Assembly: GCA_037043015.1 (NCBI GenBank)
Contig: CM073321.1
Span: 18,845,001-18,909,000 of the forward strand
Reading direction: 5' to 3'
Source of the DNA: Bryum argenteum
Taxonomy: Eukaryota > Streptophyta > Bryopsida > Bryales > Bryaceae
DNA length: 64,000 nt
Part shown: one piece after another, positions 1-64,000 of the stretch
Position numbering within the stretch: position 1 is the first letter of the stretch
How the letters are laid out: the number at the start of each line of letters is the position of its first letter
The notes under the pieces: generated by a model
Told to the model about the DNA's origin: nothing
Seen by the model: only the letters and a program-made list of their open reading frames with translations
Databases searched by the model: none
Made by a program: the position numbers and the translations under genes

Positions 1-25
1 TCATGGTCCTAGAAGAGTTGATGTT

Positions 26-1270
26 TTGAACGACTTGAGGAAGTATCCTTTCAAGCCTTCTTTTGGGGGAAGGAACTCGCAAAACCGAGAGGAGGTCAAG
101 TCTTTTATTTCCATGCTTTGGAGGACTTCTTCACTTGATTACCAAGATGATGACAAGATCAAGGCTATGGTGGTTTGTCTTCAAGACAAAGCTCGTGTGT
201 GGTACGATAATTTGAAGAACGACCGGGAGAATCGTGGATTTCAACCTCACAAATTGGAGCACTTTCAAGCATTTGTTTCTTCAAGAATTCCTTCCTGGGA
301 ATTACGGAGAAGACATGCGTCAAGGGCTCTATGACTTGAAACAGGGGAAGTTTGTCTCAGAACCCAATACAAGTCAAAGTTTGATTTACATATTGTCTAT
401 TTTCCCAATTGGGGTGAAAGTGACAGGGTTGAATTCTTTCTTCGGAACTTGAAAGATTCAATCAGATTTAAAGTCAATGCATATCATCCAAGGACTCTAG
501 ATGATGCTTATGGTTTGGCTTTGAACTTTGAAAGAGAGGTTAATAACAAGTTAGAGAAGAACAAGAGTCTGTTGGGAAAGAGGTCCTCTGAGTTCAATCG
601 GTCTAATAACTTTAAGTCTTCAAAGTTCGCTCAAGGTTCTAATCCCTCTCAAGGTTCCAAGTTCAACTCTCAAACAGAGGGTGCCATGATGAGCAAAGAA
701 GAGCAGGAGGAGCATGTGAAGAAAGGTCTTTGCTTTAGGTGTCATAAGCCCGGACATCGAAGCTTTGAGTGTCCATCATCCAAAAAGAAGACAACAGCTT
801 TGGAGGTGGAGCAAGGAGATGAAGATACATCTGATGGAGAGTCAAGCAAGGATGTTGTCCCAACTGTCTCAACCGCTATTATGAACATGGAAGTGGAGCA
901 AGATCCAACGGTGCTCCAAATCAAAGGATTTTTGAACTCTTCCTTCTCTTCTATAATTCTTATTGATTCTGGTAGCTCCCACAATATGATGTCAACTTTA
1001 TTTGCTCACAAGATAGGACTTCCCCTAGTTCCTATCAAACCTTGCTCAGTTTTGTTACCAAACAACCAAACTAGTTCTATCACTCACCGCATGTTGAAGG
1101 TTCCTGTGAACATTCAAGGTGTAGATACTGAGGTGGACTTTGAAGTTTGGAATGGAGCACGATATGAGGTGATATTGGGGATGGCGTGGTCAAGCAAGTG
1201 GACGCATGGATTGCATGCAAGGAGGGAGCACTCCATGGAAAGCTTCACAACGGGGAATCTTTTACCATAA
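26..1270 (+). pseudogene. chromovirus gag and protease region
   Basis: Fossil part of the element at 1-4832. The first half has the gag capsid-type sequence. A CCHC zinc knuckle (CFRCHKPGHRSFEC) lies near 730-775, and the aspartic protease signature (LIDSGSSHN) near 955-985. Order and spacing are normal for Ty3/gypsy. Confidence 0.85.
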
Positions 1271-1578
1271 GAGGTAAGAGATCATCACCAAAGGTCCCTA
1301 TGCTTTCTCACTTACAAATGAAACGATGTATTAGGAAAAACAACGAAGTATTTCTAATACATGTGAGTGAAGTTGAGGACGAAAGTAAGGATAACAAAAG
1401 AGTGAATGAATTTTTGGATGAATTTAAAGATATATTTCCTGAGGAGTTGACGGAATTGCCACCTAGGAGAAATGTTGATCACGCTATAGATTTAATTGTT
1501 GATGCCGCCCCTATTGCTAGGGCACCCTTATCGTCATTCTCTAACTCAAAATGTTGAGTTGGAGAATCAATTGACGAT

Positions 1579-2940
1579 TTGTTGAACAAAGGTTACATTA
1601 GACCTAGCAAATCACCTTGGGGTGCCCTGGTTCTCTTTGTTAAGAAGAAAGATGGATCATTAAGATTATGTGTAGATTATCGTGGTCTTAATAAACTCAC
1701 GGTGAAAAATAGGTTTCCGTTGCCCCGTGTTGATGATATTTTTGATCATTTACATGGATCAAAAATATTTTCTAAGATAGATTTGAAGAGTGGTTATCAT
1801 CAAATTCGAATTAAAGAGTCCGACATTCAAAACAAAGCTTGGATCGCGTTTAGGTCATTACGAGTATGTTGTAATGCCTTTTGGACTGACAAATGCTCTT
1901 GCTACGTTTATGACTTTGATGAATTCCTTATTTCGAGATCTTTTGGGTAAATTTGTGTTAGTATTCATGGATGATATTCTTATATATTCCAAAAATGTAG
2001 AAGAACATGAGAAACATCTTAAACAAGTTTTTGAAATTCGAGAGAGCGAATAAGTTATATGCTAAGCTAAGTAAGTGTGATTTCTTTACCTCTCGTATTG
2101 AATTTCTTGGTCTCATCATTTTTATGAGGGAATCTCGATAGATCCTAGGAAGGTCAAGGTAGTTCTTTGAGTGGCCAATACCAAAAGACAAGAGTGAAGT
2201 GAGAAGTTTCCTAGGTCTTGCAAGCTATTATAGAAGATTTGTCAAAGGATTTTCTAAAATAGTCGCTCCTATGACCAATTTGTTGAAAGGAAAGGGTAAT
2301 GGAATAGATTGGTCTCGCTAAGTGTGACTTGAGTTTTCGGACTTTGAAGTCATTATTAACCCAAACTCCTGTTTTGACTATTATGGATCCCTTGAAAGGA
2401 AACATAATATTGTGTACTGACGCTAGCGATTTAGCTATTGGTGCAGTATTGATGCAAGATAGAAAGATAGTTGCATATGAATCTCGTAAATTGAATTCCG
2501 CCGAGTTAAATTATCCAGTACACGAGAAGGAACTACTAGCAGTCATTCATTCTTTGAAGGTTTGGAGGCATTATTTACTAGGAGTAAGATTTAAGATAGA
2601 AACCGATCACCAATCTTTGAAATATTTATCAACCCAATCGAATTTGAGTAGAAGGCAGTGTAGGTGGATGGAATTGTTACAAGAGTTTGATTTTGAAATT
2701 GAATATGTTAAAGGTAAGGAAAATGTGGTGGCTGATGCTCTTTCTAGAAGACCGCTAGCAAATGCTATTTCATGCATCAGAAATTCTCTGATGGATGAAA
2801 TCAAATTGCATTATCCTAATGATGATTTCTTTAAAATTCCATTTGAAAGTCTGTCTAAGGAAGCTAGAATCGTGAATGAAATCGATAAGTTTAAGCCTTT
2901 TGAATTGAAAGATGAAGTTTTATATTATTATGGCGAGTAG
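1579..2940 (+). pseudogene. chromovirus reverse transcriptase and RNase H region
   Basis: Fossil part. Reverse transcriptase motifs are recognisable near 1580-2050 (the [12 protein letters not shown] block and the FMDDILIYS block containing the catalytic Asp pair). RNase H follows near 2400-2770 (TDASDLAIGAVL, VADALSRRP). Broken, as the rest of the element. Confidence 0.88.
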
Positions 2941-2989
2941 TCCGTATTCCCAAGGTCGGGAATATAGACTCAATATTATGAATAACCTT

Positions 2990-4224
2990 CATGATATTCC
3001 AATAGCAGAGCCACCCAGTTTTCAAAAGACCTATATGGCGGTCAAGCGTCATCATTCGGCCAGGAATGAAAAAGGATGTCAAAGAATATGTTGAAAGATG
3101 CTTGAAATGTCAAGTCTCTAAGTCCGAACAAGTGAAGAGTCCTGGATTGTTGCAACCTCTTAGTGTTCCTAACTTGAAATTTGAATCGATCAAGATGGAT
3201 TTTATTGTTGGATTGCCTATGACTCAAGTAACTTTGATAGCATCATGGTGGTTGTAGATAGACTCACTAAGATAGCTCATTTTATTCCTACGATTACTCA
3301 TCAGAATCGCTTATGGGGTAGCTGAGTTATTTATGAGAGAGATCTTCAAACACCATGGAATTCCGCGTGAGATTATAAGTGATAGAGATCGTAAGTTTGT
3401 GAGTGAATTTTGGACCACACTTTTCAAATTGTGTGGGACCAAAATTAAGTTGAGTAATCGTATATCATCCCGAGAGTGATGGCGGACCGAAAGAACTAAC
3501 AAGAGTCTTGAAGATATGTTGAGAATGTATGTTGGTAAGAAACAACACTCATGGGATAAGTGGTTGCATTTGATTGAATTTGCGTACAATGATCATATTC
3601 ATAGTAGTATTGGGGTAAGTCCATTCTATGTTTTATATGGTCAAGAATATAGAACTCCTATAACAATCTCTACTCCTACTACGAGATTTGAAAGCATTAA
3701 TGAAATGATTAAGGAAATGAGTGAAATTAGAGAGTTGGCAAAGTTGGCTATGAAGAGTGCTCAAGATAGAGCTAAACACTATGCTGATAGAAAAAGAATC
3801 TTCCGTGAATTTGAAGTGGGTGATAAAGTCTTTTGAAGGTAGCTCCAAAAAGATCCGGACTCAAGCTTGGTAAGTCAAGGAAGTTATCACCTCGGTTTTG
3901 TGGTCCTTTTGAAATTATTGAGAGAATAGGACAAGTTGCTTATAAACCGAGGTTGCCCGAGGATTGGCGATACATGATGTATTTCATGTGAGTTTGTTGA
4001 GGAAGTATGTATCCGATCCCGTCATGTTTTGCCGATCTTCCAAAAAAAAACTCCCGAGGGAGAACTACTTGCTCAACCTCGAGAAGATTTTGAAGGTGGA
4101 GAATCAACATCCGAGGAATAAGACATTCCGTAGATTCTATGTGAAGTGGAAGGATTATCCGGAAGAAGAAGCTTCTTGGGAGAGAGAAGTTGATTTGAAG
4201 GGATTATCTCGACTTTGTCATTGA
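2990..4224 (+). pseudogene. chromovirus integrase with C-terminal chromodomain
   Basis: Fossil part. Integrase core-type sequence lies near 3060-3836 and a chromodomain near 4080-4220 (FYVKWKDYPEEEASWE). The chromodomain is what steers this group of elements to particular chromatin in known relatives. Broken. Confidence 0.85.
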
Positions 4225-4254
4225 GGACAATGACTTTTAATGGAAGGGGAGGAT

Positions 4255-4832
4255 TGTAAGGTAACTTACATTGATAGATGGATGAATGAAATCTTCTAAC
4301 CACATTGGACAAAGTGTGTAGAGAGGATGAAAGGAGTCGACAACTCCCGATTGAGGATGGATGGACCGAGTCGACAACTCCAGTTGAGAACATGTGCACC
4401 GGAGTTAGACAACTCTATATTTAGTGTATTGGAGTCGACCACTCCAAGATTGAGAACATGTGCACTAGAGTTAGACAGCTCTATATTTAGTGCATTGGAG
4501 TCAGACCACTCCAAGATTGAGAACATGTGTACAAGAGTTAGACAACTCAAGATGAGGTACACTAGAATTAGACTACTGATAGTAGTCAATTAGCTTTACT
4601 CTAAATATAAGAGTAAAGATCTAGAATGATCTATAAATAGGCTAGACTCTGGAACATAGCCTAAGATAGACTGTAGTTCCTTTTGGGAAGGAACTCATAT
4701 ATTAGCTCGGGGGTGAGAAGGTAGAGGCTCTCTTTGGTAGTGAGCTCTTCTCTATGGTTGGGAGGTTCTAGGTTTTGTCTTCCTAGCTAAATTGTTGTGA
4801 GTTGGTAATAAACCTATTAGAGGGTTGTTACA
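4255..4832 (+). repeat. 3' LTR of the chromovirus
   Basis: The LTR opens with TGTAAG and closes with GTTACA, and follows directly on the purine-rich tract GGAAGGGGAGGA. It holds about three copies of a 60-65 base tandem unit built around 'gttagacaactc' and 'ggagtc' (4380-4560). The solo LTR at 49827-50474 (reverse) has the same ends and the same repeat words. The other LTR of this copy is outside the window. Confidence 0.88.
4632..4639 (+). promoter_or_regulatory. TATA box in the LTR
   Basis: TATAAATA lies in the second half of the LTR, where the U3 promoter is expected. No other TATA-like word of this quality is seen in the LTR. Confidence 0.5.
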
Positions 4833-4849
4833 GCATTCTAGAGGGTTGT

Positions 4850-5930
4850 CACTCTGATGTCTGTGGACATTTTGCGGGTGATTCCACAGCCAGAAAAGTA
4901 TTATTGGCAGGATTCTGGTGGCCAACCTTATTTAAAGATGCACACAAATTTGTACGACGCTGTGATCCATGTCAACGGATAGGCAAACCGATTTCGTCAT
5001 CAGCAATGCCGTTAATTCCAATTTTGGCCCAAGCACCGTTTGAGAAATGGGGTATCGATTTTGTCGGACCAATTGCGCCAGCTTCCCGTCACGGACAAAA
5101 GCGGTATATCTTAGTGGCAACGGATTATGTCACGAAATGGGCCGAGGCAGAAGCAGTTAAAAATGATGATGCAGTGTCGGTGGCACGATTCATGTATGAC
5201 CATATCATTATGAGATTCGGCTGCCCGAAAGAATTGGTAAGTGACCGTGGCACCCATTTTATTAATAGTACTATCGAAGCATTGACGGAGAAGTATCAGA
5301 TAAAACATAGGAAGACGACTCCGTATCACCCTCGGGCTAATGGACAGACAGAGAAAACAAATGGTTTGTTGTGTAAAATAATTATGAAAACATTGTCAAA
5401 GTCCCGTACGAATTGGGATGAAAAATTGCTGGCCGCATTATGGGCGTACAGAACAGCCTATAAGGTAACAACGAGACAAACGCCGTTTCAGTTAGTATAC
5501 GGATTAGAAGCCATATTACCAATTGAGTTACAAATGGAAAGCCTACGGGTGGCAATTGATGAAAGACTGGGAGAAACGGAGTCTTACCAGGCAAGACTGC
5601 ACGATTTAGAAAAACTGGATGAGACGCGACGAGAGGCTTTGCTGAGAACGGAAGCTGTTCAAAAACGGAGGAAGAGCTATTACGACAATAAACTTAAGCC
5701 GAAGATCTTTGCTGTCAATGACTGGGTATTACTATATGATAGCCGTTTTATGAAGTTTCCGGGGAAATTCCAATTTTGATGGTTAGGCCCCTATAGGGTT
5801 ACGGAGGTATTTCCCAATGGCTCAGTACAATTGGCAGATGTACGGGGAAACTTCTTCGTGACACGAATTAACAGAAATCGGCTAAAAAAGTATTATGGGG
5901 ATAATCATAAGCCATCCGACCACGGTTAAC
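4850..5930 (+). pseudogene. Ty3/gypsy integrase (non-chromodomain type)
   Basis: Fossil part of the second element. It reads as a zinc-binding start (CGHFAGDSTARK, then CDPCQR), an RNase H-fold catalytic core (DFVGPI, VSDRGTHF, TPYHPRANGQTE) and the GLEAILPIE block typical of plant Ty3/gypsy integrases. It is in better condition than the nested chromovirus. Confidence 0.88.
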
Positions 5931-6422
5931 GCCGATCCAATAGGGTGAGGTATGCAATAGAACGGAATGACTCAACACACAGGCTTACAAACGGACTTGT
6001 GCTTCACGGAGATTACCCGAGGACGGGGTCGCAAATAAAACGGGAGGGGGGGGGAGGTTAAAGAAAACGGGGTGTTAGAAAAGAAAGGAAAAAATATATA
6101 ATAAAAAAATTAAAATTAAAAAACTTACACAAAGGAAAGATAAGGAAATTGTTGGGAAGTGATGGATGCCGCCATGATGGACAGGATAGTGGGGAGATCA
6201 TGAGACATCAAGGGAAATGACAGTTAAATCAATTTTAGGGTTTTTAAGTTAGGGATTGCAAAAGGCTGGGAGAGGGGCAGGTTTTTGCAAATTCTGTGCA
6301 CAACAAAGGTTTACGAGGGAGTTTGAACGATAAAATTCTGTTAGTGATTGTGTGTTGTGTCAGCGTTTTAGCAAAGCAGACGGTTAGCGTAGAGCGCTTG
6401 AGGGGTGAAAGGAGTAGTAGCC

Positions 6423-8555
6423 ATGGGGAAACAACAAAAGAGAGCTGCAGGTACACCTGCAACAACACCGGTGAAGAGGGGAAGGAAGCTGAAGCGAGTT
6501 TATACGGAGGTACCTGACTTAACGGAGCTCGCGTTTGCGCCATTGGAGCAAACGGAGATTGTTGTGCACCGCAAGGAACCACCGATGAAGGATTTAAAGA
6601 GGGCGGACATTTATGGTTTTATGAAATGGTCGACACAATTGCCGAAGATGGATGGAGAGCTGGTCACCGAACACTTGTATAATTACGACATAAATGGCGG
6701 AAGCAGCATGGTGCGTGGTCGACGCATAGTATTTACGGAGTCGTTGATGCATAACGCGTTGTATCTGCCAATAAGTGAGTTGGCGGTCGGAGATGAAAAG
6801 CCGCCTCTGGATTTAAACCCGGGAAGGTACTTTAGAACGGGAATGGATGCATTGGTAGCGGAACAGGGTTGGAAAATTGGAGAGGCGATTAGTCCTGACC
6901 TAATGGAGTTTATGCGATTCGTTCAGAAGAGATTAGTTTTGGGCGTGCATGGCACGTACTTGGCGCAGAAGTATCTCTACGCAGTTGTCCAAACCTTCAG
7001 CGGGATGACTTTCAATTGGGCGCTATTCGTGTCAGAACGAATTTACCAGGAGCTCCAGTACAAACGGAGAAAAGGGAAAATCGGGTCTCTACTGGCAGCA
7101 AGTTATATTTCCGCAGCCATTAAATATCAGTTAAGTCAACCGTTGACGGAGTCGGACGAGGACCTCGCAAGGGAACGGACAATGCCAGTACCGCAGACGG
7201 TGGGGGCGATAGAGAAGGAAGTCGAGGATCCGTCGGGGGAAGAGTTAGAACCAGTAAGGAGGACAAGGCAACAGGTTGCTGCAGGGCAGAAGAAGAAGCA
7301 GGTGGCAGAACCGAGTAGCCCAGCTAGGAAAAGGAGGAAACAAACGGAATTGCGACCAATATCACCAGGTCCGTTTGTGCCAACAACGGGGGGCAGCTCA
7401 GGCCCTAAATCACCAGTGGAGGTTGAGAACAGGGCAGTAACGGAGGTGTTTAAGCAAGCCACAATGGAACCAGCTATGTGGCAGAAGCAGGTGGTTGTGA
7501 AACTGGAGCAGACGGTGGCATGGGTGAAGAACTTGCAGGTGGTGGATTATGCGAAGCTAAAAGTTGAACTGGAAGAAATTCGGGCAAAAGCACATTTACT
7601 CCAGACTGATTGCAAGGTGTTGGCTAAGGGGGTGGACGAGCTCCGTAAGCAAAAAGAGGAAATTGAGAAGGAACGGGATTCTCAGGTTGCTGCTGTTCAA
7701 GAGGGAAAGACTCGTTATGATGTGGCTTCCAGGGCATGGGAGGAGGAGAAGAAGACGTTGACGGAGAGGATTCGAGGAAATCAGATTGAGCATCAACGGA
7801 TTAAAGATGACTTGGACAACCAATTGACTAAGGCTCTTCATGATAACTTGGTGCTTCAGGATTCTGTAAGGGAACGGGATAATAGATTGAGGCAGCTGGA
7901 ACTGGAGAAGGAGCGGGAGAAGTCGGTAGTCCATATGGAAGTGCAAACAGAACCAGTCGACAGCTCAGAATTCGACAGCGAATCCGAACGTACCATTTCT
8001 AGGCTCACTCAGCAACTACAGTCTCTAGGGAGGTACAATGATGAGTTGTTGCTCAAGTATAAACCCCCGAGTGAATCGGAGGACGAGGAAGGCGACGAAT
8101 CGGATGAGGAAACGACACAAGTGATACTTGATGTGGCACCGACAAGAACGGGGTTGCAACCATCGGACGATGAAGATACGTCTATCAGGAGTGGGGGTAT
8201 GGGTCTGCGGGTGCAGGATCCAGTTGAGGCCACGGAATCCCAAAATGTTGAGTGGTTGGATACCATGGCGGTGACACCGGTGGAGGAGTTATCGGCGGGG
8301 AATATGAGCGCACCAATTAAACATCCATTCTCCCAGGAGGCCGATTTGGGCGTCAGCTTGGCACCAGTTGCAGATCCGGTTTTGAGCTCACCGATAGTAT
8401 CAACGGGTGTGGGACCAGCACCGGTGGAAGTTTCGGTACCTGTGGCACATCCCATCGCACCGGAGCAGGTCGACCAGGGGGAGCTGATAGCTGTGCAAGG
8501 CGAAGATTCCGTAGTTGCAATTGTGCCTAGGGATTGCGAGGACGCAATTGGGTAG
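6423..8555 (+). CDS. Extra ORF of the second Ty3/gypsy element, coiled coil
   Basis: A long frame of about 710 codons that looks open. I take the start at the second possible ATG (6423), which has a good context (agccATGg). Residues 1-35 are basic. A globular region follows to about residue 250. Residues 260-340 are Lys/Arg-rich and low complexity. Residues 345-540 form a long heptad-like coiled coil rich in Glu, Lys and Gln. The tail is acidic (runs of Glu/Asp near 560-580) and then rich in Pro and Val. No zinc finger, membrane segment or signal peptide is seen, so it is not an obvious envelope protein. Its function is unknown. Confidence 0.7.
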   Translation: MGKQQKRAAGTPATTPVKRGRKLKRVYTEVPDLTELAFAPLEQTEIVVHRKEPPMKDLKRADIYGFMKWSTQLPKMDGELVTEHLYNYDINGGSSMVRGRRIVFTESLMHNALYLPISELAVGDEKPPLDLNPGRYFRTGMDALVAEQGWKIGEAISPDLMEFMRFVQKRLVLGVHGTYLAQKYLYAVVQTFSGMTFNWALFVSERIYQELQYKRRKGKIGSLLAASYISAAIKYQLSQPLTESDEDLARERTMPVPQTVGAIEKEVEDPSGEELEPVRRTRQQVAAGQKKKQVAEPSSPARKRRKQTELRPISPGPFVPTTGGSSGPKSPVEVENRAVTEVFKQATMEPAMWQKQVVVKLEQTVAWVKNLQVVDYAKLKVELEEIRAKAHLLQTDCKVLAKGVDELRKQKEEIEKERDSQVAAVQEGKTRYDVASRAWEEEKKTLTERIRGNQIEHQRIKDDLDNQLTKALHDNLVLQDSVRERDNRLRQLELEKEREKSVVHMEVQTEPVDSSEFDSESERTISRLTQQLQSLGRYNDELLLKYKPPSESEDEEGDESDEETTQVILDVAPTRTGLQPSDDEDTSIRSGGMGLRVQDPVEATESQNVEWLDTMAVTPVEELSAGNMSAPIKHPFSQEADLGVSLAPVADPVLSSPIVSTGVGPAPVEVSVPVAHPIAPEQVDQGELIAVQGEDSVVAIVPRDCEDAIG

Positions 8556-9398
8556 GAGTGGGGCTATGTGGAACGAGAATTTTAAGTTTTTGTAAATTCT
8601 TAGTTTTACTCTTTTAATTCCGTTATGGATGGTTAAGGGAATGGGGTCATATGGAGTAATAGTATGTTCTAGTTAGAGAATAGGAATGGCCAGTTTTCAT
8701 AACCATTTCCCAGTATCAGTTGTAAGTTCCGTTAACCTAGTTCCGTTCAGGTTCCCAGTTTGTTATGTGCTCGGTTGGCAGTGAGTCAATGGACAGTTGG
8801 TCGAAGCCGGGGAACGGAGTCAGGTCCGTTGGTGGGGTCCGGTCAGTCAACTGGCTGCGGCCAATTGTGTGTTCGGTCTCAGAAGTTCCGTTCCCTTTAG
8901 AAGTTCCTTCAGTTGAGAGATCTGGAACGGTGTGTCGCTTGTTTAGTGTTGTTTCGTGGGATGGGTATACATGATCGGGGAGTTTATTGTCTTTTGTCTG
9001 ACCATGGAGAATTGGCGGCCTAGGGAAGCAAGATAGCGCCCTATTTTACTTTGTGTTTGTGATTTTCAACAAGTGTATGTGTGTATTACAATCCGTTCTG
9101 GATATGTATAAAATATAAATTGTGGAAACTGATGTTCGTTGTAAGAGTATCGGTATGAATGTGTGGTGAAATTATTGTGTAAGAGAAAGAATCTAATTCC
9201 TGTGATACATTTACAACAAAGCTTTTACGCCGCGGATCCCCAGTGTTCGAACCTTACTTAGTGGAATTCATTTCCATTACTATACTATTATTTTGGTATG
9301 TCTATACTACGCATTGTAAGAAGCAAGCCCTTCGATGTCTACTGGTGAAATTTTTTTAATGATTAATTCTAAGGGTGTCCTACGCTTAGGCGGGTCTC
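8556..9398. other. Tail of the second retroelement and junction, no gene
   Basis: No open frame with recognisable content. Several 'gttccgtt' words recur near 8725-8900. A short B-box-like stretch (GGTTCGAACAC on the minus strand) occurs near 9242-9256, just beyond the likely retroelement end. Confidence 0.5.
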
Positions 9399-10257
9399 GT
9401 GGATGGAGACAATGACCTTGTTGAAGAGAAAATCAGAGAAAGTCCTCTTATCCTTGATAACGACAATGAAGGCAGGGACGTAGTGAGAATGATCATGGAG
9501 TGTCTCTCTATATACGATAACCTCGAGGACAAAGACGGTGACGAATGTACTCCTACAAATGATGAGGAAGAGGACAATGAAATCCCTTGGGAGGAAGGGG
9601 ACAGTAGGACAAACATGATAGAGGAGTTGTTGGAGCATTCTAGAACTCTTCTTTTTACAGGTGCCACAACAAGTCGGTCGGTATCAACTCTTTTGCTACT
9701 CAACTGTTTTGCGGTGTTTGGAGTATCAAATGCTTTTGCTGACGAACTACTTCAATTGTTGCATATCCTCCTTCTAAGCGAGAATTACCTACCCCGTTCT
9801 CACTATGAAGCTCGGAAGAATGTTAAGAAGCTAGGATTGTCTTATGATATTATACCATGCATGCCGCAATGAATGCTGCATGTTCAAGAAGGAGCTGCAG
9901 GATGCAAAGTCTTGTCTAAAGTGCAACGCCTCGAGATACAAGTCAGAGTCCAGCCAAATCCCGTTCGAAATTCTACACCATTTTCCTTTGATACCACGTC
10001 TGAAGCGCATGTACCAATATAAAAGACTGGCGGAACTTATCAAATGGCACGCCAATCAGAAGAAAGAGGGAAGTAATGTGGATTGCGTCCCTAATTCAAA
10101 GGCCTGGAAGCACATCAAGTCATTAGATGCAAACTTTACGGCTGAGCATAAGAACATACACATTGAAATGGCTCTGGATGGCGTGAATCCATTTGAAAAC
10201 CAATCCCTCAGTCACTTGTCATGGCCGGTTCGGACGTTGCTAATGTGTGAGCGTTGA
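9399..10257 (+). pseudogene. CACTA (En/Spm) TNP2 transposase fragment
   Basis: Two overlapping reading frames (9399-9872 and 9844-10257) together resemble the N-terminal third of plant TNP2-type transposases. Family landmarks in order: an acidic leader; a LLLSENYLPRSHYEARK block; YHACRNECCMFKKE with two further cysteines (CLKCNASRYK), a zinc-binding-like set; FPLIPRLKRMYQ; a WH motif (KWHANQK); AWKHIKSL; and ALDGVNPFENQSLSHLSWPV. A frameshift falls in the overlap at 9844-9872. Similarity stops just after the SHLSWPV block, so the DDE core is missing. It is a dead fragment with no CACTA ends seen beside it. Confidence 0.85.
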
Positions 10258-11345
10258 GCGGTGAACGTTGAGCGGTAAGATTTCAGAATTTTTAGAGCTG
10301 TCTTTGTATTTTTAGTAAAAAAAATTCCAAAAATAGTTTAACACTTTTTAGGGAATATTTTTCGAATATTCTCATGAATTTTTGAATATTATTGACTTAT
10401 TACCGTGGATTTAGTGACCCAGACCCGTGAAAATAAGGCTTAAATTCCTTGAAATTGGTTGGACTTGAGCTACAAAACTCGACAGTTAATGACAATTTGT
10501 AAATATCAAGAGGTTTCTAAGGTAATAATTCTAAGAGATTAGTACTCCAAATTATACAAATTATATTACTCCAAGTTATACAAATTGGCAACGTATGCTG
10601 TAAATGTAGATACTGGTATACTTATTTTTAACAAGTTGTAAAAAACTATTGCATACGCTGTAGAGCACCCGATCATTGGACTAACACATAGCTTATGTAG
10701 ATGAGGAGGTTTGTGAGAGCGTGTAAATGCACTCTTGTTAAAGTATTATTTAATGTGGTTTTTATTAATGAAAAGTCAGCAAACCATGTCATTTGGAAGT
10801 AAATTGATGGAATTAGAATAATTTAATTATGAATGTAATATGTATGTTAAAAGTTAGTTGTTGGAAGGTCTTCGGTACATTGTTTGGCGCAAAATTAAGC
10901 TCTAGTTAGGATTAGTGGAGAAGGACTAGAGGAGGGAAGATCCCTCCTAGTGAACCCAAAAAGTAGAAATAGGCTAGTTGCTTAAATTAGAGTTGGACAT
11001 TTTACCGCCGGCTTTTCACCACTAACCTTTGATGTCCATGTTAGGGTTTGTGATTGATTGTCTTGGTTTTATTCACTTAACTTTGGGTGATATGTGTGAG
11101 CTACTTGCATTAATTGAGCGGGTGATAGATTGAGCGTTCTTGTGGCATGAGCGTGGAGCATAGAGCGTATAATTTCAGATTTTTGAGCACTGAGAAATTG
11201 TTTTTACAAAATATAATTCTAAAAATTAATTTTTAAATAATTTAAAGGGTATATTCTACAAATTATTCAAATATTCTTACCTGATGACCGTGGAATTTAG
11301 TACCCATAACCGTGCAAAATGGGCTTGAAATTAGGAAAAAATTGA
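10250..11345. repeat. Diverged direct repeat pair around a gene-free spacer
   Basis: A stretch of about 200 bases at 10250-10450 recurs in the same orientation at about 11150-11345. Both copies begin with 'gagcgt...gagc' words and 'atttcagatttttgagc'-like sequence, then an AT-rich part, then 'gaccgtggaatttagtaccc' and 'ccgtg(c)aaaa...ggcttgaaatt'. The roughly 700 bases between them hold no gene I can support. They may be two copies of one MITE, or the ends of a short non-coding element. Confidence 0.5.
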
Positions 11346-11541
11346 TCTGTGACCAAGTTTTAAAGAGAATAGAAGACTTCATTGAAGAGGATTATAGAGC
11401 CACATGTTTTCGGAAGGACCAAAATTGAAGGTTTATGACAAGTGATTGAAAAATTTAAACATAATCATAAAATCATATAAATAAATAAATAAGTAAATAT
11501 AAATATATATATAGGTATAACTATATATATAAATGTATTCA
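11346..11541. other. AT-rich spacer before the MULE-type gene
   Basis: AT-rich, with a 'ataaataaataagtaaatataaatatatatata' type simple repeat near 11475-11535. No gene. Confidence 0.5.
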
Positions 11542-12294
11542 CTAAATTGTGAATTTATATAGAGTCGTGTACGTCATACTCGTCAACGTAGAAGAACGTT
11601 TGTAGAAGATTAATAAGGAGAACTCATCACTCTTAACTGAAGCATGGGCTAAGATCCCACTCTCTAGAATGGTTTTCACCTCATTGGAAATGAGGGTAGG
11701 CGCATGCATGAAGAGGTCATAGTCGGCCTCTAGTTTGCAGACTTGTACGTAGACATAGTAAAGATGCTTACAAGGTCGGAATGGTTGCCCGCGTCTTCCA
11801 AACTTAGACATTGTCTCTTTGAACGTCGGGCAATTGCAATCCAAGAGGGCACTAATAGTGAGATCATAAAATGACTTCGTCGGAGCTGGTATGGACTGCA
11901 TTTTGAGGATGCATCCAAAACCCGATTGAGGTATCATTGTTACATTCAGAATAGTTGCCTTCATGGCTCTAGCAGAATCAATGTTCTGCATGTATTTGGA
12001 ACTCGCACAGGTGCTGTTGCAGCGCACTATCTTGGACTTCCTTGTTTTTGGATGAATGTCTGCATTATCTGGTATTGGAACTTGTGACAAATCTTGTGGC
12101 AAGGCTGAACCGTTGAACGTGCGGCTCACAGGTACGCTTTGCTTATGAGAAAGTTGAAATCCCGCATTCTCCAACGCCTCAATTTCAGAATGTGTGAGAT
12201 TTGTTCCTATCTTCACAGGCCAAACCAAAGGGATGAGTGGTCGGTCCACGTAATCTGAGAATGGCTCTATCCATCGGCGACAATGCCCCTTCAC
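11542..12294 (-). pseudogene. MULE-type transposase, C-terminal SWIM zinc-finger part
   Basis: About 250 codons. The key motif is CNCPTF followed about 20 residues later by CKHLYYV, matching the CxC...CxH pattern of SWIM zinc fingers that close many MULE and FAR1-type plant transposases. Upstream residues (PLVWPVKIGTNLTHSEIEALENAGF) form a non-catalytic linker. Read with the DDE-type block at 13209-13884 and the zinc-finger block at 14034-14739, it makes a broken MULE transposase on the minus strand. Frame changes between blocks show decay. Confidence 0.7.
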
Positions 12295-12310
12295 ACACCT
12301 CTAAATATCA

Positions 12311-12661
12311 TCAGCACGAAAAAAAAAAAAACTGTTCCACCACCTTCTGATTACCTTTCAAAGCCAGGGTATAAAGTCCTGTGTATGTGGGAGCTTGAGT
12401 GCTCTTCCCATTCTGGACAATTTGGGATGTGCACTTCTTCCGAGTGACAGCCATCTGCGCACAACAAGACTTTGCTGAAACCTTTTTAAGTCGGGCAATA
12501 TGCCACACCTTCTCCTTTACACGTGTCTCTTCCACGGCTGTGACGCGTTGAAAATCTATGCCACTTGGGGCAGTAGGATGTGCTGGGTATTCCTCCACCT
12601 CCACTTCCTCCTCGATGGTACTCAAATTTTGGACACGAGAACGTGTCACCCTACGGCTCAT
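12311..12661 (-). pseudogene. MULE-type transposase, basic linker block
   Basis: About 115 codons rich in Arg, Lys, Glu and Val, between the catalytic core and the SWIM part of the same decayed gene. It has no recognisable domain, and ends in a homopolymer run near 12318-12330 that reads as phenylalanines. It is assigned to the MULE gene by position and strand only. The 540 bases between this block and the core (12662-13208) continue in shifting frames. Confidence 0.4.
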
Positions 12662-13208
12662 ACGACGTCGTCAAAAATTCATGGTCCCTGGCCTATGAGT
12701 TTCTTCTTTGGCGCCAAGGGGGACATCTGCTTTCCGTTTTCTTGGCCCAAATACCTCAGCTCCTTCAAAGTGTGCGTCACTTGTACAGAAATTTTTGGCT
12801 CCAGGCATCTTCAAGATGGCATCGTGCAGTGGCGTTGGGACCCTGGTTCGTTGAGCTCTACGTTGGATTGTCCGAAGTTCAGTTTGAAGTCAAATTTCTT
12901 CTCTTGTGGGTCCAGAGCCGTCCTCTCCACCTTCTAGGTATTGATAATAGCCCACCACTTAAGGGAATGCTCGAACGTAATCGTCAACGGTTGCAACATA
13001 GAGATCGGCACCCCTTTTACTAGATGTTTGCATCCATTTGTTGTAATCGGTCCCAGCGAGGTTGCAAGAGGGCATTTTTGCTAATTTGTCTAGAGAATAT
13101 CTCTTCTCCTGTAGAAAGTCGAGATACTTAGTACTGTTCCAAATGAGAATTGGTCAAAGAGGACCCATGGTGGGATAGCCCAAGCAAATAGAATATATTA
13201 AAAGGGTG

Positions 13209-13884
13209 ATTGCAAGTTTACCAGTTCCATGAATCCACTCCATTGCCTGTGACAAAAATGCCAAAACACAAGCGAAAGGTTCAAATGGTAGAGGCTTGCT
13301 TAAGTGGCCGCGCCCGAGGATGTCCACCACGCCTTGATTGCGAGGTAACGAGTTTCAGCTTCTGCCACAATGCTTGCATCTTTGTTCTGCTTACACAATT
13401 TCTTGTGTTGATCTTGCAATTTGTGCATGATATACTTTTCTGTGTGTTTCTCAAGGAACTGCACCCAATGGAAATAAGACGTTTGCTCTTTGCCTCCCAT
13501 GGGTATCTTTGGATTACCAGAACCGTATATGATACGCACAACGTTCCAATTGGCTTGAGCGTTGTCCGCCATGAAACCTTTGAACTGCGGCTTGTGTATT
13601 TCATGTCTAGCCATGACGTCATTGAGGTTCCTCCAGAACACAATATAAGCATCTGCGGCCTCTGACATGAAATCACAGCAAGCAATGGTGAGTACGCGTT
13701 GGTAATTAGTGTCATACACGTGGCATGCCATGGTGGTCCAGTGGGTAACTCGTTTGACGTGGTCGAACATCATCCACGCGTATTCGAGGTCACCGCTAGG
13801 TTGCATTCGGCGGACAAGGTCAACACCACTGCCAGGTCCAACCTCGGACATCTTGAAGATGGAAAACCTTGTCGGAATCGTCAC
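13209..13884 (-). pseudogene. MULE-type transposase, catalytic core
   Basis: About 220 codons reading like the RNase H-fold core of a plant MULE transposase group. The block HVKRVTHWTTMACHVYD holds the likely first catalytic Asp region. FKGFMADNAQANW holds the likely second Asp. HWVQFLEKHTEKYI and AETRYLAIKAWWTSSGA supply the later conserved helices. The frame changes at its upstream edge near 13884-13900 and ends in a stop near 13300, after which similar sequence goes on (FWHFCHRQW). The gene is dead. It lies left of element A and carries none of A's palindromes, so I treat it as a separate insertion. Confidence 0.78.
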
Positions 13885-14033
13885 CTTGGCTAAGAAGCAT
13901 GTTGCGTTGCACGTAGGCCCAGTTGCTAAGCCCTCTTAGCTTAGTGATGCTGTCAAGAATGCCATATCTGCGTAGATACTTGAAAGTGTAGACACGATCT
14001 TTTAAACTAGGGGAGTTGAGTTCCTTGCAGCAT

Positions 14034-14739
14034 TCAAAGATAGGCTTCAGTTGTTCCAAAGTAAGCAAGGTGGGGGGGGGGGTCACCTTCTTCGCGGAGC
14101 AAGACGTTACCTAAGACATCCTTGCTAGTTTCCAAGACTATCTTGGAAAGGGTAGCTTGCGGATTGCGGTCCACATGTTGTTCTATCAAGTTCTCTATTA
14201 TCTTTCGTGTGCCCCTATGGGCCCCTACTTTGACAGGATATTTGTGATTGCCTACATGGACGCAAGCACGCTCTTGGATATCGTCTCCGATGACATAGAA
14301 CATTTTTGCATCACAAGAGGCGACACAGACAGGAGGTTCTTTGCAGATCTCACAGACTATAGTTGAAGTTGGAGCATCTCCAACAGGGAAAGCATCTTTG
14401 CAGGAACCTTCAAACTCAACCTCGGTCACTCCTGCCACGCGTTCAGGCCTCTGTAGAAATCCAATATTGGATTGTGACATTGAAGATGACCTATGACGAC
14501 CGGAATGACAACCCCAGCGTATTACTGATGTTAGTAGTCACAGTCTTCGTCCACGTATAGCCATCATAACGTTTGTTCATATCTTCTATAGATTTTGCAT
14601 TCTTTTGATGGGTAGACGGAGGAGTGGGAGGTAAAATGAAGACAACATGCCCATCGAAGGAAGGGGGCAGGAAATCAACATCCTCAGTACGGATTAAATC
14701 GTAATTAAGCTTTTTAAGAGCTGACTTGCTTCCAGGCAT
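14034..14739 (-). pseudogene. MULE-type transposase, N-terminal zinc-binding part
   Basis: Two adjoining frames (14491-14739 and 14034-14480). The second has CEICKEPPVCVASCDAKMFY followed by ACVHVGNHKYPVKVG, a Cys/His arrangement like the zinc-binding DNA-recognition region before the core in this transposase group. A run of Gs near 14072-14080 is a likely source of frame slippage. Confidence 0.6.
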
Positions 14740-15072
14740 ACTACCTATTCTACGGAGGGAAAGAAGTATGTTGCTTTATTTTGTAGATTGTGAAGGCAGA
14801 AACAAATGAGTAGTCCTACGTGAATCTTGAGAAGAAGAGGGAGGTGGACGATTAATTCTATGGCGGATAGGTGGAAGAATAGGTCTCCCCTCGTCATTTG
14901 AGGTATCTTTCAAGTTGATTGTGACAAGTTAATCTACTTTGATCTTGACACAAGATAGCAAGGGGGGTTCAGTGCACAGCGTGGAAGAACTACGAGGGGT
15001 GAGAAGGACTGTAGAAGCGTTCATGGCAGACTCCGACAAACCATATACTCGATACTTTCCAGATTTCAATTT

Positions 15073-15333
15073 CTAGATCCGAGTATTATTGTCTAACATT
15101 TCAAGCTGGACGTTGAGGGAGTAGAGGACATTTCGACTATCTGGATGAAGAACATCTGATTTCAACCACAAGATTTCAGCATCAAAACCATAACGAATCG
15201 AGAGCCACTGGGGAGTGATATCTGCGGTTCCACCAGGACCAGGAAGGATGCACATAGGGATGATAGATCCAGGAGACACAAATTCTATGACATCGACGCG
15301 AAAAGCTTGAGGAGCAGAGGAAGCCATGGACAC
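15073..15333 (-). pseudogene. Likely first exon or N-terminus of the MULE-type gene
   Basis: An 86-codon frame starting MSMASSAPQAFRVDVIEFV, upstream of the MULE blocks on the same strand. It is rich in hydrophobic and Pro/Gly residues, with no recognised motif. Position, strand and the broken but code-like sequence between 14740 and 15072 are the only reasons to link it to the transposase. Confidence 0.35.
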
Positions 15334-15429
15334 GAATATTAAGAATGATATGCGAGTATGAATTTGCGAAAGAGAGAAGTAGTAGAATTTGAGGCATATA
15401 TGTGTGGAAGTTGTAGATTAAGTCCAAGG

Positions 15430-15950
15430 TTTATGAGAGACATGTACAAGATGCTTAGTGAGCAGTTGTTTGTTTTTTATTGGAAATAGGAGTAATCTGA
15501 TTAGATTGTATTTTTACGTTTGTGGTAGTGGTAGTGGTAGTAGATAATAGGAGCTAAATATACTGTGTCGTATTAAATGAAATAGTGAAGGAAATGAAAA
15601 AGTTACGGCGGAACACCATATTCATTATTTTGAGAGTATCTCTCAATAATGAGAGTATTGTTGAGTCCCAGAAGTAATGATAAAAATACAAATAGTCTGT
15701 TAAAAATGGTATAAAGTAGATATAGATGGATGAATAATTGTATCCGAGAATGGAATATGCATGAATGTATGTTTATTTATAGACAATGTATACACCAATT
15801 GACGACGTCAAAGGAAATATGCTCATCCAGATATATATGTGAGCTCTAGTTACATATGAATGATCTAAATGTACGATGGTAATTACAATATTTCTATATA
15901 CCAATAGAACAATACAGTATCGTGTTGAATGTAGGCTATCCATGGAGAAC
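15430..15950. other. Gene-free junction, left boundary of element A
   Basis: AT-rich. It includes a 'gtggtagtggtagtggtag' repeat at 15522-15541. No gene and no clear terminal inverted repeat. The left edge of element A must lie in or near this stretch. Confidence 0.4.
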
Positions 15951-15995
15951 CATATTCATCAATGTCTTCTAAATCATATCAAGAGTGTTGCTGTA

Positions 15996-16908
15996 TCACA
16001 AGTGCGAACGGCTTCGAATTTCAGCTAGTGCCTTCCACACTTCTGGTCCACGACTGTAGCTTGTGTATGGTGACAAATGCGAACTTGAATTTTCACGTCT
16101 TTGAAGCTTCAAAATCCGTTGCTCCAATGCATCGCGAACCAGAGGACAACTAACTCCGGGCTGAAATCCATCGTGTGATTGAGTCTGGCGGTGACCCTCG
16201 TGTAATGGCGGGCGCATAGTACGGAAGCGCAAACGCAAGGTATCAACAGCGTGGGCAACAGACGGATTAGGTGGCCCCATTAGTTCAGTCATGCAGTCTC
16301 CAAGTTCTGCTGCCGGCTCCAAAGACTTCAATGGACAAGGCGTAGAGAGAGAATGTGTCGACGCACCACGAGATATTTTTAGCAACGATGCCTTATGAGG
16401 TGATACACAAAGAGCCGAGGACTCAAAAATGACCGGTATGGGCACGACTGCTGCACTTGTCGCCTAAGTGCATGAAAAGACATAGAGAAATGTAAGTAAA
16501 TCAAACTACGATTGAAGTTAAAAACTAAGAAAAACTCATAAATGAACTGCTTCAAGTATGTCATACCTGTACCGGAAGTGCATCCTCAACTAACTCAGAA
16601 TCATCGTAAAGCTTTCTTTGCGGAGCGCCACCTCGACTTGATTCGTCTATTATGGTACGGTTCTTCAGCGGGGAAGGAGAACATGCAGAGTGTGGTCGCT
16701 TACCGCCAAAAGGAGGACTATCCACAACACCATCATCAATTGCCATTGTCGAGTAGTCCATAGTTGATTGTGCAGTAGCTGCTGAGTACATCATATGACC
16801 CATTCCACTCTGCAAAATTGTGTATTGTCCGTAGTCCAAAATCGAATCAGCAGAAGCAGCGCAACGGAAATCAAAATCATTGTCCAAAACCGAGACGGAA
16901 TTGGACAC
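15996..16908 (-). CDS. Third gene of element A, unknown function
   Basis: Two exons are supported: 16567-16908 and 15996-16463, joined by an intron with GT at 16566-16565 and AG at 16465-16464 (minus strand), keeping frame as ...LPVQ|ATSAAV. An AG before 16908 suggests a further upstream exon that I cannot place. The protein is Ser/Pro-rich with a short acidic motif DYSTMAIDDGVVDSP. The B counterpart (48497-49295) has VDYTKEDMDNEEDGVLDSP at the matching place. The C-terminus has a basic helix (ALEQRILKLQRRE). No known domain. It lies downstream of the FCP1-like gene in both elements, so it belongs to the set. Confidence 0.5.
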
Positions 16909-16971
16909 CTGGATACGAATTCATTTTAGAGGAATCATCAACAAGGATGATATGCAATATGATATAGCCAA

Positions 16972-16991
16972 ATCAACTCGACTCGAGTTAA
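16972..16991. repeat. A-type palindrome, single copy
   Basis: Copy of the A palindrome between the FCP1-like gene and the third gene, with centre base C and one arm slightly diverged (gttaaa). Confidence 0.8.
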
Positions 16992-17174
16992 ACCAATGCT
17001 GAGAGAACTAGCACCATCAAATACTACGATAAAATAAAGGGTCGGACACAAGCCCGCTCTGAAATGAAATCAGTCCGAGAGGAGACATTAATATTGAAAT
17101 CATTTATTATAATCTACACAATATACATGGCAAATTTGAATCTTGTCTGGTGAGACCAATCTTGGTTAACTAGC

Positions 17175-18372
17175 CTAATCAAGCACTAGCTTCCTAGAAG
17201 CCTCTACGGCATTAATAAGCTCATTGTATTCTGAAGTATCGAGCTCTTCAGAGAGCATTCTATGCCCAATGTTGTCTTCATTACGGAAAGACAACAAGCC
17301 CTGACCGCGGCTTTGATGTAGATGTTGAATCCAAGGGAGGAGCTTATCCACCAAGAATCTGTCAGATACATCATGCTCTGACCACGAGACTGGCAGTACA
17401 ACATTCTCAGGTTCATTCACAACGTGCTTCTCACGGCTATCGTCAATGATGATCGTGTCATGCTCATTAAACTTTGAGTTTAGACCATTGAAAAGCATAT
17501 CCAGTGGTTTGAGGAAGAAATCCTTATTAGTCCCCTTCAACTTGAAGTTGGACAGCTTAATCCGTAGTCCACGAACCTTGACAACCTCAAATGAGTTCTG
17601 CCCCCAAACAAGACACGGGGATGGCACACCCCGGAACAAGTAGTCAAATATTGACTTCGTGGTCGCATGAACCATCAAACTCCATACGGAGACGTATGCA
17701 ACTTCACTCAACTCACGAAGAAAATCAAGGCAGAAGGGCCGAACGAAAACAACCTTGGGACCAATCGGAGCGGGTAGGACAGTGGAATGTGCACTTGCGA
17801 CCATGTTGTAAACTTGGTCCTTTGGCATGAATCTCTTCTCCTTGCAGACACAGAGGATACCGTTCAAGTCCAGGATGACATTGAGCCACTTGCATGGCAC
17901 CCTTGAAGGAATAGAACGAGGGATATCCTCCATGACTGCAACTACCTGACTGTGCGAATGACTCATCCGCTGTTCAGAAGGGGGGCAGACAAATGTGTAA
18001 ACAGTTAAGTACTGCACTGCCACATTTCGAGACTGACCATTTCGATAACACTAAGAAATCTCAAATCCAAACAATGTGATCACACCAAACTAATAAAGAA
18101 AGGATTGAATGAAAATGAGATTTTGGAATAGGAGCAGCTTACCGGCATCTCTAATTGAGTTTCAGCTGTTTGTGAATCTTGTATAGCGGTCGAGGATGGA
18201 AGAGGAATGTGAACCTTGAGCAAGATTGAATCCGGAATGTGACCTTCATTGTGATCATCTTGCGCCGTGTTACTTGGCTCACCATGAAACGGACTCATAG
18301 GACTAGTGTCTTCCATAGGGGGGACGTCATGAGACACACAAACATTCGGAACACTTCGCAAATCAGTAGAGC
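17175..18372 (-). CDS. FCP1/NIF-like HAD domain protein of element A
   Basis: Exons 18143-18372 and 17175-17969, joined with GT-AG in phase (...LEMP|RMSHSH...). HAD signatures of the FCP1/SCP/TIM50 phosphatase group are seen in order: KWLNVILDLNGILC (motif I, near 17880-17840), AYVSVWSLMVHATTKSIFDYL (motif II region), and HDTIIIDDSREKHV followed by PENVVLPV (the Asp-Asp motif III and its partner). The usual DxDG[TV] motif reads D-L-N-G-I, so the second Asp is Asn. Catalysis is therefore doubtful; a binding role is possible. The B copy (47622-48426) has kept the second Asp but lost the first. An upstream exon may exist before 18372, and I cannot exclude that it is spliced to the larger gene at 18624-24261. 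Confidence 0.6.
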
Positions 18373-18581
18373 CTGCGTAGAAATAAGAGGGAGAAAATGT
18401 GTAAGAAAATATGATTGTATTTCAAACTTTGCGTTCAAAAATGAGCGTCAATTACAAAAAGTATTTACACGATGAACACCAAGTCCAATCTAACAAAACT
18501 GTCCTAAGGGAATATATATACTAGGCTATCAACAACTGTCAAAGGCTTCTACAGGCAAACTTCCATTAATCGAAGGAGAAA

Positions 18582-18602
18582 TTCAACTCGAGTCGAGTTA
18601 AA
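18582..18602. repeat. A-type palindrome, single copy
   Basis: Copy of the A palindrome, centre G, right arm ending gttaaa, between the end of the ParB/methyltransferase-like gene and the FCP1-like gene. Confidence 0.85.
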
Positions 18603-18623
18603 TGAAAGACTAGATCGTGGAGT

Positions 18624-21600
18624 TCAACCTGATTGGGTAACGTTCCGATCGAGAGTCTCATCTTGTGTCCCTATCTGCTCTTCCTCATCCACGGTCTTCC
18701 TTTCCGAATTGACTGGGTCCGATGGTATGGAGCAACTTGATGGGCCTTGATCTCTAGAAACAACTTGAGCGATGTTGCCCGCAGGTGAGGGAGCTGCAGT
18801 CGACTGAGAAGGCGTGCCTTGGAGGGAACGTCGAGGAGATGCATGTCGAGCTGCACCGCTGTCGGAAGACTTAGTGGGCCCGTGAGTCAGGAGCAGAGGT
18901 TCACTATGACTTGGATCGAGGGAGAGGAGCGGCTTTGCATTCAGGTTTGTAATGGCTTGGACTACTACCCTAGGTATTCTCGCGAAGGCCTCAGTCATCA
19001 TAAACTTCCATCGTTGCTCATCCCCATCTCTCTGGGCTCTTCGTTCCTCGCGCTCTCGAGCAAGCATTGCTTCAACTTCCGCCCTTTGTCGCGCCTCGCT
19101 TCCTCCTGCATTCTGACGAGCTTCTCCATTAGAGCGTCAACGGATAGTGACTCCCTTTTCTTCTTCTGAGGCGATGGCGTGGAAGCCGGAAGAGAGCTAT
19201 CAAAATAGCCTTGTTCCTGGAGATGAGGAAGATGAGAAGATGAGCCTCGTCCAGTTTGGGGCGTTGTGGGGATTTGGGAACCGTAAGCCTCAACATCCTG
19301 GTTAGGATCGTCATCGTCGTCACTTGACCCGATTACTATCGGTTTTGGGTCATTCAAGTCAAGTGGTAACTCTACTCCCCTGACCTTCTTCTTCCCCTTC
19401 CCCTTCTCCGTCTTCGTGGGAGGTGGTGGTGCTTCCAGTCTCTCCCTGGATCCGGAAGCCTCATCAATCCGGAACCCACCTTCGAAATCTCAACAATCCA
19501 AGTTGAAGACATCCATGGAAAGCCAGACAACTTCGTCGTGCTCGTTGCTGAAGCTGAACGTGTAATTGATCAGCGAACACATCTGCGAGTAGATACATCA
19601 AGAGATGACAACGTCAATCATTTGAAATTTTAACTCGAATCGAGTTGAAGTGGAGGTGGCGTGTGAAAGCACTACAAGACTAATCTGCTGTGTGCATTCA
19701 ACTCGAGTCGAGTTGAATACCAAATATGAACTCTAAGCGCCTTCAAACAACAAATTCAACTCGACTCAAGTTAAATACAAGAACGCATGTAAGAACAAGA
19801 CTTCGTAGCCTACTTAGTAATCCATTCAACTTGAGTCGAGTTGAATTGAATCCAAGTTTGTGAAAAGTGATCCCTGGACACTAAGGTGCGCACTGAACTC
19901 GACTCGACTTAAATACAACGAGCTTAGAGAGCAACAGAGTCATGACGAACTATTCAACTCGAATCGAGTTAAAATACATAGGATGTCCTTACCCAGGCCG
20001 CACAGTAGAGCTTCCCGCCTCCAAAAACACTGAGGATCGCATCCCCTTCCTTGCAGAAGAGATGAAGCAGCTTCAGGTAGAACTTCATCCTCAATTCCGT
20101 ATTATAAATACGGTACTTGAGTTCGTTGTATCTCCCGCAGATCTTGAACTGTGGAGTGTCGGGGGCCTGTAAGAACTTTGGGAGATTCGAAATCCTCAAC
20201 TTCTGAGATTTTCGAAACAAGAACAGGATCTGGACATGATCCTTGGCCTTCTTGGTCGACGAGGTTTGATCCTCGAGTCGCTCGTAAGGAGCCGGAACAT
20301 ATTCCGCATACTCTATCTTGTAGTTGGTTCCAAACTCGCAACTATCGAGGTGATTCTTGATCTTCGCCTCAGCATCCTTACTTTCGCAGACGGAAACCCG
20401 AGCGGGGATTACCACCGGGTCCGTGATAGACTTTAGGACTTGGAGGACGTTGTAGAAGTACGAGCCTGATGACGAGCTCGATGAAGCTGATACCTCCTGT
20501 GCTCCGGGGAGATTACGGAAGTCCATTATTCCGACCTTGATTCTCTTAGATGACAATTTGTTCCAAGAGTCATCGTGCCATTCCCCTAGAACATCGTCCT
20601 GCAGGCTGTAGGCCCAGAAGTTTGTTTCACCCCTTGGAACCTGGAACTTCCCCTTGTTGGCGAGGAAGCATCTGAAGAACTCTGCTGCATACGGCGAGAG
20701 TTGCTCAACGGACTTCTTCTTGTTGCTGGAGAATTTTGCCAACGTGAAGAAGGACTCCCCGGGATTCGTGATCAGGACGTTCAGTGTAGCTGGCATGATC
20801 TTGAAATCGGTCTTGAATTTCTTCCAGCTCTCCTTCCTGAAGTCCCCACTCGTGTTGAACAACATTAAGTCAGGGCGCATGCTGTGAATCACGCGCTTCA
20901 CAATGGTCTTCCTCTTGCAGCGCTCCAGCCAGTCGTAAGAGCTGTAGCAATCTACAAACACACCCTTCATCTGCTTCAATGTGACTTTGGGGTATGAGTG
21001 TCGCCGTTTTGGGTTCGGTCTGTTTAGCATATGCTCGGCCAATCGCTTGATCTGGGCGTAGCTTGTGTTGCCGATCCATTTGAAGAACTCCCTAGTGAGG
21101 TGTCCATACTCAGGCTTCCACTTCCCCAACTCCTTCATCTTCCTTCCTGTGTCGGGGTCGATGAGCTCCCCTTGGGATGCGGATGAGATAAGCTCTAGCC
21201 AGACGTTGTAGACATCATTTGGAGCACAGATGATTTTAAGCTCATTTTGGATGTTGAGCTTCTCTCTGGCGGCCTTACTAGTTGTCACTACTTTCTGGGC
21301 GTTCTTGACGTCGATGAGAGCAAATCTAATCTTGACAGCTTCCATGAACTCATGTATCAACTAAGTACGATATTGAATTAGATATTTAACTCAAGTCGAG
21401 TTGAAATAGGTTACAGCAGGAATAAAATCGAATTATTATCGTTAGTAGTGTAGGACGGTATTCAACTCGAATCGAGTTGAATGGAGTTACACATACGTTG
21501 AATGCGTCCTTTGCAGGTTTCTTGCCCTTGTAGGCCCTCTGTGTGACGGTCCTGCCAACCTCAGTAGCCTCTTTTGGATTCTCCGGTCTACCGAGGCTTT

Positions 21601-24261
21601 CCCAGAGCTCCCGCGCCCCAATGATGTTTGTCGCCCACGTTGGATTTGTATTCATGAAGTGGTTGACCCTGTTGTAGAACGCGGAGATTCTCCGAATGAT
21701 GGACTTATCTTCGTTCCATACTACGAAGCAGTCCCAGGTCTTGGAAGCGTCCGTGATGCAAGCGTCTACATCGAGCCTGTTTTGCAACTGCTTGGAGGCC
21801 TCCATGCAGTGTTGTCCATTCACCATATAGAACTCCCCGTCTTTTATCTCCTCCCAAGATTGGGGTTTTACAAGCGTATTCTTTGGGAAGATGCAGAGGG
21901 TGTTCTTCTTCTCCTTATCGCACATCTCAATCAGGAAATGCATCGTGTGCTTGACTTTCTCCTGCTTGAGGTTTGGGATGTTCAGGTCCGCGGGGGGGTA
22001 AAGAGACGCTCGATTGGAATCTTGTAAGTGACATCTGAGCCGAAGATGTATGAGTCTTGGCAAAGTGCCTAGTAGTTCTTGAACGCATTCATGGACTCCT
22101 TGTAATCGACAAATTTGTCTACATTGTCGATGGGTACTTCAGTCAAGGCCGACACTAAGCTCGCCTGTTCAATCTTAGTGGGATCGGCCAGGGTGGACTT
22201 CTTCGTCATGACTGATTTGAGTTTCTTTTGTGTCGGCCCCCGCTTAGTCGTGGACGGATTTGCCTTGGGCCTCTTTGATCCCGTCGCCTTAGGAGTCTGA
22301 TAAAGGATGGACTCGTGGCTGCCGCTGTGCATGCTTACTTCCTGCGTCAAACGAAGGGGCGTCATTTGGATCTTCTTGCGTTGCAGCTTCGCCTTGAAGT
22401 TCACCATGGCAGTGACGAGTGATCGGAGACGAGAGGCGAGAATACTTGGGGGCTGCTGGTTACCGAGTTCGGTTGTGAATCGAAACTCACGAATGTGTTG
22501 CTCGACATTCTTCGCCAAGGGTTCGTAGGGAGTATTTCTTATACTCTCGACATGAGCCCAAATGTCGAAATCAATCTTTGTTGTGGCGATCATGTAAGTG
22601 AACCTGTAGTCTTGGTCCACAGCCGTGTCCTCATTGGGGTTGTCCACGATGCACGTCACGCAAATCCAGTGCATGTTGTGGACGACGACATCGATGATGT
22701 TCTCATCCAAATTGACGGGAAGGTTGCATTCTGCTCCCTTGTATTTGGTGACGACAGCCAGCTTGTCCGTGTGCGGTGTATGGAACATACTCCACCATTC
22801 GACATCGTTAGGCTCTGTGTGGACCCACATGTCGCCAAATATTTCGGGATCTGCGACTTCGTTGTCCCCTTCGAGAACATATTGATTGAAGAATGCTGAG
22901 AGCCTCTCCTTCGGATTGGTTTCTCTTGATGAGACAGAGGAGACAAATGAGTATTTATCCGTACGTATTGCAAGGATTAGTATTCAACTCGAGTTGAGTT
23001 GAAATAGCTATCTAATTGTCTCTGTTAGTCTATGATTATCGTTAGCAACTATCCAAGTAAGTTTTATTCAACTCGAGTCGAGTTGAAATAGCATTCTATC
23101 TCTATCTGTTAGTCTACGATTATCTTTAGCAAGGAAGTGGGATTCAACTCGATTCGAGTTAAATGTATCCTTCATGACGTTTTGTGGTTTCTAAATACAG
23201 AGCTTAGATACTTTCAACTCGACTCGAGTTGAATTAATCGTGAGACTAAATGTTCTTCATTTCAACTCTAATCAAGGTGATCGTATCGACCCATGTATTT
23301 TGTCAAATTTAGTCAGAGGATTGTGCATTACTCTCGTTGAATTTGACATGTCGGTTTTCAGCCCTATGGATACTCTGTCTGTTTTTAGTAATTTCTATCA
23401 TCGAATAATTCAACTCGACTCGAGTTGAATATTATGGTTCTCTTGCAACTGCATGAAATTATGAAAAAATCCTTCCTATTTCAACTCGATTCGAGTTGGA
23501 TTATGTTTCTGCTTTATTATCCACTACAGTTATTCAACTCGAGTCGAGTTGAAAATGTACAGTGATAACACTTATCGTATTTTATCGATTCAACTCGAGT
23601 CGAGTTGAATGATTGTCTTGTTTAGCACATGCGCATCACTGATTCAACTCGTATCGAGTTGAATATGTTTACTGACACTATAGTGGTAATTCATCGATTT
23701 AACTCGAGTCGAGTTAAATTGTTCGGGCTGCGGCGAGTAAGTAGCATAGGGGAAGAATATCAGTACCCTTATATCTTGTGTTGTCTGGATTCAACTCGAA
23801 TTGAGTTGAATTGTTCAAGCCTAATCTATCATTCACTGTTAAAGGGATTCTAGGACAGAGATTCAACCCGGGTCGAGTTGAATTCCCCCTTGTCTGTGAA
23901 CTCGCGTTTTAACTCTAAGAAACGAATTGGATGGACAATTCAACTCGGCAAAAATGAATGGATGGAGAATTCAACTCCGCCGGGGTTGAATCTGACTGCA
24001 GTCTATAATGTCGGTGGCATGCAAAGGTAAAAAAATGTGTTTCCAATTCAACTCCGGTCGAGTTGAACTGCTTATCTTTATTGAATCTTTAGAACATCAA
24101 CACAACTCGGCTACGGTTCAATCGATCTGAACTGTTCTCTACGCTAAGTATGTACAAAAATAGTATTTTGAAGAACATGGGAGCACAGATATCCAATGCC
24201 AAACTATTCAGCGGAAACTTAGTCACATTGAGCGAGAGTTAAGTATTGAATACTCACCCAT
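18624..24261 (-). CDS. ParB-like and DNA-methyltransferase-like fusion protein of element A
   Basis: Four exons fit: 24258-24261 (ATGG, start codon), 21497-22922, 19993-21360, 18624-19582, all with GT-AG borders and conserved phases. Exon 2 ends with a ParB/sulfiredoxin-like region: KIPIERLFTPP, then about 60 residues later FYMVNGQHCMEASKQL, like the GERRxxAA box of ParB. Exon 3 (about 455 codons) has GIMDFRNLPG (20512-20541), where amino-methyltransferases have motif IV [DNS]PP[YFW], and ends in LRMKFYLKLLHLF...ILSVFGGGKLYCAAW, like motif I (FxGxG), the usual order of the beta-type N6/N4 group. Exon 4 adds a Lys/Asp-rich tail with a coiled coil (MEKLVRMQEEARRDK). Breaks: a frame change near 22063-22069 in exon 2 and a TGA early in exon 4. 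The motif IV prolines are absent, so activity is doubtful. Domain calls are by eye. Confidence 0.55.
19629..19973. repeat. Six A-type palindromes filling intron 3
   Basis: Copies at 19629, 19697, 19755, 19825, 19893 and 19953, each about 21 bases, inside the 410-base intron (19583-19992) between exons 3 and 4 of the ParB/methyltransferase-like gene. Spacing is 54-72 bases. Centre bases vary (A, G, C); arms are mostly kept. The intron is hardly anything but these sites and short spacers. Confidence 0.9.
21385..21481. repeat. Two A-type palindromes in intron 2
   Basis: Copies at 21385 and 21461 (the second perfect, centre A) inside the 136-base intron 21361-21496. The matching intron of element B also carries a B-type palindrome (43619). 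Confidence 0.9.
22923..24257 (-). other. Intron 1 of the ParB/methyltransferase-like gene, splitting the start codon exon
   Basis: On the minus strand ATGG is followed by the donor gtgagt (24257-24252) and the acceptor AG (22924-22923) is followed by AAACCAATCC, giving MetGluThrAsnPro. The 1335-base intron is mostly palindromes and spacers. Confidence 0.55.
22983..24066. repeat. Dense A-type palindrome array (about 14 copies)
   Basis: Copies start at 22983, 23067, 23143, 23213, 23409, 23480, 23533, 23589, 23643, 23698, 23790 and 23862; weaker ones lie at about 23971 and 24047. Each is TTCAACTCGA, a free base, TCGAGTTGAA, or close to it. All four centre bases occur (G, C, A, T) while the arms stay symmetrical. 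Copies near 23862-24066 drift to CCGG-containing forms, showing decay at the outer edge. Confidence 0.93.
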
Positions 24262-24599
24262 TCTGTTGTGTGCTTCCCTGCTAGACTGTGGATACAGAAA
24301 TTGATTGGACAAGCCTCGGCTTCGTCCTACTCCTGTAGCAAACAATGAATGATTGTAAACAATGAATGATTAGATCAAAAAAATTTACAATGACTGATTC
24401 ACAGCGAAATTCTCAACACTAACGCAGATTCAAGTATAAAAGAATCACATAGTAGATCAATTCAATTGCAATTGATTCACAAACCGATGCTCTGAAAGTA
24501 AACATAAGCATTCTAATTATCTAAAATCACTGGGAAAAACCTCATTGACAACTCTCACCAATTTGCAATTCAACAAGTTTATTAACTTCCCCGAATCAA

Positions 24600-25500
24600 C
24601 CCTAAACAGCTCAAACACAGCAACCTCTTTTGTTTCAACATTCAAATTCCAGATCTGCTCTTAAAAATCAGGGTTCAGAAATTTTATAAACCAGCTCCAG
24701 TAGGCCAGTTTCCTCTCCTTTTCTAAATCAGACATCTACACTCAAACTTCCTCTTCATCTTTTCCAATGTAATCACTCGAATTTCAAGGCTCCTAAAAGC
24801 TAGTAAAATTCAACTCCCAAAGTCTGGAAAACTGACAGAAATGACCTAAACTTGCACCACCACAGAATGAAATTGTAAACCAAAAACAAACAGAGTTACA
24901 GAGAAGGTTGTGAAGTCCAGGAACTTAGATGATCGCTGCGGAAGCTACAAAAGCGCCGTCAAACCAGCCACCCACTTGATGCAGCGATTATCTCAAAAAG
25001 CAGACTCTAAGCTAACAGGGTCGAGGCGCAGAGCTAAGAGAAGCAAAAAGCGTCGGGGAGCAGACCAAGAAGTAAGAAGCAGAGCAAAAAGAGCGATTAC
25101 ATAGAAAAGAGACTATATAAACATAAACGAACACGACCTTCGAGGCCAGAAGATAGCTGATTTCGAGGCCACGAGCTAGCGACTGTCGAGGCCAGAACTA
25201 CGCGAGCGAGAATGCAAGAAAACGCCAACTAACGCAAGAATGCAAGAACGCTGACAGCCAAATTCAGCAAGCGTAGCGCAAGAGCGAGGAAGAAGAGGAA
25301 TACAATGGGGGCCAAACCCTAGCCCCCCCCCCCGCTCTCCGTTCCCAGCCATAATTCGAGTGGGCTGCCCGTAATCTTGCCCGGGCCGCCTTTTGCACTG
25401 ACCATGCCTACCCCGGCCGCCTTACACGCTGCCCCCGCCGTATATTGCTTCGGGCAGCAATTTCTTGCCCTTTTCATGTCTGCCCGTCTCTACACTACAC
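24600..25500 (-). promoter_or_regulatory. Likely promoter and 5' leader of the element A ParB/methyltransferase-like gene
   Basis: On the minus strand this stretch runs from a GC-rich block (25310-25500: GGCGGC, CCCGGGCAAG, a G-run, CTAGGGTTT) into a pyrimidine-rich leader (cctcttcttcctcgctcttgc near 25280). It sits about 1 kb upstream of the start-codon exon. A matching GC-rich then pyrimidine-rich block precedes the same gene in element B (40300-40640). It holds no coding frame I trust. Calling it a promoter is inference. Confidence 0.4.
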
Positions 25501-25509
25501 TAAATTCCA

Positions 25510-26100
25510 TTATATTTTTCATTTATTTCTAACTATTTTTTCAAGTTAATTTTTTTGAAAAGAAGATAAGTTCAATAAATGCCTATTCTAACACTATATG
25601 TATTGTATCGTAAAATTTTAGACTCCACAACACTTTACAATAGTATGTGTAGTATTAGATAAAACGTGTCAGCGAAAATACCATGTTTTAATTACTAAAA
25701 AGTTGTGTGTAGTTTTATATTGAAATAAGATACAAACTCAAAAAAAAAACGTTATTTAATTGGCAATACCCAAGCACTAATTTAACTTTGATTATGCTCA
25801 TATCCAACTTCCCATTAGTTAACGTTCTCCAATCCAATAAGGTCATCATTCACTCGAAAAGGAAGCTAAAAAATTATCCCCTCTCTACCGATTCCTAAGA
25901 TGTTGTCATGCTCATTATTTTTATTCGTGACCATCTTATTTTGTTGTTGGTTTTTTCTTTTAATATTATCACAACATAAAATTATATTAATAATATAAAT
26001 AGCTACATATTAAAAATATTATTGGATAGATATATAATCAGGTAGGAAGGTTTGAGAGAACGAATTGGACAATATAAATAAGATAGTGAGAGTATATAGA
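25510..26100. other. AT-rich intergenic DNA, no gene
   Basis: No open frame of interest and no palindrome of the A type. It is the middle of the divergent intergenic region of element A. Confidence 0.5.
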
Positions 26101-26124
26101 TAGAAGATATCTTTCAGAAACATC

Positions 26125-26225
26125 ATGTATACTATAGACATGCATAACACATATCATGGCCATACATCACACATATCATCGGCGTACATCATTCATACCA
26201 TAGCCATACATCATACATACCAAAA
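26125..26225. repeat. Short tandem repeat around 'catacatcacacatatcat'
   Basis: About four imperfect copies of a unit of 25-30 bases with 'atacatcatacataccat' words. Confidence 0.5.
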
Positions 26226-26254
26226 AATCGTCCAATAGTATTATGTTTTAGAAG

Positions 26255-28150
26255 TAGATTACTGACTACAAACCTTATATATATCTTTATATACGTATAT
26301 TTATTTATTTATATATTCATGTATATACATATTTGAACTCCTATGGGCATATAATTGGGCTTTCTTTCTCTAAATTAAGATAGCACAATAAATGCTCAAC
26401 ATATATTCAAATTTATGTTAATATCGAATATAATTGAATTAAGATTCCATAAAGTTAACTTTTGTACCAATATCTATGTATATACATACGTAGTTATTTA
26501 GGTATTCATATACAATTTTACTTGTATATATATCTCTATATACATATGTTTATTTCTTCATATATTCATGTATATATATATTTGAACTCGTATGCGCATA
26601 TATTTGCGCTTTCCTTATTCTACATTAAGATGGCACAATAAATGCTCAATACGTAGTCAAATTTATCTTATAACATATTAGCTGACTCAGTTGAAATATT
26701 ATGTATTTAACATCTATACTCATATCTATGTATATATACGTACTTACTTATCTATGTTAGTATTCATTTGTACTCGGGTATATATCTATATATACATATT
26801 TGAACTCCTATGGTCATATAATTGCGCTTTCCTTGTTCTATATTGAGATAGTACAATAAATGCTCAATACGTAGTCAAATTTATCTTATAATCAATTATC
26901 ATTGAGTTGAAATATTATGTATTTAACCCCTAAAAATCCAAGCGTTTCCTTGACCTCCAAAACCCAAAATTGCCATTTTTCACCTTCGTTGGGAGATGGG
27001 GAAATGGAGAAACTTTTTTTTCTGGTTTTAGACTTTGAACCGTAAGATCTTGTACCTAACTTGTATACAAAGTACTAGTCAAAATTTCAACCGTTGGATG
27101 TTTGTCATTTGTGAAATTATAACAATTAAAGTTTGTCCAACACTTTTTTTTGCCGCTGCGTGTGAGGCATTGTCTAAATGGTGCCAAGGGCAACTTGATG
27201 ATTGTCACTCCAAACATTTTGCCCTCTTTTTTTTTCATGTAGGTAATGAAGTTGGGTATGCTCATGCAAAAGTTTAGACACCAATTTCACTTTTTGACCT
27301 TAATGTAAATTATTTTATGAAAGAAGGTCTAAAAACAACAATATAGTAAAAAAAGCACCACATATGATATATTTAGTTTGAGAGATATCTAGACAGTGAG
27401 TAGGTGCATTTATAAGAATGTGAATTTTGAAAAAAAAAAACTTGGAAAAATTCCAAAATCTCAAATTTTGGCAATTTTTGAAATAAAAAATTGTAAAATT
27501 ACTAGAAATTGTGAAGATTGTTTTTGAAAGTTTTGGAGGCTGCTCTTGTTAAATTGGTAAACTTTTTGACTTTGGATACTTTGGAATTTGAATAGTAATT
27601 TGGTAATGAGCATATTTCCAAAAAAAAAAACTTAAAAAGAAATTATTTTAAACTGCCCGTTTTGGACTTGAAATCTGAAATTTGTAGATGAAGGTTATAA
27701 AATTAAAATCTGGCTTTGCAAATTTTACCACATACACATTACACTATGGGGAGTGTCTAGTAAAAATCCTAGGCAAAAATATCAATTTAAGTGCTTAAAA
27801 TGAGCTACCTGAAATCTCAGAAAACTGAATCGGTTTTCCTGGATTTTTAGGGGTTAACATCTATACTCGTATCTATGTATATATAGGTACTTATTTATCT
27901 ATGTTAGTATTCATTTGTACTCGGGTATATATCTATATATACATATTTGAACTCGTATGGTCATATAATTGCGCTTTCCTTGTTCTATACTAAGATAGCA
28001 CAATAAATTCTCAATACATAGTCAAATTAATCTTATAATCAAATACAATTGAGTTGAAATATCATGTATTTAACATCTATACCCGTATCTATGTATAATA
28101 TGTACTTATTTATCTATTATATAAATGAATTAAAATATTATGTATTTAAC
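26255..28150. repeat. AT-rich tandem repeat, about 215-235 base unit, interrupted by a MITE
   Basis: At least four units (about 26260-26465, 26470-26702, 26703-26926, 27858-28073) plus a partial fifth. Each runs from 'taacatctatactcgtatctatg' through 'tatttgaactc(c/g)tatgg' and 'attgcgctttccttgttcta' to 'cacaataaatgctcaata' and 'gttgaaatattatgta'. The third and fourth units are parted by the insertion at 26927-27853. Confidence 0.75.
26927..27853. mobile_element. TTAA-flanked MITE (piggyBac-like ends), 927 bases
   Basis: Perfect 14-base terminal inverted repeats, CCCCTAAAAATCCA at the left and its reverse complement at the right. It is flanked on both sides by TTAA (26923-26926 and 27854-27857). 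The neighbouring tandem units show the uninterrupted site as 'gtatTTAAcatctata', so the TTAA was duplicated on insertion. TTAA duplication with CCC-starting ends is the mark of the piggyBac superfamily. It holds no transposase. The inside is AT-rich with A-runs (27430, 27620). Confidence 0.85.
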
Positions 28151-28620
28151 ATATTATGTATATATTGATGTATATTTATATGTATTCATATGCCCATTTT
28201 TTTCTACTATTTTTATTCTATGTTAGTATTCTATGTTTTTTATGGTATTTTTTATTAGTAGTGTACCATATATTTGATTCCATTGATTCTGCGTTACTAA
28301 GTAAAGTATTGTCAATGGAATGTTCTCAATTACTCTAGTTACTCTAATTTTGTAATTATTATATTTTATTCAATAAATATATGAGTACGAATTTGTATTT
28401 TTTTACCACGACTCATAGATATGTATTAAATGTTCAATTTTATGGAGAAAATATGGAGACACATTTGTTTGTAAAAAATAAAAAATCCATAGTTACGAAT
28501 GGGTTTCCCTCCAAAATCAGTTTCCCGCCGAAACATCATTGCCGCCAAATATTTTCAAAATTCAGAATTAAAATGTAGAAACCTATTTAGAAGCGCAATC
28601 AAGACAAAATGCAGGTTGCG
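28151..28620. other. AT-rich DNA upstream of the DUF7869-type gene, no gene
   Basis: Nothing recognisable apart from AT-rich sequence with 'tatgtat' words. Confidence 0.4.
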
Positions 28621-28820
28621 ACAAAAAGTGTCGGCTTTTTGCACGATATCGGGCGTCAAGGATACTCTCGCGATTCAGCCGTTGAGGTCGGTTGGGGTGC
28701 TAACTCAGTCTCTCATGTTTCCTTTCATTTTCACTCACTCTCGTCCATGTTTTCAAGGTGCGCTTAGTTTGATTTTGTTCCGCTATACGTGTTCAAGGTT
28801 GTGTGTGTGTTTAGATTGTA
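28620..28820 (+). promoter_or_regulatory. Possible 5' leader of the element A DUF7869-type gene
   Basis: A less AT-rich, pyrimidine-rich stretch (ctcatgtttcctttcattttcactcactc) lies about 1.2 kb before the coding start, with palindromes between them. The acceptor tttgcag before 29945 implies a 5' UTR intron. The layout matches the other gene leaders of elements A and B. The start of transcription is inferred. Confidence 0.3.
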
Positions 28821-29132
28821 TTTGAGTTGGTGCTGACTGCGTTTAATGTAGTTTTTGATTTAGAGGTTTCAGTATTGTAGAAGAGGCGCATGCTCTTATA
28901 CTTTGATTGTGTTTCAAGTTATCACAATTGCTCGTCATGTATTTTTTGACTTCTGTATTAGCTACTGATTGTTGTGCTTGGTTTCTTCAGTTGCGAGCCC
29001 TTCTATTCATCTTGAAATCTGCAATTCGCAAGTGAGCGTGTTTCGGAATTCCTCAGTGTTTCAACAGTTACTGTATATTATTGAGTTTTAGCTGGTTATG
29101 AGTTCCGTGAATTCCGCCGTCATACTGAAAAA

Positions 29133-29896
29133 ATTCAACTCGAGTTGAGTTGAATTTATATTGCCATAGTATGTATGTCTATTCAATTTCAACTCGAGTC
29201 GAGTTAAATTATAATTGAGTCATGATTTCATAATTAGGATGTTATAGTAATAGGTGGTGATATTCAACTCGAATCGAGTTGAATTGGAAATCATCGAATG
29301 TCATAAGGGATGTTCCCTTTATGGTGCGGATATTCAACTCGAGTCGAGTTGAATCCCGGTGTGGATATCCGGCACATTCCAGGCATTATATCAACCAAAC
29401 AATATTTAACTCGAATCGAGTTAAATGTGAATTTCCACATATTATGTGATGTAATCTATATGTATCAATATAACTCACGGAATCTGAAATGCTATAGTCG
29501 TGGGACTTGACATTTAACTTGAGTCGAGTTGATTTAGTCATCACCCAATTTCCTCTTGTTTTTTCGTGGGTGTATATTATCTTTATGCATTCCGATGTTT
29601 TACTAGAGTCGTGTTGAAATTGTCGGTTCAATTCTCCGGCTGAGGCACGTGATACTGTGACCGCCCCATTAATATTTAACTCGAGTCGAGTTAAATCAGA
29701 ATTAGCACATAGTTATAAATATACTCTTCCGTAATGTTAATTCACATTAATTATATGTGGGCATTCAACTCTACTAGAGTTGAATTCATGGACATATTAG
29801 CTGACAGAGAATTTATTCCAAGTGAACATCTTCTCTACGTGTAAATAATTCTATTCGATTTCTGTCATTATTGTATTCAACTCGAGTCGAGTTGAA
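29133..29896. repeat. A-type palindrome array upstream of the DUF7869-type gene (10 copies)
   Basis: Copies at 29133, 29188, 29263, 29333, 29405, 29513, 29675, 29764 and 29876, plus a decayed one near 29597. They end about 50 bases before the splice acceptor and 60 before the ATG at 29955, so the array probably lies in a 5' UTR intron. Confidence 0.93.
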
Positions 29897-29954
29897 CCGC
29901 CACATATTCTTGTGTTCCTCAAGTTGCGTTTGTGATGAATTTGCAGACTCTACC

Positions 29955-32428
29955 ATGGCTGCTCAAGATGTTCAAATGCTTGGTGATTTCTCCTCTGATG
30001 AGGAGGTTGTGGAGCAACCCGAGGTGCCGGAAAACGTTCCAATGTGTAAAGGTATCCCTCGGCGTCTTTGGGCTACAAAGTTCGTTACCCTTTACGGTGA
30101 CGAGGGTCGCCCTGTAGCGGAGGGCCTATGTCACAGCATCAGTTACGATCTCGTTCTCGGAAGTAATGGTCCACTTAGGCACTCCCGAGTCGCAGTTCAA
30201 ATCTCGAAGACCCTTGATGCCACAGTGGTGCTAGATGAGTGGAGATATTCTGTCAGGGCGTGGCCGTTCGATAAAGTCTTCTATAATGGGGCTAGTCTCA
30301 GAGACCATGAGATAAGACACGATCATGACTCTCGTGTTGCTCGTCTTGCGAGACCTTAATCATCGCGTAGCCAAAGTTACAACAATACATCTAGGACTCC
30401 GCCTCCCGAAACATCCATCAAATCCAAAGGATTATCAAATCAGGAATCTATCAATTCTCTCTCAAGCAAAGTATGCTGCACCAGGAACTGCGTTCAGCCC
30501 TTCCCGAGGGACAAGATATGATGTTTCCAAGAGCGGATGTATAGTGGAACGACCTACCAATTTAGGTTTCACATGAAGCTTGACGTTCACAGGCAGGTCT
30601 CACCATCTTCTGTGAGTAGAAATCGGAAGTTACACTTTCTTGAATTTGATGCGAAGAAACCCGGGGATAACTTTGCTCGGTGCTCCAAATGTGATCGGTT
30701 GCACACACTCCGTCGTGGCTCTATTTCTGGGTCGCAACAAGCGCTACTTTGGGCAAAGAAGCTCGAGGTACACTTGGCTGCAGCCCGTGCTCATCGGGAG
30801 TTATATTATGCAAACATGTATAGGTCAAAAATCTACCCGCATGAGTGTTTGACCATTATGCATGACAAAATGGATCATGCGAAGACCGCTTCCCCTGTCT
30901 TTTCTCACAAGAGTAAGAAGCTCGATGGTCTGATGAAGCTACCATTATCCGTCACAGGAATGATCGCTCATGGCCACGGAGATGTACGCTACGCACATTA
31001 CGGTCTAGATATTTTCGCACACGATTCAAATTACACGGTGGGCTCTTTTGCTAAGCTGCTCCGAGATTTAGAGTTGCCACCAAAGTACTCTTCGAGGGAG
31101 CTTTTTGTTGGGTCGAGGTCGGCACCTATCTTTGATGCTGTTCTCCAAGGTGCGGAGACTTGCGTATCGTCACTCCGTCCAGCACCAGCTCTTCCACTTT
31201 AAAGGATTCCTCTTCCGCCAATTCTCAATGTTCAGATGGACAATGCAGCAGGTGACAACAAGAATAGATATGTATTCTATTTTTGGTCTCTCCTTGTCGC
31301 AAAGAAGATCTTCCGCGAGGTATACGTCAATTTCATGTTGGTTGGGCATACCCATGATGACATCGATGCCATGTTTGGGAGGTGGAGCATGTTGTTGAGG
31401 AAAGACAATTTCTCCACTATACCGTTACTTATGAAATCTTTCATGGATGTGGAATCTATTCCTGCCATCCCCCACCTTGTTGAAGAGGTGCCGGATTGTA
31501 AAGGATTTATCGATGGGTTTATCAAAGATGGAGGGGAAGCACTTGTTTGTCATACGAAGGCACAACAATTCAAGTTTTTTTTGGATTCTACAGGTTGTCC
31601 CGTGATATAGTACAAGGTTTTGTACATAGCAGAAGATTGGTTGCCAAATGATACGACTGGAATTAAGTTGTGGAAAGTGGATTCGGAAGGTCGTTGTTTG
31701 TGGCCACGTGGTGATCCAACTCCTACGACGCATCGTGCCATGAGGGGTGTGGAGGACATTGTGAAGGGCATTTTTGGATTTATCAAGTACTCGGAGGCAA
31801 TGGCTGATGAAGATAGAACTGGAGAGTATAGATGACGCTATAAACATCTTGTGTTCTATTGGCGCGCTGTGAAGGCAGCACTAGAGGTTCCCATTGAACC
31901 ATCGAATGTTCTTCGGGACAGATTTTGGCCATTGTCCCGAATAGATGCGACTTTGGAGGACCAATCTGGTGAAGATGGCGAACTGCGTGAGAAGTTTGGA
32001 GAGGATGAGGCATATGTTGGAGAGATCCGAGATCGCCCTCAACCATCTTTTTGTGTAGCTCGTGATGTTAATGAAGGATACTTTGTTGCTATTCGGCCTG
32101 CTGATGGTGACTCACGACCAGTGTGGATTGCTCGAGCGTTGTCAGATCCGAACATAAACCCGAGCAGCCAAATTGCATCTTTATTCAATTCTTTTGGCCT
32201 ACATCAAGGGATCGAGATGTGCAACAGACCTACAATGGATGGGATTCGGTCAAAGGATTGCGTTGGAAGGTTGACGATACTCAACCTCCTTTGTGGGAGA
32301 ATACAACTTCATTAATGACTTCATGGAAGTCAAAGGTGAAGAAGGATACAACCGAGTGCACTTTAAAAATTCCGGTGGATCAAATTAAAGTCATTCACAA
32401 TACTATAGTTGAATTTTCAAATGCTTGA
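29955..32428 (+). pseudogene. DUF7869-type (DDE-like) protein of element A, interrupted
   Basis: Starts ATGGCTGCTCAAGATG after a splice acceptor (tttgcag). Blocks shared with the element B copy: LWATKFVTLYGDEG; a CC..NC..PFP zinc-like motif near 30468-30510; KPGDNFARCSKCD; DKMDHAKT (30868-30891); GMIAHGHGDVRYAHYGLDI; QMDNAAGDNKNR (31232-31267); VNFMLVGHTHDDIDAMFGRW (31327-31386); and a C-terminal VAIRPADGDSRPVWIARAL domain. The D-x-A-x-x-x-N-K-N block and GHT block are those I know from DUF7869 proteins, which look like an RNase H-fold nuclease or transposase core. Compared with B it lacks about 130 residues near 30630. The frame changes several times, so this copy is probably dead. It is the likely mobility gene by inference. 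Confidence 0.65.
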
Positions 32429-32429
32429 A

Positions 32430-32940
32430 GGTCTTATATGTATTGAGATCGTATTTGTGTATTGTAACAACTATATAGTCATGGCTTTGTCTTACGACTT
32501 AGAAATATTAATCTTTTGTTTGAAAGTCAAAAGACTATAGGCATTTAAAAGTATAGAAGATATGTTAGACCAAATGATCTACAAGGATGTGTGGTGTAGG
32601 ATGTTGGTAGTATCGATGGAATATGGAATATTTTCAAGTTACTTAGCTTGCTTCGAGCACCACTTTGTTTGTGGTATTGGGTTTCCTTAGAAATTAAAAA
32701 TACATTGTACGCATTTATGAAAATATATTTCTATACTATGTTATAGTATTGATTTGTTCTTTCCATTTTGTACTTTTATCAATTGGTTTATGTGATTAAA
32801 AATGATAACATTTATTTAATTTGTTATAAAAGGTAGTAGTGGTTAGCACCACTGATGTTTATGTGCGTCATACATGTCACAGTTAAGGGTACGTGGCTCG
32901 TTGGTAGCAAATATTTTCCCGCCCGCCGAAGCTCACTTAG
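32430..32940. other. AT-rich DNA after the DUF7869-type gene, right boundary of element A
   Basis: No gene and no palindromes. No clear inverted end could be matched to 15430-15950. Confidence 0.4.
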
Positions 32941-32944
32941 CAGT

Positions 32945-33058
32945 ACCAAGTCATGTGCACATTTTAGCTGCTCAAACGAGTTCGATCGGAATCGAACTCG
33001 GACCACCTGCGTTATACAGAGACTCCTTCTCATCCAACTACTGAGCTCATGACTTGGT
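32945..33058 (-). ncRNA. tRNA-like hairpin or SINE head with A and B boxes
   Basis: Read on the minus strand, an 11-base perfect inverted pair closes the structure (ACCAAGTCATG and CATGACTTGGT). An A-box-like TGAGCTCAGTAGTTGG (33034-33049) and a B-box-like AGTTCGATTCC (32988-32998) follow at tRNA-like spacing. The B box sits on a second 10-base hairpin (CGAGTTCGAT, loop of four, ATCGAACTCG, 32977-33000). A normal T-stem and 7-base acceptor are absent, so this is not a working tRNA gene. It looks like a tRNA-derived SINE head or pol III-type element. Confidence 0.5.
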
Positions 33059-33059
33059 G

Positions 33060-33670
33060 TCCATTTCAAAATTACTCCAGCCTTTATATTAATCAATTGG
33101 AAGTCCGGCTTGGAAAGTCCACAATGCACAAACTTTCCCCCATATTATACTATAATTTGAATGGAAACTTTAAGATTCATAACTTTCTAAGTTATTTGTG
33201 TACAACAAAACATTATTCTAAAACCTCTCAATTTCATTTTGAGAGGATTATTAACTCTCAAATTAATGAATATTGTGTTGCGGCCGTCATTGTCAGGTAG
33301 GATGCCTTAATGTAGTGAGTAATTCAAATTAGATTAGTAAAGCATGTCAGGAACCTGATGGTAGGATTTTGTCAGACGTCTTAATCATACAACGCGTGTT
33401 TTAGTTAACGAGGAATAAGAATTTTAGAGTTGGGCAAGGGAGGAGATTGAGATATAAGGCATTGAAATGGGAGGGTTAGGTCTCCCTTTTTTTAGCTTTG
33501 ATTCTATGTAGTATCTACTTTCTCCAGCGTATTGCGACTTTGTGATTAGAATTTATTGAGGCTCGTTATGGAGGCTGCGAGTAGCAAAGCAATGAGAGGG
33601 AAAGAGGGAGGGTAGGGGAAGAAGAAAAGGAGAGGGGGTATAAAATTCAGCGGGACTAAGGCAATCAGAC
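33060..33670. other. Spacer, no recognised gene
   Basis: Nothing beyond AT-rich DNA turning purine-rich (gggaaagagggaggg...) near 33595-33640. Confidence 0.4.
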
Positions 33671-33678
33671 GAAGCGCA

Positions 33679-34200
33679 ATGCGAAAGAGGGATGCGTCTA
33701 GTTCTTGCGATGAGGATCGAGTAGGAGATGAAGTGGATATGAACGCTAATGAGTTTTTGCTAGGAAGGTTTAGACATGTGAAGATGCAGTCGTTGAAATT
33801 GGATGCTGTTGTCGAGAGCGGAGAGGGTGAAGACATCGAAGATAGAAGTGAGCAGAATGATGTGAACGAAGATGGAGATGGTGCAAGGCGTTCGTTATCG
33901 AGGAGCGGGTCGTTGGGATCTGAGCATGATAGTGAAGATGATGGGATAGAGAAACTGGTAAGATCCAAACGTAAACTACTCTATTAGCAATTTTAACCAA
34001 AAGTCTTTGCCTTAATTGTCTCAATGTGTTTGTACAGTTCAATAAAATTGAGACAGTAGTTGGTGATATTTTTGGACAGTAAGATACGCAGAAAGGATCT
34101 GGAAGTGAGGACACAAGCGTGGACAATGACGACAAACAACAAGAAGAGGACGGCGGAGTGCATCAAGTGAGGCAAGGAGTGCATCAAGAGGACGGCGGAG
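33679..34200 (+). pseudogene. Small acidic gene remnant, unknown
   Basis: Exon 33679-33957 codes an acidic, Ser-rich stretch (MRKRDASSSCDEDRVGDEVD, ending IEKL) up to a donor (gtaaga). An acceptor (tgtacag) near 34036 leads into FNKIETVVGDIFGQ, a stop, and further code-like acidic sequence with a repeated GGVHQ. No known domain. It lies between elements A and B and belongs clearly to neither. The region at 53.64-53.83 kb has a similar acidic composition. Host or transposon origin is open. Confidence 0.35.
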
Positions 34201-34209
34201 TGCATCAAT

Positions 34210-35630
34210 TTATAACCAATTTATTACCAATCACTTTCTACGTGAGAAAGTAAGTCAGAATGAAGTTAAGTTAATATACACCTTTATAAGAAATTAAATT
34301 GGGCTGTTGTTTTGAGTAAGGTATTAACCAAAGCAAAGCACAATATATGTATATCAACTAAGAGACTTAGTAAGTAGTTTTTTAAAAGCACCTATTCAGG
34401 CCTTCTATCGGAAAAGAGTTTGTAACATTAAAACATATATCAACAAAGAATTGACAAACACAGAAAACCATTCAGATTACTCAATTGAAGGGGCAGTATA
34501 GTTAGATAGATATTATATGTCTAGTCCGCTTATTGTTCAAATTAGGATAAAAGTTGTAGGTCTTTAGAAGTGACAGAACTCGCAAAGATAGAACAGGACA
34601 ATTTATCTTCCTTATTAGAATTAAGTGTAAGAACTATTCATAACTTTGAATATGTATTCTAATTCAACGTGATAAATTGTTCATAATCACATAATTCCTA
34701 CATAGACGTGAACAACAAGATACAACAGTGAACCAAATTAGTGAAGAACTCTGAGTATATAGAATCAAAAATATTTTTTCGTGATTCTGTTTTTACAATC
34801 TTGAGAAACTTAGGTTTCCCTATGTGTATTTGTTGTGGCAGGAGTGGAATCGCAAACTTGGTAAGAAAAAAAGCTGTACTTTTGTCGATTCAACAGCTTC
34901 TAAGCATAGACGAAGCAACGTTTCGACATTCTTGAACATGAAAGGATGCAAAACGTTCGAAAGTTTGCTGCAATCCTTTCGCACCAAATTGAAAGTCTAG
35001 ACAAGTTGAGTGTCGTCCCTCATATTTCTTCCAAGGAATGAAAGCAACCGGAATAGAAGGCGATGTAATAGAAGCACAAGGGATTCCTTGTGCTTGATTC
35101 AAATCTTACAGTATCTTCCAAATCTTGCTTGCATTTAGGGGTTAACATTCTAGTGCCCAATATGTGATTATTTTGTTAATTTGAGTTTGGGTTATCCATT
35201 TTCCTCGCGAATCCGGTTTCTTTAATTACAATTATGTAATTTTTATTTTTAGAAATATTCCGGATTTCTCGGGGGTGCGGTTCTGATATGGGTATCCCCT
35301 CCTAAATAGTGTAATTTTTTTGAAACTACTTTTTTAATAAACAAACAATATTGAAAAATTATTTTAACCAGATGGTATTATAGGTGACATGGCTATAGTT
35401 GTATACATGTAGTTAAAAAAGGAAATTCTAGCACATATTTGATGAATTAAACATAGGTCACACATAATGAGACGCGTCTTAGTGGTACCCATTTAAGAAC
35501 CGTACCCTCGGAGACTTAACTTCAAATGATTTTCTCTCCCATGATGTCCCAGTTCCTCCCGAAGTTCCCTCTTTTTTGACCAGTGCACGACCAAGACCAA
35601 CCACATCGCTTTTACTCAGAATACTCTGAC
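34210..35630. other. Spacer between elements A and B, no supported gene
   Basis: Mostly AT-rich. Short frames at 34741-34935 and 34890-35102 look like noise. A word 'aggggttaaca' at 35137-35147 resembles the right end plus TTAA of the MITE at 26927-27853, but I see no left partner. Confidence 0.4.
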
Positions 35631-35639
35631 AGTTAGTGG

Positions 35640-35990
35640 CCTTTTTTGGCGCCCTTTCTCTGCCGAGTTGGTGCTCTTTATTGGCGCCATTTTTCTTTCC
35701 GCTTGGTGTTGCTCGCTCTTCTTTTTCATTGCACACTATCCCGCTGCTCCACTCCGCTGCTCCGCTCCTCTGCTCCCCCGCACCTTCGCACCTCTGCCCT
35801 TGGCCTCACCTCCGCACTTCCGCACCTTTGCCCTTCGACTCACTATACTCCGTTTTGCCTATACTTCGTTTCCCATTTGTGCTTCCGGTTTAGTAAACTC
35901 TGATTAGGGTTTGAGACTCTTAGTAGCTCTGGTGTTGATGCGCATGCTGCTTTTGAAGATGCCCAGGGCCTTCGTTAAATTATTGCAGCT
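35640..35990 (+). promoter_or_regulatory. Pyrimidine-rich leader upstream of the element B DUF7869-type gene
   Basis: A run of C/T-rich sequence (ctgctccactccgctgctccgctcctctgctcc near 35745-35785, then tcgcacctctgccc). It sits before the palindrome cluster at 36254 and the coding exons at 36627, as in the other three leaders. Frames open through it in three phases because it is low complexity, not because it codes. Confidence 0.35.
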
Positions 35991-36253
35991 GTCGGGCACG
36001 GCGTGAGGGTGAGTTCGATCAATAACCTCAATTCTAATGTGTAACAAGAATTTGTTGTTGATTGGTCATATGTTGCCTTCATCGAGGTGCATTCGTGATG
36101 ACAAAGTGGTTTTTGTCGGAGGTTGTGTGCACGGAAATCGAGGCGAAGATACTGTTCTACTTGTGCACGGTTCCCAGGAATCATTCTCACAAATCACTGT
36201 ACACGAATATCGAGGCAATTTCTTATCACAAATGCATGTAATATGGACAAGCT

Positions 36254-36526
36254 CATTTAGCTCGACTCGAGCTAAATGGGCATCCACATACAAATGATTC
36301 GGGTTCACGAATTTGTCTAGTTGAATTATTTAAAGGAAGACCATTTAGCTCGACTCCAGCTAAATGGTCATCCACGTATATATAATTTGAGTTTGTCTTG
36401 GGAGATAATTGTTGAAGGATCATTTAGCTCGACTCGGGCTAAATGGTCTTCTTTTGTACAAATGCTTCGAGGTTAGCGTAATGAACTGTTTTCTTGATGA
36501 CCACTTAGCTCGACTTGAGCTAAATG
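36254..36526. repeat. Four B-type palindromes upstream of the DUF7869-type gene
   Basis: Copies at 36254 (perfect, centre C), 36342, 36421 and 36502, each 25 bases long with 12-base arms. Confidence 0.93.
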
Positions 36527-36626
36527 GCCATGCAATTTCCTTGATGGTCATACACATTTTGGATTGCAGGTATATTAATTTATTAGTGATTACTCATGAT
36601 TGTTTGTTTATTGCTGGCATTCAGGT

Positions 36627-39577
36627 AAGCATTGGATTGAGTGAATCCGATGGCGACGGAGATTTTCAGCGTCTTTTTTCTGAGGTAGTGGATTTACTAG
36701 TTTTGCTTAATATATTTTTGTCTTGAGTTTATCCATTGGTACTAATACGTCTTTGTTGTTGGTCTCATAGGACTTGGATGTCCCTTTCGAGCTTGTTCTT
36801 CCGGACCATTTAAAAGATTGCCCGGGACTGCCAAGAAGCAAATGGGTTTTGAAATTTGTGACCCTTCTCAACGATACAGGGGACGTTGTAGGTGAAGGCA
36901 TTTGTCAGACTCTCAACGCTGAAAGAATGTTACAGAGTAATGATGAGCCCGTGTGTGAAGATCAAGTAGTTGTGCAGATCGTGAAGTGCTTGAATTTCGA
37001 CTTCGTACGTGCTGATACCATATTTGCAACTAGGAGTTGGAAGCTTAGTCATTCTATCCATGAGGGTTGGTCACTACTTGATCATTTACGAGTTGATCAA
37101 TTTAACGTTGTTGTTTATGCCCGCGATCATCCAAAGAGAAAGGGGGTGCGACTGTATGAGTTAGGACAACGAAACTCATGATTCTTGAGAACCAAGAGAG
37201 AAGAGGAGCTCCTGACGATAGATTCAGTCAACTTGGATGCAAACAAGATTAGCTGCAACAAGAACTGCTGCCAACCTTTCCCTCAAGATAAAATTATGGC
37301 TCTCCGAAAGCAGATGTACGAGGCGTCGGGTTTTAAATTTAAGTCACATTTCAAGATAGATGTTCATAATCGTTTACATCAGGCACCTGACGGCACGATG
37401 ATGGTAACCACTGAAGGCATTGACGTTTGCACGCGTGCATGACAACATATAAGTGGAGTTCTGATTTCAACATTCTATAGGAGGAAGGCAGAAGCTGCAG
37501 CTGGACTACGTGCTCGCCACCATGGCAATGTTGGTCAAAAGAAACCACGATTGCATGTTAAGCAAGTTGTAGCTATTCTGAAGACATTCATTGACAATGC
37601 TGCTGATCATTTGCCTCACATGACGAAGATGCTGACATCCGGTGAGAAGGTTGTGTCTTGGTCCTTGCGGTCGTCCTTCAGATGGAAGGATGCCATACCC
37701 GGGATTAATGACATCAATGAGAGGTTGGGCTTGAAGTCCATTTTTCAGAGCACTCTTAGCATGATTAGGAGGTCAAATTTTCTGAGTATTTGAAGAAGGC
37801 GCCGGGGGACAACTTTGCTCGTTGCTCAATCTGTGACAGGATGGAGACAATGATCAAGTCAATGGTACCTGATTCATGTGAAGAAAATATGTAGATCAAG
37901 AAGCTAGAGGAGCATTTGCATCATCAAGAAACGCATCGTGAGTATTATTATACAAAACGTTCTCTTTCTATTTAGAGGCCAAGAGATGTATTTTGTATAA
38001 TACTTGACAAAATGGATCATGCAAAGACTCCGTGCCCTGTATTTTTACATAAAACAAAGGCAAATGATGCATTGATGAAGCTTTCAATTGCTGTGACCGG
38101 CATGATCGCGCACGGGCATAGCGATGTCCGGTATGCTCATTATGGGCTCGATATTTATCCAAGTGATTGCAATCACACTGTTGGATCAATATTAAAGCTT
38201 TTACGAGATCTAGAAGGAGTTCCAATCTCGTAGTTGAAATCATTATTAGCAAATTCATGGTCGCAGCCTTTATTTGAAGTTGTATTGTTTGGAAAAGAAG
38301 GGTGTTTAGACTCTCTTCTTCCTGAAAGTGAAGTTCCTGGGGTGGCAGAGCCTCTACCTCCTGTTCTGCATGTGCAACTGGACAAAGCAGCTTCTGACAA
38401 CAAGAATAGATTTATGTTTTGCTTTTGGTCTCTTCTGGTACACATGGGTGTGTTCCGTGAAGTATATGTCAATTTCTTGTTAGTTGGACATACCTACGAA
38501 GATATTGACGCCCTTTTCGGACGTTGGAGCATGAATCTCAAAGAGAATGACTTTCTCACACTTCCTCAGTTGATGAAGTCATTTATGGACGCAGAGTCTT
38601 TGCCGGTCATTCCTCATTTGATAGAGGAAATACCTGACTTCAAGGATTATACCAAATACTACATTGGTTCTAGAGATGAAATTCTAGTTGGGCATTCGGA
38701 AGGTCAGCAATTCAAGTTTTACAAGCATGACAATGGATGGCCCATGATGCAGTATAAGATGACTGTTATGCACAGACAACGAGTGGTAACCTTCTACTAA
38801 TAGAAGTATAAAATTGTGGAAAAAGGACCAAAGTATAGGAAAACGATTGTTACCTACAGGTGAGATGAAACCTTTGGCGCCCATTCCCATGAAGAACCGT
38901 GATGACATTGTAAAAGGCATTGGATGGTTTATTAAGATGTGGGAGACTTCAAGTGCGGAGGACATATCTGGACAATTTGGTCGGCGTCATGAATTTGTTA
39001 TTCGCTATTGGCGAGCTGTGAAGCTTGCGTTGGTTGAGCCTATAGAAGTGTCTTCATTTCTGAAGAACGGGTGTTGGCCTTTAACTCGAGTACCTGCGAC
39101 ACGAGAATTCTTAAATCTTGGCCAGTGCGAGAGGAATATGGGCGTGATCCGCACTTTATCGGACGGTTGTGTGATAGACCAAGGGAGTCGTTTCGGGTTG
39201 GTCGAGATGTTTTTGCTGGATATTTTGTAGCTCTACGTCCAGCCGATGGGGATGCTCGTCCTTTCTGGATTGCTAGGGCTTTAACTGATTTCGATGTTGA
39301 TCACAACTATCCAAGCTGTATTCAAATGCAATATTTTCAACCTGCATCAAAAAATAGTGTTGTTCAGGAAACCTATGCTGGTTGGGATACGAAGAAGACT
39401 TTCAAATGGAAAGTTGATGACACTCACATTCCGGAATGGCTTCATGCTGATGCTATTTTTATGTCATGGAAATCAAGTGCAAAACTTGGCTCTCGGCGTC
39501 CGATTATTTCATTATCGGAGCGTCAAATCGACATCATCAAGCAAAGTATTGAGCGGTTCGACGGTGGACAGGAGTAG
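36627..39577 (+). pseudogene. DUF7869-type (DDE-like) protein of element B, interrupted
   Basis: The first clear exon (about 36627-36684, LSESDGDGDFQRLFSE) is spliced to 36771 (DLDVPFELVLPDH). Landmarks: KFVTLLNDTGDVVGEGICQT; ISCNKNCCQPFPQDK (a zinc-like Cys set) near 37230-37290; VCTRA..HISGVLISTFYRRK; DNFARCSICDRM; DKMDHAKTPCPV near 38010; GMIAHGHSDVRYAHYGLDI; QLDKAASDNKNR near 38374-38410; FLLVGHTYEDIDALFGRW near 38473-38526; and a C-terminal VALRPADGDARPFWIARAL domain. All candidate catalytic positions (D, D, GHT-D) match the A copy. It keeps the middle block A has lost, so it is nearer the full family length. In-frame stops near 37440, 37890, 37975 and 38230 and frame changes near 37790, 38800 and 39100-39230 break it. 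Confidence 0.65.
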
Positions 39578-39607
39578 CCCGACAATCCTAGTTTATTTCG
39601 GCATGCC

Positions 39608-39632
39608 AATTAAGCTCTAGCCGAGCTAAATG
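39608..39632. repeat. Decayed B-type palindrome after the DUF7869-type gene
   Basis: caattaagctc...ccgagctaaatg: the right arm is good and the left arm diverged. It marks the downstream side of the DUF7869-type gene. Confidence 0.55.
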
Positions 39633-39639
39633 ACTTGAG

Positions 39640-40290
39640 TGCAATTTTAGCTTTCAATTTATCTTGACGTAAGTTTTTGCCAATAGAACCATCTTAGAAA
39701 TGCACGTAGAAGTCCTATCTCGTACGTTTACTAGCAGTTGATATTCGTAGTTAAGTATTGATACAATTGTTGTGTCTTAAAGGTCAACGATTCAGGTGTT
39801 TGGATTTTTTGGGCGTTGATTGTTGATTCTCTGTCTAATTAAGTTTCTCATTTTATTGTGCTCTTTTTGCAAATTGTTGTTGGAATGCATTTTGCGTTTG
39901 GTACTTTGAACATCTTTTATTTGCAATTTAGCTCTACAACACGCGCGTTTTGCTCGATACATATGTTGGAATTTAGGTCGATTGGTTTTTGAAAGTTTGA
40001 ATATTACCATTATAACGAATTACGTGTTTTCTCGTATTTTATTTATTTACATTTATCCTATTATTGAAATTTTGAAAGTATTAAAACTTTTGCAAAAAAC
40101 TCATAGCATATAGATTCGTTTGTCTTACAAGTTATAAAAGTTATAAATATGTCCATCATTTTTATAGGATACTTACTCTAAGATTCTAAAATACTTTTTC
40201 TCACCTTATTTTGATTTCCTACCAATTAATCAAAGTTTTGACCATAGAAATAAATTAAACTTATTAAAATCGTGAAAACAAATAATAAAA
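39640..40290. other. AT-rich intergenic DNA of element B
   Basis: No gene. It contains at 40007-40028 a 22-base word (starting CCATTATAAC, ending TTACGTGTT) that recurs with one change at 49539-49560. Confidence 0.4.
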
Positions 40291-40299
40291 AAATAAAAA

Positions 40300-40860
40300 A
40301 AATTAAAGAAGAAAACGAGCAACCCGGGCAACCCAAGGAGGTCGGCTTAGCCCGAACAGCCCGGACACCTCACAAATGGCGGCGGACGGACAGGGGTACT
40401 AGGCGGGAGCGACCTACCCGCGCCCAGCTCATTCCGGCTCCCACGCGCAGGGTTCGTCTTCCTCTCCAGGGTTCATTGTCGCTCCAAGGTTCGTCTTCCT
40501 CTCTCGCGCTTAGGTCTTCCTCTCCAAACCCAAGCAGGTCTTCATCTTCCTCTCGTCGTGCGCTCCCAGCTCAGCTCCTGCAAGTCTTCGTCTTCCTCTC
40601 CTCTTGCACGTCCGTCCTCTGCACTTCTTTGTCTTCTTCCTTTCCTCTTGCCGTGAACGTTGAAATCCAGGAGCTTCCTACGCATTTATCACAAGCTTTT
40701 TGCGCGTCCTCGTCCTCGTTTGAGCTTCCAGCGCATTTTTCCATGAGCTTTTTGCGCATCCTCGTCCTAGTTTCCTGCTCGTTCTCGTTTCATGCTTGCT
40801 GCTTTACGGCGTTGTCGCATCCTCATCGCATTCTTCCATGACCTTTCAGCGCAGATTGTA
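40300..40860 (+). promoter_or_regulatory. Likely promoter and 5' leader of the element B ParB/methyltransferase-like gene
   Basis: A GC-rich block (40310-40450, with cccgggcaaccc, ggcggcggacgg and acccgcgcccagc) followed by a strongly pyrimidine-rich leader with repeated 'gtcttcctctc' words (40455-40640). It mirrors the block at 24600-25500 in element A. A long frame through it is low complexity (Ser/Leu-rich) and I do not call it a gene. Confidence 0.4.
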
Positions 40861-41041
40861 AGTTCCTAATTCTGAATTTTAGGTTTTACATTGAGGTTGC
40901 GCTTTTGGAGCTTGTTCAGTACATTGCAGGGCACAATGTATTGGAATTTTGCTCGTAGAGTAATGGAGCTCTTCAAATTTGTGTTCTTGGCTTTGAAATT
41001 TGAGTTTTTCTGCTGAAATGTGCTCATTTTAACTTTCAGCT

Positions 41042-41165
41042 TATTTAGCTCGATACCCAGTTAGCTCAATACCCATTTAGCTCAATGTCCATTTAGCTCG
41101 ATGTCCATTTAGCTCGATGTCCATTAGCTCGATGCCCATTTAGCTCGATGCCTATTTAACTAGAT
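41042..41165. repeat. Tandem array of B-type half-sites
   Basis: About eight head-to-tail copies of one arm only, ATTTAGCTCGA plus 'tgycc', period about 16-17 bases. Elsewhere the arm always occurs as an inverted pair. The array directly precedes the palindrome cluster. Confidence 0.88.
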
Positions 41166-41198
41166 CAAATATTATAATTCTACAGGACAACCGAAGCC

Positions 41199-41882
41199 CA
41201 TTTAGCTCGAGTCGAGCTAAATGGTCTCGCACTTTGCGGAATAGTTTAATGGAGGTTATTAATCTGCATGTCATAGTCCAATGTAGTGCTAGACGTCGGC
41301 TCATTTAGCTTGACTCGAGCTAAATGAGCACGTTAGAATGCGCGTGGGAAATTAAACAAGAGATCAACTACTTTAATTGGCCATACAACGCAAGCCCATT
41401 TAGCTGGAGTCGAGCTAAATGGTCTTGCAGTTTGCGGAAAACTGTAATGGAGGTCGGCTCATTTAGCTCGAGTCGAGCTGAATGAGCACGTTAACATGCG
41501 CAAGGGCAATATTCAGGAGATCATGAACTGTAATTTGTCCTACTGCGCAAGCCCATTTAGCTCGACTCAAGCTAAATGGTCTCGCGTTTTGCGAAAAAAT
41601 GGAATGGTGGTCGGCTCATTTAGCTCGACTCGAGCTAAATGAGCACGTCAGAATAAGCAAGGGAAATCAATACATCTCAAGCCCATTTAGCTCGAGTTGA
41701 GCTAATTGGTCTCGCAACTTAATTTGGTATTGCGATTTTTAACCCGGATCTCCATGTTTGCAATAAGGCCAGATACCTCAAGCCCATTTAGCTCGGGTCA
41801 AGCTAAATAGTCACGTAAACGTTGATAGATCTTTCTTCTCCTTGTCGTCCCCAGGCTCTTTTAGCTCGACTCGAGCTAATTG
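41199..41882. repeat. B-type palindrome cluster (nine copies)
   Basis: Copies at 41199, 41302, 41398, 41460, 41554, 41617, 41684, 41785 and 41858, each 25 bases or nearly so. Flanks alternate between 'caagcccatttagc...taaatggtctcgc' and 'cggctcatttagc...taaatgagcacgt', so the cluster grew by copying a two-site unit of about 160-250 bases. Confidence 0.93.
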
Positions 41883-41991
41883 CGCACATGCATTGCTTCC
41901 AGATTTGATTGTACCAAGCATTATGATTTTATGTGTGTGTATTTTGCCCTTGTGAATCTTACATGTGAATCTGAAGTGTTGATGTACAGTT

Positions 41992-44900
41992 ATGGCGAGA
42001 ACCAGAATCACTGCTGTAATTGTTCAGATGGATGCCAATGCACCTGCCAAGCTTCCCGAAGTGGAAGTCGATATGGAAGCGGAGGAGCAAGAGTCAGTTC
42101 CTCAGGTAAGACTCCACCTCATATCCATAAGCTCATTCGATGTGTCAATTTAGCTCGAGTCGAGCTAATTCGCCCTCTGTAAATTTGTTATCCATAGGTC
42201 ACTTATAACATGCAAGCACTAGAGGGACACCTTGAACCAGTCGTACTCGAGTTAGCACACAATCCGCTTGCAGCTGTTGCTGAGGACGCGCAATGGGGGA
42301 GGTTGTGGACCCCCAAGAGGAATTCCATTCTCTCTTGTTCTATTCGTCCGATAAACAAGACCCATTTCTTCTTCTACCAACAATCGTGGTCCCACAGGGC
42401 ATTTTTACCTCTGTGTATTGATGCCTTCATCGGTCTTGTTACTTATGAAGACGCATACTTCCTAATCAAGTTCGAAGCATCGGAGGTCGAAGGCTTTGTC
42501 TTCACCATTTTTTTTCCGACCAATGAAGTCCGATTCTCCCACGACTTCATTTGCGATTATATGGTCGGGAAGGTCGATCCCACTCAGCTGCATCATCTTG
42601 ACACAAGATTGCTACCCAATCTTTTGTCACCAAAAGCCTTTGTGAGATCGTATGTTCCATACATGGCGCAGATTTGGAAGGCTCTGTCTGATTTCAAGAT
42701 TAGGAAGAAGAAAGGGAAGGCTCCGATGAAACGGACCGGGAATCTACTGTTGCACGCTCCATCCAAAAATGCTCCGTTGGGTCTAGGCACTCCAGAGGGA
42801 AGTCTAGGCGGGCAGGGATTGAAGCGACCAAACCTGATCTCATCCAGCTCAAGCTCCAAAAGGAGCAAATCCTCCCGAAGCGCACTTACGTTCATGAACC
42901 CCACAATGATCGTGGTTGTCTCAGAGAAGGAGATCAAGTATGCGGAAGCAACGAAGGCTCTCCAGGACTACTGGGACAACTACGCAGATTGTTATGTCTT
43001 TGGTCGCAACAATCCTCTTGATGTGTCGATCAACCTGCTCGACCCTGCAGAACCGAGATTCATTGTTAGATCGTTGAAACGGACTGGAATCGCCCATTAC
43101 AAGAACATATTGATGAATTCCCTCGATGTTAGTTCCAGACAAACTATAATCATTATGCCGAAAATTGAAGCTCAGCCTGAGATTTGAGATTGAGAATTGC
43201 TGGTCAAAACTTGTCGGTTCCGGATTATCGATGGGCAACACCACGTTCAGGCTGCAAAAGAGTTGATTCGTGACCGGAAGGTTGACGACACCAAGTTTCT
43301 CACCCTGCAAACATGGAAAGCACATGTTGTGTGGCATTCGAACATAAGCAAGATTCCGGACATGTCGGCCATGGCGAACAAGACGAACAATGCTGGCACG
43401 TTCATTCCTTCCTGGGCAATAAACATCAAGGGCGCAAGAAAAGTTTGGGAAGATTACGGCCACCCGGTGAAAGTGAAAAAGCCACACCCTCGTGAAACAC
43501 CGGAGGAATTAGATAACTGTACCAGATATAAGGTATGAGATTACTTGTATTTTTCTTTGCAAAAGAGATTTTTGTTTGGCTAAATTCGCATTGTATGTAG
43601 ACGTTTTTTGGAAATGTCGTTTTAGCTCGATTTGAGCTAAAACCGCATTGCATGTTTCTTATTTGTTTGGCTTTGGTCCAGGCATTTGCGGCTGCTATGG
43701 TAAAGAGATTCATGAGCATCAACACAAATGCGAGGTACGAGATCGTCAAACCGTCCGACCTTCACAACGAGCTTCTGATAATCACATCTCCGGACGATGT
43801 CTACGAGTTGTGGTCGAGGTTCATCACCAACTACGGACTTGGAGAGCTGATTGACCCCGACACAGAGCTCCCATTTAATCTGATGAAAGATTGGGAAACC
43901 GCCTCAAAGAAGTTCACCTTGAACCGGGAGTTCTTCAAGGGAATGGGGCAGCTAGACGCTGAGGACCTTGAGGTGTTGGCGCTACATTCGTTGAATGAGA
44001 CTCCCAGTCAGACATTGCCTTACCCAAAGGTGTCCGTGAAGAAGCCCGCAAAAAAGTACTTCCAGTACTTGAGCGCAAAGCAGTGGGTCGAGAACCGGAA
44101 GAGGAAGAACACTGTTGCAAGGAAATTGCACAACCTTAAGCCCTCACTCGGTTTGTTCGACTCGGAGTGGAACTTCGACGCCAACAACTAGAGGAAGTTT
44201 AAAATGGACAACAATTTGACTCGTCAGACTATGTCCATGCTTCTCTCAGTCTCGGGCGACTCGTTCTTCACCCTCTACCGCCAAAAACAGACAAAGAATA
44301 AGAATGTAGAAGAGATTTCGTAATATGCAACTGAGTTCTTCAAGAAGTTCCTGGATGTCAAAAGGACATTTGAACCTCCTACACCGATTGTCTACACGCG
44401 ACAATTCTTTTCATCTACATTCAGATTCGGGATTTGGGACAAAGACTACGCATGGAGCCAATCTAGCAAGCGTGATATCGGCTTCATTGATTTGCGATAT
44501 GTCCCTGGAAGTGGAAGTAGATTGGACAACACGGAGAGTCCATACTTTCAAGAATTCCTTGATGTCTGGGCAGACACCGTGACCGACCTCCACATCGAAG
44601 ATCCCGAGGTCTGGATGTAGATTACCTCGAACGTCCATCAACACTGCGAGGGAGCGGTGTACGTGGATAAGAAGTTGAAAGATGGGTACGTTCGCAAGGC
44701 ATCCAACTACATGCCATCCAGCAACGAGCGTTTCAATGGCATAGGAGAGGGAAAAGCTTCAGAGAAGCACCTGCTCCCCTTGCTCTTCCTTATCAAAAAG
44801 AGTAGCCACTCGCAGAATGTGTTGAATACCATTCCACATGTATTCTATGCTGCAGACTTGCCCCTCTACTCGAAGCCCAAGATGTACAGAGAACACGACT

Positions 44901-47066
44901 TAGCTCTCAGTCACTCCGAGTTGCGGTTGGAGTTCTATTGTCGTGTCTTGAAGATGTTTTCATCTCCGATGAGAAAGTTCTTATCAATAATGGCTGGCAC
45001 AAAGCCAATGTTGGCTGGAATTGTAAGTACCTTGCGCCATTTCTATTCCATCCAATCATGTAGCTCGAGTCAAGCTAAACGTTCTCATGCTCATTTAGCT
45101 CGAGTCGAGCTAAACGGTCTCATACTTCAATCTTTTCATTCTTCGTTTGTTGTTCATGGCCATTTAGCTCGACTCGAGCTATTTCGTCTTCGTCTTCTTA
45201 TAAGTTGTTGTTTCTTTCTATAACAGATGTGCCAAACTGAGACGTATGTGGTTCTCAGCGAGAACAAGGCAGCGGCTAACACAATTGCTGCAGCTAACTA
45301 TCAACGTTTGGACTACAACGATATCAATGTCGCACCATACGTAAATCCGGAAGCTAATGCCGGTCCGAAGCCTGGTGCTCAAGGGACGGGGAAGGGAAAG
45401 AAAGGGAAATCAAAGAAGAAGTCCACACAGCCTCTTAGCGCTGATGACGACTCTTTAACTTCGGAGCATGAACGTGAAGATGAAGGTAGTCCTTCTTCTC
45501 CGGCAGGGATGAATGCCCCTATCGATTCAACCGTTGCTCTCGCGTCTCCTCCCGCCATTGACTGGGCAGGCGTGGCAATTTCGTCGAGTACTGCTCGTGC
45601 TCCCACTCGTGGTCCTGGTACTGGAGCTTCTCAGGGTCGTGGAAGCGGTCGAGCTGGGTCTTCAGCTTCTCGTGGCCGCGGTACAGCACGGGCCCCCCCG
45701 CGCGAATCCGCTAAGCGTTCTTCTTCTCAGGCGCGAGCTGGCGAGGCTTCTCGGTCAAGATGCAATACCATGCCTCAAGCACAGAGGGCACTCGAATCAA
45801 ATTATGGCGCCTGCAATCTCGTCGAGGACATAGAGAGCCCGCCACTCCAACGCCTGCGTTGTGTACGACCTTCCGGTGAGGATTTAGCTCGAGTCGAGCT
45901 AAATGTGCAGTCTCTTGGGGTCGTTGATCTTAAGGCCGCTCGGACTCCGGGTGAACACATGGTTCCACCCCCGAATTTTCGAAGAGAGATTCGCTCAAAA
46001 AACACAAATGATCAAGTCTACCGGGAGTTTTTTGGCAATAATGATGTAGTGCCTAGCCAAGAGCAACTGCCGCGAGATGCGCCAACTTCCGACAACTCTG
46101 ACTCGTCCGACCATGACAATGTCGACGGTGAGAGCAACGACGATGATCGCGACGACGATAACCACGTTGATGATGATGACCCCATGGCCATGACCTTAGG
46201 CGACGAGGTGGCTCCCGATCCATCCTACGACGAGTCTACTTTGGCGGTTGCCCCTCCTATCGAGTCTGCTGTTCCCCAATGCCCGCAGATCGCAAACAGG
46301 AGGCAGATTGAGAAGGGGAAGTACGACAAACGGTTCGTGAAAGGAGTCTGGAAGCCCCAGGACGAGCCGGAGGATAACAAAGAAATCCGATATTACGACT
46401 TCTCGGAGGAGCCTAATTCTCCAGAGCCAAAGCGCGATGAGGATGATTCTCTTCTCCCTGTCGGGCCCAAGGAAGATGGGGAGCTTCACAACCACCAGTG
46501 AAGCTCGAAATTGTTGTCCTTCTGCTCACAAAGGATCAGAAGCGGGCACAGAAGCTGCAGGAGAAGGAAGACGGAAGGCCATTAAGGCACAGGAACTTGC
46601 TGCAAAGCGGATGGAGAGAGAGAAGCAAAGGTTAGCAGACATCAAGGCACAGAATGCACGAGTTGACAGACTGGAGTCCATCATTAGCTCTCAGTCTGAA
46701 ACTCGCATGCATCTAGGCAAGATGGAACAGATGTTTCTTTTATTCGGGAATATCTTATCCAATTTGCCTATACCTATCCCCATTGCCACCTACAATCGAG
46801 AACAACCTTGCGTGAGCATCTGTAACGCGAGTCCAGCAGCCATTGACGCGTCTCCACAACCTCCTCATGTTTCTGAACCGGAGATTGCACCCTGCCCAGT
46901 ACTTGAATCAGGGCATTTCCTCGAGATTTCAAATAGGTCTGGACAAGAGGATGATGTCGCGACTGAGGTTACGGCAACGCCGACACATTACACTGCTGCA
47001 GTAACATTGGATGTGGAGGAGCATGAAGAGGTTGTCCCTTCCCGTGGCTGCTGTCGAGACGGCTAA
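41992..47066 (+). CDS. ParB-like and DNA-methyltransferase-like fusion protein of element B
   Basis: Exons 41992-42105, 42198-43532, 43682-45022 and 45227-47066, all with GT-AG borders and the same last two junctions as in A (the last exon starts MC in both). Exon 1 gives MARTRITAVIVQMDANAP. Exon 2 has SINLLDPAEPRF and FRIIDGQHHVQAAKEL, a ParB-like pair of motifs. Exon 3 has GFIDLRYVPGSG (44480-44515) at the place of methyltransferase motif IV, and LRLEFYCRVLKMFSS...LSIMAGTKPMLAGI|MCQTETYVVLSENKAAAN, like motif I and the strand after it. The tail has GRG-rich (45620-45700) and acidic Asp-rich (46100-46180) stretches, then a coiled coil (46540-46720). The frame is broken near 43187, 44190, 44322, 44619 and 46440-46500. 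B-type palindromes lie in each intron. Confidence 0.55.
42147..42171. repeat. B-type palindrome in intron 1
   Basis: One copy, centre G, in the 92-base intron 42106-42197. Confidence 0.88.
43619..43643. repeat. B-type palindrome in intron 2
   Basis: tttagctcgatttgagctaaa, in the 149-base intron 43533-43681, the same intron position that holds two A-type palindromes in element A. Confidence 0.85.
45057..45185. repeat. Three B-type palindromes filling intron 3
   Basis: Copies at about 45057, 45092 and 45161 in the 204-base intron 45023-45226. The matching intron of element A holds six A-type copies. Confidence 0.9.
45881..45905. repeat. B-type palindrome inside a coding exon
   Basis: Perfect arms over 11-12 bases, centre G, within the last exon of the ParB/methyltransferase-like gene, read in frame as LARVELN. 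It lies in the low-complexity tail between the GRG-rich and acidic parts. Confidence 0.85.
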
Positions 47067-47069
47067 GAC

Positions 47070-47620
47070 TTCACCGATAAATCAAGAAATTAGTTTCTAT
47101 CCTTTCTTTTCCTTTGTTTTTGCGATCGTTGCTGGTGATGGCAGTTGCTCTGCTATTCCCTCGTTTTTGACGTTTTTGCTTGTAGTAATCTTATAGCCGG
47201 AGCTCCTTGTTTTACAGGAGTCCGCCACTGGTGGCGGCGAATAGGTCGACAAGTAGTCTCCGAATTATTGGATGTTGTTTCGCTTTAGTACATAGTACAT
47301 TTATAATCGTTGTACTTATTGAAACATCATTCAATATAATTGAGACCTTTTTTTTTACATCACTTTTTGTCTTGAGTGAGTCTGCGTCCTTCTCATCTCA
47401 AGGCCCTAAATATCGTCCTATTCTACCCGGCCCCCCTTCTGAATACCTTGTTCCGTCCGATTGCTTCAAAATCCCCCACCAACCACTTCATGTTACCTGT
47501 GGGTGTCGCGGTTCAATACCAAATCAGTGCTGGCAGTTCTTTGCATACTTCAGCATTTTGCAAGGTACACACCCTCTAGTTTTAATACCCTTTGCCATTG
47601 TTACGTGTTCCCTCGCTGCA
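47070..47620. other. Linker between the large gene and the FCP1-like gene
   Basis: A possible exon lies at about 47400-47571 (code-like, ending at the donor gtacac), followed by an intron to 47621. It may be the first exon of the FCP1-like gene, matching 18143-18372 of element A in position but not clearly in sequence. Confidence 0.35.
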
Positions 47621-47621
47621 G

Positions 47622-48426
47622 GTAGGACCGTCCAAACATCCCATACAACGTATCTTGCCTGAGCTACCCATTACGCATATCTCGCGCAGTCATTTTTTGG
47701 TCCAAGTCCAAGTGGTTGAATGTGGTGTTGGTGTTGGATGGGGTTCTATGTTCGATGGCCTCTATGTCTACCCCAACGCCTGCAAAGTGCCCGTCTTTTC
47801 TGGATCCCAATAATCCTCCGGTCTTTTCTTCCACCGTCCCAACCTTAGTTGCCGACAGGGTCATCTACTGTCGTCCCGGGTTGACCGAGTTCCTTGGCTT
47901 ATTAAATTTGTTTTGCCACATCCACATTAGGAGTACCCTAGGTCCTAAGGTTGTCCATGGGCTCTGCTCCTTTTTGTTCTCGGAGTCAGACGCTACCCCT
48001 GGAGTTGTCTTGGCTTCCAACCAATGCGATAATCTGTTGTTAAAGAATTACGCATTCGCCAAGTACCCCGGCACAACAGATACCATCCTCTTAAAATATC
48101 CTCAGCGGCGGTTGTATCCTAGGAAGGGTGCCAATTTCAATGTCGATAACTTGCTCATTGTCGATTCCAAGCTTGAGACTTGCATTGTCGTGCCCACAAA
48201 GAACACACTTTTCACTGTTCCGTGGAACCATTCCTCTCCGGAGGAGCCGAAGTCCGAGTTATTAAAAAGGATAGGGGAGATATGTCTTGCCGTGCATTTG
48301 AACGGTCCTGAGAATCTTCATAAGACTATGAGCTATCGTAGACCTACGCATAATGAACCGTCGAAGGACTCAGAGTTGTATAAGCTCCTGAGCCGTAATC
48401 TTCCATACTTGTGGAATCAGGAATGA
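47622..48426 (+). CDS. FCP1/NIF-like HAD domain protein of element B
   Basis: The exon opens after cgctgcag. HAD landmarks match the A copy in order: KWLNVVLVLDGVLC (47710-47751), VIYCRPGLTEFLGLL, HIHIRSTLGPKVVHGLCSFLF (motif II region), NLLIVDSKLETCIVV (motif III; the usual Asp-Asp reads Val-Asp) and LFTVPWNHS. The DxDG[TV] motif reads V-L-D-G-V: the first, nucleophilic Asp is Val, whereas the A copy lost the second Asp. Both copies should be poor phosphatases. A frame change between 47622 and 47710 parts it from its N-terminal stretch. It stops at 48426 (NLPYLWNQE). Confidence 0.6.
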
Positions 48427-48496
48427 ATCACTGGGAAGAATTGAATAATTTGCCTTGAATACTTTCATCATTGGTATTATTCTAATTTTTACCCTA

Positions 48497-49295
48497 GGAA
48501 CCTTATGTTTATCGGTTGCTTAGATGGAGACATATTGTGGATCGATTGGTGAATCCCCCCTCGACATACGTGATTAAATGCGTTGTTATATTGTGTACCT
48601 TTTTCATTGCACTTAGTGTCATGGACTCACTTTCTAAAATGGGTGTGTTTATGAACCAGGTTGTTGCCTTTGGGCATCAGCTCTCTCCACTTCCATCATG
48701 TCCTTTGCGAACAAATCTTGTAATTGGTCCTTTAACGGTGTCAGATCCTTCCATTACAAGTGAGGACTCGAGAACTTTCTTGGAACGAAGGCGGGGTCGG
48801 TTGATCTACTGTGCTCTGGACGACGCGTCGGCTGTAGATTACACGAAGGAGGACATGGATAATGAGGAGGACGGTGTACTAGACAGTCCCTCCATTTACA
48901 CTCAACCAAGTATTGCAACCCGCCATGATCCAATCGGTGTGATGACCTCGGTTGCAGTGGCACCCCAATGTGAAGCTGGGTTTCGCAACTCTGTCGTAGA
49001 TGGCCGTGCCTATTTAGCTCGATTCGATCTAAATAGTTCCTTGCCGAATACTGTGGCTCATTGCTCCTTGTCTCTTGGGGCAAACCCTCGCATTCATCCT
49101 GCACGATTTTTGTCCGAGACTCACCGTCTATTACAGAGACGTGCATTGAAGCGTCGTAGAAGTGGTGCGCTTATGGAGATGGACGAGGCTGCATTCTCTA
49201 AATACACACGTAGTGAGGAACCTGTATTCACTAAGATAGATACTAGTGGTGATATACTGATACATCCTCTCCGCCACGTTGTGATTGGTAGATAA
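48497..49295 (+). CDS. Third gene of element B, unknown function
   Basis: Begins after the acceptor ttaccctag at 48496 and runs open to 49295. A hydrophobic stretch near residues 23-40 (VVILCTFFIALSVM) could be a membrane segment. VDYTKEDMDNEEDGVLDSP matches the acidic motif of the A counterpart. The C-terminal part is basic (HRLLQRRALKRRRSG). No known domain. A B-type palindrome at 49011 is read in frame as LARFDLN. Confidence 0.5.
49011..49036. repeat. B-type palindrome inside the third gene
   Basis: tatttagctcgattcgatctaaata: centre T, one change per outer arm, read in frame. It is the last clear B-type copy; a half-site (tcgatctaaatgg) lies near 49493-49505. Confidence 0.75.
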
Positions 49296-49299
49296 TATA

Positions 49300-49826
49300 A
49301 TGCCTACCTTTTGGAGGTCTACAATTACACCAATAAATTGTATTTGTGCTTTCATATCATTAAAATTTTCTCTTGCAAAAACATATTCCTTAGCTTGCTT
49401 TACGATTTTCTTTCTCTTATTGTCTTTTATATTGAGAAAATTCATCATTATCAGTAATAACCTGATGATTTGGTAAATAATCAGGTGAGAATCGATCTAA
49501 ATGGAAGTCTTCCTAATTACCAAAATCAGTATATATTCCCATTATAACAAATTACGTGTTACCTGATCATGATTGAGATTCTTCTTTGGACAGTAGGAAG
49601 TCTCTCAGCTGATGATTTCGACAATTCTTAAATCACACATGTACGAGAGTATAAGGACTTAATTTTGCCGTTTTTATCCCCTTGTAGAGATCTCTAAGGT
49701 TGGAAACGAGGCCGGACCATGAATCCGAGGGGGCGAGACAGGCAGGCACCAACTTAGACGTGAGGTGTCTCCTTGGGTATAGTTAGTGATTTGCTATGAT
49801 TCTTACAAACTCATCTCAAGGGAGCT
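49300..49826. other. Right boundary zone of element B, no gene
   Basis: AT-rich. The word at 49539-49560 repeats 40007-40028 in the same orientation. Confidence 0.4.
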
Positions 49827-50474
49827 TGTAACAAACTTCTAATAGCTTTGCCATCAACTCAATAACAAAGATAAAACAGAATAACACAACAAAAGACTTC
49901 ATTAAGCTCAACCTCCTATCTATAGAGAAGAGCTCACAACAAAAGAATGAGTCTTTACCTTCTCACCCCCGAGCTTGTATATCCAAGTTCCTTCCTTAGG
50001 AACTAAAAGTCTATATCTAGTCTTTTACTTTCTTGTCTCAAAAATAGATCTTATCAATAGAGCAACTAGAGTGATCTAACTCCTTTCATCCTTTTATTAT
50101 CTCATGAGTGATTATTATTATCTTAGGAGTAATCTCAGGAGTGGTCTAACTCCAATACACCTCATGGAGAGCTGTCTAACTCTTGTGCACATGGTGTCAA
50201 TCTGGAGTGGTCTGACTTCTCTGCACTAAATATGCAGTTGTCTAACTCCTCTGCACTAAATATGCAGTTGTCTAACTCCTCTGCACATATTATCCACTTG
50301 GAGCTGTCTAACTCCAAGCCATTCATCCTCAACTGGGAGTTGAATGTCTCTTATCATCTTATCCTCTGCCACATGTCATCAGAAGATTAAATCATCAATC
50401 ACTAGCCTTTAGTCACATGACAGAGCTCAAAACCTTTCGTACGAGACTTGCCATCACGCGTAATGACTCTTACA
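49827..50474 (-). repeat. Solo LTR of the chromovirus family
   Basis: Fossil. Read on the minus strand it opens TGTAAG and closes GTTACA like the LTR at 4255-4832, and shares 'ctcgggggtgagaaggta', 'gagctcttctctat' and the 'gttagac.actc' tandem words. No internal retroelement sequence flanks it, so it is a solo LTR left by LTR-LTR recombination. The five bases on each side (gagct and gatgt) agree only in part. Confidence 0.85.
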
Positions 50475-52760
50475 GATGTTTACAGTTTTATGGTTTCTAC
50501 AAAATTTAGGGTATTCAGAACTTTGACTACCTTTACACATCACTGGCCTAAGTTAGTTGTGACAATTTTCATTCTTTAAGTAACTAGACACAGAACCTTT
50601 GCAATGTTGTCTTCAAAACTCAGATCTAGTATCAAAATTCCAATTTGAACACCATGACCACTACTTAAGAGCTGCAATAATGCCAATTTTGACCATTAAA
50701 GAACAGACTGTTGAAGGTATGAAGCCAAGAACCTGCCTGAGTAAGGGACAAAGAAAGCCGGTTGTAAGACTTTTGTCCATCCGGATATAGCGAGCAGCGC
50801 AAAATCAAAGTGCTCGTGCATGTGGCTTGGAGTGAAGTACATATCTCTTTCTTTCTCCTTTGATCAAAGTTTGGAGCTGTGAGGTGTTACTTATGCTTCC
50901 TAAAACTTTGTCGTCATGACCTTTTCTTTTCATGTCGGGGCTTTAAATCACTTCAGATACCAATGTAGCAAGGTACTGGAGGCATGCATGTATATACAGT
51001 ACTGGGGTAAGCGATGAATGGTTTTCTTGTGGGGTTTATTATTATCTGTTTAAATCAATATTGGGTGCATGTGGCTTGGAGTGAAGTATCTCTTCCCATT
51101 TCTCTTAATCAAAGTCTGGAGCTGTCACGTACTCTTTATGCTTCTTGAAACTTCGTCTCGTGAACTTTTCTTTTTATGTCAGGGCTTTAAGTCACTTTGG
51201 ATACCAATGTAGCAAGGTATTGGGGGCATGCAGCAATGTATGTACAGAACTGGAGAAAGCGATGAATGGTTATCTTGTAGGGTTTGTTATGACGATAACT
51301 ACCAAACAAACGGTCATCATGGCCAAAAGCTTTGAGATACAGAAATACTTGCTTATGTTCACCACATTGGAGGAGGCATTGGATTCAAACTGGAATTAGA
51401 GTAGACCTGTCTCTTCTATACATTTCAGGAGAAGAGGCGATCTCATGTATAAGCGAGCGTTGGACAATTCAGATAAGGATCAGCATAACTGGTATTTGAA
51501 TAGAGGATGCTTACAGTGTTGTTGTGATCTACTTGTATTGTTGTCATGTGTGTTAATCCGGCAGGATATATTGTCCTGCAGTAGTGTGTACCTTACCATT
51601 TGACAGTTTGCACTTTTTGAGTTATCAGATGTGTTTTGAGTCCCTTTTGTGAAGTTTGTACTTGTACTCAGAATATTAATGCATATCCCCGTGAAAGGCC
51701 TTCCTAGCTACCGTCTTGTTTGCTCAGATGCAAACAATGGGACAATTTGATAATCTGTTCGAATCAAAGAGGTTGAAGGGTATCCACTCACATGGTATTT
51801 TCTGAAGCAGAATTTTTTTATGTGCGAGACTACCAAGAAATCCAATGGTACTTGCTATTTTTCTATGTGTGTTGATCAATATTGGTTTTGCCCAGATTGC
51901 AGAATAAAGTGTTCGAGCACTAGAATTACGAGCTTTAGTCCTGAACGATGGCTTTTGTTTGTGTGTTGTGAAGAGTTCTAGAATGTTACATTAATCACCA
52001 GACATTGATGTGGTTATTTACACGGAGATCTTTTGATACATTACTGCAAAATGTAGACTTTTGCAGAAAAATGTGGACTTTTTAAGATTCTGAATGGGAC
52101 CTCTGCAGATTACGAAGATTGTTACTCAATGTGTGGCTGTGACATTATCAATGTGGTTCTGGACTTAGTTACTTTGTTTCAGGAACTTGGTTGCGAATTG
52201 TGGTTGGTAGCAAGCTATCCTCGGTGTTTGTTTGTTGTTGCAAGGCTGCAAGCACATGCAGAGATCCCACCAAAGGGTCAATGACCATTTTGTTTTTTGC
52301 CTTAAGTATGTTGTCTCAGCTTATAAGAGTGTCCTTGATAATGTCATAACCTCAGGTAGGCAGCTTTTCAAGGTCTCAATATGTGCTTGTCCTTGAAGCT
52401 TCTGCAAGTTTAGAGCACAGAGATTTCTGACCTGTGGATTATTGAGCATGCAGTGGCGACCAGAAGTCTTTGGACAGTGGCCCATCACTACTACAGGTGT
52501 TGACAATAGCTTAGCAAGTGGGTTTACAGAAGATTTTTTGGGTTAGCATTAATTGATACACCGCATGGCACCTAATTAACATTGACTCCCCATATCTTTG
52601 CCACTTGTAGAAAGTATTCATGCAAAAATCGAGAAAGGGTGTGTACAACTCAATATGCACATCAGTTGTACACACCACTATCTTCGCATTACAATTGCAC
52701 TTATGGGCTTTTTGTTTTGAATTTTTTTTGTGTGATTTGAAGAGGTCTTTGGTAATTCAC
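50475..52760. other. Low-coding region with a tandem duplication
   Basis: No protein gene is supported. T-rich, UTR-like or intron-like sequence. The only structure seen is the duplication listed at 50816-51290. A long non-coding transcript or the untranslated part of a host gene is possible but unproven. Confidence 0.4.
50816..51290. repeat. Tandem duplication of about 240 bases
   Basis: Copy 1 (about 50816-51049) and copy 2 (about 51064-51290) share 'gtgcatgtggcttggagtga', 'ttatgcttc', 'gggctttaa', 'ataccaatgtagcaaggta' and 'agcgatgaatggtt'. They have drifted noticeably. Confidence 0.8.
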
Positions 52761-52761
52761 T

Positions 52762-53181
52762 ATGGTTCCTAGAAGGTCTGAGAATCAACGTAGGGCAGTT
52801 CTTGAGACGTATGAGCGAGGCAACTCATATGGCCAGATTTCTGCAGTTTTAGGCATTCCTCAAAGCACTTCTTTTGACATAGTGCAAAGGTTCCGTGAGA
52901 GAGAGAGTCTAACATATAAAACTTCACCTGGTAGACCTAGAATTCAAGATGAACGCGGTGACCATAGCATTGTGAGGAGATTAAAGGATCCAAATACTAG
53001 CACAGCGGCAGCTATAAGAAGAGTGTTACGATTTGAGGGCTTCCAATTGAGTGATAATACGGTCAAAAGGAGCCTTTGGAGGCAAATGTTGACAGCATGC
53101 GTGAAGACCAATAAATTTCAATTTGACTATAAAGAATTGTACAAGCTTGATACACATTTGAATTATTGTGTGTTTTTCTAA
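52762..53181 (+). CDS. Tc1-like transposase, N-terminal DNA-binding part only
   Basis: A 139-codon frame. Residues 8-60 form a first helix-turn-helix (AVLETYERGNSYGQISAVLG, then STSFDIVQRFRERESL). SPGRPR at about residues 55-60 is the GRPR AT-hook-like link of Tc1 transposases. Residues 65-115 form a second helix-turn-helix (STAAAIRRVLRFEG, LSDNTVKRSLWRQML). The frame ends about 25 residues later, and the DDE/DDD core is not seen downstream to 53560. It is a truncated transposase, or just possibly a retained DNA-binding domain, since the frame is clean. Confidence 0.75.
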   Translation: MVPRRSENQRRAVLETYERGNSYGQISAVLGIPQSTSFDIVQRFRERESLTYKTSPGRPRIQDERGDHSIVRRLKDPNTSTAAAIRRVLRFEGFQLSDNTVKRSLWRQMLTACVKTNKFQFDYKELYKLDTHLNYCVFF

Positions 53182-53560
53182 TTCATATTTTCATTGAAAA
53201 CTTTGTGTTTTATGCTTGTTGCAACTATATGTGCTTGTGGTTGTGTTCTTGTTATTTTATGAGAGATCATGTAGATTTGGCAAGTATTTTTTAAAAAAAA
53301 CTCCTCTTGTACAACTATTTGTGGTTGCCACTGTATATGATGTACTGTACTGCATAGATTACATTGAATTGAAATAGATTACCGTGTAGTGGCAAGTGCC
53401 GAGATATTTAGTGTGATATTGTAGAAATTAGTTTGTCATTAGCTTTCGATAGATGAGCTGGATCTATTTAGGTGAGGATGTCGATCTACTAGATTATTTG
53501 TATGGTTTGTAGATTTTTGGTTTTGTACTAGCCTCAAGGTTTCCTCCATTGAATGCACTC
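53182..53560. other. Gene-free spacer after the Tc1-like frame
   Basis: AT-rich; no DDE core, no terminal inverted repeat recognised. Confidence 0.4.
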
Positions 53561-55080
53561 GCTCGTCCTAAGATGCTTTTGAATGCTTGAATTGCAGCTA
53601 GGGTGGAAAACTAATACGTCGGAGTTCGCGAATTGCTCAACCGTCACCAAAGCTAGGAAAATCACATAAGTGGGCAAAAAAGTAGAAAGATGTGAGGAGC
53701 GTTAGCAGTAGCTCCGACGAGTAGCATAGCAAAGAGGAGAAATTGGAGAGTACTAACACCGAGAACGACGACAACCGTGGCAATGACGATGATGAGGTCT
53801 CGCTTGTAGGAGTGCAAAAATCTTAGGTGAGTTTGGACTAGCTAAGTATTGGAATTTATTGACATGGTATATTTTGAACTTGTGCATAAGATTTTTTATT
53901 TGCTTGCTAGAAATTATAGTCATGTTTGCTTTCTTGAAATCGCAGCAATGGTAGGTGTTTGATTATGTGGTAAAGATTTTGTATTTTTTTCATTAAATCT
54001 GTAGTCATGTTTGTAAGATGTATGACTCCTCATAGTCACCTAAATGAGATATATGACCACCAAACTTGCTCAAGATGTATGACTATTTTGTAATTGAGAG
54101 CTGAAAATTTGCAATTGGAAGATTGTGTATTTGCTTGCTAGAAATTATAGTCATGGTTGCTTCCTCCAAATCACAGTGATGGTAGGTATTTGATTCTGTG
54201 GTATAGATCTTGTACTTTTTTTGCCTTGGATTTTGTAGTCAAGTTTGTAAGATGTATGACTCCTCATAGTCATGTGTATGAGAGTTATGACCACCAAATC
54301 CGTATTATGGTGAACATTTATGATTGTTTTGCAATTGGGAGATTTGTGTTTGCTTGCTTGTTTGAGAATGACTAACCTCAACAATGACCATGATTACTGC
54401 TGAACGCATTGTGTAGGGCAGACCATCGACATCTGAGCCAACTGTGTGGAAGGTGCGGAAGCAAGGTCCAACGGGTTCTGGAATTCCCAAACCCAGGTCA
54501 ACAAGTCTACGTCCGCAACAAGCAACGCAACCTCAACAAATCAAACATCTCAAGATGTCAGAGGATTCACTATCAGAAGATGCATTTGACTATTGCAATG
54601 ATGTTGGAGCTGGGATATACCCCGACCAAGGTGGCAGCACAACTCCTTCCCGTGGCCTACCTACAGCTATTCCTTGCCGTGAGTCCGTTAATAACTTGGA
54701 CCTCCAAATTGTACAAAAGCAACTGGAACTACTCCAATGGAGGCGAGCGATGGAACTGCAAGGGTCCGGGGTGAACTCCTCCACATTATCTCCATGAGAA
54801 GTGACTCAGAGCTTTAGTCAGCCCTTGTATTCCAAAGACCAGAAGTCTAGACAAAGGGTTGCTTTGAAGCAACAACAAGCTGAGAAGGTCACAGTTTTGC
54901 ACGCAGGAGGGCCTAGAAAACATCTTGTGGAGGAGGATCAGAGAGGACAACCGCAAGGACACAATTGATCAGGGTGGCTAACTTCTCTTCGAACTCATTC
55001 GCAGGACATAGATTTCAGCGCAGACAAGTTTAAGAACCTGAACAGGGTAGAAGCATACAAGGGTGGACCAATCGCGGCCA
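53560..55080 (+). pseudogene. Unknown gene fragment with repeat-bearing intron
   Basis: A code-like acidic stretch (53640-53820, e.g. TENDDNRGNDDDEVSLVGVQ) is followed by a probable intron (about 53828-54416) and an exon opening GRPSTSEPTVWKVRKQ at 54417 that runs to a stop at 54797 (GVNSSTLSP). Further code-like sequence goes on to about 55080 (FSADKFKNLNRVEAYKGG). A Gln-rich, basic exon with no known domain. The intron holds a duplicated segment with 'tatgactcctcatagtca' words that recall the CACTA element to the right. A transposon gene is more likely than a host gene. Confidence 0.35.
53892..54350. repeat. Tandem duplication of about 225 bases
   Basis: Copies at about 53892-54115 and 54117-54350 share 'tatttgcttgctagaaattatagtcatg', 'atggtaggt.tttgatt.tgtggta' and 'tttgtaagatgtatgactcctcatagtca'. 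Confidence 0.8.
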
Positions 55081-55860
55081 AAAAATGATACACCTAAAAT
55101 ACACCTAAAGTACACCAAGTTAACGGACTAAATTTTTCTTCCCTACGCGTAGTCTCGATACTCCCGGCTAAATATGGGTACCCAATGGGTACGCTAGATT
55201 ATTCTTGGTGATCCAACGCACAATTGTTGCCTTTTCCAAAATTCCCTCGTTGGCAGCTATTAAAACCGCTACCTTGGGATACATGATGTATAGTGGGGTG
55301 TTCAGGACAACCTCTTGAACCACAATCTCAATTTCTCATTTTCCGTGCTATTTTGCAAATTTGAAGAAGAGGCTCATTTAAACCTGCTCTTCCTATGCTG
55401 AGTACAAGAAGAAAAATTTGAAAAAAATAAAATTTGAATATAGTATTGACCGTACAAATTCTTTTGTGACATGTGAATTTTGACCAAGAATTTATTAGTG
55501 TTCTTAATGTTATGAGCAAATTACAAATACAAATCCTAAAGGCATTTATCATGCTTATTCTAATCCTTGAATAATTTGAGTACTTTTTACAATTCTACTA
55601 TAAATTCTAGAGTACTTTTGTGAAATTTGCGGTAACCAGGACATTGCTTTTTTATTTTTAAAGTGATTAAATTTTTATGAATAACTATGAATCTTAGAAT
55701 TTTTTTAGTTGATTATATAAGACAATAACATCAATTATCTATTTATGAGTACCAATTTGCAAATAAGACCTTAAAAGGTGTACTTAATGCGATTTGAAGC
55801 AAAAGAAGTAAGAGTATTTGTCATCCGGGACGTACATTTTGGTCCACCCTACCATGCTTC
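55050..55860. repeat. Segment closed by 22-base inverted repeats
   Basis: Left arm 55050-55071 and right arm 55839-55860 match at about 19 of 22 bases in inverted orientation. The shared inner part is GGGTGGACCAA and the outer part GAAGCAT. The AT-rich inside has no gene. It could be a MITE of about 790 bases (ends GGGTGGACCAA) or two inverted copies of one gene fragment. Confidence 0.45.
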
Positions 55861-55939
55861 CACCCAACACCTCTATGTTGTTGGGTATCAAGAGAAAAAT
55901 TGATGATACTTTGAAGTATTATAGAGGCCTTGGTAAGGT

Positions 55940-55959
55940 CACTACTAGGAAAGGGTGTC
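55940..55959. repeat. CACTA terminal sequence
   Basis: CACTACTAGGAAAGGGTGTC preceded by GGT. This is the terminus bound and cut by the TNP2-type transposase in known CACTA elements. Confidence 0.85.
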
Positions 55960-56159
55960 AATTCTGACTGGGTTTTCTGACTCAAAATCGACGTTGCGGG
56001 CAGTCTGACGGCACTCCATTTAGTCAGCCAACTAGTCGGGTACCTAGTCAGATCGGACAAGTCAGATGAGATGACTACAGGCGTTCCCATAGGTTCGTTC
56101 CCAATGGAGTTTTTGAGACCTCGACTGGGGGTTGCCCGGGCAGAGTGACGTGGCACAGT

Positions 56160-57130
56160 CATCTGACTACAGACAGTCATATGGCCACGTCAGCAAGAAA
56201 GTTTGGAGGTGACGTGGACATATGATTGTCTGTAGTCATATTGGCTAGAAGTAAGTCATGACTACAATTAGTCATGATATAATGACAGTGTGTGACTAAA
56301 TGTAGTCACGAGATAATATGCAACTGACTACATAGAGTCATCTTTGGTAGGTATTCACTGAGACGGTAGTCATAAGACTGACATACTCTAGTCTTCACTT
56401 TGCATGTGAGGACTATTAATAGTCCCCAGGATGACAATCTTTAGTCATCTTCTTGTGAACTATGTTGTGTTTCCACGAATACCTAACGAGGTTTTTGATG
56501 ACTTCAATGACTATAAATAGTCGTAAATGTACATCTCAATAGTCAGTTAGTTATTTACTGCTAGTTAGTACAACGGGATGCTTAACTACTAATCTCACTA
56601 CATCTAGCACAAAGCACGACTACAGTTAGTCATATGAAGGGTTCCAACTGTAGTTTAAAAGTTATCTTTTCGGACGGAGAGTTCTGTCGTTGATGACTAC
56701 GTGTAGACAGACAGTTTTTAAACACTGTGCAGAGGCTCACTACAAATAGTCATGCCTTCTAGAACTTCACTACAAATACTGACTACGTACAGTCATGGCA
56801 ATGAAACAATGCATGCTACTTGACTACATATAGTCATTCTCTCTCAATACAGTCACTACAAATAGTCATGCATTCAACAACAGAACCAGCGTAATGAATA
56901 TACCAAAACAATTGTTTGTGTGGAAATTTACGTGGACATTGACTAAGCATAGTCATATCTTCAAATACGAGACTACGTCATATGACTACAAATAGTCATA
57001 TGCCTACATATACTGAAATGTAACGTTATTGGTTTGGAAATATTAAGCTAGATAGAATGAATACATGTCGTCACCATTTCCGATTACAGTACTAGAGAGG
57101 ATGACTATAGTCTACTTGTGATAGTCCGGT
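56160..57130. repeat. CACTA subterminal palindromic repeats (about 18 copies)
   Basis: Arms ATGACTA and TAGTCAT around a four-base spacer, often ATGACTAC-AAA-TAGTCAT. Clear copies lie near 56267, 56292, 56407, 56618, 56819, 56939 and 56982; others are partial. Subterminal repeats of this kind are the TNPA-type binding sites in En/Spm. Confidence 0.88.
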
Positions 57131-57196
57131 AAAATGGCTAGATATACGGTAAAATGGCTAGATATACGCCTGCGCACCTACGACTACACGAGAGCA

Positions 57197-57523
57197 TCAC
57201 GCCAATTCGACAGCCTGGTTGAGGAATTCCAGAGGCCACAATATGTAGTTGCTTACCGCCTGCCCCATGTTTGTGATCGGAGGGTCGTCAATATTTACCG
57301 GTTCACAGAGCGGGTACGCGTCGTCGCTGCTCTTTGTCACCTCCACGGTGGCCATTTCCTCCGGGATAGCCACCCCATGGAAATTGGATGCTTCCAGGTT
57401 AATAACCTTCTCAAAGCCGACTACCATAGCGTCTTCCCCTTCACCAACACCCTTGATTTCTACAACAGAGCCTTTGGTGATCCTCCCTCGCTGTGATGGA
57501 GCTTCCTCCTTTTGCTCCCCTGC
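57197..57523 (-). CDS. CACTA-associated protein, last exon with DUF8039-like domain
   Basis: The exon opens after an acceptor (atgcag) at 57524. Its sequence GSVVEIKGVGEGEDAMVVGF, then FHGVAIPEEMATVEVTKS, then PITNMGQAVSNYILWPLEFL follows the pattern 'HGVPLP...V.V......L.DA....V.WP' that I know from plant CACTA-linked proteins (DUF8039-like). It stops at 57197 and is the 3' end of the minus-strand transcription unit. Confidence 0.5.
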   Translation of the reverse strand, partial: AGEQKEEAPSQRGRITKGSVVEIKGVGEGEDAMVVGFEKVINLEASNFHGVAIPEEMATVEVTKSSDDAYPLCEPVNIDDPPITNMGQAVSNYILWPLEFLNQAVELA

Positions 57524-57701
57524 CTGCATTCCATAGAAACGTAATTACATACCATTAGACAAGCACGGACGATGACTGAAGGTAGTCAGACCGTCTCAAA
57601 ACATGACTAGAGACCATGACATTCCAAAGTCGCACATGACGTTTGACAAATGCAAACTACATTACCACTGGTGTGCTCTTCTCATCATGGGGCACGACTT
57701 T

Positions 57702-58091
57702 CTACATCTCCGCCTTGGTACTGTCTTTCGCCACAATAGCTGGGTTCTTAAATCTCTTGGGCTTACTCCCCTTCTGTCGTGGCTGTTTTTCTAGGCCAAC
57801 ATCGGACCCCTCCTTGGTCGTCACCACCTGTTGCGTAGCAGCGGACGCCTTCTCCTTCCTTGTGTAAAGTACCTTCTCTTTCTCTGAACGCTTCGTCTTG
57901 TGCCCACCCCTGCTGGTTTCAATTAGCTTTTGGAATTCGATAGCCCTCTTCCTCTTCTCAGCAGCTGGACGAGTCTTTGGCGGATAATTAGCAGTGCCGT
58001 CTGCTACCACTTCCTTCTCTTTCTTTCCTTTTGTCTCTTGGACGTCGTCACTATCTCCAGATTCCTCCTCATATTGGTGGAAAATAACCAC
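57702..58091 (-). CDS. CACTA-associated protein, Lys-rich exon
   Basis: About 130 codons, very rich in Lys and Glu (EKRKRAIEFQKLIETSRGGH, KGSKPKRFKNPAI), with an acidic start (YEEESGDSDD). Likely a nuclear, disordered linker between the Transposase_24-like exon upstream (58489-59664) and the DUF8039-like exon downstream. A G-run at 58112-58120 lies just before it. Exon limits are uncertain. Confidence 0.45.
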   Translation of the reverse strand: MVIFHQYEEESGDSDDVQETKGKKEKEVVADGTANYPPKTRPAAEKRKRAIEFQKLIETSRGGHKTKRSEKEKVLYTRKEKASAATQQVVTTKEGSDVGLEKQPRQKGSKPKRFKNPAIVAKDSTKAEM

Positions 58092-58488
58092 ATTGAATGT
58101 TGGATATCGAAAGGGGGGGGGGACATGTAAACTAATTTACTCATTCTACGTCAAGTTGGTGACTGAAAATTGTCATTCAATGTGCGTGTATGACTACAAT
58201 TAGTCATATCTCAAAAGTTTACCTCAGAGTTATTTCGTTCCTCCGGTTGTTCTGTTGTCAGCAACATGAGGCATGGCGCGGCGGTGTCGTCGTCCTTGTC
58301 GTCCTGGTTTATATCTTTTACCATTTTTGTGTCCTCCCCTGCGACATGCTCTTATTCCCCCACACCGCCCAAGCACACAAACTATGTTAGGGCAATCAGA
58401 AAGGAATGACATAAGTTCAATCTTCGTCACTTCTTCTTCACCAAATTCAATGGTAATATTAGACTACTGTGAATATGACTACTTAGTA

Positions 58489-59664
58489 CTACGGATGACT
58501 ACGGATGACTATCCATAATCCTATGATGACTGCAGATACCTTCTCCGCATTTGGTGCTAAAGTGGGCATGGCACTAGGTCCCTGGTGTAGAAGTGGAGGA
58601 GTTGCAGATGCAACACCTGGAACCTTCAAATGTTCTAAGATCATTTTCAGGTTTGCCTCCATACCCTCCATGTGTGTCTGGATGTCGGGGTTACTTTGCT
58701 GCGCCACCTTTGACTGCTTCGTAGATGAAGAGCGATGTCTGCACATGCTTCCCATCTGGTCAGTCAGTTCGGGAGCAAGAGACTCCGAGTAGGCCGCCTT
58801 CTTCGACGCCGCACGATTTCCCTTCGGCGTCTCTACTTGCTTGATCTTTCCTTCTTCTGCAATCATTGTGGAGAGGTTGACCCAATGCTCACTAGATATG
58901 TGTTGTGGCTTGCCCGTCCCCTTAAGCAATAATTTTTTCAATTCATATCGCTTTGTCTTCAACTGAGACCTCAATACTTGGTGAAAAGACTCCTCTGTGA
59001 CATACCCAAGACCTCCCAAGTAATTGAAGGTGGAGTCCACCTTTTTCTTAATGGCAAGTAGCATCCGAGTGTTGTGATGGTTGTAGTTGTCGATTGAGAA
59101 GTCCACATGCTGGGAATGGCCCCGCAGGCAATCCATCCATTTCTTCCGGTGCTGACCGCAAGGCATGCCCTTCATGTCCACCTCAACTAGGTAGCGACGG
59201 CCGCCATGGTCCTCTTGTTCGCGTGCCTCCTCCTCACGAGCTCGCTCTGCTGCCCGCCTCTTCTTGCGGTCCTGCGAACTGGCCTTTGGGTGCTTACCGC
59301 TGAGGACTGCTTTCTGCTTAGCCTTCAGCTTCTTGATCTTCTGCGCAATGGCCACTGCTATCATGTCGGGGTCCTCATCTTCGGAGTCAAAGTTTAAGGA
59401 AGACCAGTTGAATACATTGGATGACGATGGCGGCGGAAAATGTGGTACAGGCTCCAACCAGTTGTGCTCCTCCCCGTCATCATAAGGCATTGCTGCCCGA
59501 CTCATCTTCTTAGTTGCAGCAAGTGGATCGTCACGGGTTTTTTTCTTGCTGCCGCCCTTGGGGACCTTGAACCTCTTTGGAGATTCTGTAGGCCATTTCC
59601 CTTTCACCTCCCAGGGGATGGGGTCCGTGGACTTCACCCTTTCCTGGTAGAGCATGACTAGCAT
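58489..59664 (-). CDS. CACTA TNPA/TNP1-like protein (Transposase_24-like)
   Basis: A 391-codon open frame. The N-terminal 140 residues are Lys/Pro/Asp-rich. Residues 145-190 hold a Lys/Arg/Glu helix (AAERAREEEAREQEDHGGRR). From about residue 190 to 330 comes the plant Ptta/En/Spm pattern: CGQHRKKWMDCLRG, FNYLGGLGYVTEESFHQVLR, KTKRYELKKLLLKG, SEHWVNLSTMI and KGNRAASKKAAYSESLAPE. That run of W, R...L and NR..S boxes matches Transposase_24 proteins. A C-terminal helix (MEGMEANLKMILEHLK) may oligomerise. This is the best candidate to bind the TGACTA-N4-TAGTCA repeats. Confidence 0.6.
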   Translation of the reverse strand: MLVMLYQERVKSTDPIPWEVKGKWPTESPKRFKVPKGGSKKKTRDDPLAATKKMSRAAMPYDDGEEHNWLEPVPHFPPPSSSNVFNWSSLNFDSEDEDPDMIAVAIAQKIKKLKAKQKAVLSGKHPKASSQDRKKRRAAERAREEEAREQEDHGGRRYLVEVDMKGMPCGQHRKKWMDCLRGHSQHVDFSIDNYNHHNTRMLLAIKKKVDSTFNYLGGLGYVTEESFHQVLRSQLKTKRYELKKLLLKGTGKPQHISSEHWVNLSTMIAEEGKIKQVETPKGNRAASKKAAYSESLAPELTDQMGSMCRHRSSSTKQSKVAQQSNPDIQTHMEGMEANLKMILEHLKVPGVASATPPLLHQGPSAMPTLAPNAEKVSAVIIGLWIVIRSHP

Positions 59665-59699
59665 TAGTGAGATTTTGTAAAAAGAATACTACAATTAGT

Positions 59700-59960
59700 C
59701 ACATTCTAGATTGGAAAAATTGGCCTTCGCTGGATGCAGGATACACATGAACGAACCTTCAATTTGCGTTTCGAAGGGGCTGGATGTGGTGTTGCGTCGT
59801 CCAGCGCCTATGTTGGTGCGGGTTTCGGGGGAGGAGGACCCTTGGCGCTGGATTTCTGCATCTCGTCAAAGAGAATCAGTAATGGCGTCTGTGCAACGGC
59901 AAACATTCTGCCATGGCTATAGAAGGCTTTGCAATGGTTGCCACCCGAATTGCGGATGCG
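59700..59960 (-). CDS. Possible small upstream exon of the CACTA gene
   Basis: On the minus strand a code-like stretch (FDEMQKSSAKGPPPPKPAPT and PHPAPSKRKLKVR) precedes the Transposase_24-like frame. Pro- and Lys-rich. Exon borders cannot be fixed. Confidence 0.3.
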
Positions 59961-60590
59961 ACTGTCTAAAGTTCTAGAGACAGTTCGTAGACTACCTCTT
60001 AAGACATATGTTGTGCTAAGTGCCTATAACTAGTCAGATGCTTCGTGGAGATGACTGAATGTAGTAATTCAACGGGACTCTATGACTATACATAGTCATA
60101 TGTGTGGCCTTATAGGACTGATTTGAGTAAAAAATGGTTAGTATGTGACTTTACTTAGTCATATAGAGAGAGTGATGACTAGATGTAGTCCAATATTTAG
60201 AAGAAATTGCTCTCAATAGTCACGTTGGCAGGGTAGAGGACTAAAGATAGACACGATGTAAAACAAGTCTAACGTGACTATACAATGTCAACTCGTAAAG
60301 ACACGTTAGTAAAGCCTTGTCACCAAGTTATTAAAAACAACAAGCACATATACGACAAGGCACGAGGGTATGTGATTGGAAACACGGATTGTGCTGAAGT
60401 CAAAATAGTTAAGAAATCTGAGTAGTGATGGTCGAGTGTTCAGGGATTTGGTCTAAAGTTAGTTTTTTGCAATTTGAGTGTAGGACTTAAAATTGTCATA
60501 TGCGCGTTGTACATGACTGACGTAGTCACAAAATGATTCTTTGAGTCAGAAGGTTGCAAGGCTGGCATGTTCACACTTAACAAATTAAAC
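59961..60590. repeat. Spacer or intron with scattered TGACTA/TAGTCA words
   Basis: Copies near 60020, 60050, 60080 (tatgactatacatagtcata, near perfect), 60150, 60178 and 60515. No coding frame. Confidence 0.6.
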
Positions 60591-60594
60591 TATT

Positions 60595-61174
60595 TCAAAA
60601 ATCTGATTTGGTGATATCCTCCAACACAAGCCGACATTCTTCCTGCAGTTGAGCGGCCTTTTTCTGGATAGCAACGGACACTTCTAGCATTTCATGGAGC
60701 ATAAACTGAATTTTAAAAACATTTATGTCTTTTTTTACTGCTCTCATTTTCTCATCCACATTTGGCCCCATCTTACGTACCTTAGGTTTTGAGGGCGCTC
60801 TCTTTGCTGCTTCGATTGACTCTTTCTCGTCCACGTAAGAGTCAGATGACGCCTTATCCTCCTCAGATGACGCCACCTCGTCCTCCGAGAGAAACTTTGC
60901 CTCCGTCTCCTCGTCTTCAGGCTCAGTTTCAGACGCGTCCTTCTTGGACTTCCGATTCATTCGATGTGACGCGACAAGACCTCCTTTGTGGACTCACAGC
61001 CACCGTGGACTCTTGAAAAATGTTCGTTAATACTTTAGCCATCTGATGCAAGGCTGCACTAGTGATTTGTGGCATTCTACCAATTCCTTGAAAAACCTCT
61101 TCTACGCAATTGTCAAGTAAATTTGCTACCAACCTCATTATCTTTTCTACCCATGCACTATATTCAGTGGTCAT
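60595..61174 (-). CDS. CACTA-associated acidic/coiled-coil exons
   Basis: Two overlapping frames (60929-61174 and 60595-60960). The first has helical sequence (YSAWVEKIMRLVANLLDNCV, QITSAALHQMAKVLTNIFQE). The second is acidic (EPEDEETEAKFLSEDEVASS) then helical (KAAQLQEECRLVLEDITKSD). They lie upstream of the Transposase_24-like frame on the same strand and probably form the N-terminal half of one protein. The overlap implies a splice or a frame change. Confidence 0.45.
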
Positions 61175-61249
61175 TGTTCCTAGAATTAGGCAAATATTAC
61201 TATTTAATGTTCACTAAGAATCTACATCTACATATAGCTCATACGTACG

Positions 61250-61533
61250 GGCAAGTAGTCTTCGGCGGAGATTTGGTGATTTCAGCAGCCGTAGTCAGAT
61301 TCTCAATACCCAATGCCTTCAAAACGCGATGGTTGAACTCCACATTCTTATTGCGTGCGAGCTCATACGGGTTTGGAGAGGGCACCTTCTCCTTCTTCGT
61401 CTTCCCTCGCGCCTTTCTACGCTTCCGTGCAGAGTCGATGTCCCTATCGGAGAGTGAGAGAATCTTCTCCTTTCGCGGCAGCGGAGTTTTCGAGCAGGAG
61501 CGCCTAAGAAAAAGCAGCCGACCTCCTTCTCCT
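61250..61533 (-). CDS. CACTA-associated coding remnant, basic
   Basis: On the minus strand, code-like Lys/Arg-rich sequence between the acidic low-complexity frame and the coiled-coil exons. It has shifting frames, so no exact exon can be given. Confidence 0.25.
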
Positions 61534-62240
61534 TCATTGCCGATCGCGTGGCTGGACGCCGTGTGGGGGGCGTTTCGAGCGCCTTCTTCGTTTTTTGTAA
61601 ATGGACCTTCGATTTGGGCTTCGAAGGGCTGGAAGTGGTTCTGCTTCCTGCGCGCCGCTTGCTTCCTCCTCCGCGGAGCTTGATTCCTCCTCCTCCGACC
61701 CGCTTGATGCGTTCTCTTCGAACGCTTCCCCGCCGCTTGCTTCCTCCACGTTTCCGCTTGCTGCCTTCTCCTCCGACGCTGCCTTCTCCTCCGACGCTGC
61801 TTTGTCTTCCTCCTCCGCCGCCTCTCCCTCGGGTGCCTCCTCTTTGGACGCCTCCTCCTCCGACGCTACTTTTTCTTCAGACCCCTTTGCTGAAGTAGCG
61901 TTTTTGGACGCTGCCTTCTCTTCAGACTCCTCCCCAGATTGCTCCTTTGCCTCGTCCTCCTCGTCCGATCCTTCTTTTGAGGCTGCCTTCTCCGATCCTT
62001 CCTCCGAGGTTGCCTTCTCCGATCCTTCCTCCAAGCTATTCTCTAGATCCTTCCTCCGCCTCGTTCTCCTTGTCCGACCCTTTTACTGATGTTGCCACCT
62101 CCGCGCCCTCCGCCACCTCTGTGTCCGAATCTGGCTCGTAAATGTTGTTGCTCTTGTCACTCTTATCTTCCTCACTCTCAGTCCTCTGAGGCTCATGCTC
62201 AGGTGGTGAAGGTAGAAGTGCAGGCTTCCTAGGCGCCATT
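61534..62240 (-). CDS. CACTA first exon, acidic low-complexity protein
   Basis: The start at 62238 gives MAPRKPALLPSPPEHEPQRT, then acidic sequence (SDKENEAEEGSRE), then after a frame change near 62036 a long run of EEGSEKA/EEKAAS repeats (61990-61700), then a basic C-terminus (IYKKRRRRSKRPP). The EEGSEKA-type units repeat at DNA level (ccgatccttcctccgaggttgccttct), so the length probably varies by slippage. No known domain. Confidence 0.45.
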
Positions 62241-62559
62241 GCTATACAGAAGACCTTCACAAACAACAGCAACTGAGCAGGGGAGAACACAAAAGTGAGT
62301 GTAGGCCATTTTTTCGAAATTGGGTTCTTCAAGGTATCTGGGTGGAGAACAATCATGAATTCATCATTTGATTGAGAGAGAGTGGGGAGGTGAAGCAGCA
62401 TGCGAGTAGAGAGGTTGTGCAATTGAGTGCTAAGTTTTGAGGAGATGAAGTTTAATTACTGGCGGCTGGGTGCAATAAATGATCATAGCCGTCGTTTGGT
62501 AGTCAGTCCATTCAAACTCATGACTAGTCGTAGTCATATCTTTTTTGAGATTTTCTCAA

Positions 62560-64000
62560 CTTTTTTGCGGATACATGAATATTGGATGTCATCATACCCA
62601 TCAAAGTAGATCTGAAGGAAGATTTTTTTCTCAGTAATGCCCGGGTGAGACAAATTTGAATGCACATGGGGGCCTTGGTTACAAACGTTGGTCAATGAAG
62701 AGGACATTCAATTGCTCGGATGAGATTTCACACCATTACTACAGCTCCATTGTTCAACGAAAGGTTGAGCAGAATGCGAGTTTTGGAGTACCTCTCGATC
62801 TAACAGGTTGTGTACTTCTCTAGGTCTAGAGTTGTGTGTTCCAAAAGACTTCAGATAAGATTTGGCATCAATACACTCAACTAGCCGTGAGCTTCAGCTT
62901 TGATCTTCAATGCACGAGGTGTAAATGAAGATAACTGCACTTGTATCAATCTCACCAGTCCTGATCTGGACTCAGCGGAGGAATAAATTAACTTAACGAT
63001 GTCTTGCGAGTGTTGATTCTATGAAAAACGCATGTGGTGGCAAAGCTAACCCTCGGTAGACAAATCCTCATCGACATGTGCAAAATTGTTTGAGTGACAT
63101 GTGCAGAATTGTTTGAGTGATATCATCACAGCCCTATGTAATATCACCATCTTTGAGGATGTCCGTCCTGAGACATCGTCAGAACCTCTTCGGAAATTCA
63201 CATGTATTTGGAACACCCTGGATCCATCAGTTTTACGAAATGCAGACAGTTCGATGAAATTGGGACTACTTGGTTTATCGTTTTCTCGTTATATTGGATT
63301 CTGTTGGGTGTCAGATTGGTTTCCACCGACAATGACCTCGTTTGCGGGACGATAGTGATGACTTCGGAGCAAGAACTATCAAAGACTTCGTAAGTGATCG
63401 AAGGCTATTTTACTTTTTAAAAGTGGGAGCCCTCCCAAGTTCTCTGAAGCTGAAGTTGCTTCTTACTCCGAGCACACGAAGCTTTGTTGGGGAGGATTGC
63501 TGAGAATGATCTGAACCTGCACACAATCGTTGAGGTAAAGTCACTCGTTAGTAGCAGTGAATCGAAGCAAAATACTTGGATGAGCAGCTGAAGCTGTCGA
63601 CGCCAGAGTTCCTCGTCTTCTTGTATATTTCGTAGGAGCTCAAATGTTGATTCCCTGATCAGCTGAAACAATAGAGTCATTCTTCTGCTTCGGCTGATAA
63701 ACTGCGTCTTTGTGTGGTACTTTGCATTATTTTGACTGGGCCATCTTTGTATCGTCTAAGTAAACGAAGTAATTGTGTTCAGATATGGCGGTGGAATGAG
63801 CTCTGCCAAAGCTAGTCTCAAAAGTGATACATGAGTAACTGATATACGTCTACTGACCCATTTACCAACAATTGTTGGCTGTATTTATCAGCATTTTGCA
63901 ATGTCTATTTGCTCAGTGATTAGTATCTAATTATTGAGCTTGTGTTTTGGAGGTGTGTGTGTAGATGGAGATTGCAAGTTAATATGGATCGAACATCGCT
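62560..64000. other. Window end, no supported gene
   Basis: One last TGACTA/TAGTCA copy near 62520 precedes this stretch. A 24-base tandem duplication (acatgtgcaaaattgtttgagtg type) lies at about 63073-63120. No CACTA right end (CCTAGTAGTG) is found. Short frames here look like chance. Confidence 0.4.

Follow-up and report, generated by a model that had tools for sequence, protein, structure and literature searches.

Palindrome type goes with protein clade in a group of moss DNA transposons that encode a ParB/methyltransferase-fold protein

In a group of DNA transposons in moss, the type of palindrome that is repeated through an element matches the clade of the ParB/methyltransferase-fold protein that the element encodes, across the five clades examined. 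The palindrome has the look of a private address by which a family could tell its own copies from others. By analogy, we lean, at slightly better than even confidence, towards a form of self-recognition like VANC anti-silencing in Arabidopsis, made from unrelated parts, in which the protein would read its own palindromes and keep its family open. The window analysed is a 64,000-nt stretch of Bryum argenteum (GCA_037043015.1, CM073321.1:18,845,001-18,909,000, forward strand), and it contains two related DNA transposons of 14-18 kb, A and B (Table 1). Open reading frames, Pfam and comparison with copies elsewhere in the genome confirmed the proposal of an earlier note on this DNA that these are sister elements with one gene set, comprising a DUF7869 gene, a gene for a ParB/DGQHR-like and N6-adenine-methyltransferase-fold protein, and an FCP1/NIF-like gene. 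The two elements stood, but their limits, given in that note as 15950-49400, were mended by alignment of copies, which sets A at 15612-33280 and the end of B at about 49560. Both copies are decayed, as seen in their reading frames: by our reading of the translation the ParB exon of A has one stop and one frameshift, and the methyltransferase exon of B has four stops. The B copy is also rearranged, since its DUF7869 half is inverted relative to other B copies.

Table 1. Features of elements A and B, in window positions. TIR, terminal inverted repeat; TSD, target-site duplication.
Feature	Position	Strand	Details
Element A	15612..33280	.	about 17.7 kb; TIRs; 2-bp TSD CG; decayed; ends by alignment with A8161, A8481, A6765, A8574
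Element A TIR, ParB-cluster end	15611..15637	+	AACACCATATTCATTATTTTGAGAGT
A-type palindrome	16972..16992	.	non-coding; mismatch search
FCP1/NIF-like gene of A, ORF	17178..18050	-	Pfam NIF E=1.5e-13; DxDx motif reads DLNG
A-type palindrome	18582..18602	.	non-coding; mismatch search
C-terminal exon of A gene (own reading; earlier 'third gene')	18627..19582	-	splice acceptor CAG/ATG
A-type palindromes (5), intron between methyltransferase and C-terminal exons	19629..19973	.	mismatch search and splice reading
Methyltransferase-fold exon of A	19993..21360	-	inside 463-aa ORF 19972-21360; fold from clade-D homologue
A-type palindromes (2), intron between ParB and methyltransferase exons	21385..21481	.	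mismatch search and splice reading
N-terminal and ParB/DGQHR-like exon of A	21497..22983	-	broken by stop and frameshift; homologues aligned
A-type array upstream of ParB/methyltransferase gene	22983..24067	.	13 sites, up to 3 mismatches
A-type array upstream of DUF7869 gene	29134..29896	.	9 sites, up to 3 mismatches
DUF7869 gene of A, pieces	29871..32312	+	Pfam DUF7869 E=5.8e-34 in 31203-31607
Element A TIR, DUF7869 end	33254..33280	-	CAACACAATATTCATTAATTTGAGAGT
Element B, DUF7869 half	35597..40028 (about)	.	TIR about 40003-40028; orientation opposite to that in other B copies
B-type array (4) upstream of DUF7869	36254..36526	.	exact and mismatch search
DUF7869 gene of B, pieces	36771..39574	+	Pfam DUF7869 E=1.1e-34 in 38234-38797
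Element B, ParB/methyltransferase half	41040..49560 (about)	.	TIR about 49530-49560
B-type array (9) upstream of ParB/methyltransferase gene	41199..41882	.	exact and mismatch search
B-type palindrome	42147..42171	.	immediately before long ParB exon ORF; mismatch search
N-terminal and ParB/DGQHR-like exon of B	42198..43600	+	decayed; DndB E=0.2
Methyltransferase-fold exon of B	43601..44997	+	contains stops
B-type palindromes (3) after methyltransferase exon	45057..45185	.	intronic by own reading; mismatch search
C-terminal exon of B gene (own reading)	45224..47063	+	contains one in-frame B-type site, at 45881
FCP1/NIF-like gene of B	47626..48423	+	Pfam NIF E=0.001, below cut-off; B1781 homologue E=6.7e-5

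The families form one DNA-transposon group, with a DUF7869 gene, TIRs that start AAACAC and 2-bp TSDs. Copies with both ends were found for family A, which has the TIRs (about 25 bp, beginning AAACAC) and TSD of a cut-and-paste DNA transposon. Matching 2-bp duplications (CG, AC, TA and AA) flank all four A copies having both ends, counting, by our own reading, the base preceding AACAC as the first base of the element; a 3-bp match was seen in none of the four. The one B copy with both ends, B1217, is flanked by AC and AC. The DUF7869 product is the probable transposase. Its best matches, covering nearly the whole query, are similar DUF7869 proteins of Ceratodon purpureus (55% identity) and Physcomitrium patens (51%); Foldseek gave no confident fold match, a PDB sequence search no convincing relative, and the literature covered nothing on DUF7869. 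Pfam found DUF7869 and no other domain in two long DUF7869 proteins. CACTA/EnSpm elements have TIRs starting CACTA/G and a TnpD-type transposase, and were rejected on that Pfam result and the AAACAC start. Sola1, which has a Sola1 transposase and a 4-bp TSD, was rejected from its description on the same Pfam result and the 2-bp TSD.

The 'unknown third gene' of the earlier note is present as an open reading frame, but the best reading joins it to the ParB/methyltransferase gene as that gene's C-terminal exon; in our reading of the sequence, a donor GG/GTAAGG and an acceptor CAG bound a palindrome-holding intron in front of it. Pfam recognised DUF7869 and NIF (the latter in A and in the B1781 homologue) but neither a ParB nor a methyltransferase domain; for these two halves, searches of Pfam, NCBIfam, PHROGs and PDB sequences returned nothing decisive. 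The ParB assignment is weak: DGQHR matched at E=0.0085 in one of 36 members, a ParB-like phage family (PHROGs) at E=0.11 in one of 36 and DndB at E=0.2 in one window ParB piece, on a par with, or weaker than, the scores of unrelated families in those scans (for example PF20277, E=0.001; NF046087, E=0.0013), and an NGQH motif is conserved in the alignment of this region. A giant-virus origin was rejected, profiles of both gene halves giving 109 and 5 pattern matches in viral contigs, none of them confirmed.

The methyltransferase half is predicted, from a structure model of a clade-D homologue, to have the fold of beta-class N6-adenine methyltransferases; a Foldseek search with the model gave no match at or below 1e-3. 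N6-adenine and N4-cytosine methyltransferases share the catalytic motif [DNS]PP[YFW]. Here it is absent: the strand end that we place at this motif, by our own reading from secondary structure, is D[FL]R in all 24 aligned proteins, with D330 and R332 invariant, and the glycine-rich loop, whose position is likewise our reading, reads GxK in the same 24. In both respects (D[FL]R for DPPY/W, GxK for the glycine loop) the moss proteins differ from the beta-class enzymes M.BceJIV, MboIIA, CcrM and RsrI and from MTA1/METTL3. DPPY is lost, yet the protein is under purifying selection, which suggests a DNA-binding pseudo-enzyme. FCP1/SCP-type phosphatases have the catalytic motif DxDx(T/V), and in the NIF-like proteins this motif too is altered, to DLNG in five of five A copies and to VLDG, ELDG, MLDG and ELNG in four B copies. 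The predicted fold and the selection on the protein would also suit an alternative in which the enzyme is still active and the palindromes are its targets: it would methylate adenine, or cytosine at N4, within or close to TCGA, which occurs twice in the core, and so mark its own element as active; PMC12477816 proposes that algal ParB-methyltransferase proteins bind and modify their own sequence. The changed catalytic motif and glycine loop, together with the finding that Pfam and NCBIfam recognise no methyltransferase, make this unlikely, short of an unconventional active site.

The palindromes consist of a common inner core, CTCGA-N-TCGAG, with one free centre base and family-specific outer arms. 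The A type occurs in the window 10 times exactly and 32 times at up to three mismatches (none in 100 dinucleotide shuffles), and the B type 3 and 20 times (none in 100 shuffles). All but one of the A-type matches (31 of 32) lie within element A and all but one of the B-type matches (19 of 20) within element B. Because both strays, at 41462 and 29403 with three mismatches each, are the other type's own sites, the types are unmixed across the window at this threshold, which bears out what had been noticed beforehand. Genome-wide there are 875 exact A and 1,474 exact B palindromes and none of either reversed pattern, and 9,262 core sites against 100 for the reversed pattern. Nor are the types mixed at random, since half-site scoring gave 8,494 pure sites (1,509 A-type and 6,985 T-type) versus 206 hybrids, a few of which, such as C1:515422 and 8166461, lie within retrieved A and B copies. 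Separate arrays within one element share one type. In comparisons of copy pairs the arms are conserved far above their flanks, around a free centre base. Selecting sites in just one copy of each pair could make arm divergence appear half as large as it is, which does not explain the gap; arrays may also align out of register. The C and D palindromes are alike except at arm position 13, in the centre base and in spacing, and the inner TTTAGCTCGA is common to B, C and D, so that specificity among these three may overlap. The sites are spaced at 52/53 and 35 in B, 46 in C, 55/59/99 in D and 104 in E, and because these values differ between clades a uniform helical phase was rejected. RNA hairpins were rejected by reasoning alone, a one-base centre and conserved arm bases fitting a DNA-binding dimer better.

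An element or 20-kb stretch holds 19-40 sites, mostly in promoters and introns, with two B sites inside reading frames. In giant plant elements, arrays bound by the transposase are common near the ends, and the elements here do contain DUF7869 genes, so the palindromes might be bound by the DUF7869 transposase for transposition as internal counterparts of subterminal repeats. This is improbable, given that most of them are kilobases away from the ends, in promoters and ParB/methyltransferase introns, and that the ends carry different TIRs. We also give little weight to autorepression, in which the protein would sit at both divergent promoters and hold transposase expression down as copy-number control: arrays do stand directly upstream of both divergent genes, but repressor operators are usually few, and the sites here are many and extend into introns. 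Bacterial ParB recognises a palindromic target and the NGQH motif is conserved here, yet a ParB-parS-like role, in which the protein loads at the palindromes and spreads or clusters copies for segregation, cohesion or nuclear positioning and not for expression, seems hardly probable for chromosomally integrated elements, which have no need of partition, and neither Pfam nor a PDB profile search found a ParB domain.

For the pairing of palindrome and protein, clade labels were taken from the best-matching protein query and palindrome types were scored separately. Thirteen of 15 loci chosen by protein carry at least three perfect-core palindromes, of their own clade's type, and the other two, both of clade E, carry arrays of an E-specific imperfect variant. 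Prediction in the opposite direction, from palindromes to protein, found the right clade encoded at three of three places. In a protein tree built without L034 and L035 (long frameshifted rows) and without P0005, P0008, P0014, P0017 and P0020, the five clades are each monophyletic and type equals clade in 21 of 21 own-genome rows, eight of which had been chosen by palindrome. Nor are the palindromes, taken as clusters, unlinked to the genes: a gene of the cluster's own clade lies near 8 of 9 A and 8 of 14 B clusters, and a methyltransferase exon of another clade near none of the 23, among the best 76-94 of 1,051-2,150 candidates per search; the remaining 7 of the 23 clusters have no gene nearby among these scored candidates. 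Among outside relatives, the read-through peptides of the methyltransferase exon agree with the tree for P0013 (A side) and for P0010 and P0021 (C/D side) and disagree with its place for P0019 (QLHSS, C/D side), the peptide QLESS being ambiguous (CAA or CAG). For the ParB exon, compared without P0163 on account of its length, one clade with C and D takes in 10 of the 11 T-type peptides; the exception, P0177, which was added by eye, sits among P0168, P0171, P0172 and P0173, and peptides in that outside clade are mixed. Three tests thus support the earlier suggestion of a selfish family whose protein and DNA site diverge in step; that this reflects adaptive coevolution we infer. Co-segregation is also expected from plain common descent, and regular spacings suggest array growth by tandem duplication, but that the palindromes are merely old repeats descending with each family, with no functional pairing, is very improbable in view of arms conserved far above their flanks around a free centre, a gap that picking bias cannot explain, and of the single type shared by separate arrays.

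Under the favoured reading, VANC-like self-recognition, the ParB/methyltransferase-fold protein would bind the palindrome as a dimer, through the conserved CTCGA-N-TCGAG and the family-specific outer arm, and would in this way find mainly its own family. Since the active site has changed from DPPY to D[FL]R, a non-methylating role is most likely, the DNA-bound factor keeping the promoters and body of its own family open against host silencing and driving their expression, as VANC proteins do for VANDAL elements; we infer both binding and anti-silencing, the latter by analogy. The NIF-like protein, its catalytic residues also altered, may help as a partner that acts on the machinery of transcription, and divergence of protein and site would then yield new, less interfering families.

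VANDAL elements have a Mutator transposase. PMC5735166 describes VANC anti-silencing proteins of these Mutator-like Arabidopsis elements as having DUF1985/DUF287, and shows likenesses to the moss elements in an element-coded factor, in short motifs arrayed in introns and in upstream non-coding sequence, and in related families with different motifs, motif and protein diverging together. The moss elements, which do have family-specific arrays in such introns and upstream regions, differ in their ParB/DGQHR-like and methyltransferase-fold protein, DUF7869, free-centre palindromes and 2-bp TSD; a Pfam scan of 20 window ORFs together with 6 further proteins gave, at E≤1, neither DUF1985/DUF287 nor a Mutator transposase. 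Algal transposons with ParB-methyltransferase genes are known already: according to the available portion of PMC12477816, the 21.5-kb Ectocarpus Sola1-1_Ec32 encodes, in the direction opposite to its transposase, a 1,104-aa protein that combines a ParB-like domain with an N6A/N4C methyltransferase domain predicted to make 4mC or 6mA. The moss elements resemble it in being giant and in joining ParB-like and methyltransferase parts in one transposon-coded protein opposite to the transposase. It is, however, a Sola1 element whose methyltransferase is predicted to be active, whereas the motif is lost in the 24 aligned moss members, and that portion describes no family-specific palindromes, whereas each moss family has its own arrays. 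Palindromes paired with ParB-methyltransferase genes were not found in the literature covered, most subscription papers lying outside it.

If the reading is true, the VANC strategy of a private sequence code with its own factor arose more than once, from unrelated proteins. Somewhat short of even odds, in our judgement, is the fuller claim of a second, independently invented transposon self-addressing system, in which a bacterial-type ParB/methyltransferase protein, captured by transposons of plants and lacking the methyltransferase motif, would read family palindromes and protect or activate its own family, so that up to five mutually blind families coexist in one moss genome. The finding suggests a use other than methylation for the ParB-methyltransferase genes of eukaryotic transposons. 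As many as five natural pairs of protein and site in a single genome, together with outside relatives, would show DNA-binding specificity changing along with tens of targets, and they yield long palindromic sites with candidate readers that are directly testable.

The earlier note had proposed that elements A and B, two related DNA transposons in the window, are each studded with a palindrome of their own, and the counts bear this out. Allowing up to 3 mismatches, the window holds 32 A-type and 20 B-type matches, compared with 0 in 100 shuffles for each; 31 of the former lie within element A and 19 of the latter within element B, the two exceptions being single 3-mismatch cross-matches onto a site of the other type. 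In the whole-genome search that the note had called for, the A palindrome occurs exactly 875 times and the B palindrome 1,474 times, neither reversed pattern occurring at all, and the core CTCGANTCGAG occurs at 9,262 sites versus 100 for the reversed core.

Genome searches that used the A exon, the B exon and two outside relatives as queries revealed further clades of the ParB/methyltransferase gene, five in all (A–E), each with its own palindrome variant. At 15 loci picked by protein, non-randomly, from the listed matches, palindromes were then found de novo: 13 carry at least three perfect-core palindromes of their own type, and the remaining two, both of clade E, have four E-type sites apiece. 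Of the 13 E-type sites in the genome, 12 lie in three arrays of this kind. Clades C and D are sisters (55–58% identity), with AGTTTAGC common to both and palindromes differing only in arm position 13, centre base and spacing; B and E are also sisters (57–60%), and A stands apart from the others (28–43%, mostly 30–35%). Decayed A-clade loci with 52–60% protein identity (L034–L036) have kept the A palindrome. Elsewhere, a B-type DUF7869 gene (93%) adjoins a methyltransferase exon that matches B at only 59%, possibly a recombinant or a further clade.

Palindromes of the five clades and coordinates of individual features
Feature	Position	Sequence (arms outside to inside)	Centre	Spacing	Observation
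Clade A palindrome		aTTcAACTCGA			8 loci or copies
Clade B palindrome		GnnCATTTAGCTCGA			
Clade C palindrome		CAGTTTAGCTCGA	C or G only	46	
Clade D palindrome		AGTTTAGCTCGA	any base	55/59/99	
Clade E palindrome		TTAGCTTGG-T-TCGAGCTAA		104 bp	imperfect
Predicted clade-E exon	C6:12410700-12412400				present, 96% to E
Predicted clade-C exon	C1:823430-824960				present, 90% to C
Predicted clade-C exon	C1:376380-378220				present, 82% to C
B-type DUF7869 gene beside 59% exon	C1:24432921-24447960				
Repeated blocks, AT-rich spacer of A	window 26276-28220				~130-440 bp, 74-94% identity
Subterminal tandem repeats of B	window ~39900-40028; L023 ~1225-1365	GAGCTAAACGCGCGTGTTGTA			~20 bp
Inverted pair of short tandem-repeat blocks	window 4341-4767 and 49910-50342	GAGCTGTCTAACTCC-like			69-83% identical
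Local direct duplications	window 50816-51290 and 53888-54341				~230 bp

In the methyltransferase tree each of the five protein-labelled clades is monophyletic, the labels needing the minimum of 4 changes against a mean of 12.5 when shuffled, and palindrome type, scored independently of these labels, matches protein clade in 21 of 21 own-genome rows, copies of which 13 had been picked by protein and 8 by palindrome. The ParB exon tree recovers the same clades. Protein and site diverge together, as the earlier note had supposed. Palindromes of outside relatives were seen as translated intron starts (read-through peptides): of 11 LARxELN/FSSxRAK peptides (T type), 10 group with C and D in one clade, and all four QL[ED]SS peptides fall in its sister clade, where the exception, P0177, also lies. 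For the methyltransferase exon, three read-through peptides fit the tree and P0019 does not. The peptides of P0168, P0171, P0172, P0173 and P0177 are consistent with a sixth type of palindrome, its arm being TCAGCTCGA, provided that CAG encodes the glutamine.

Prediction of the protein from the palindrome alone was right at all three places tried. At the start of C1, the contig holding the window, an A-clade exon lies within 6 kb of eight of nine A clusters, and another clade's exon lies near none; six of 14 B clusters have a B-clade exon and two more a B-type DUF7869 gene. The other 7 of the 23 clusters have no scored gene nearby, each search scoring the best 76–94 of 1,051–2,150 candidates. 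A B-type stretch adjoins one A copy (A6765). Random mixing of palindrome types is contradicted by half-site pairing genome-wide, which gave 1,509 AA-type and 6,985 AG-type sites (pure A and T type) with 206 hybrids, versus ∼2,600 expected by our own arithmetic from random pairing of those halves; some hybrids do occur singly within the retrieved copies.

Constraint was measured in 12 pairwise copy alignments (six A, six B, copies being reused among pairs). Arm bases agreed at 2,006 of 2,097 positions in A and 3,325 of 3,515 in B, flank bases at 3,151/3,718 and 3,725/5,182, and the centre base at 79/105 and 87/175. Because sites were chosen in one of the two copies, arm divergence may be understated, by a factor of two at most; misregister in the alignment of tandem arrays may also contribute, above all in B. 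The arms are constrained. Within each element, 97–100% of sites carry the same diagnostic base at position 6, whether they lie in promoters or in introns; a change of type therefore involved tens of sites, which is what reading by a single factor would predict. Placement is mostly non-coding: none of 31 A sites and two of 19 B sites lie inside coding sequence, which makes up 38% of A and 63% of B (approximate exon limits).

Element limits came from aligning 20 ten-kb stretches fetched around clusters of both types. Element A is TIR-bounded and spans 15–18 kb in the four copies with both ends; the target duplications sought were present as matching 2-bp repeats in all four (CG, AC, TA, AA), counting the base before AACAC as the element's first. 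B TIRs start with AAACAC, as A TIRs do, and one B copy (B1217) is ∼19 kb long with AC on each side. B elements also contain subterminal repeats with a half-site-like AGCTAAA, possible transposase sites. In both families the DUF7869 gene, a putative transposase gene, and the ParB/methyltransferase gene are divergently transcribed across a long spacer, and both promoters carry palindrome arrays; the DUF7869 half of the window B copy is inverted. The AT-rich spacer between the divergent gene sets of A contains repeated blocks.

Both elements carry the gene set described in the earlier note, except that its 'unknown third gene' is best taken as the C-terminal portion of the ParB/methyltransferase gene: an intron with good splice signals (GG|GTAAGG ... 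CAG|) separates it from the methyltransferase exon. On this reading that gene would have three or more exons, and both of its introns would contain palindromes. The NIF/FCP1-like gene is supported by Pfam; relative to the DxDx(T/V) signature, its catalytic pair is altered in all nine copies read. Outside both elements lie an inverted pair of tandem-repeat blocks, possibly the ends of an unrelated larger element, and two more local direct duplications.

The DUF7869 gene of the window has its nearest named relatives in two mosses, Ceratodon purpureus at 55% identity and Physcomitrium patens at 51%, which points to a moss genome. C1 (44 Mb) holds 17% of the bases of this genome (259 Mb in 25 contigs). 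Of the rows scored, which are best candidates and in some cases pieces of one copy, it has by our own count 84 of 99 for A and 68 of 88 for B. It may be a non-recombining sex chromosome. Stop-free B rows are 10 of 20 off C1 versus 7 of 68 on it; in A the two proportions are close (4 of 15 versus 17 of 84).

The ParB/methyltransferase protein has a predicted methyltransferase fold from which the catalytic motif appears lost, yet which is under purifying selection. A study of algal transposons describes ParB-methyltransferase genes in those of Ectocarpus, and also of green and red algae, and proposes self-modification (PMC12477816). In the moss elements, whose gene has a comparable make-up, the altered active site makes methylation less likely. 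We infer that the protein would bind the palindrome and have an anti-silencing or activating role for its elements. Although a Pfam search of 20 window ORFs and 6 further proteins (E≤1) found neither VANC domains nor a Mutator transposase, the closest working model is VANC/VANDAL, whose motif occupies introns and upstream regions, frequently in tandem repeats, and diverges alongside the protein (PMC5735166). With motifs likewise in introns and promoters and varying with the protein, the moss elements may, by analogy, work like VANC without being members of that family.
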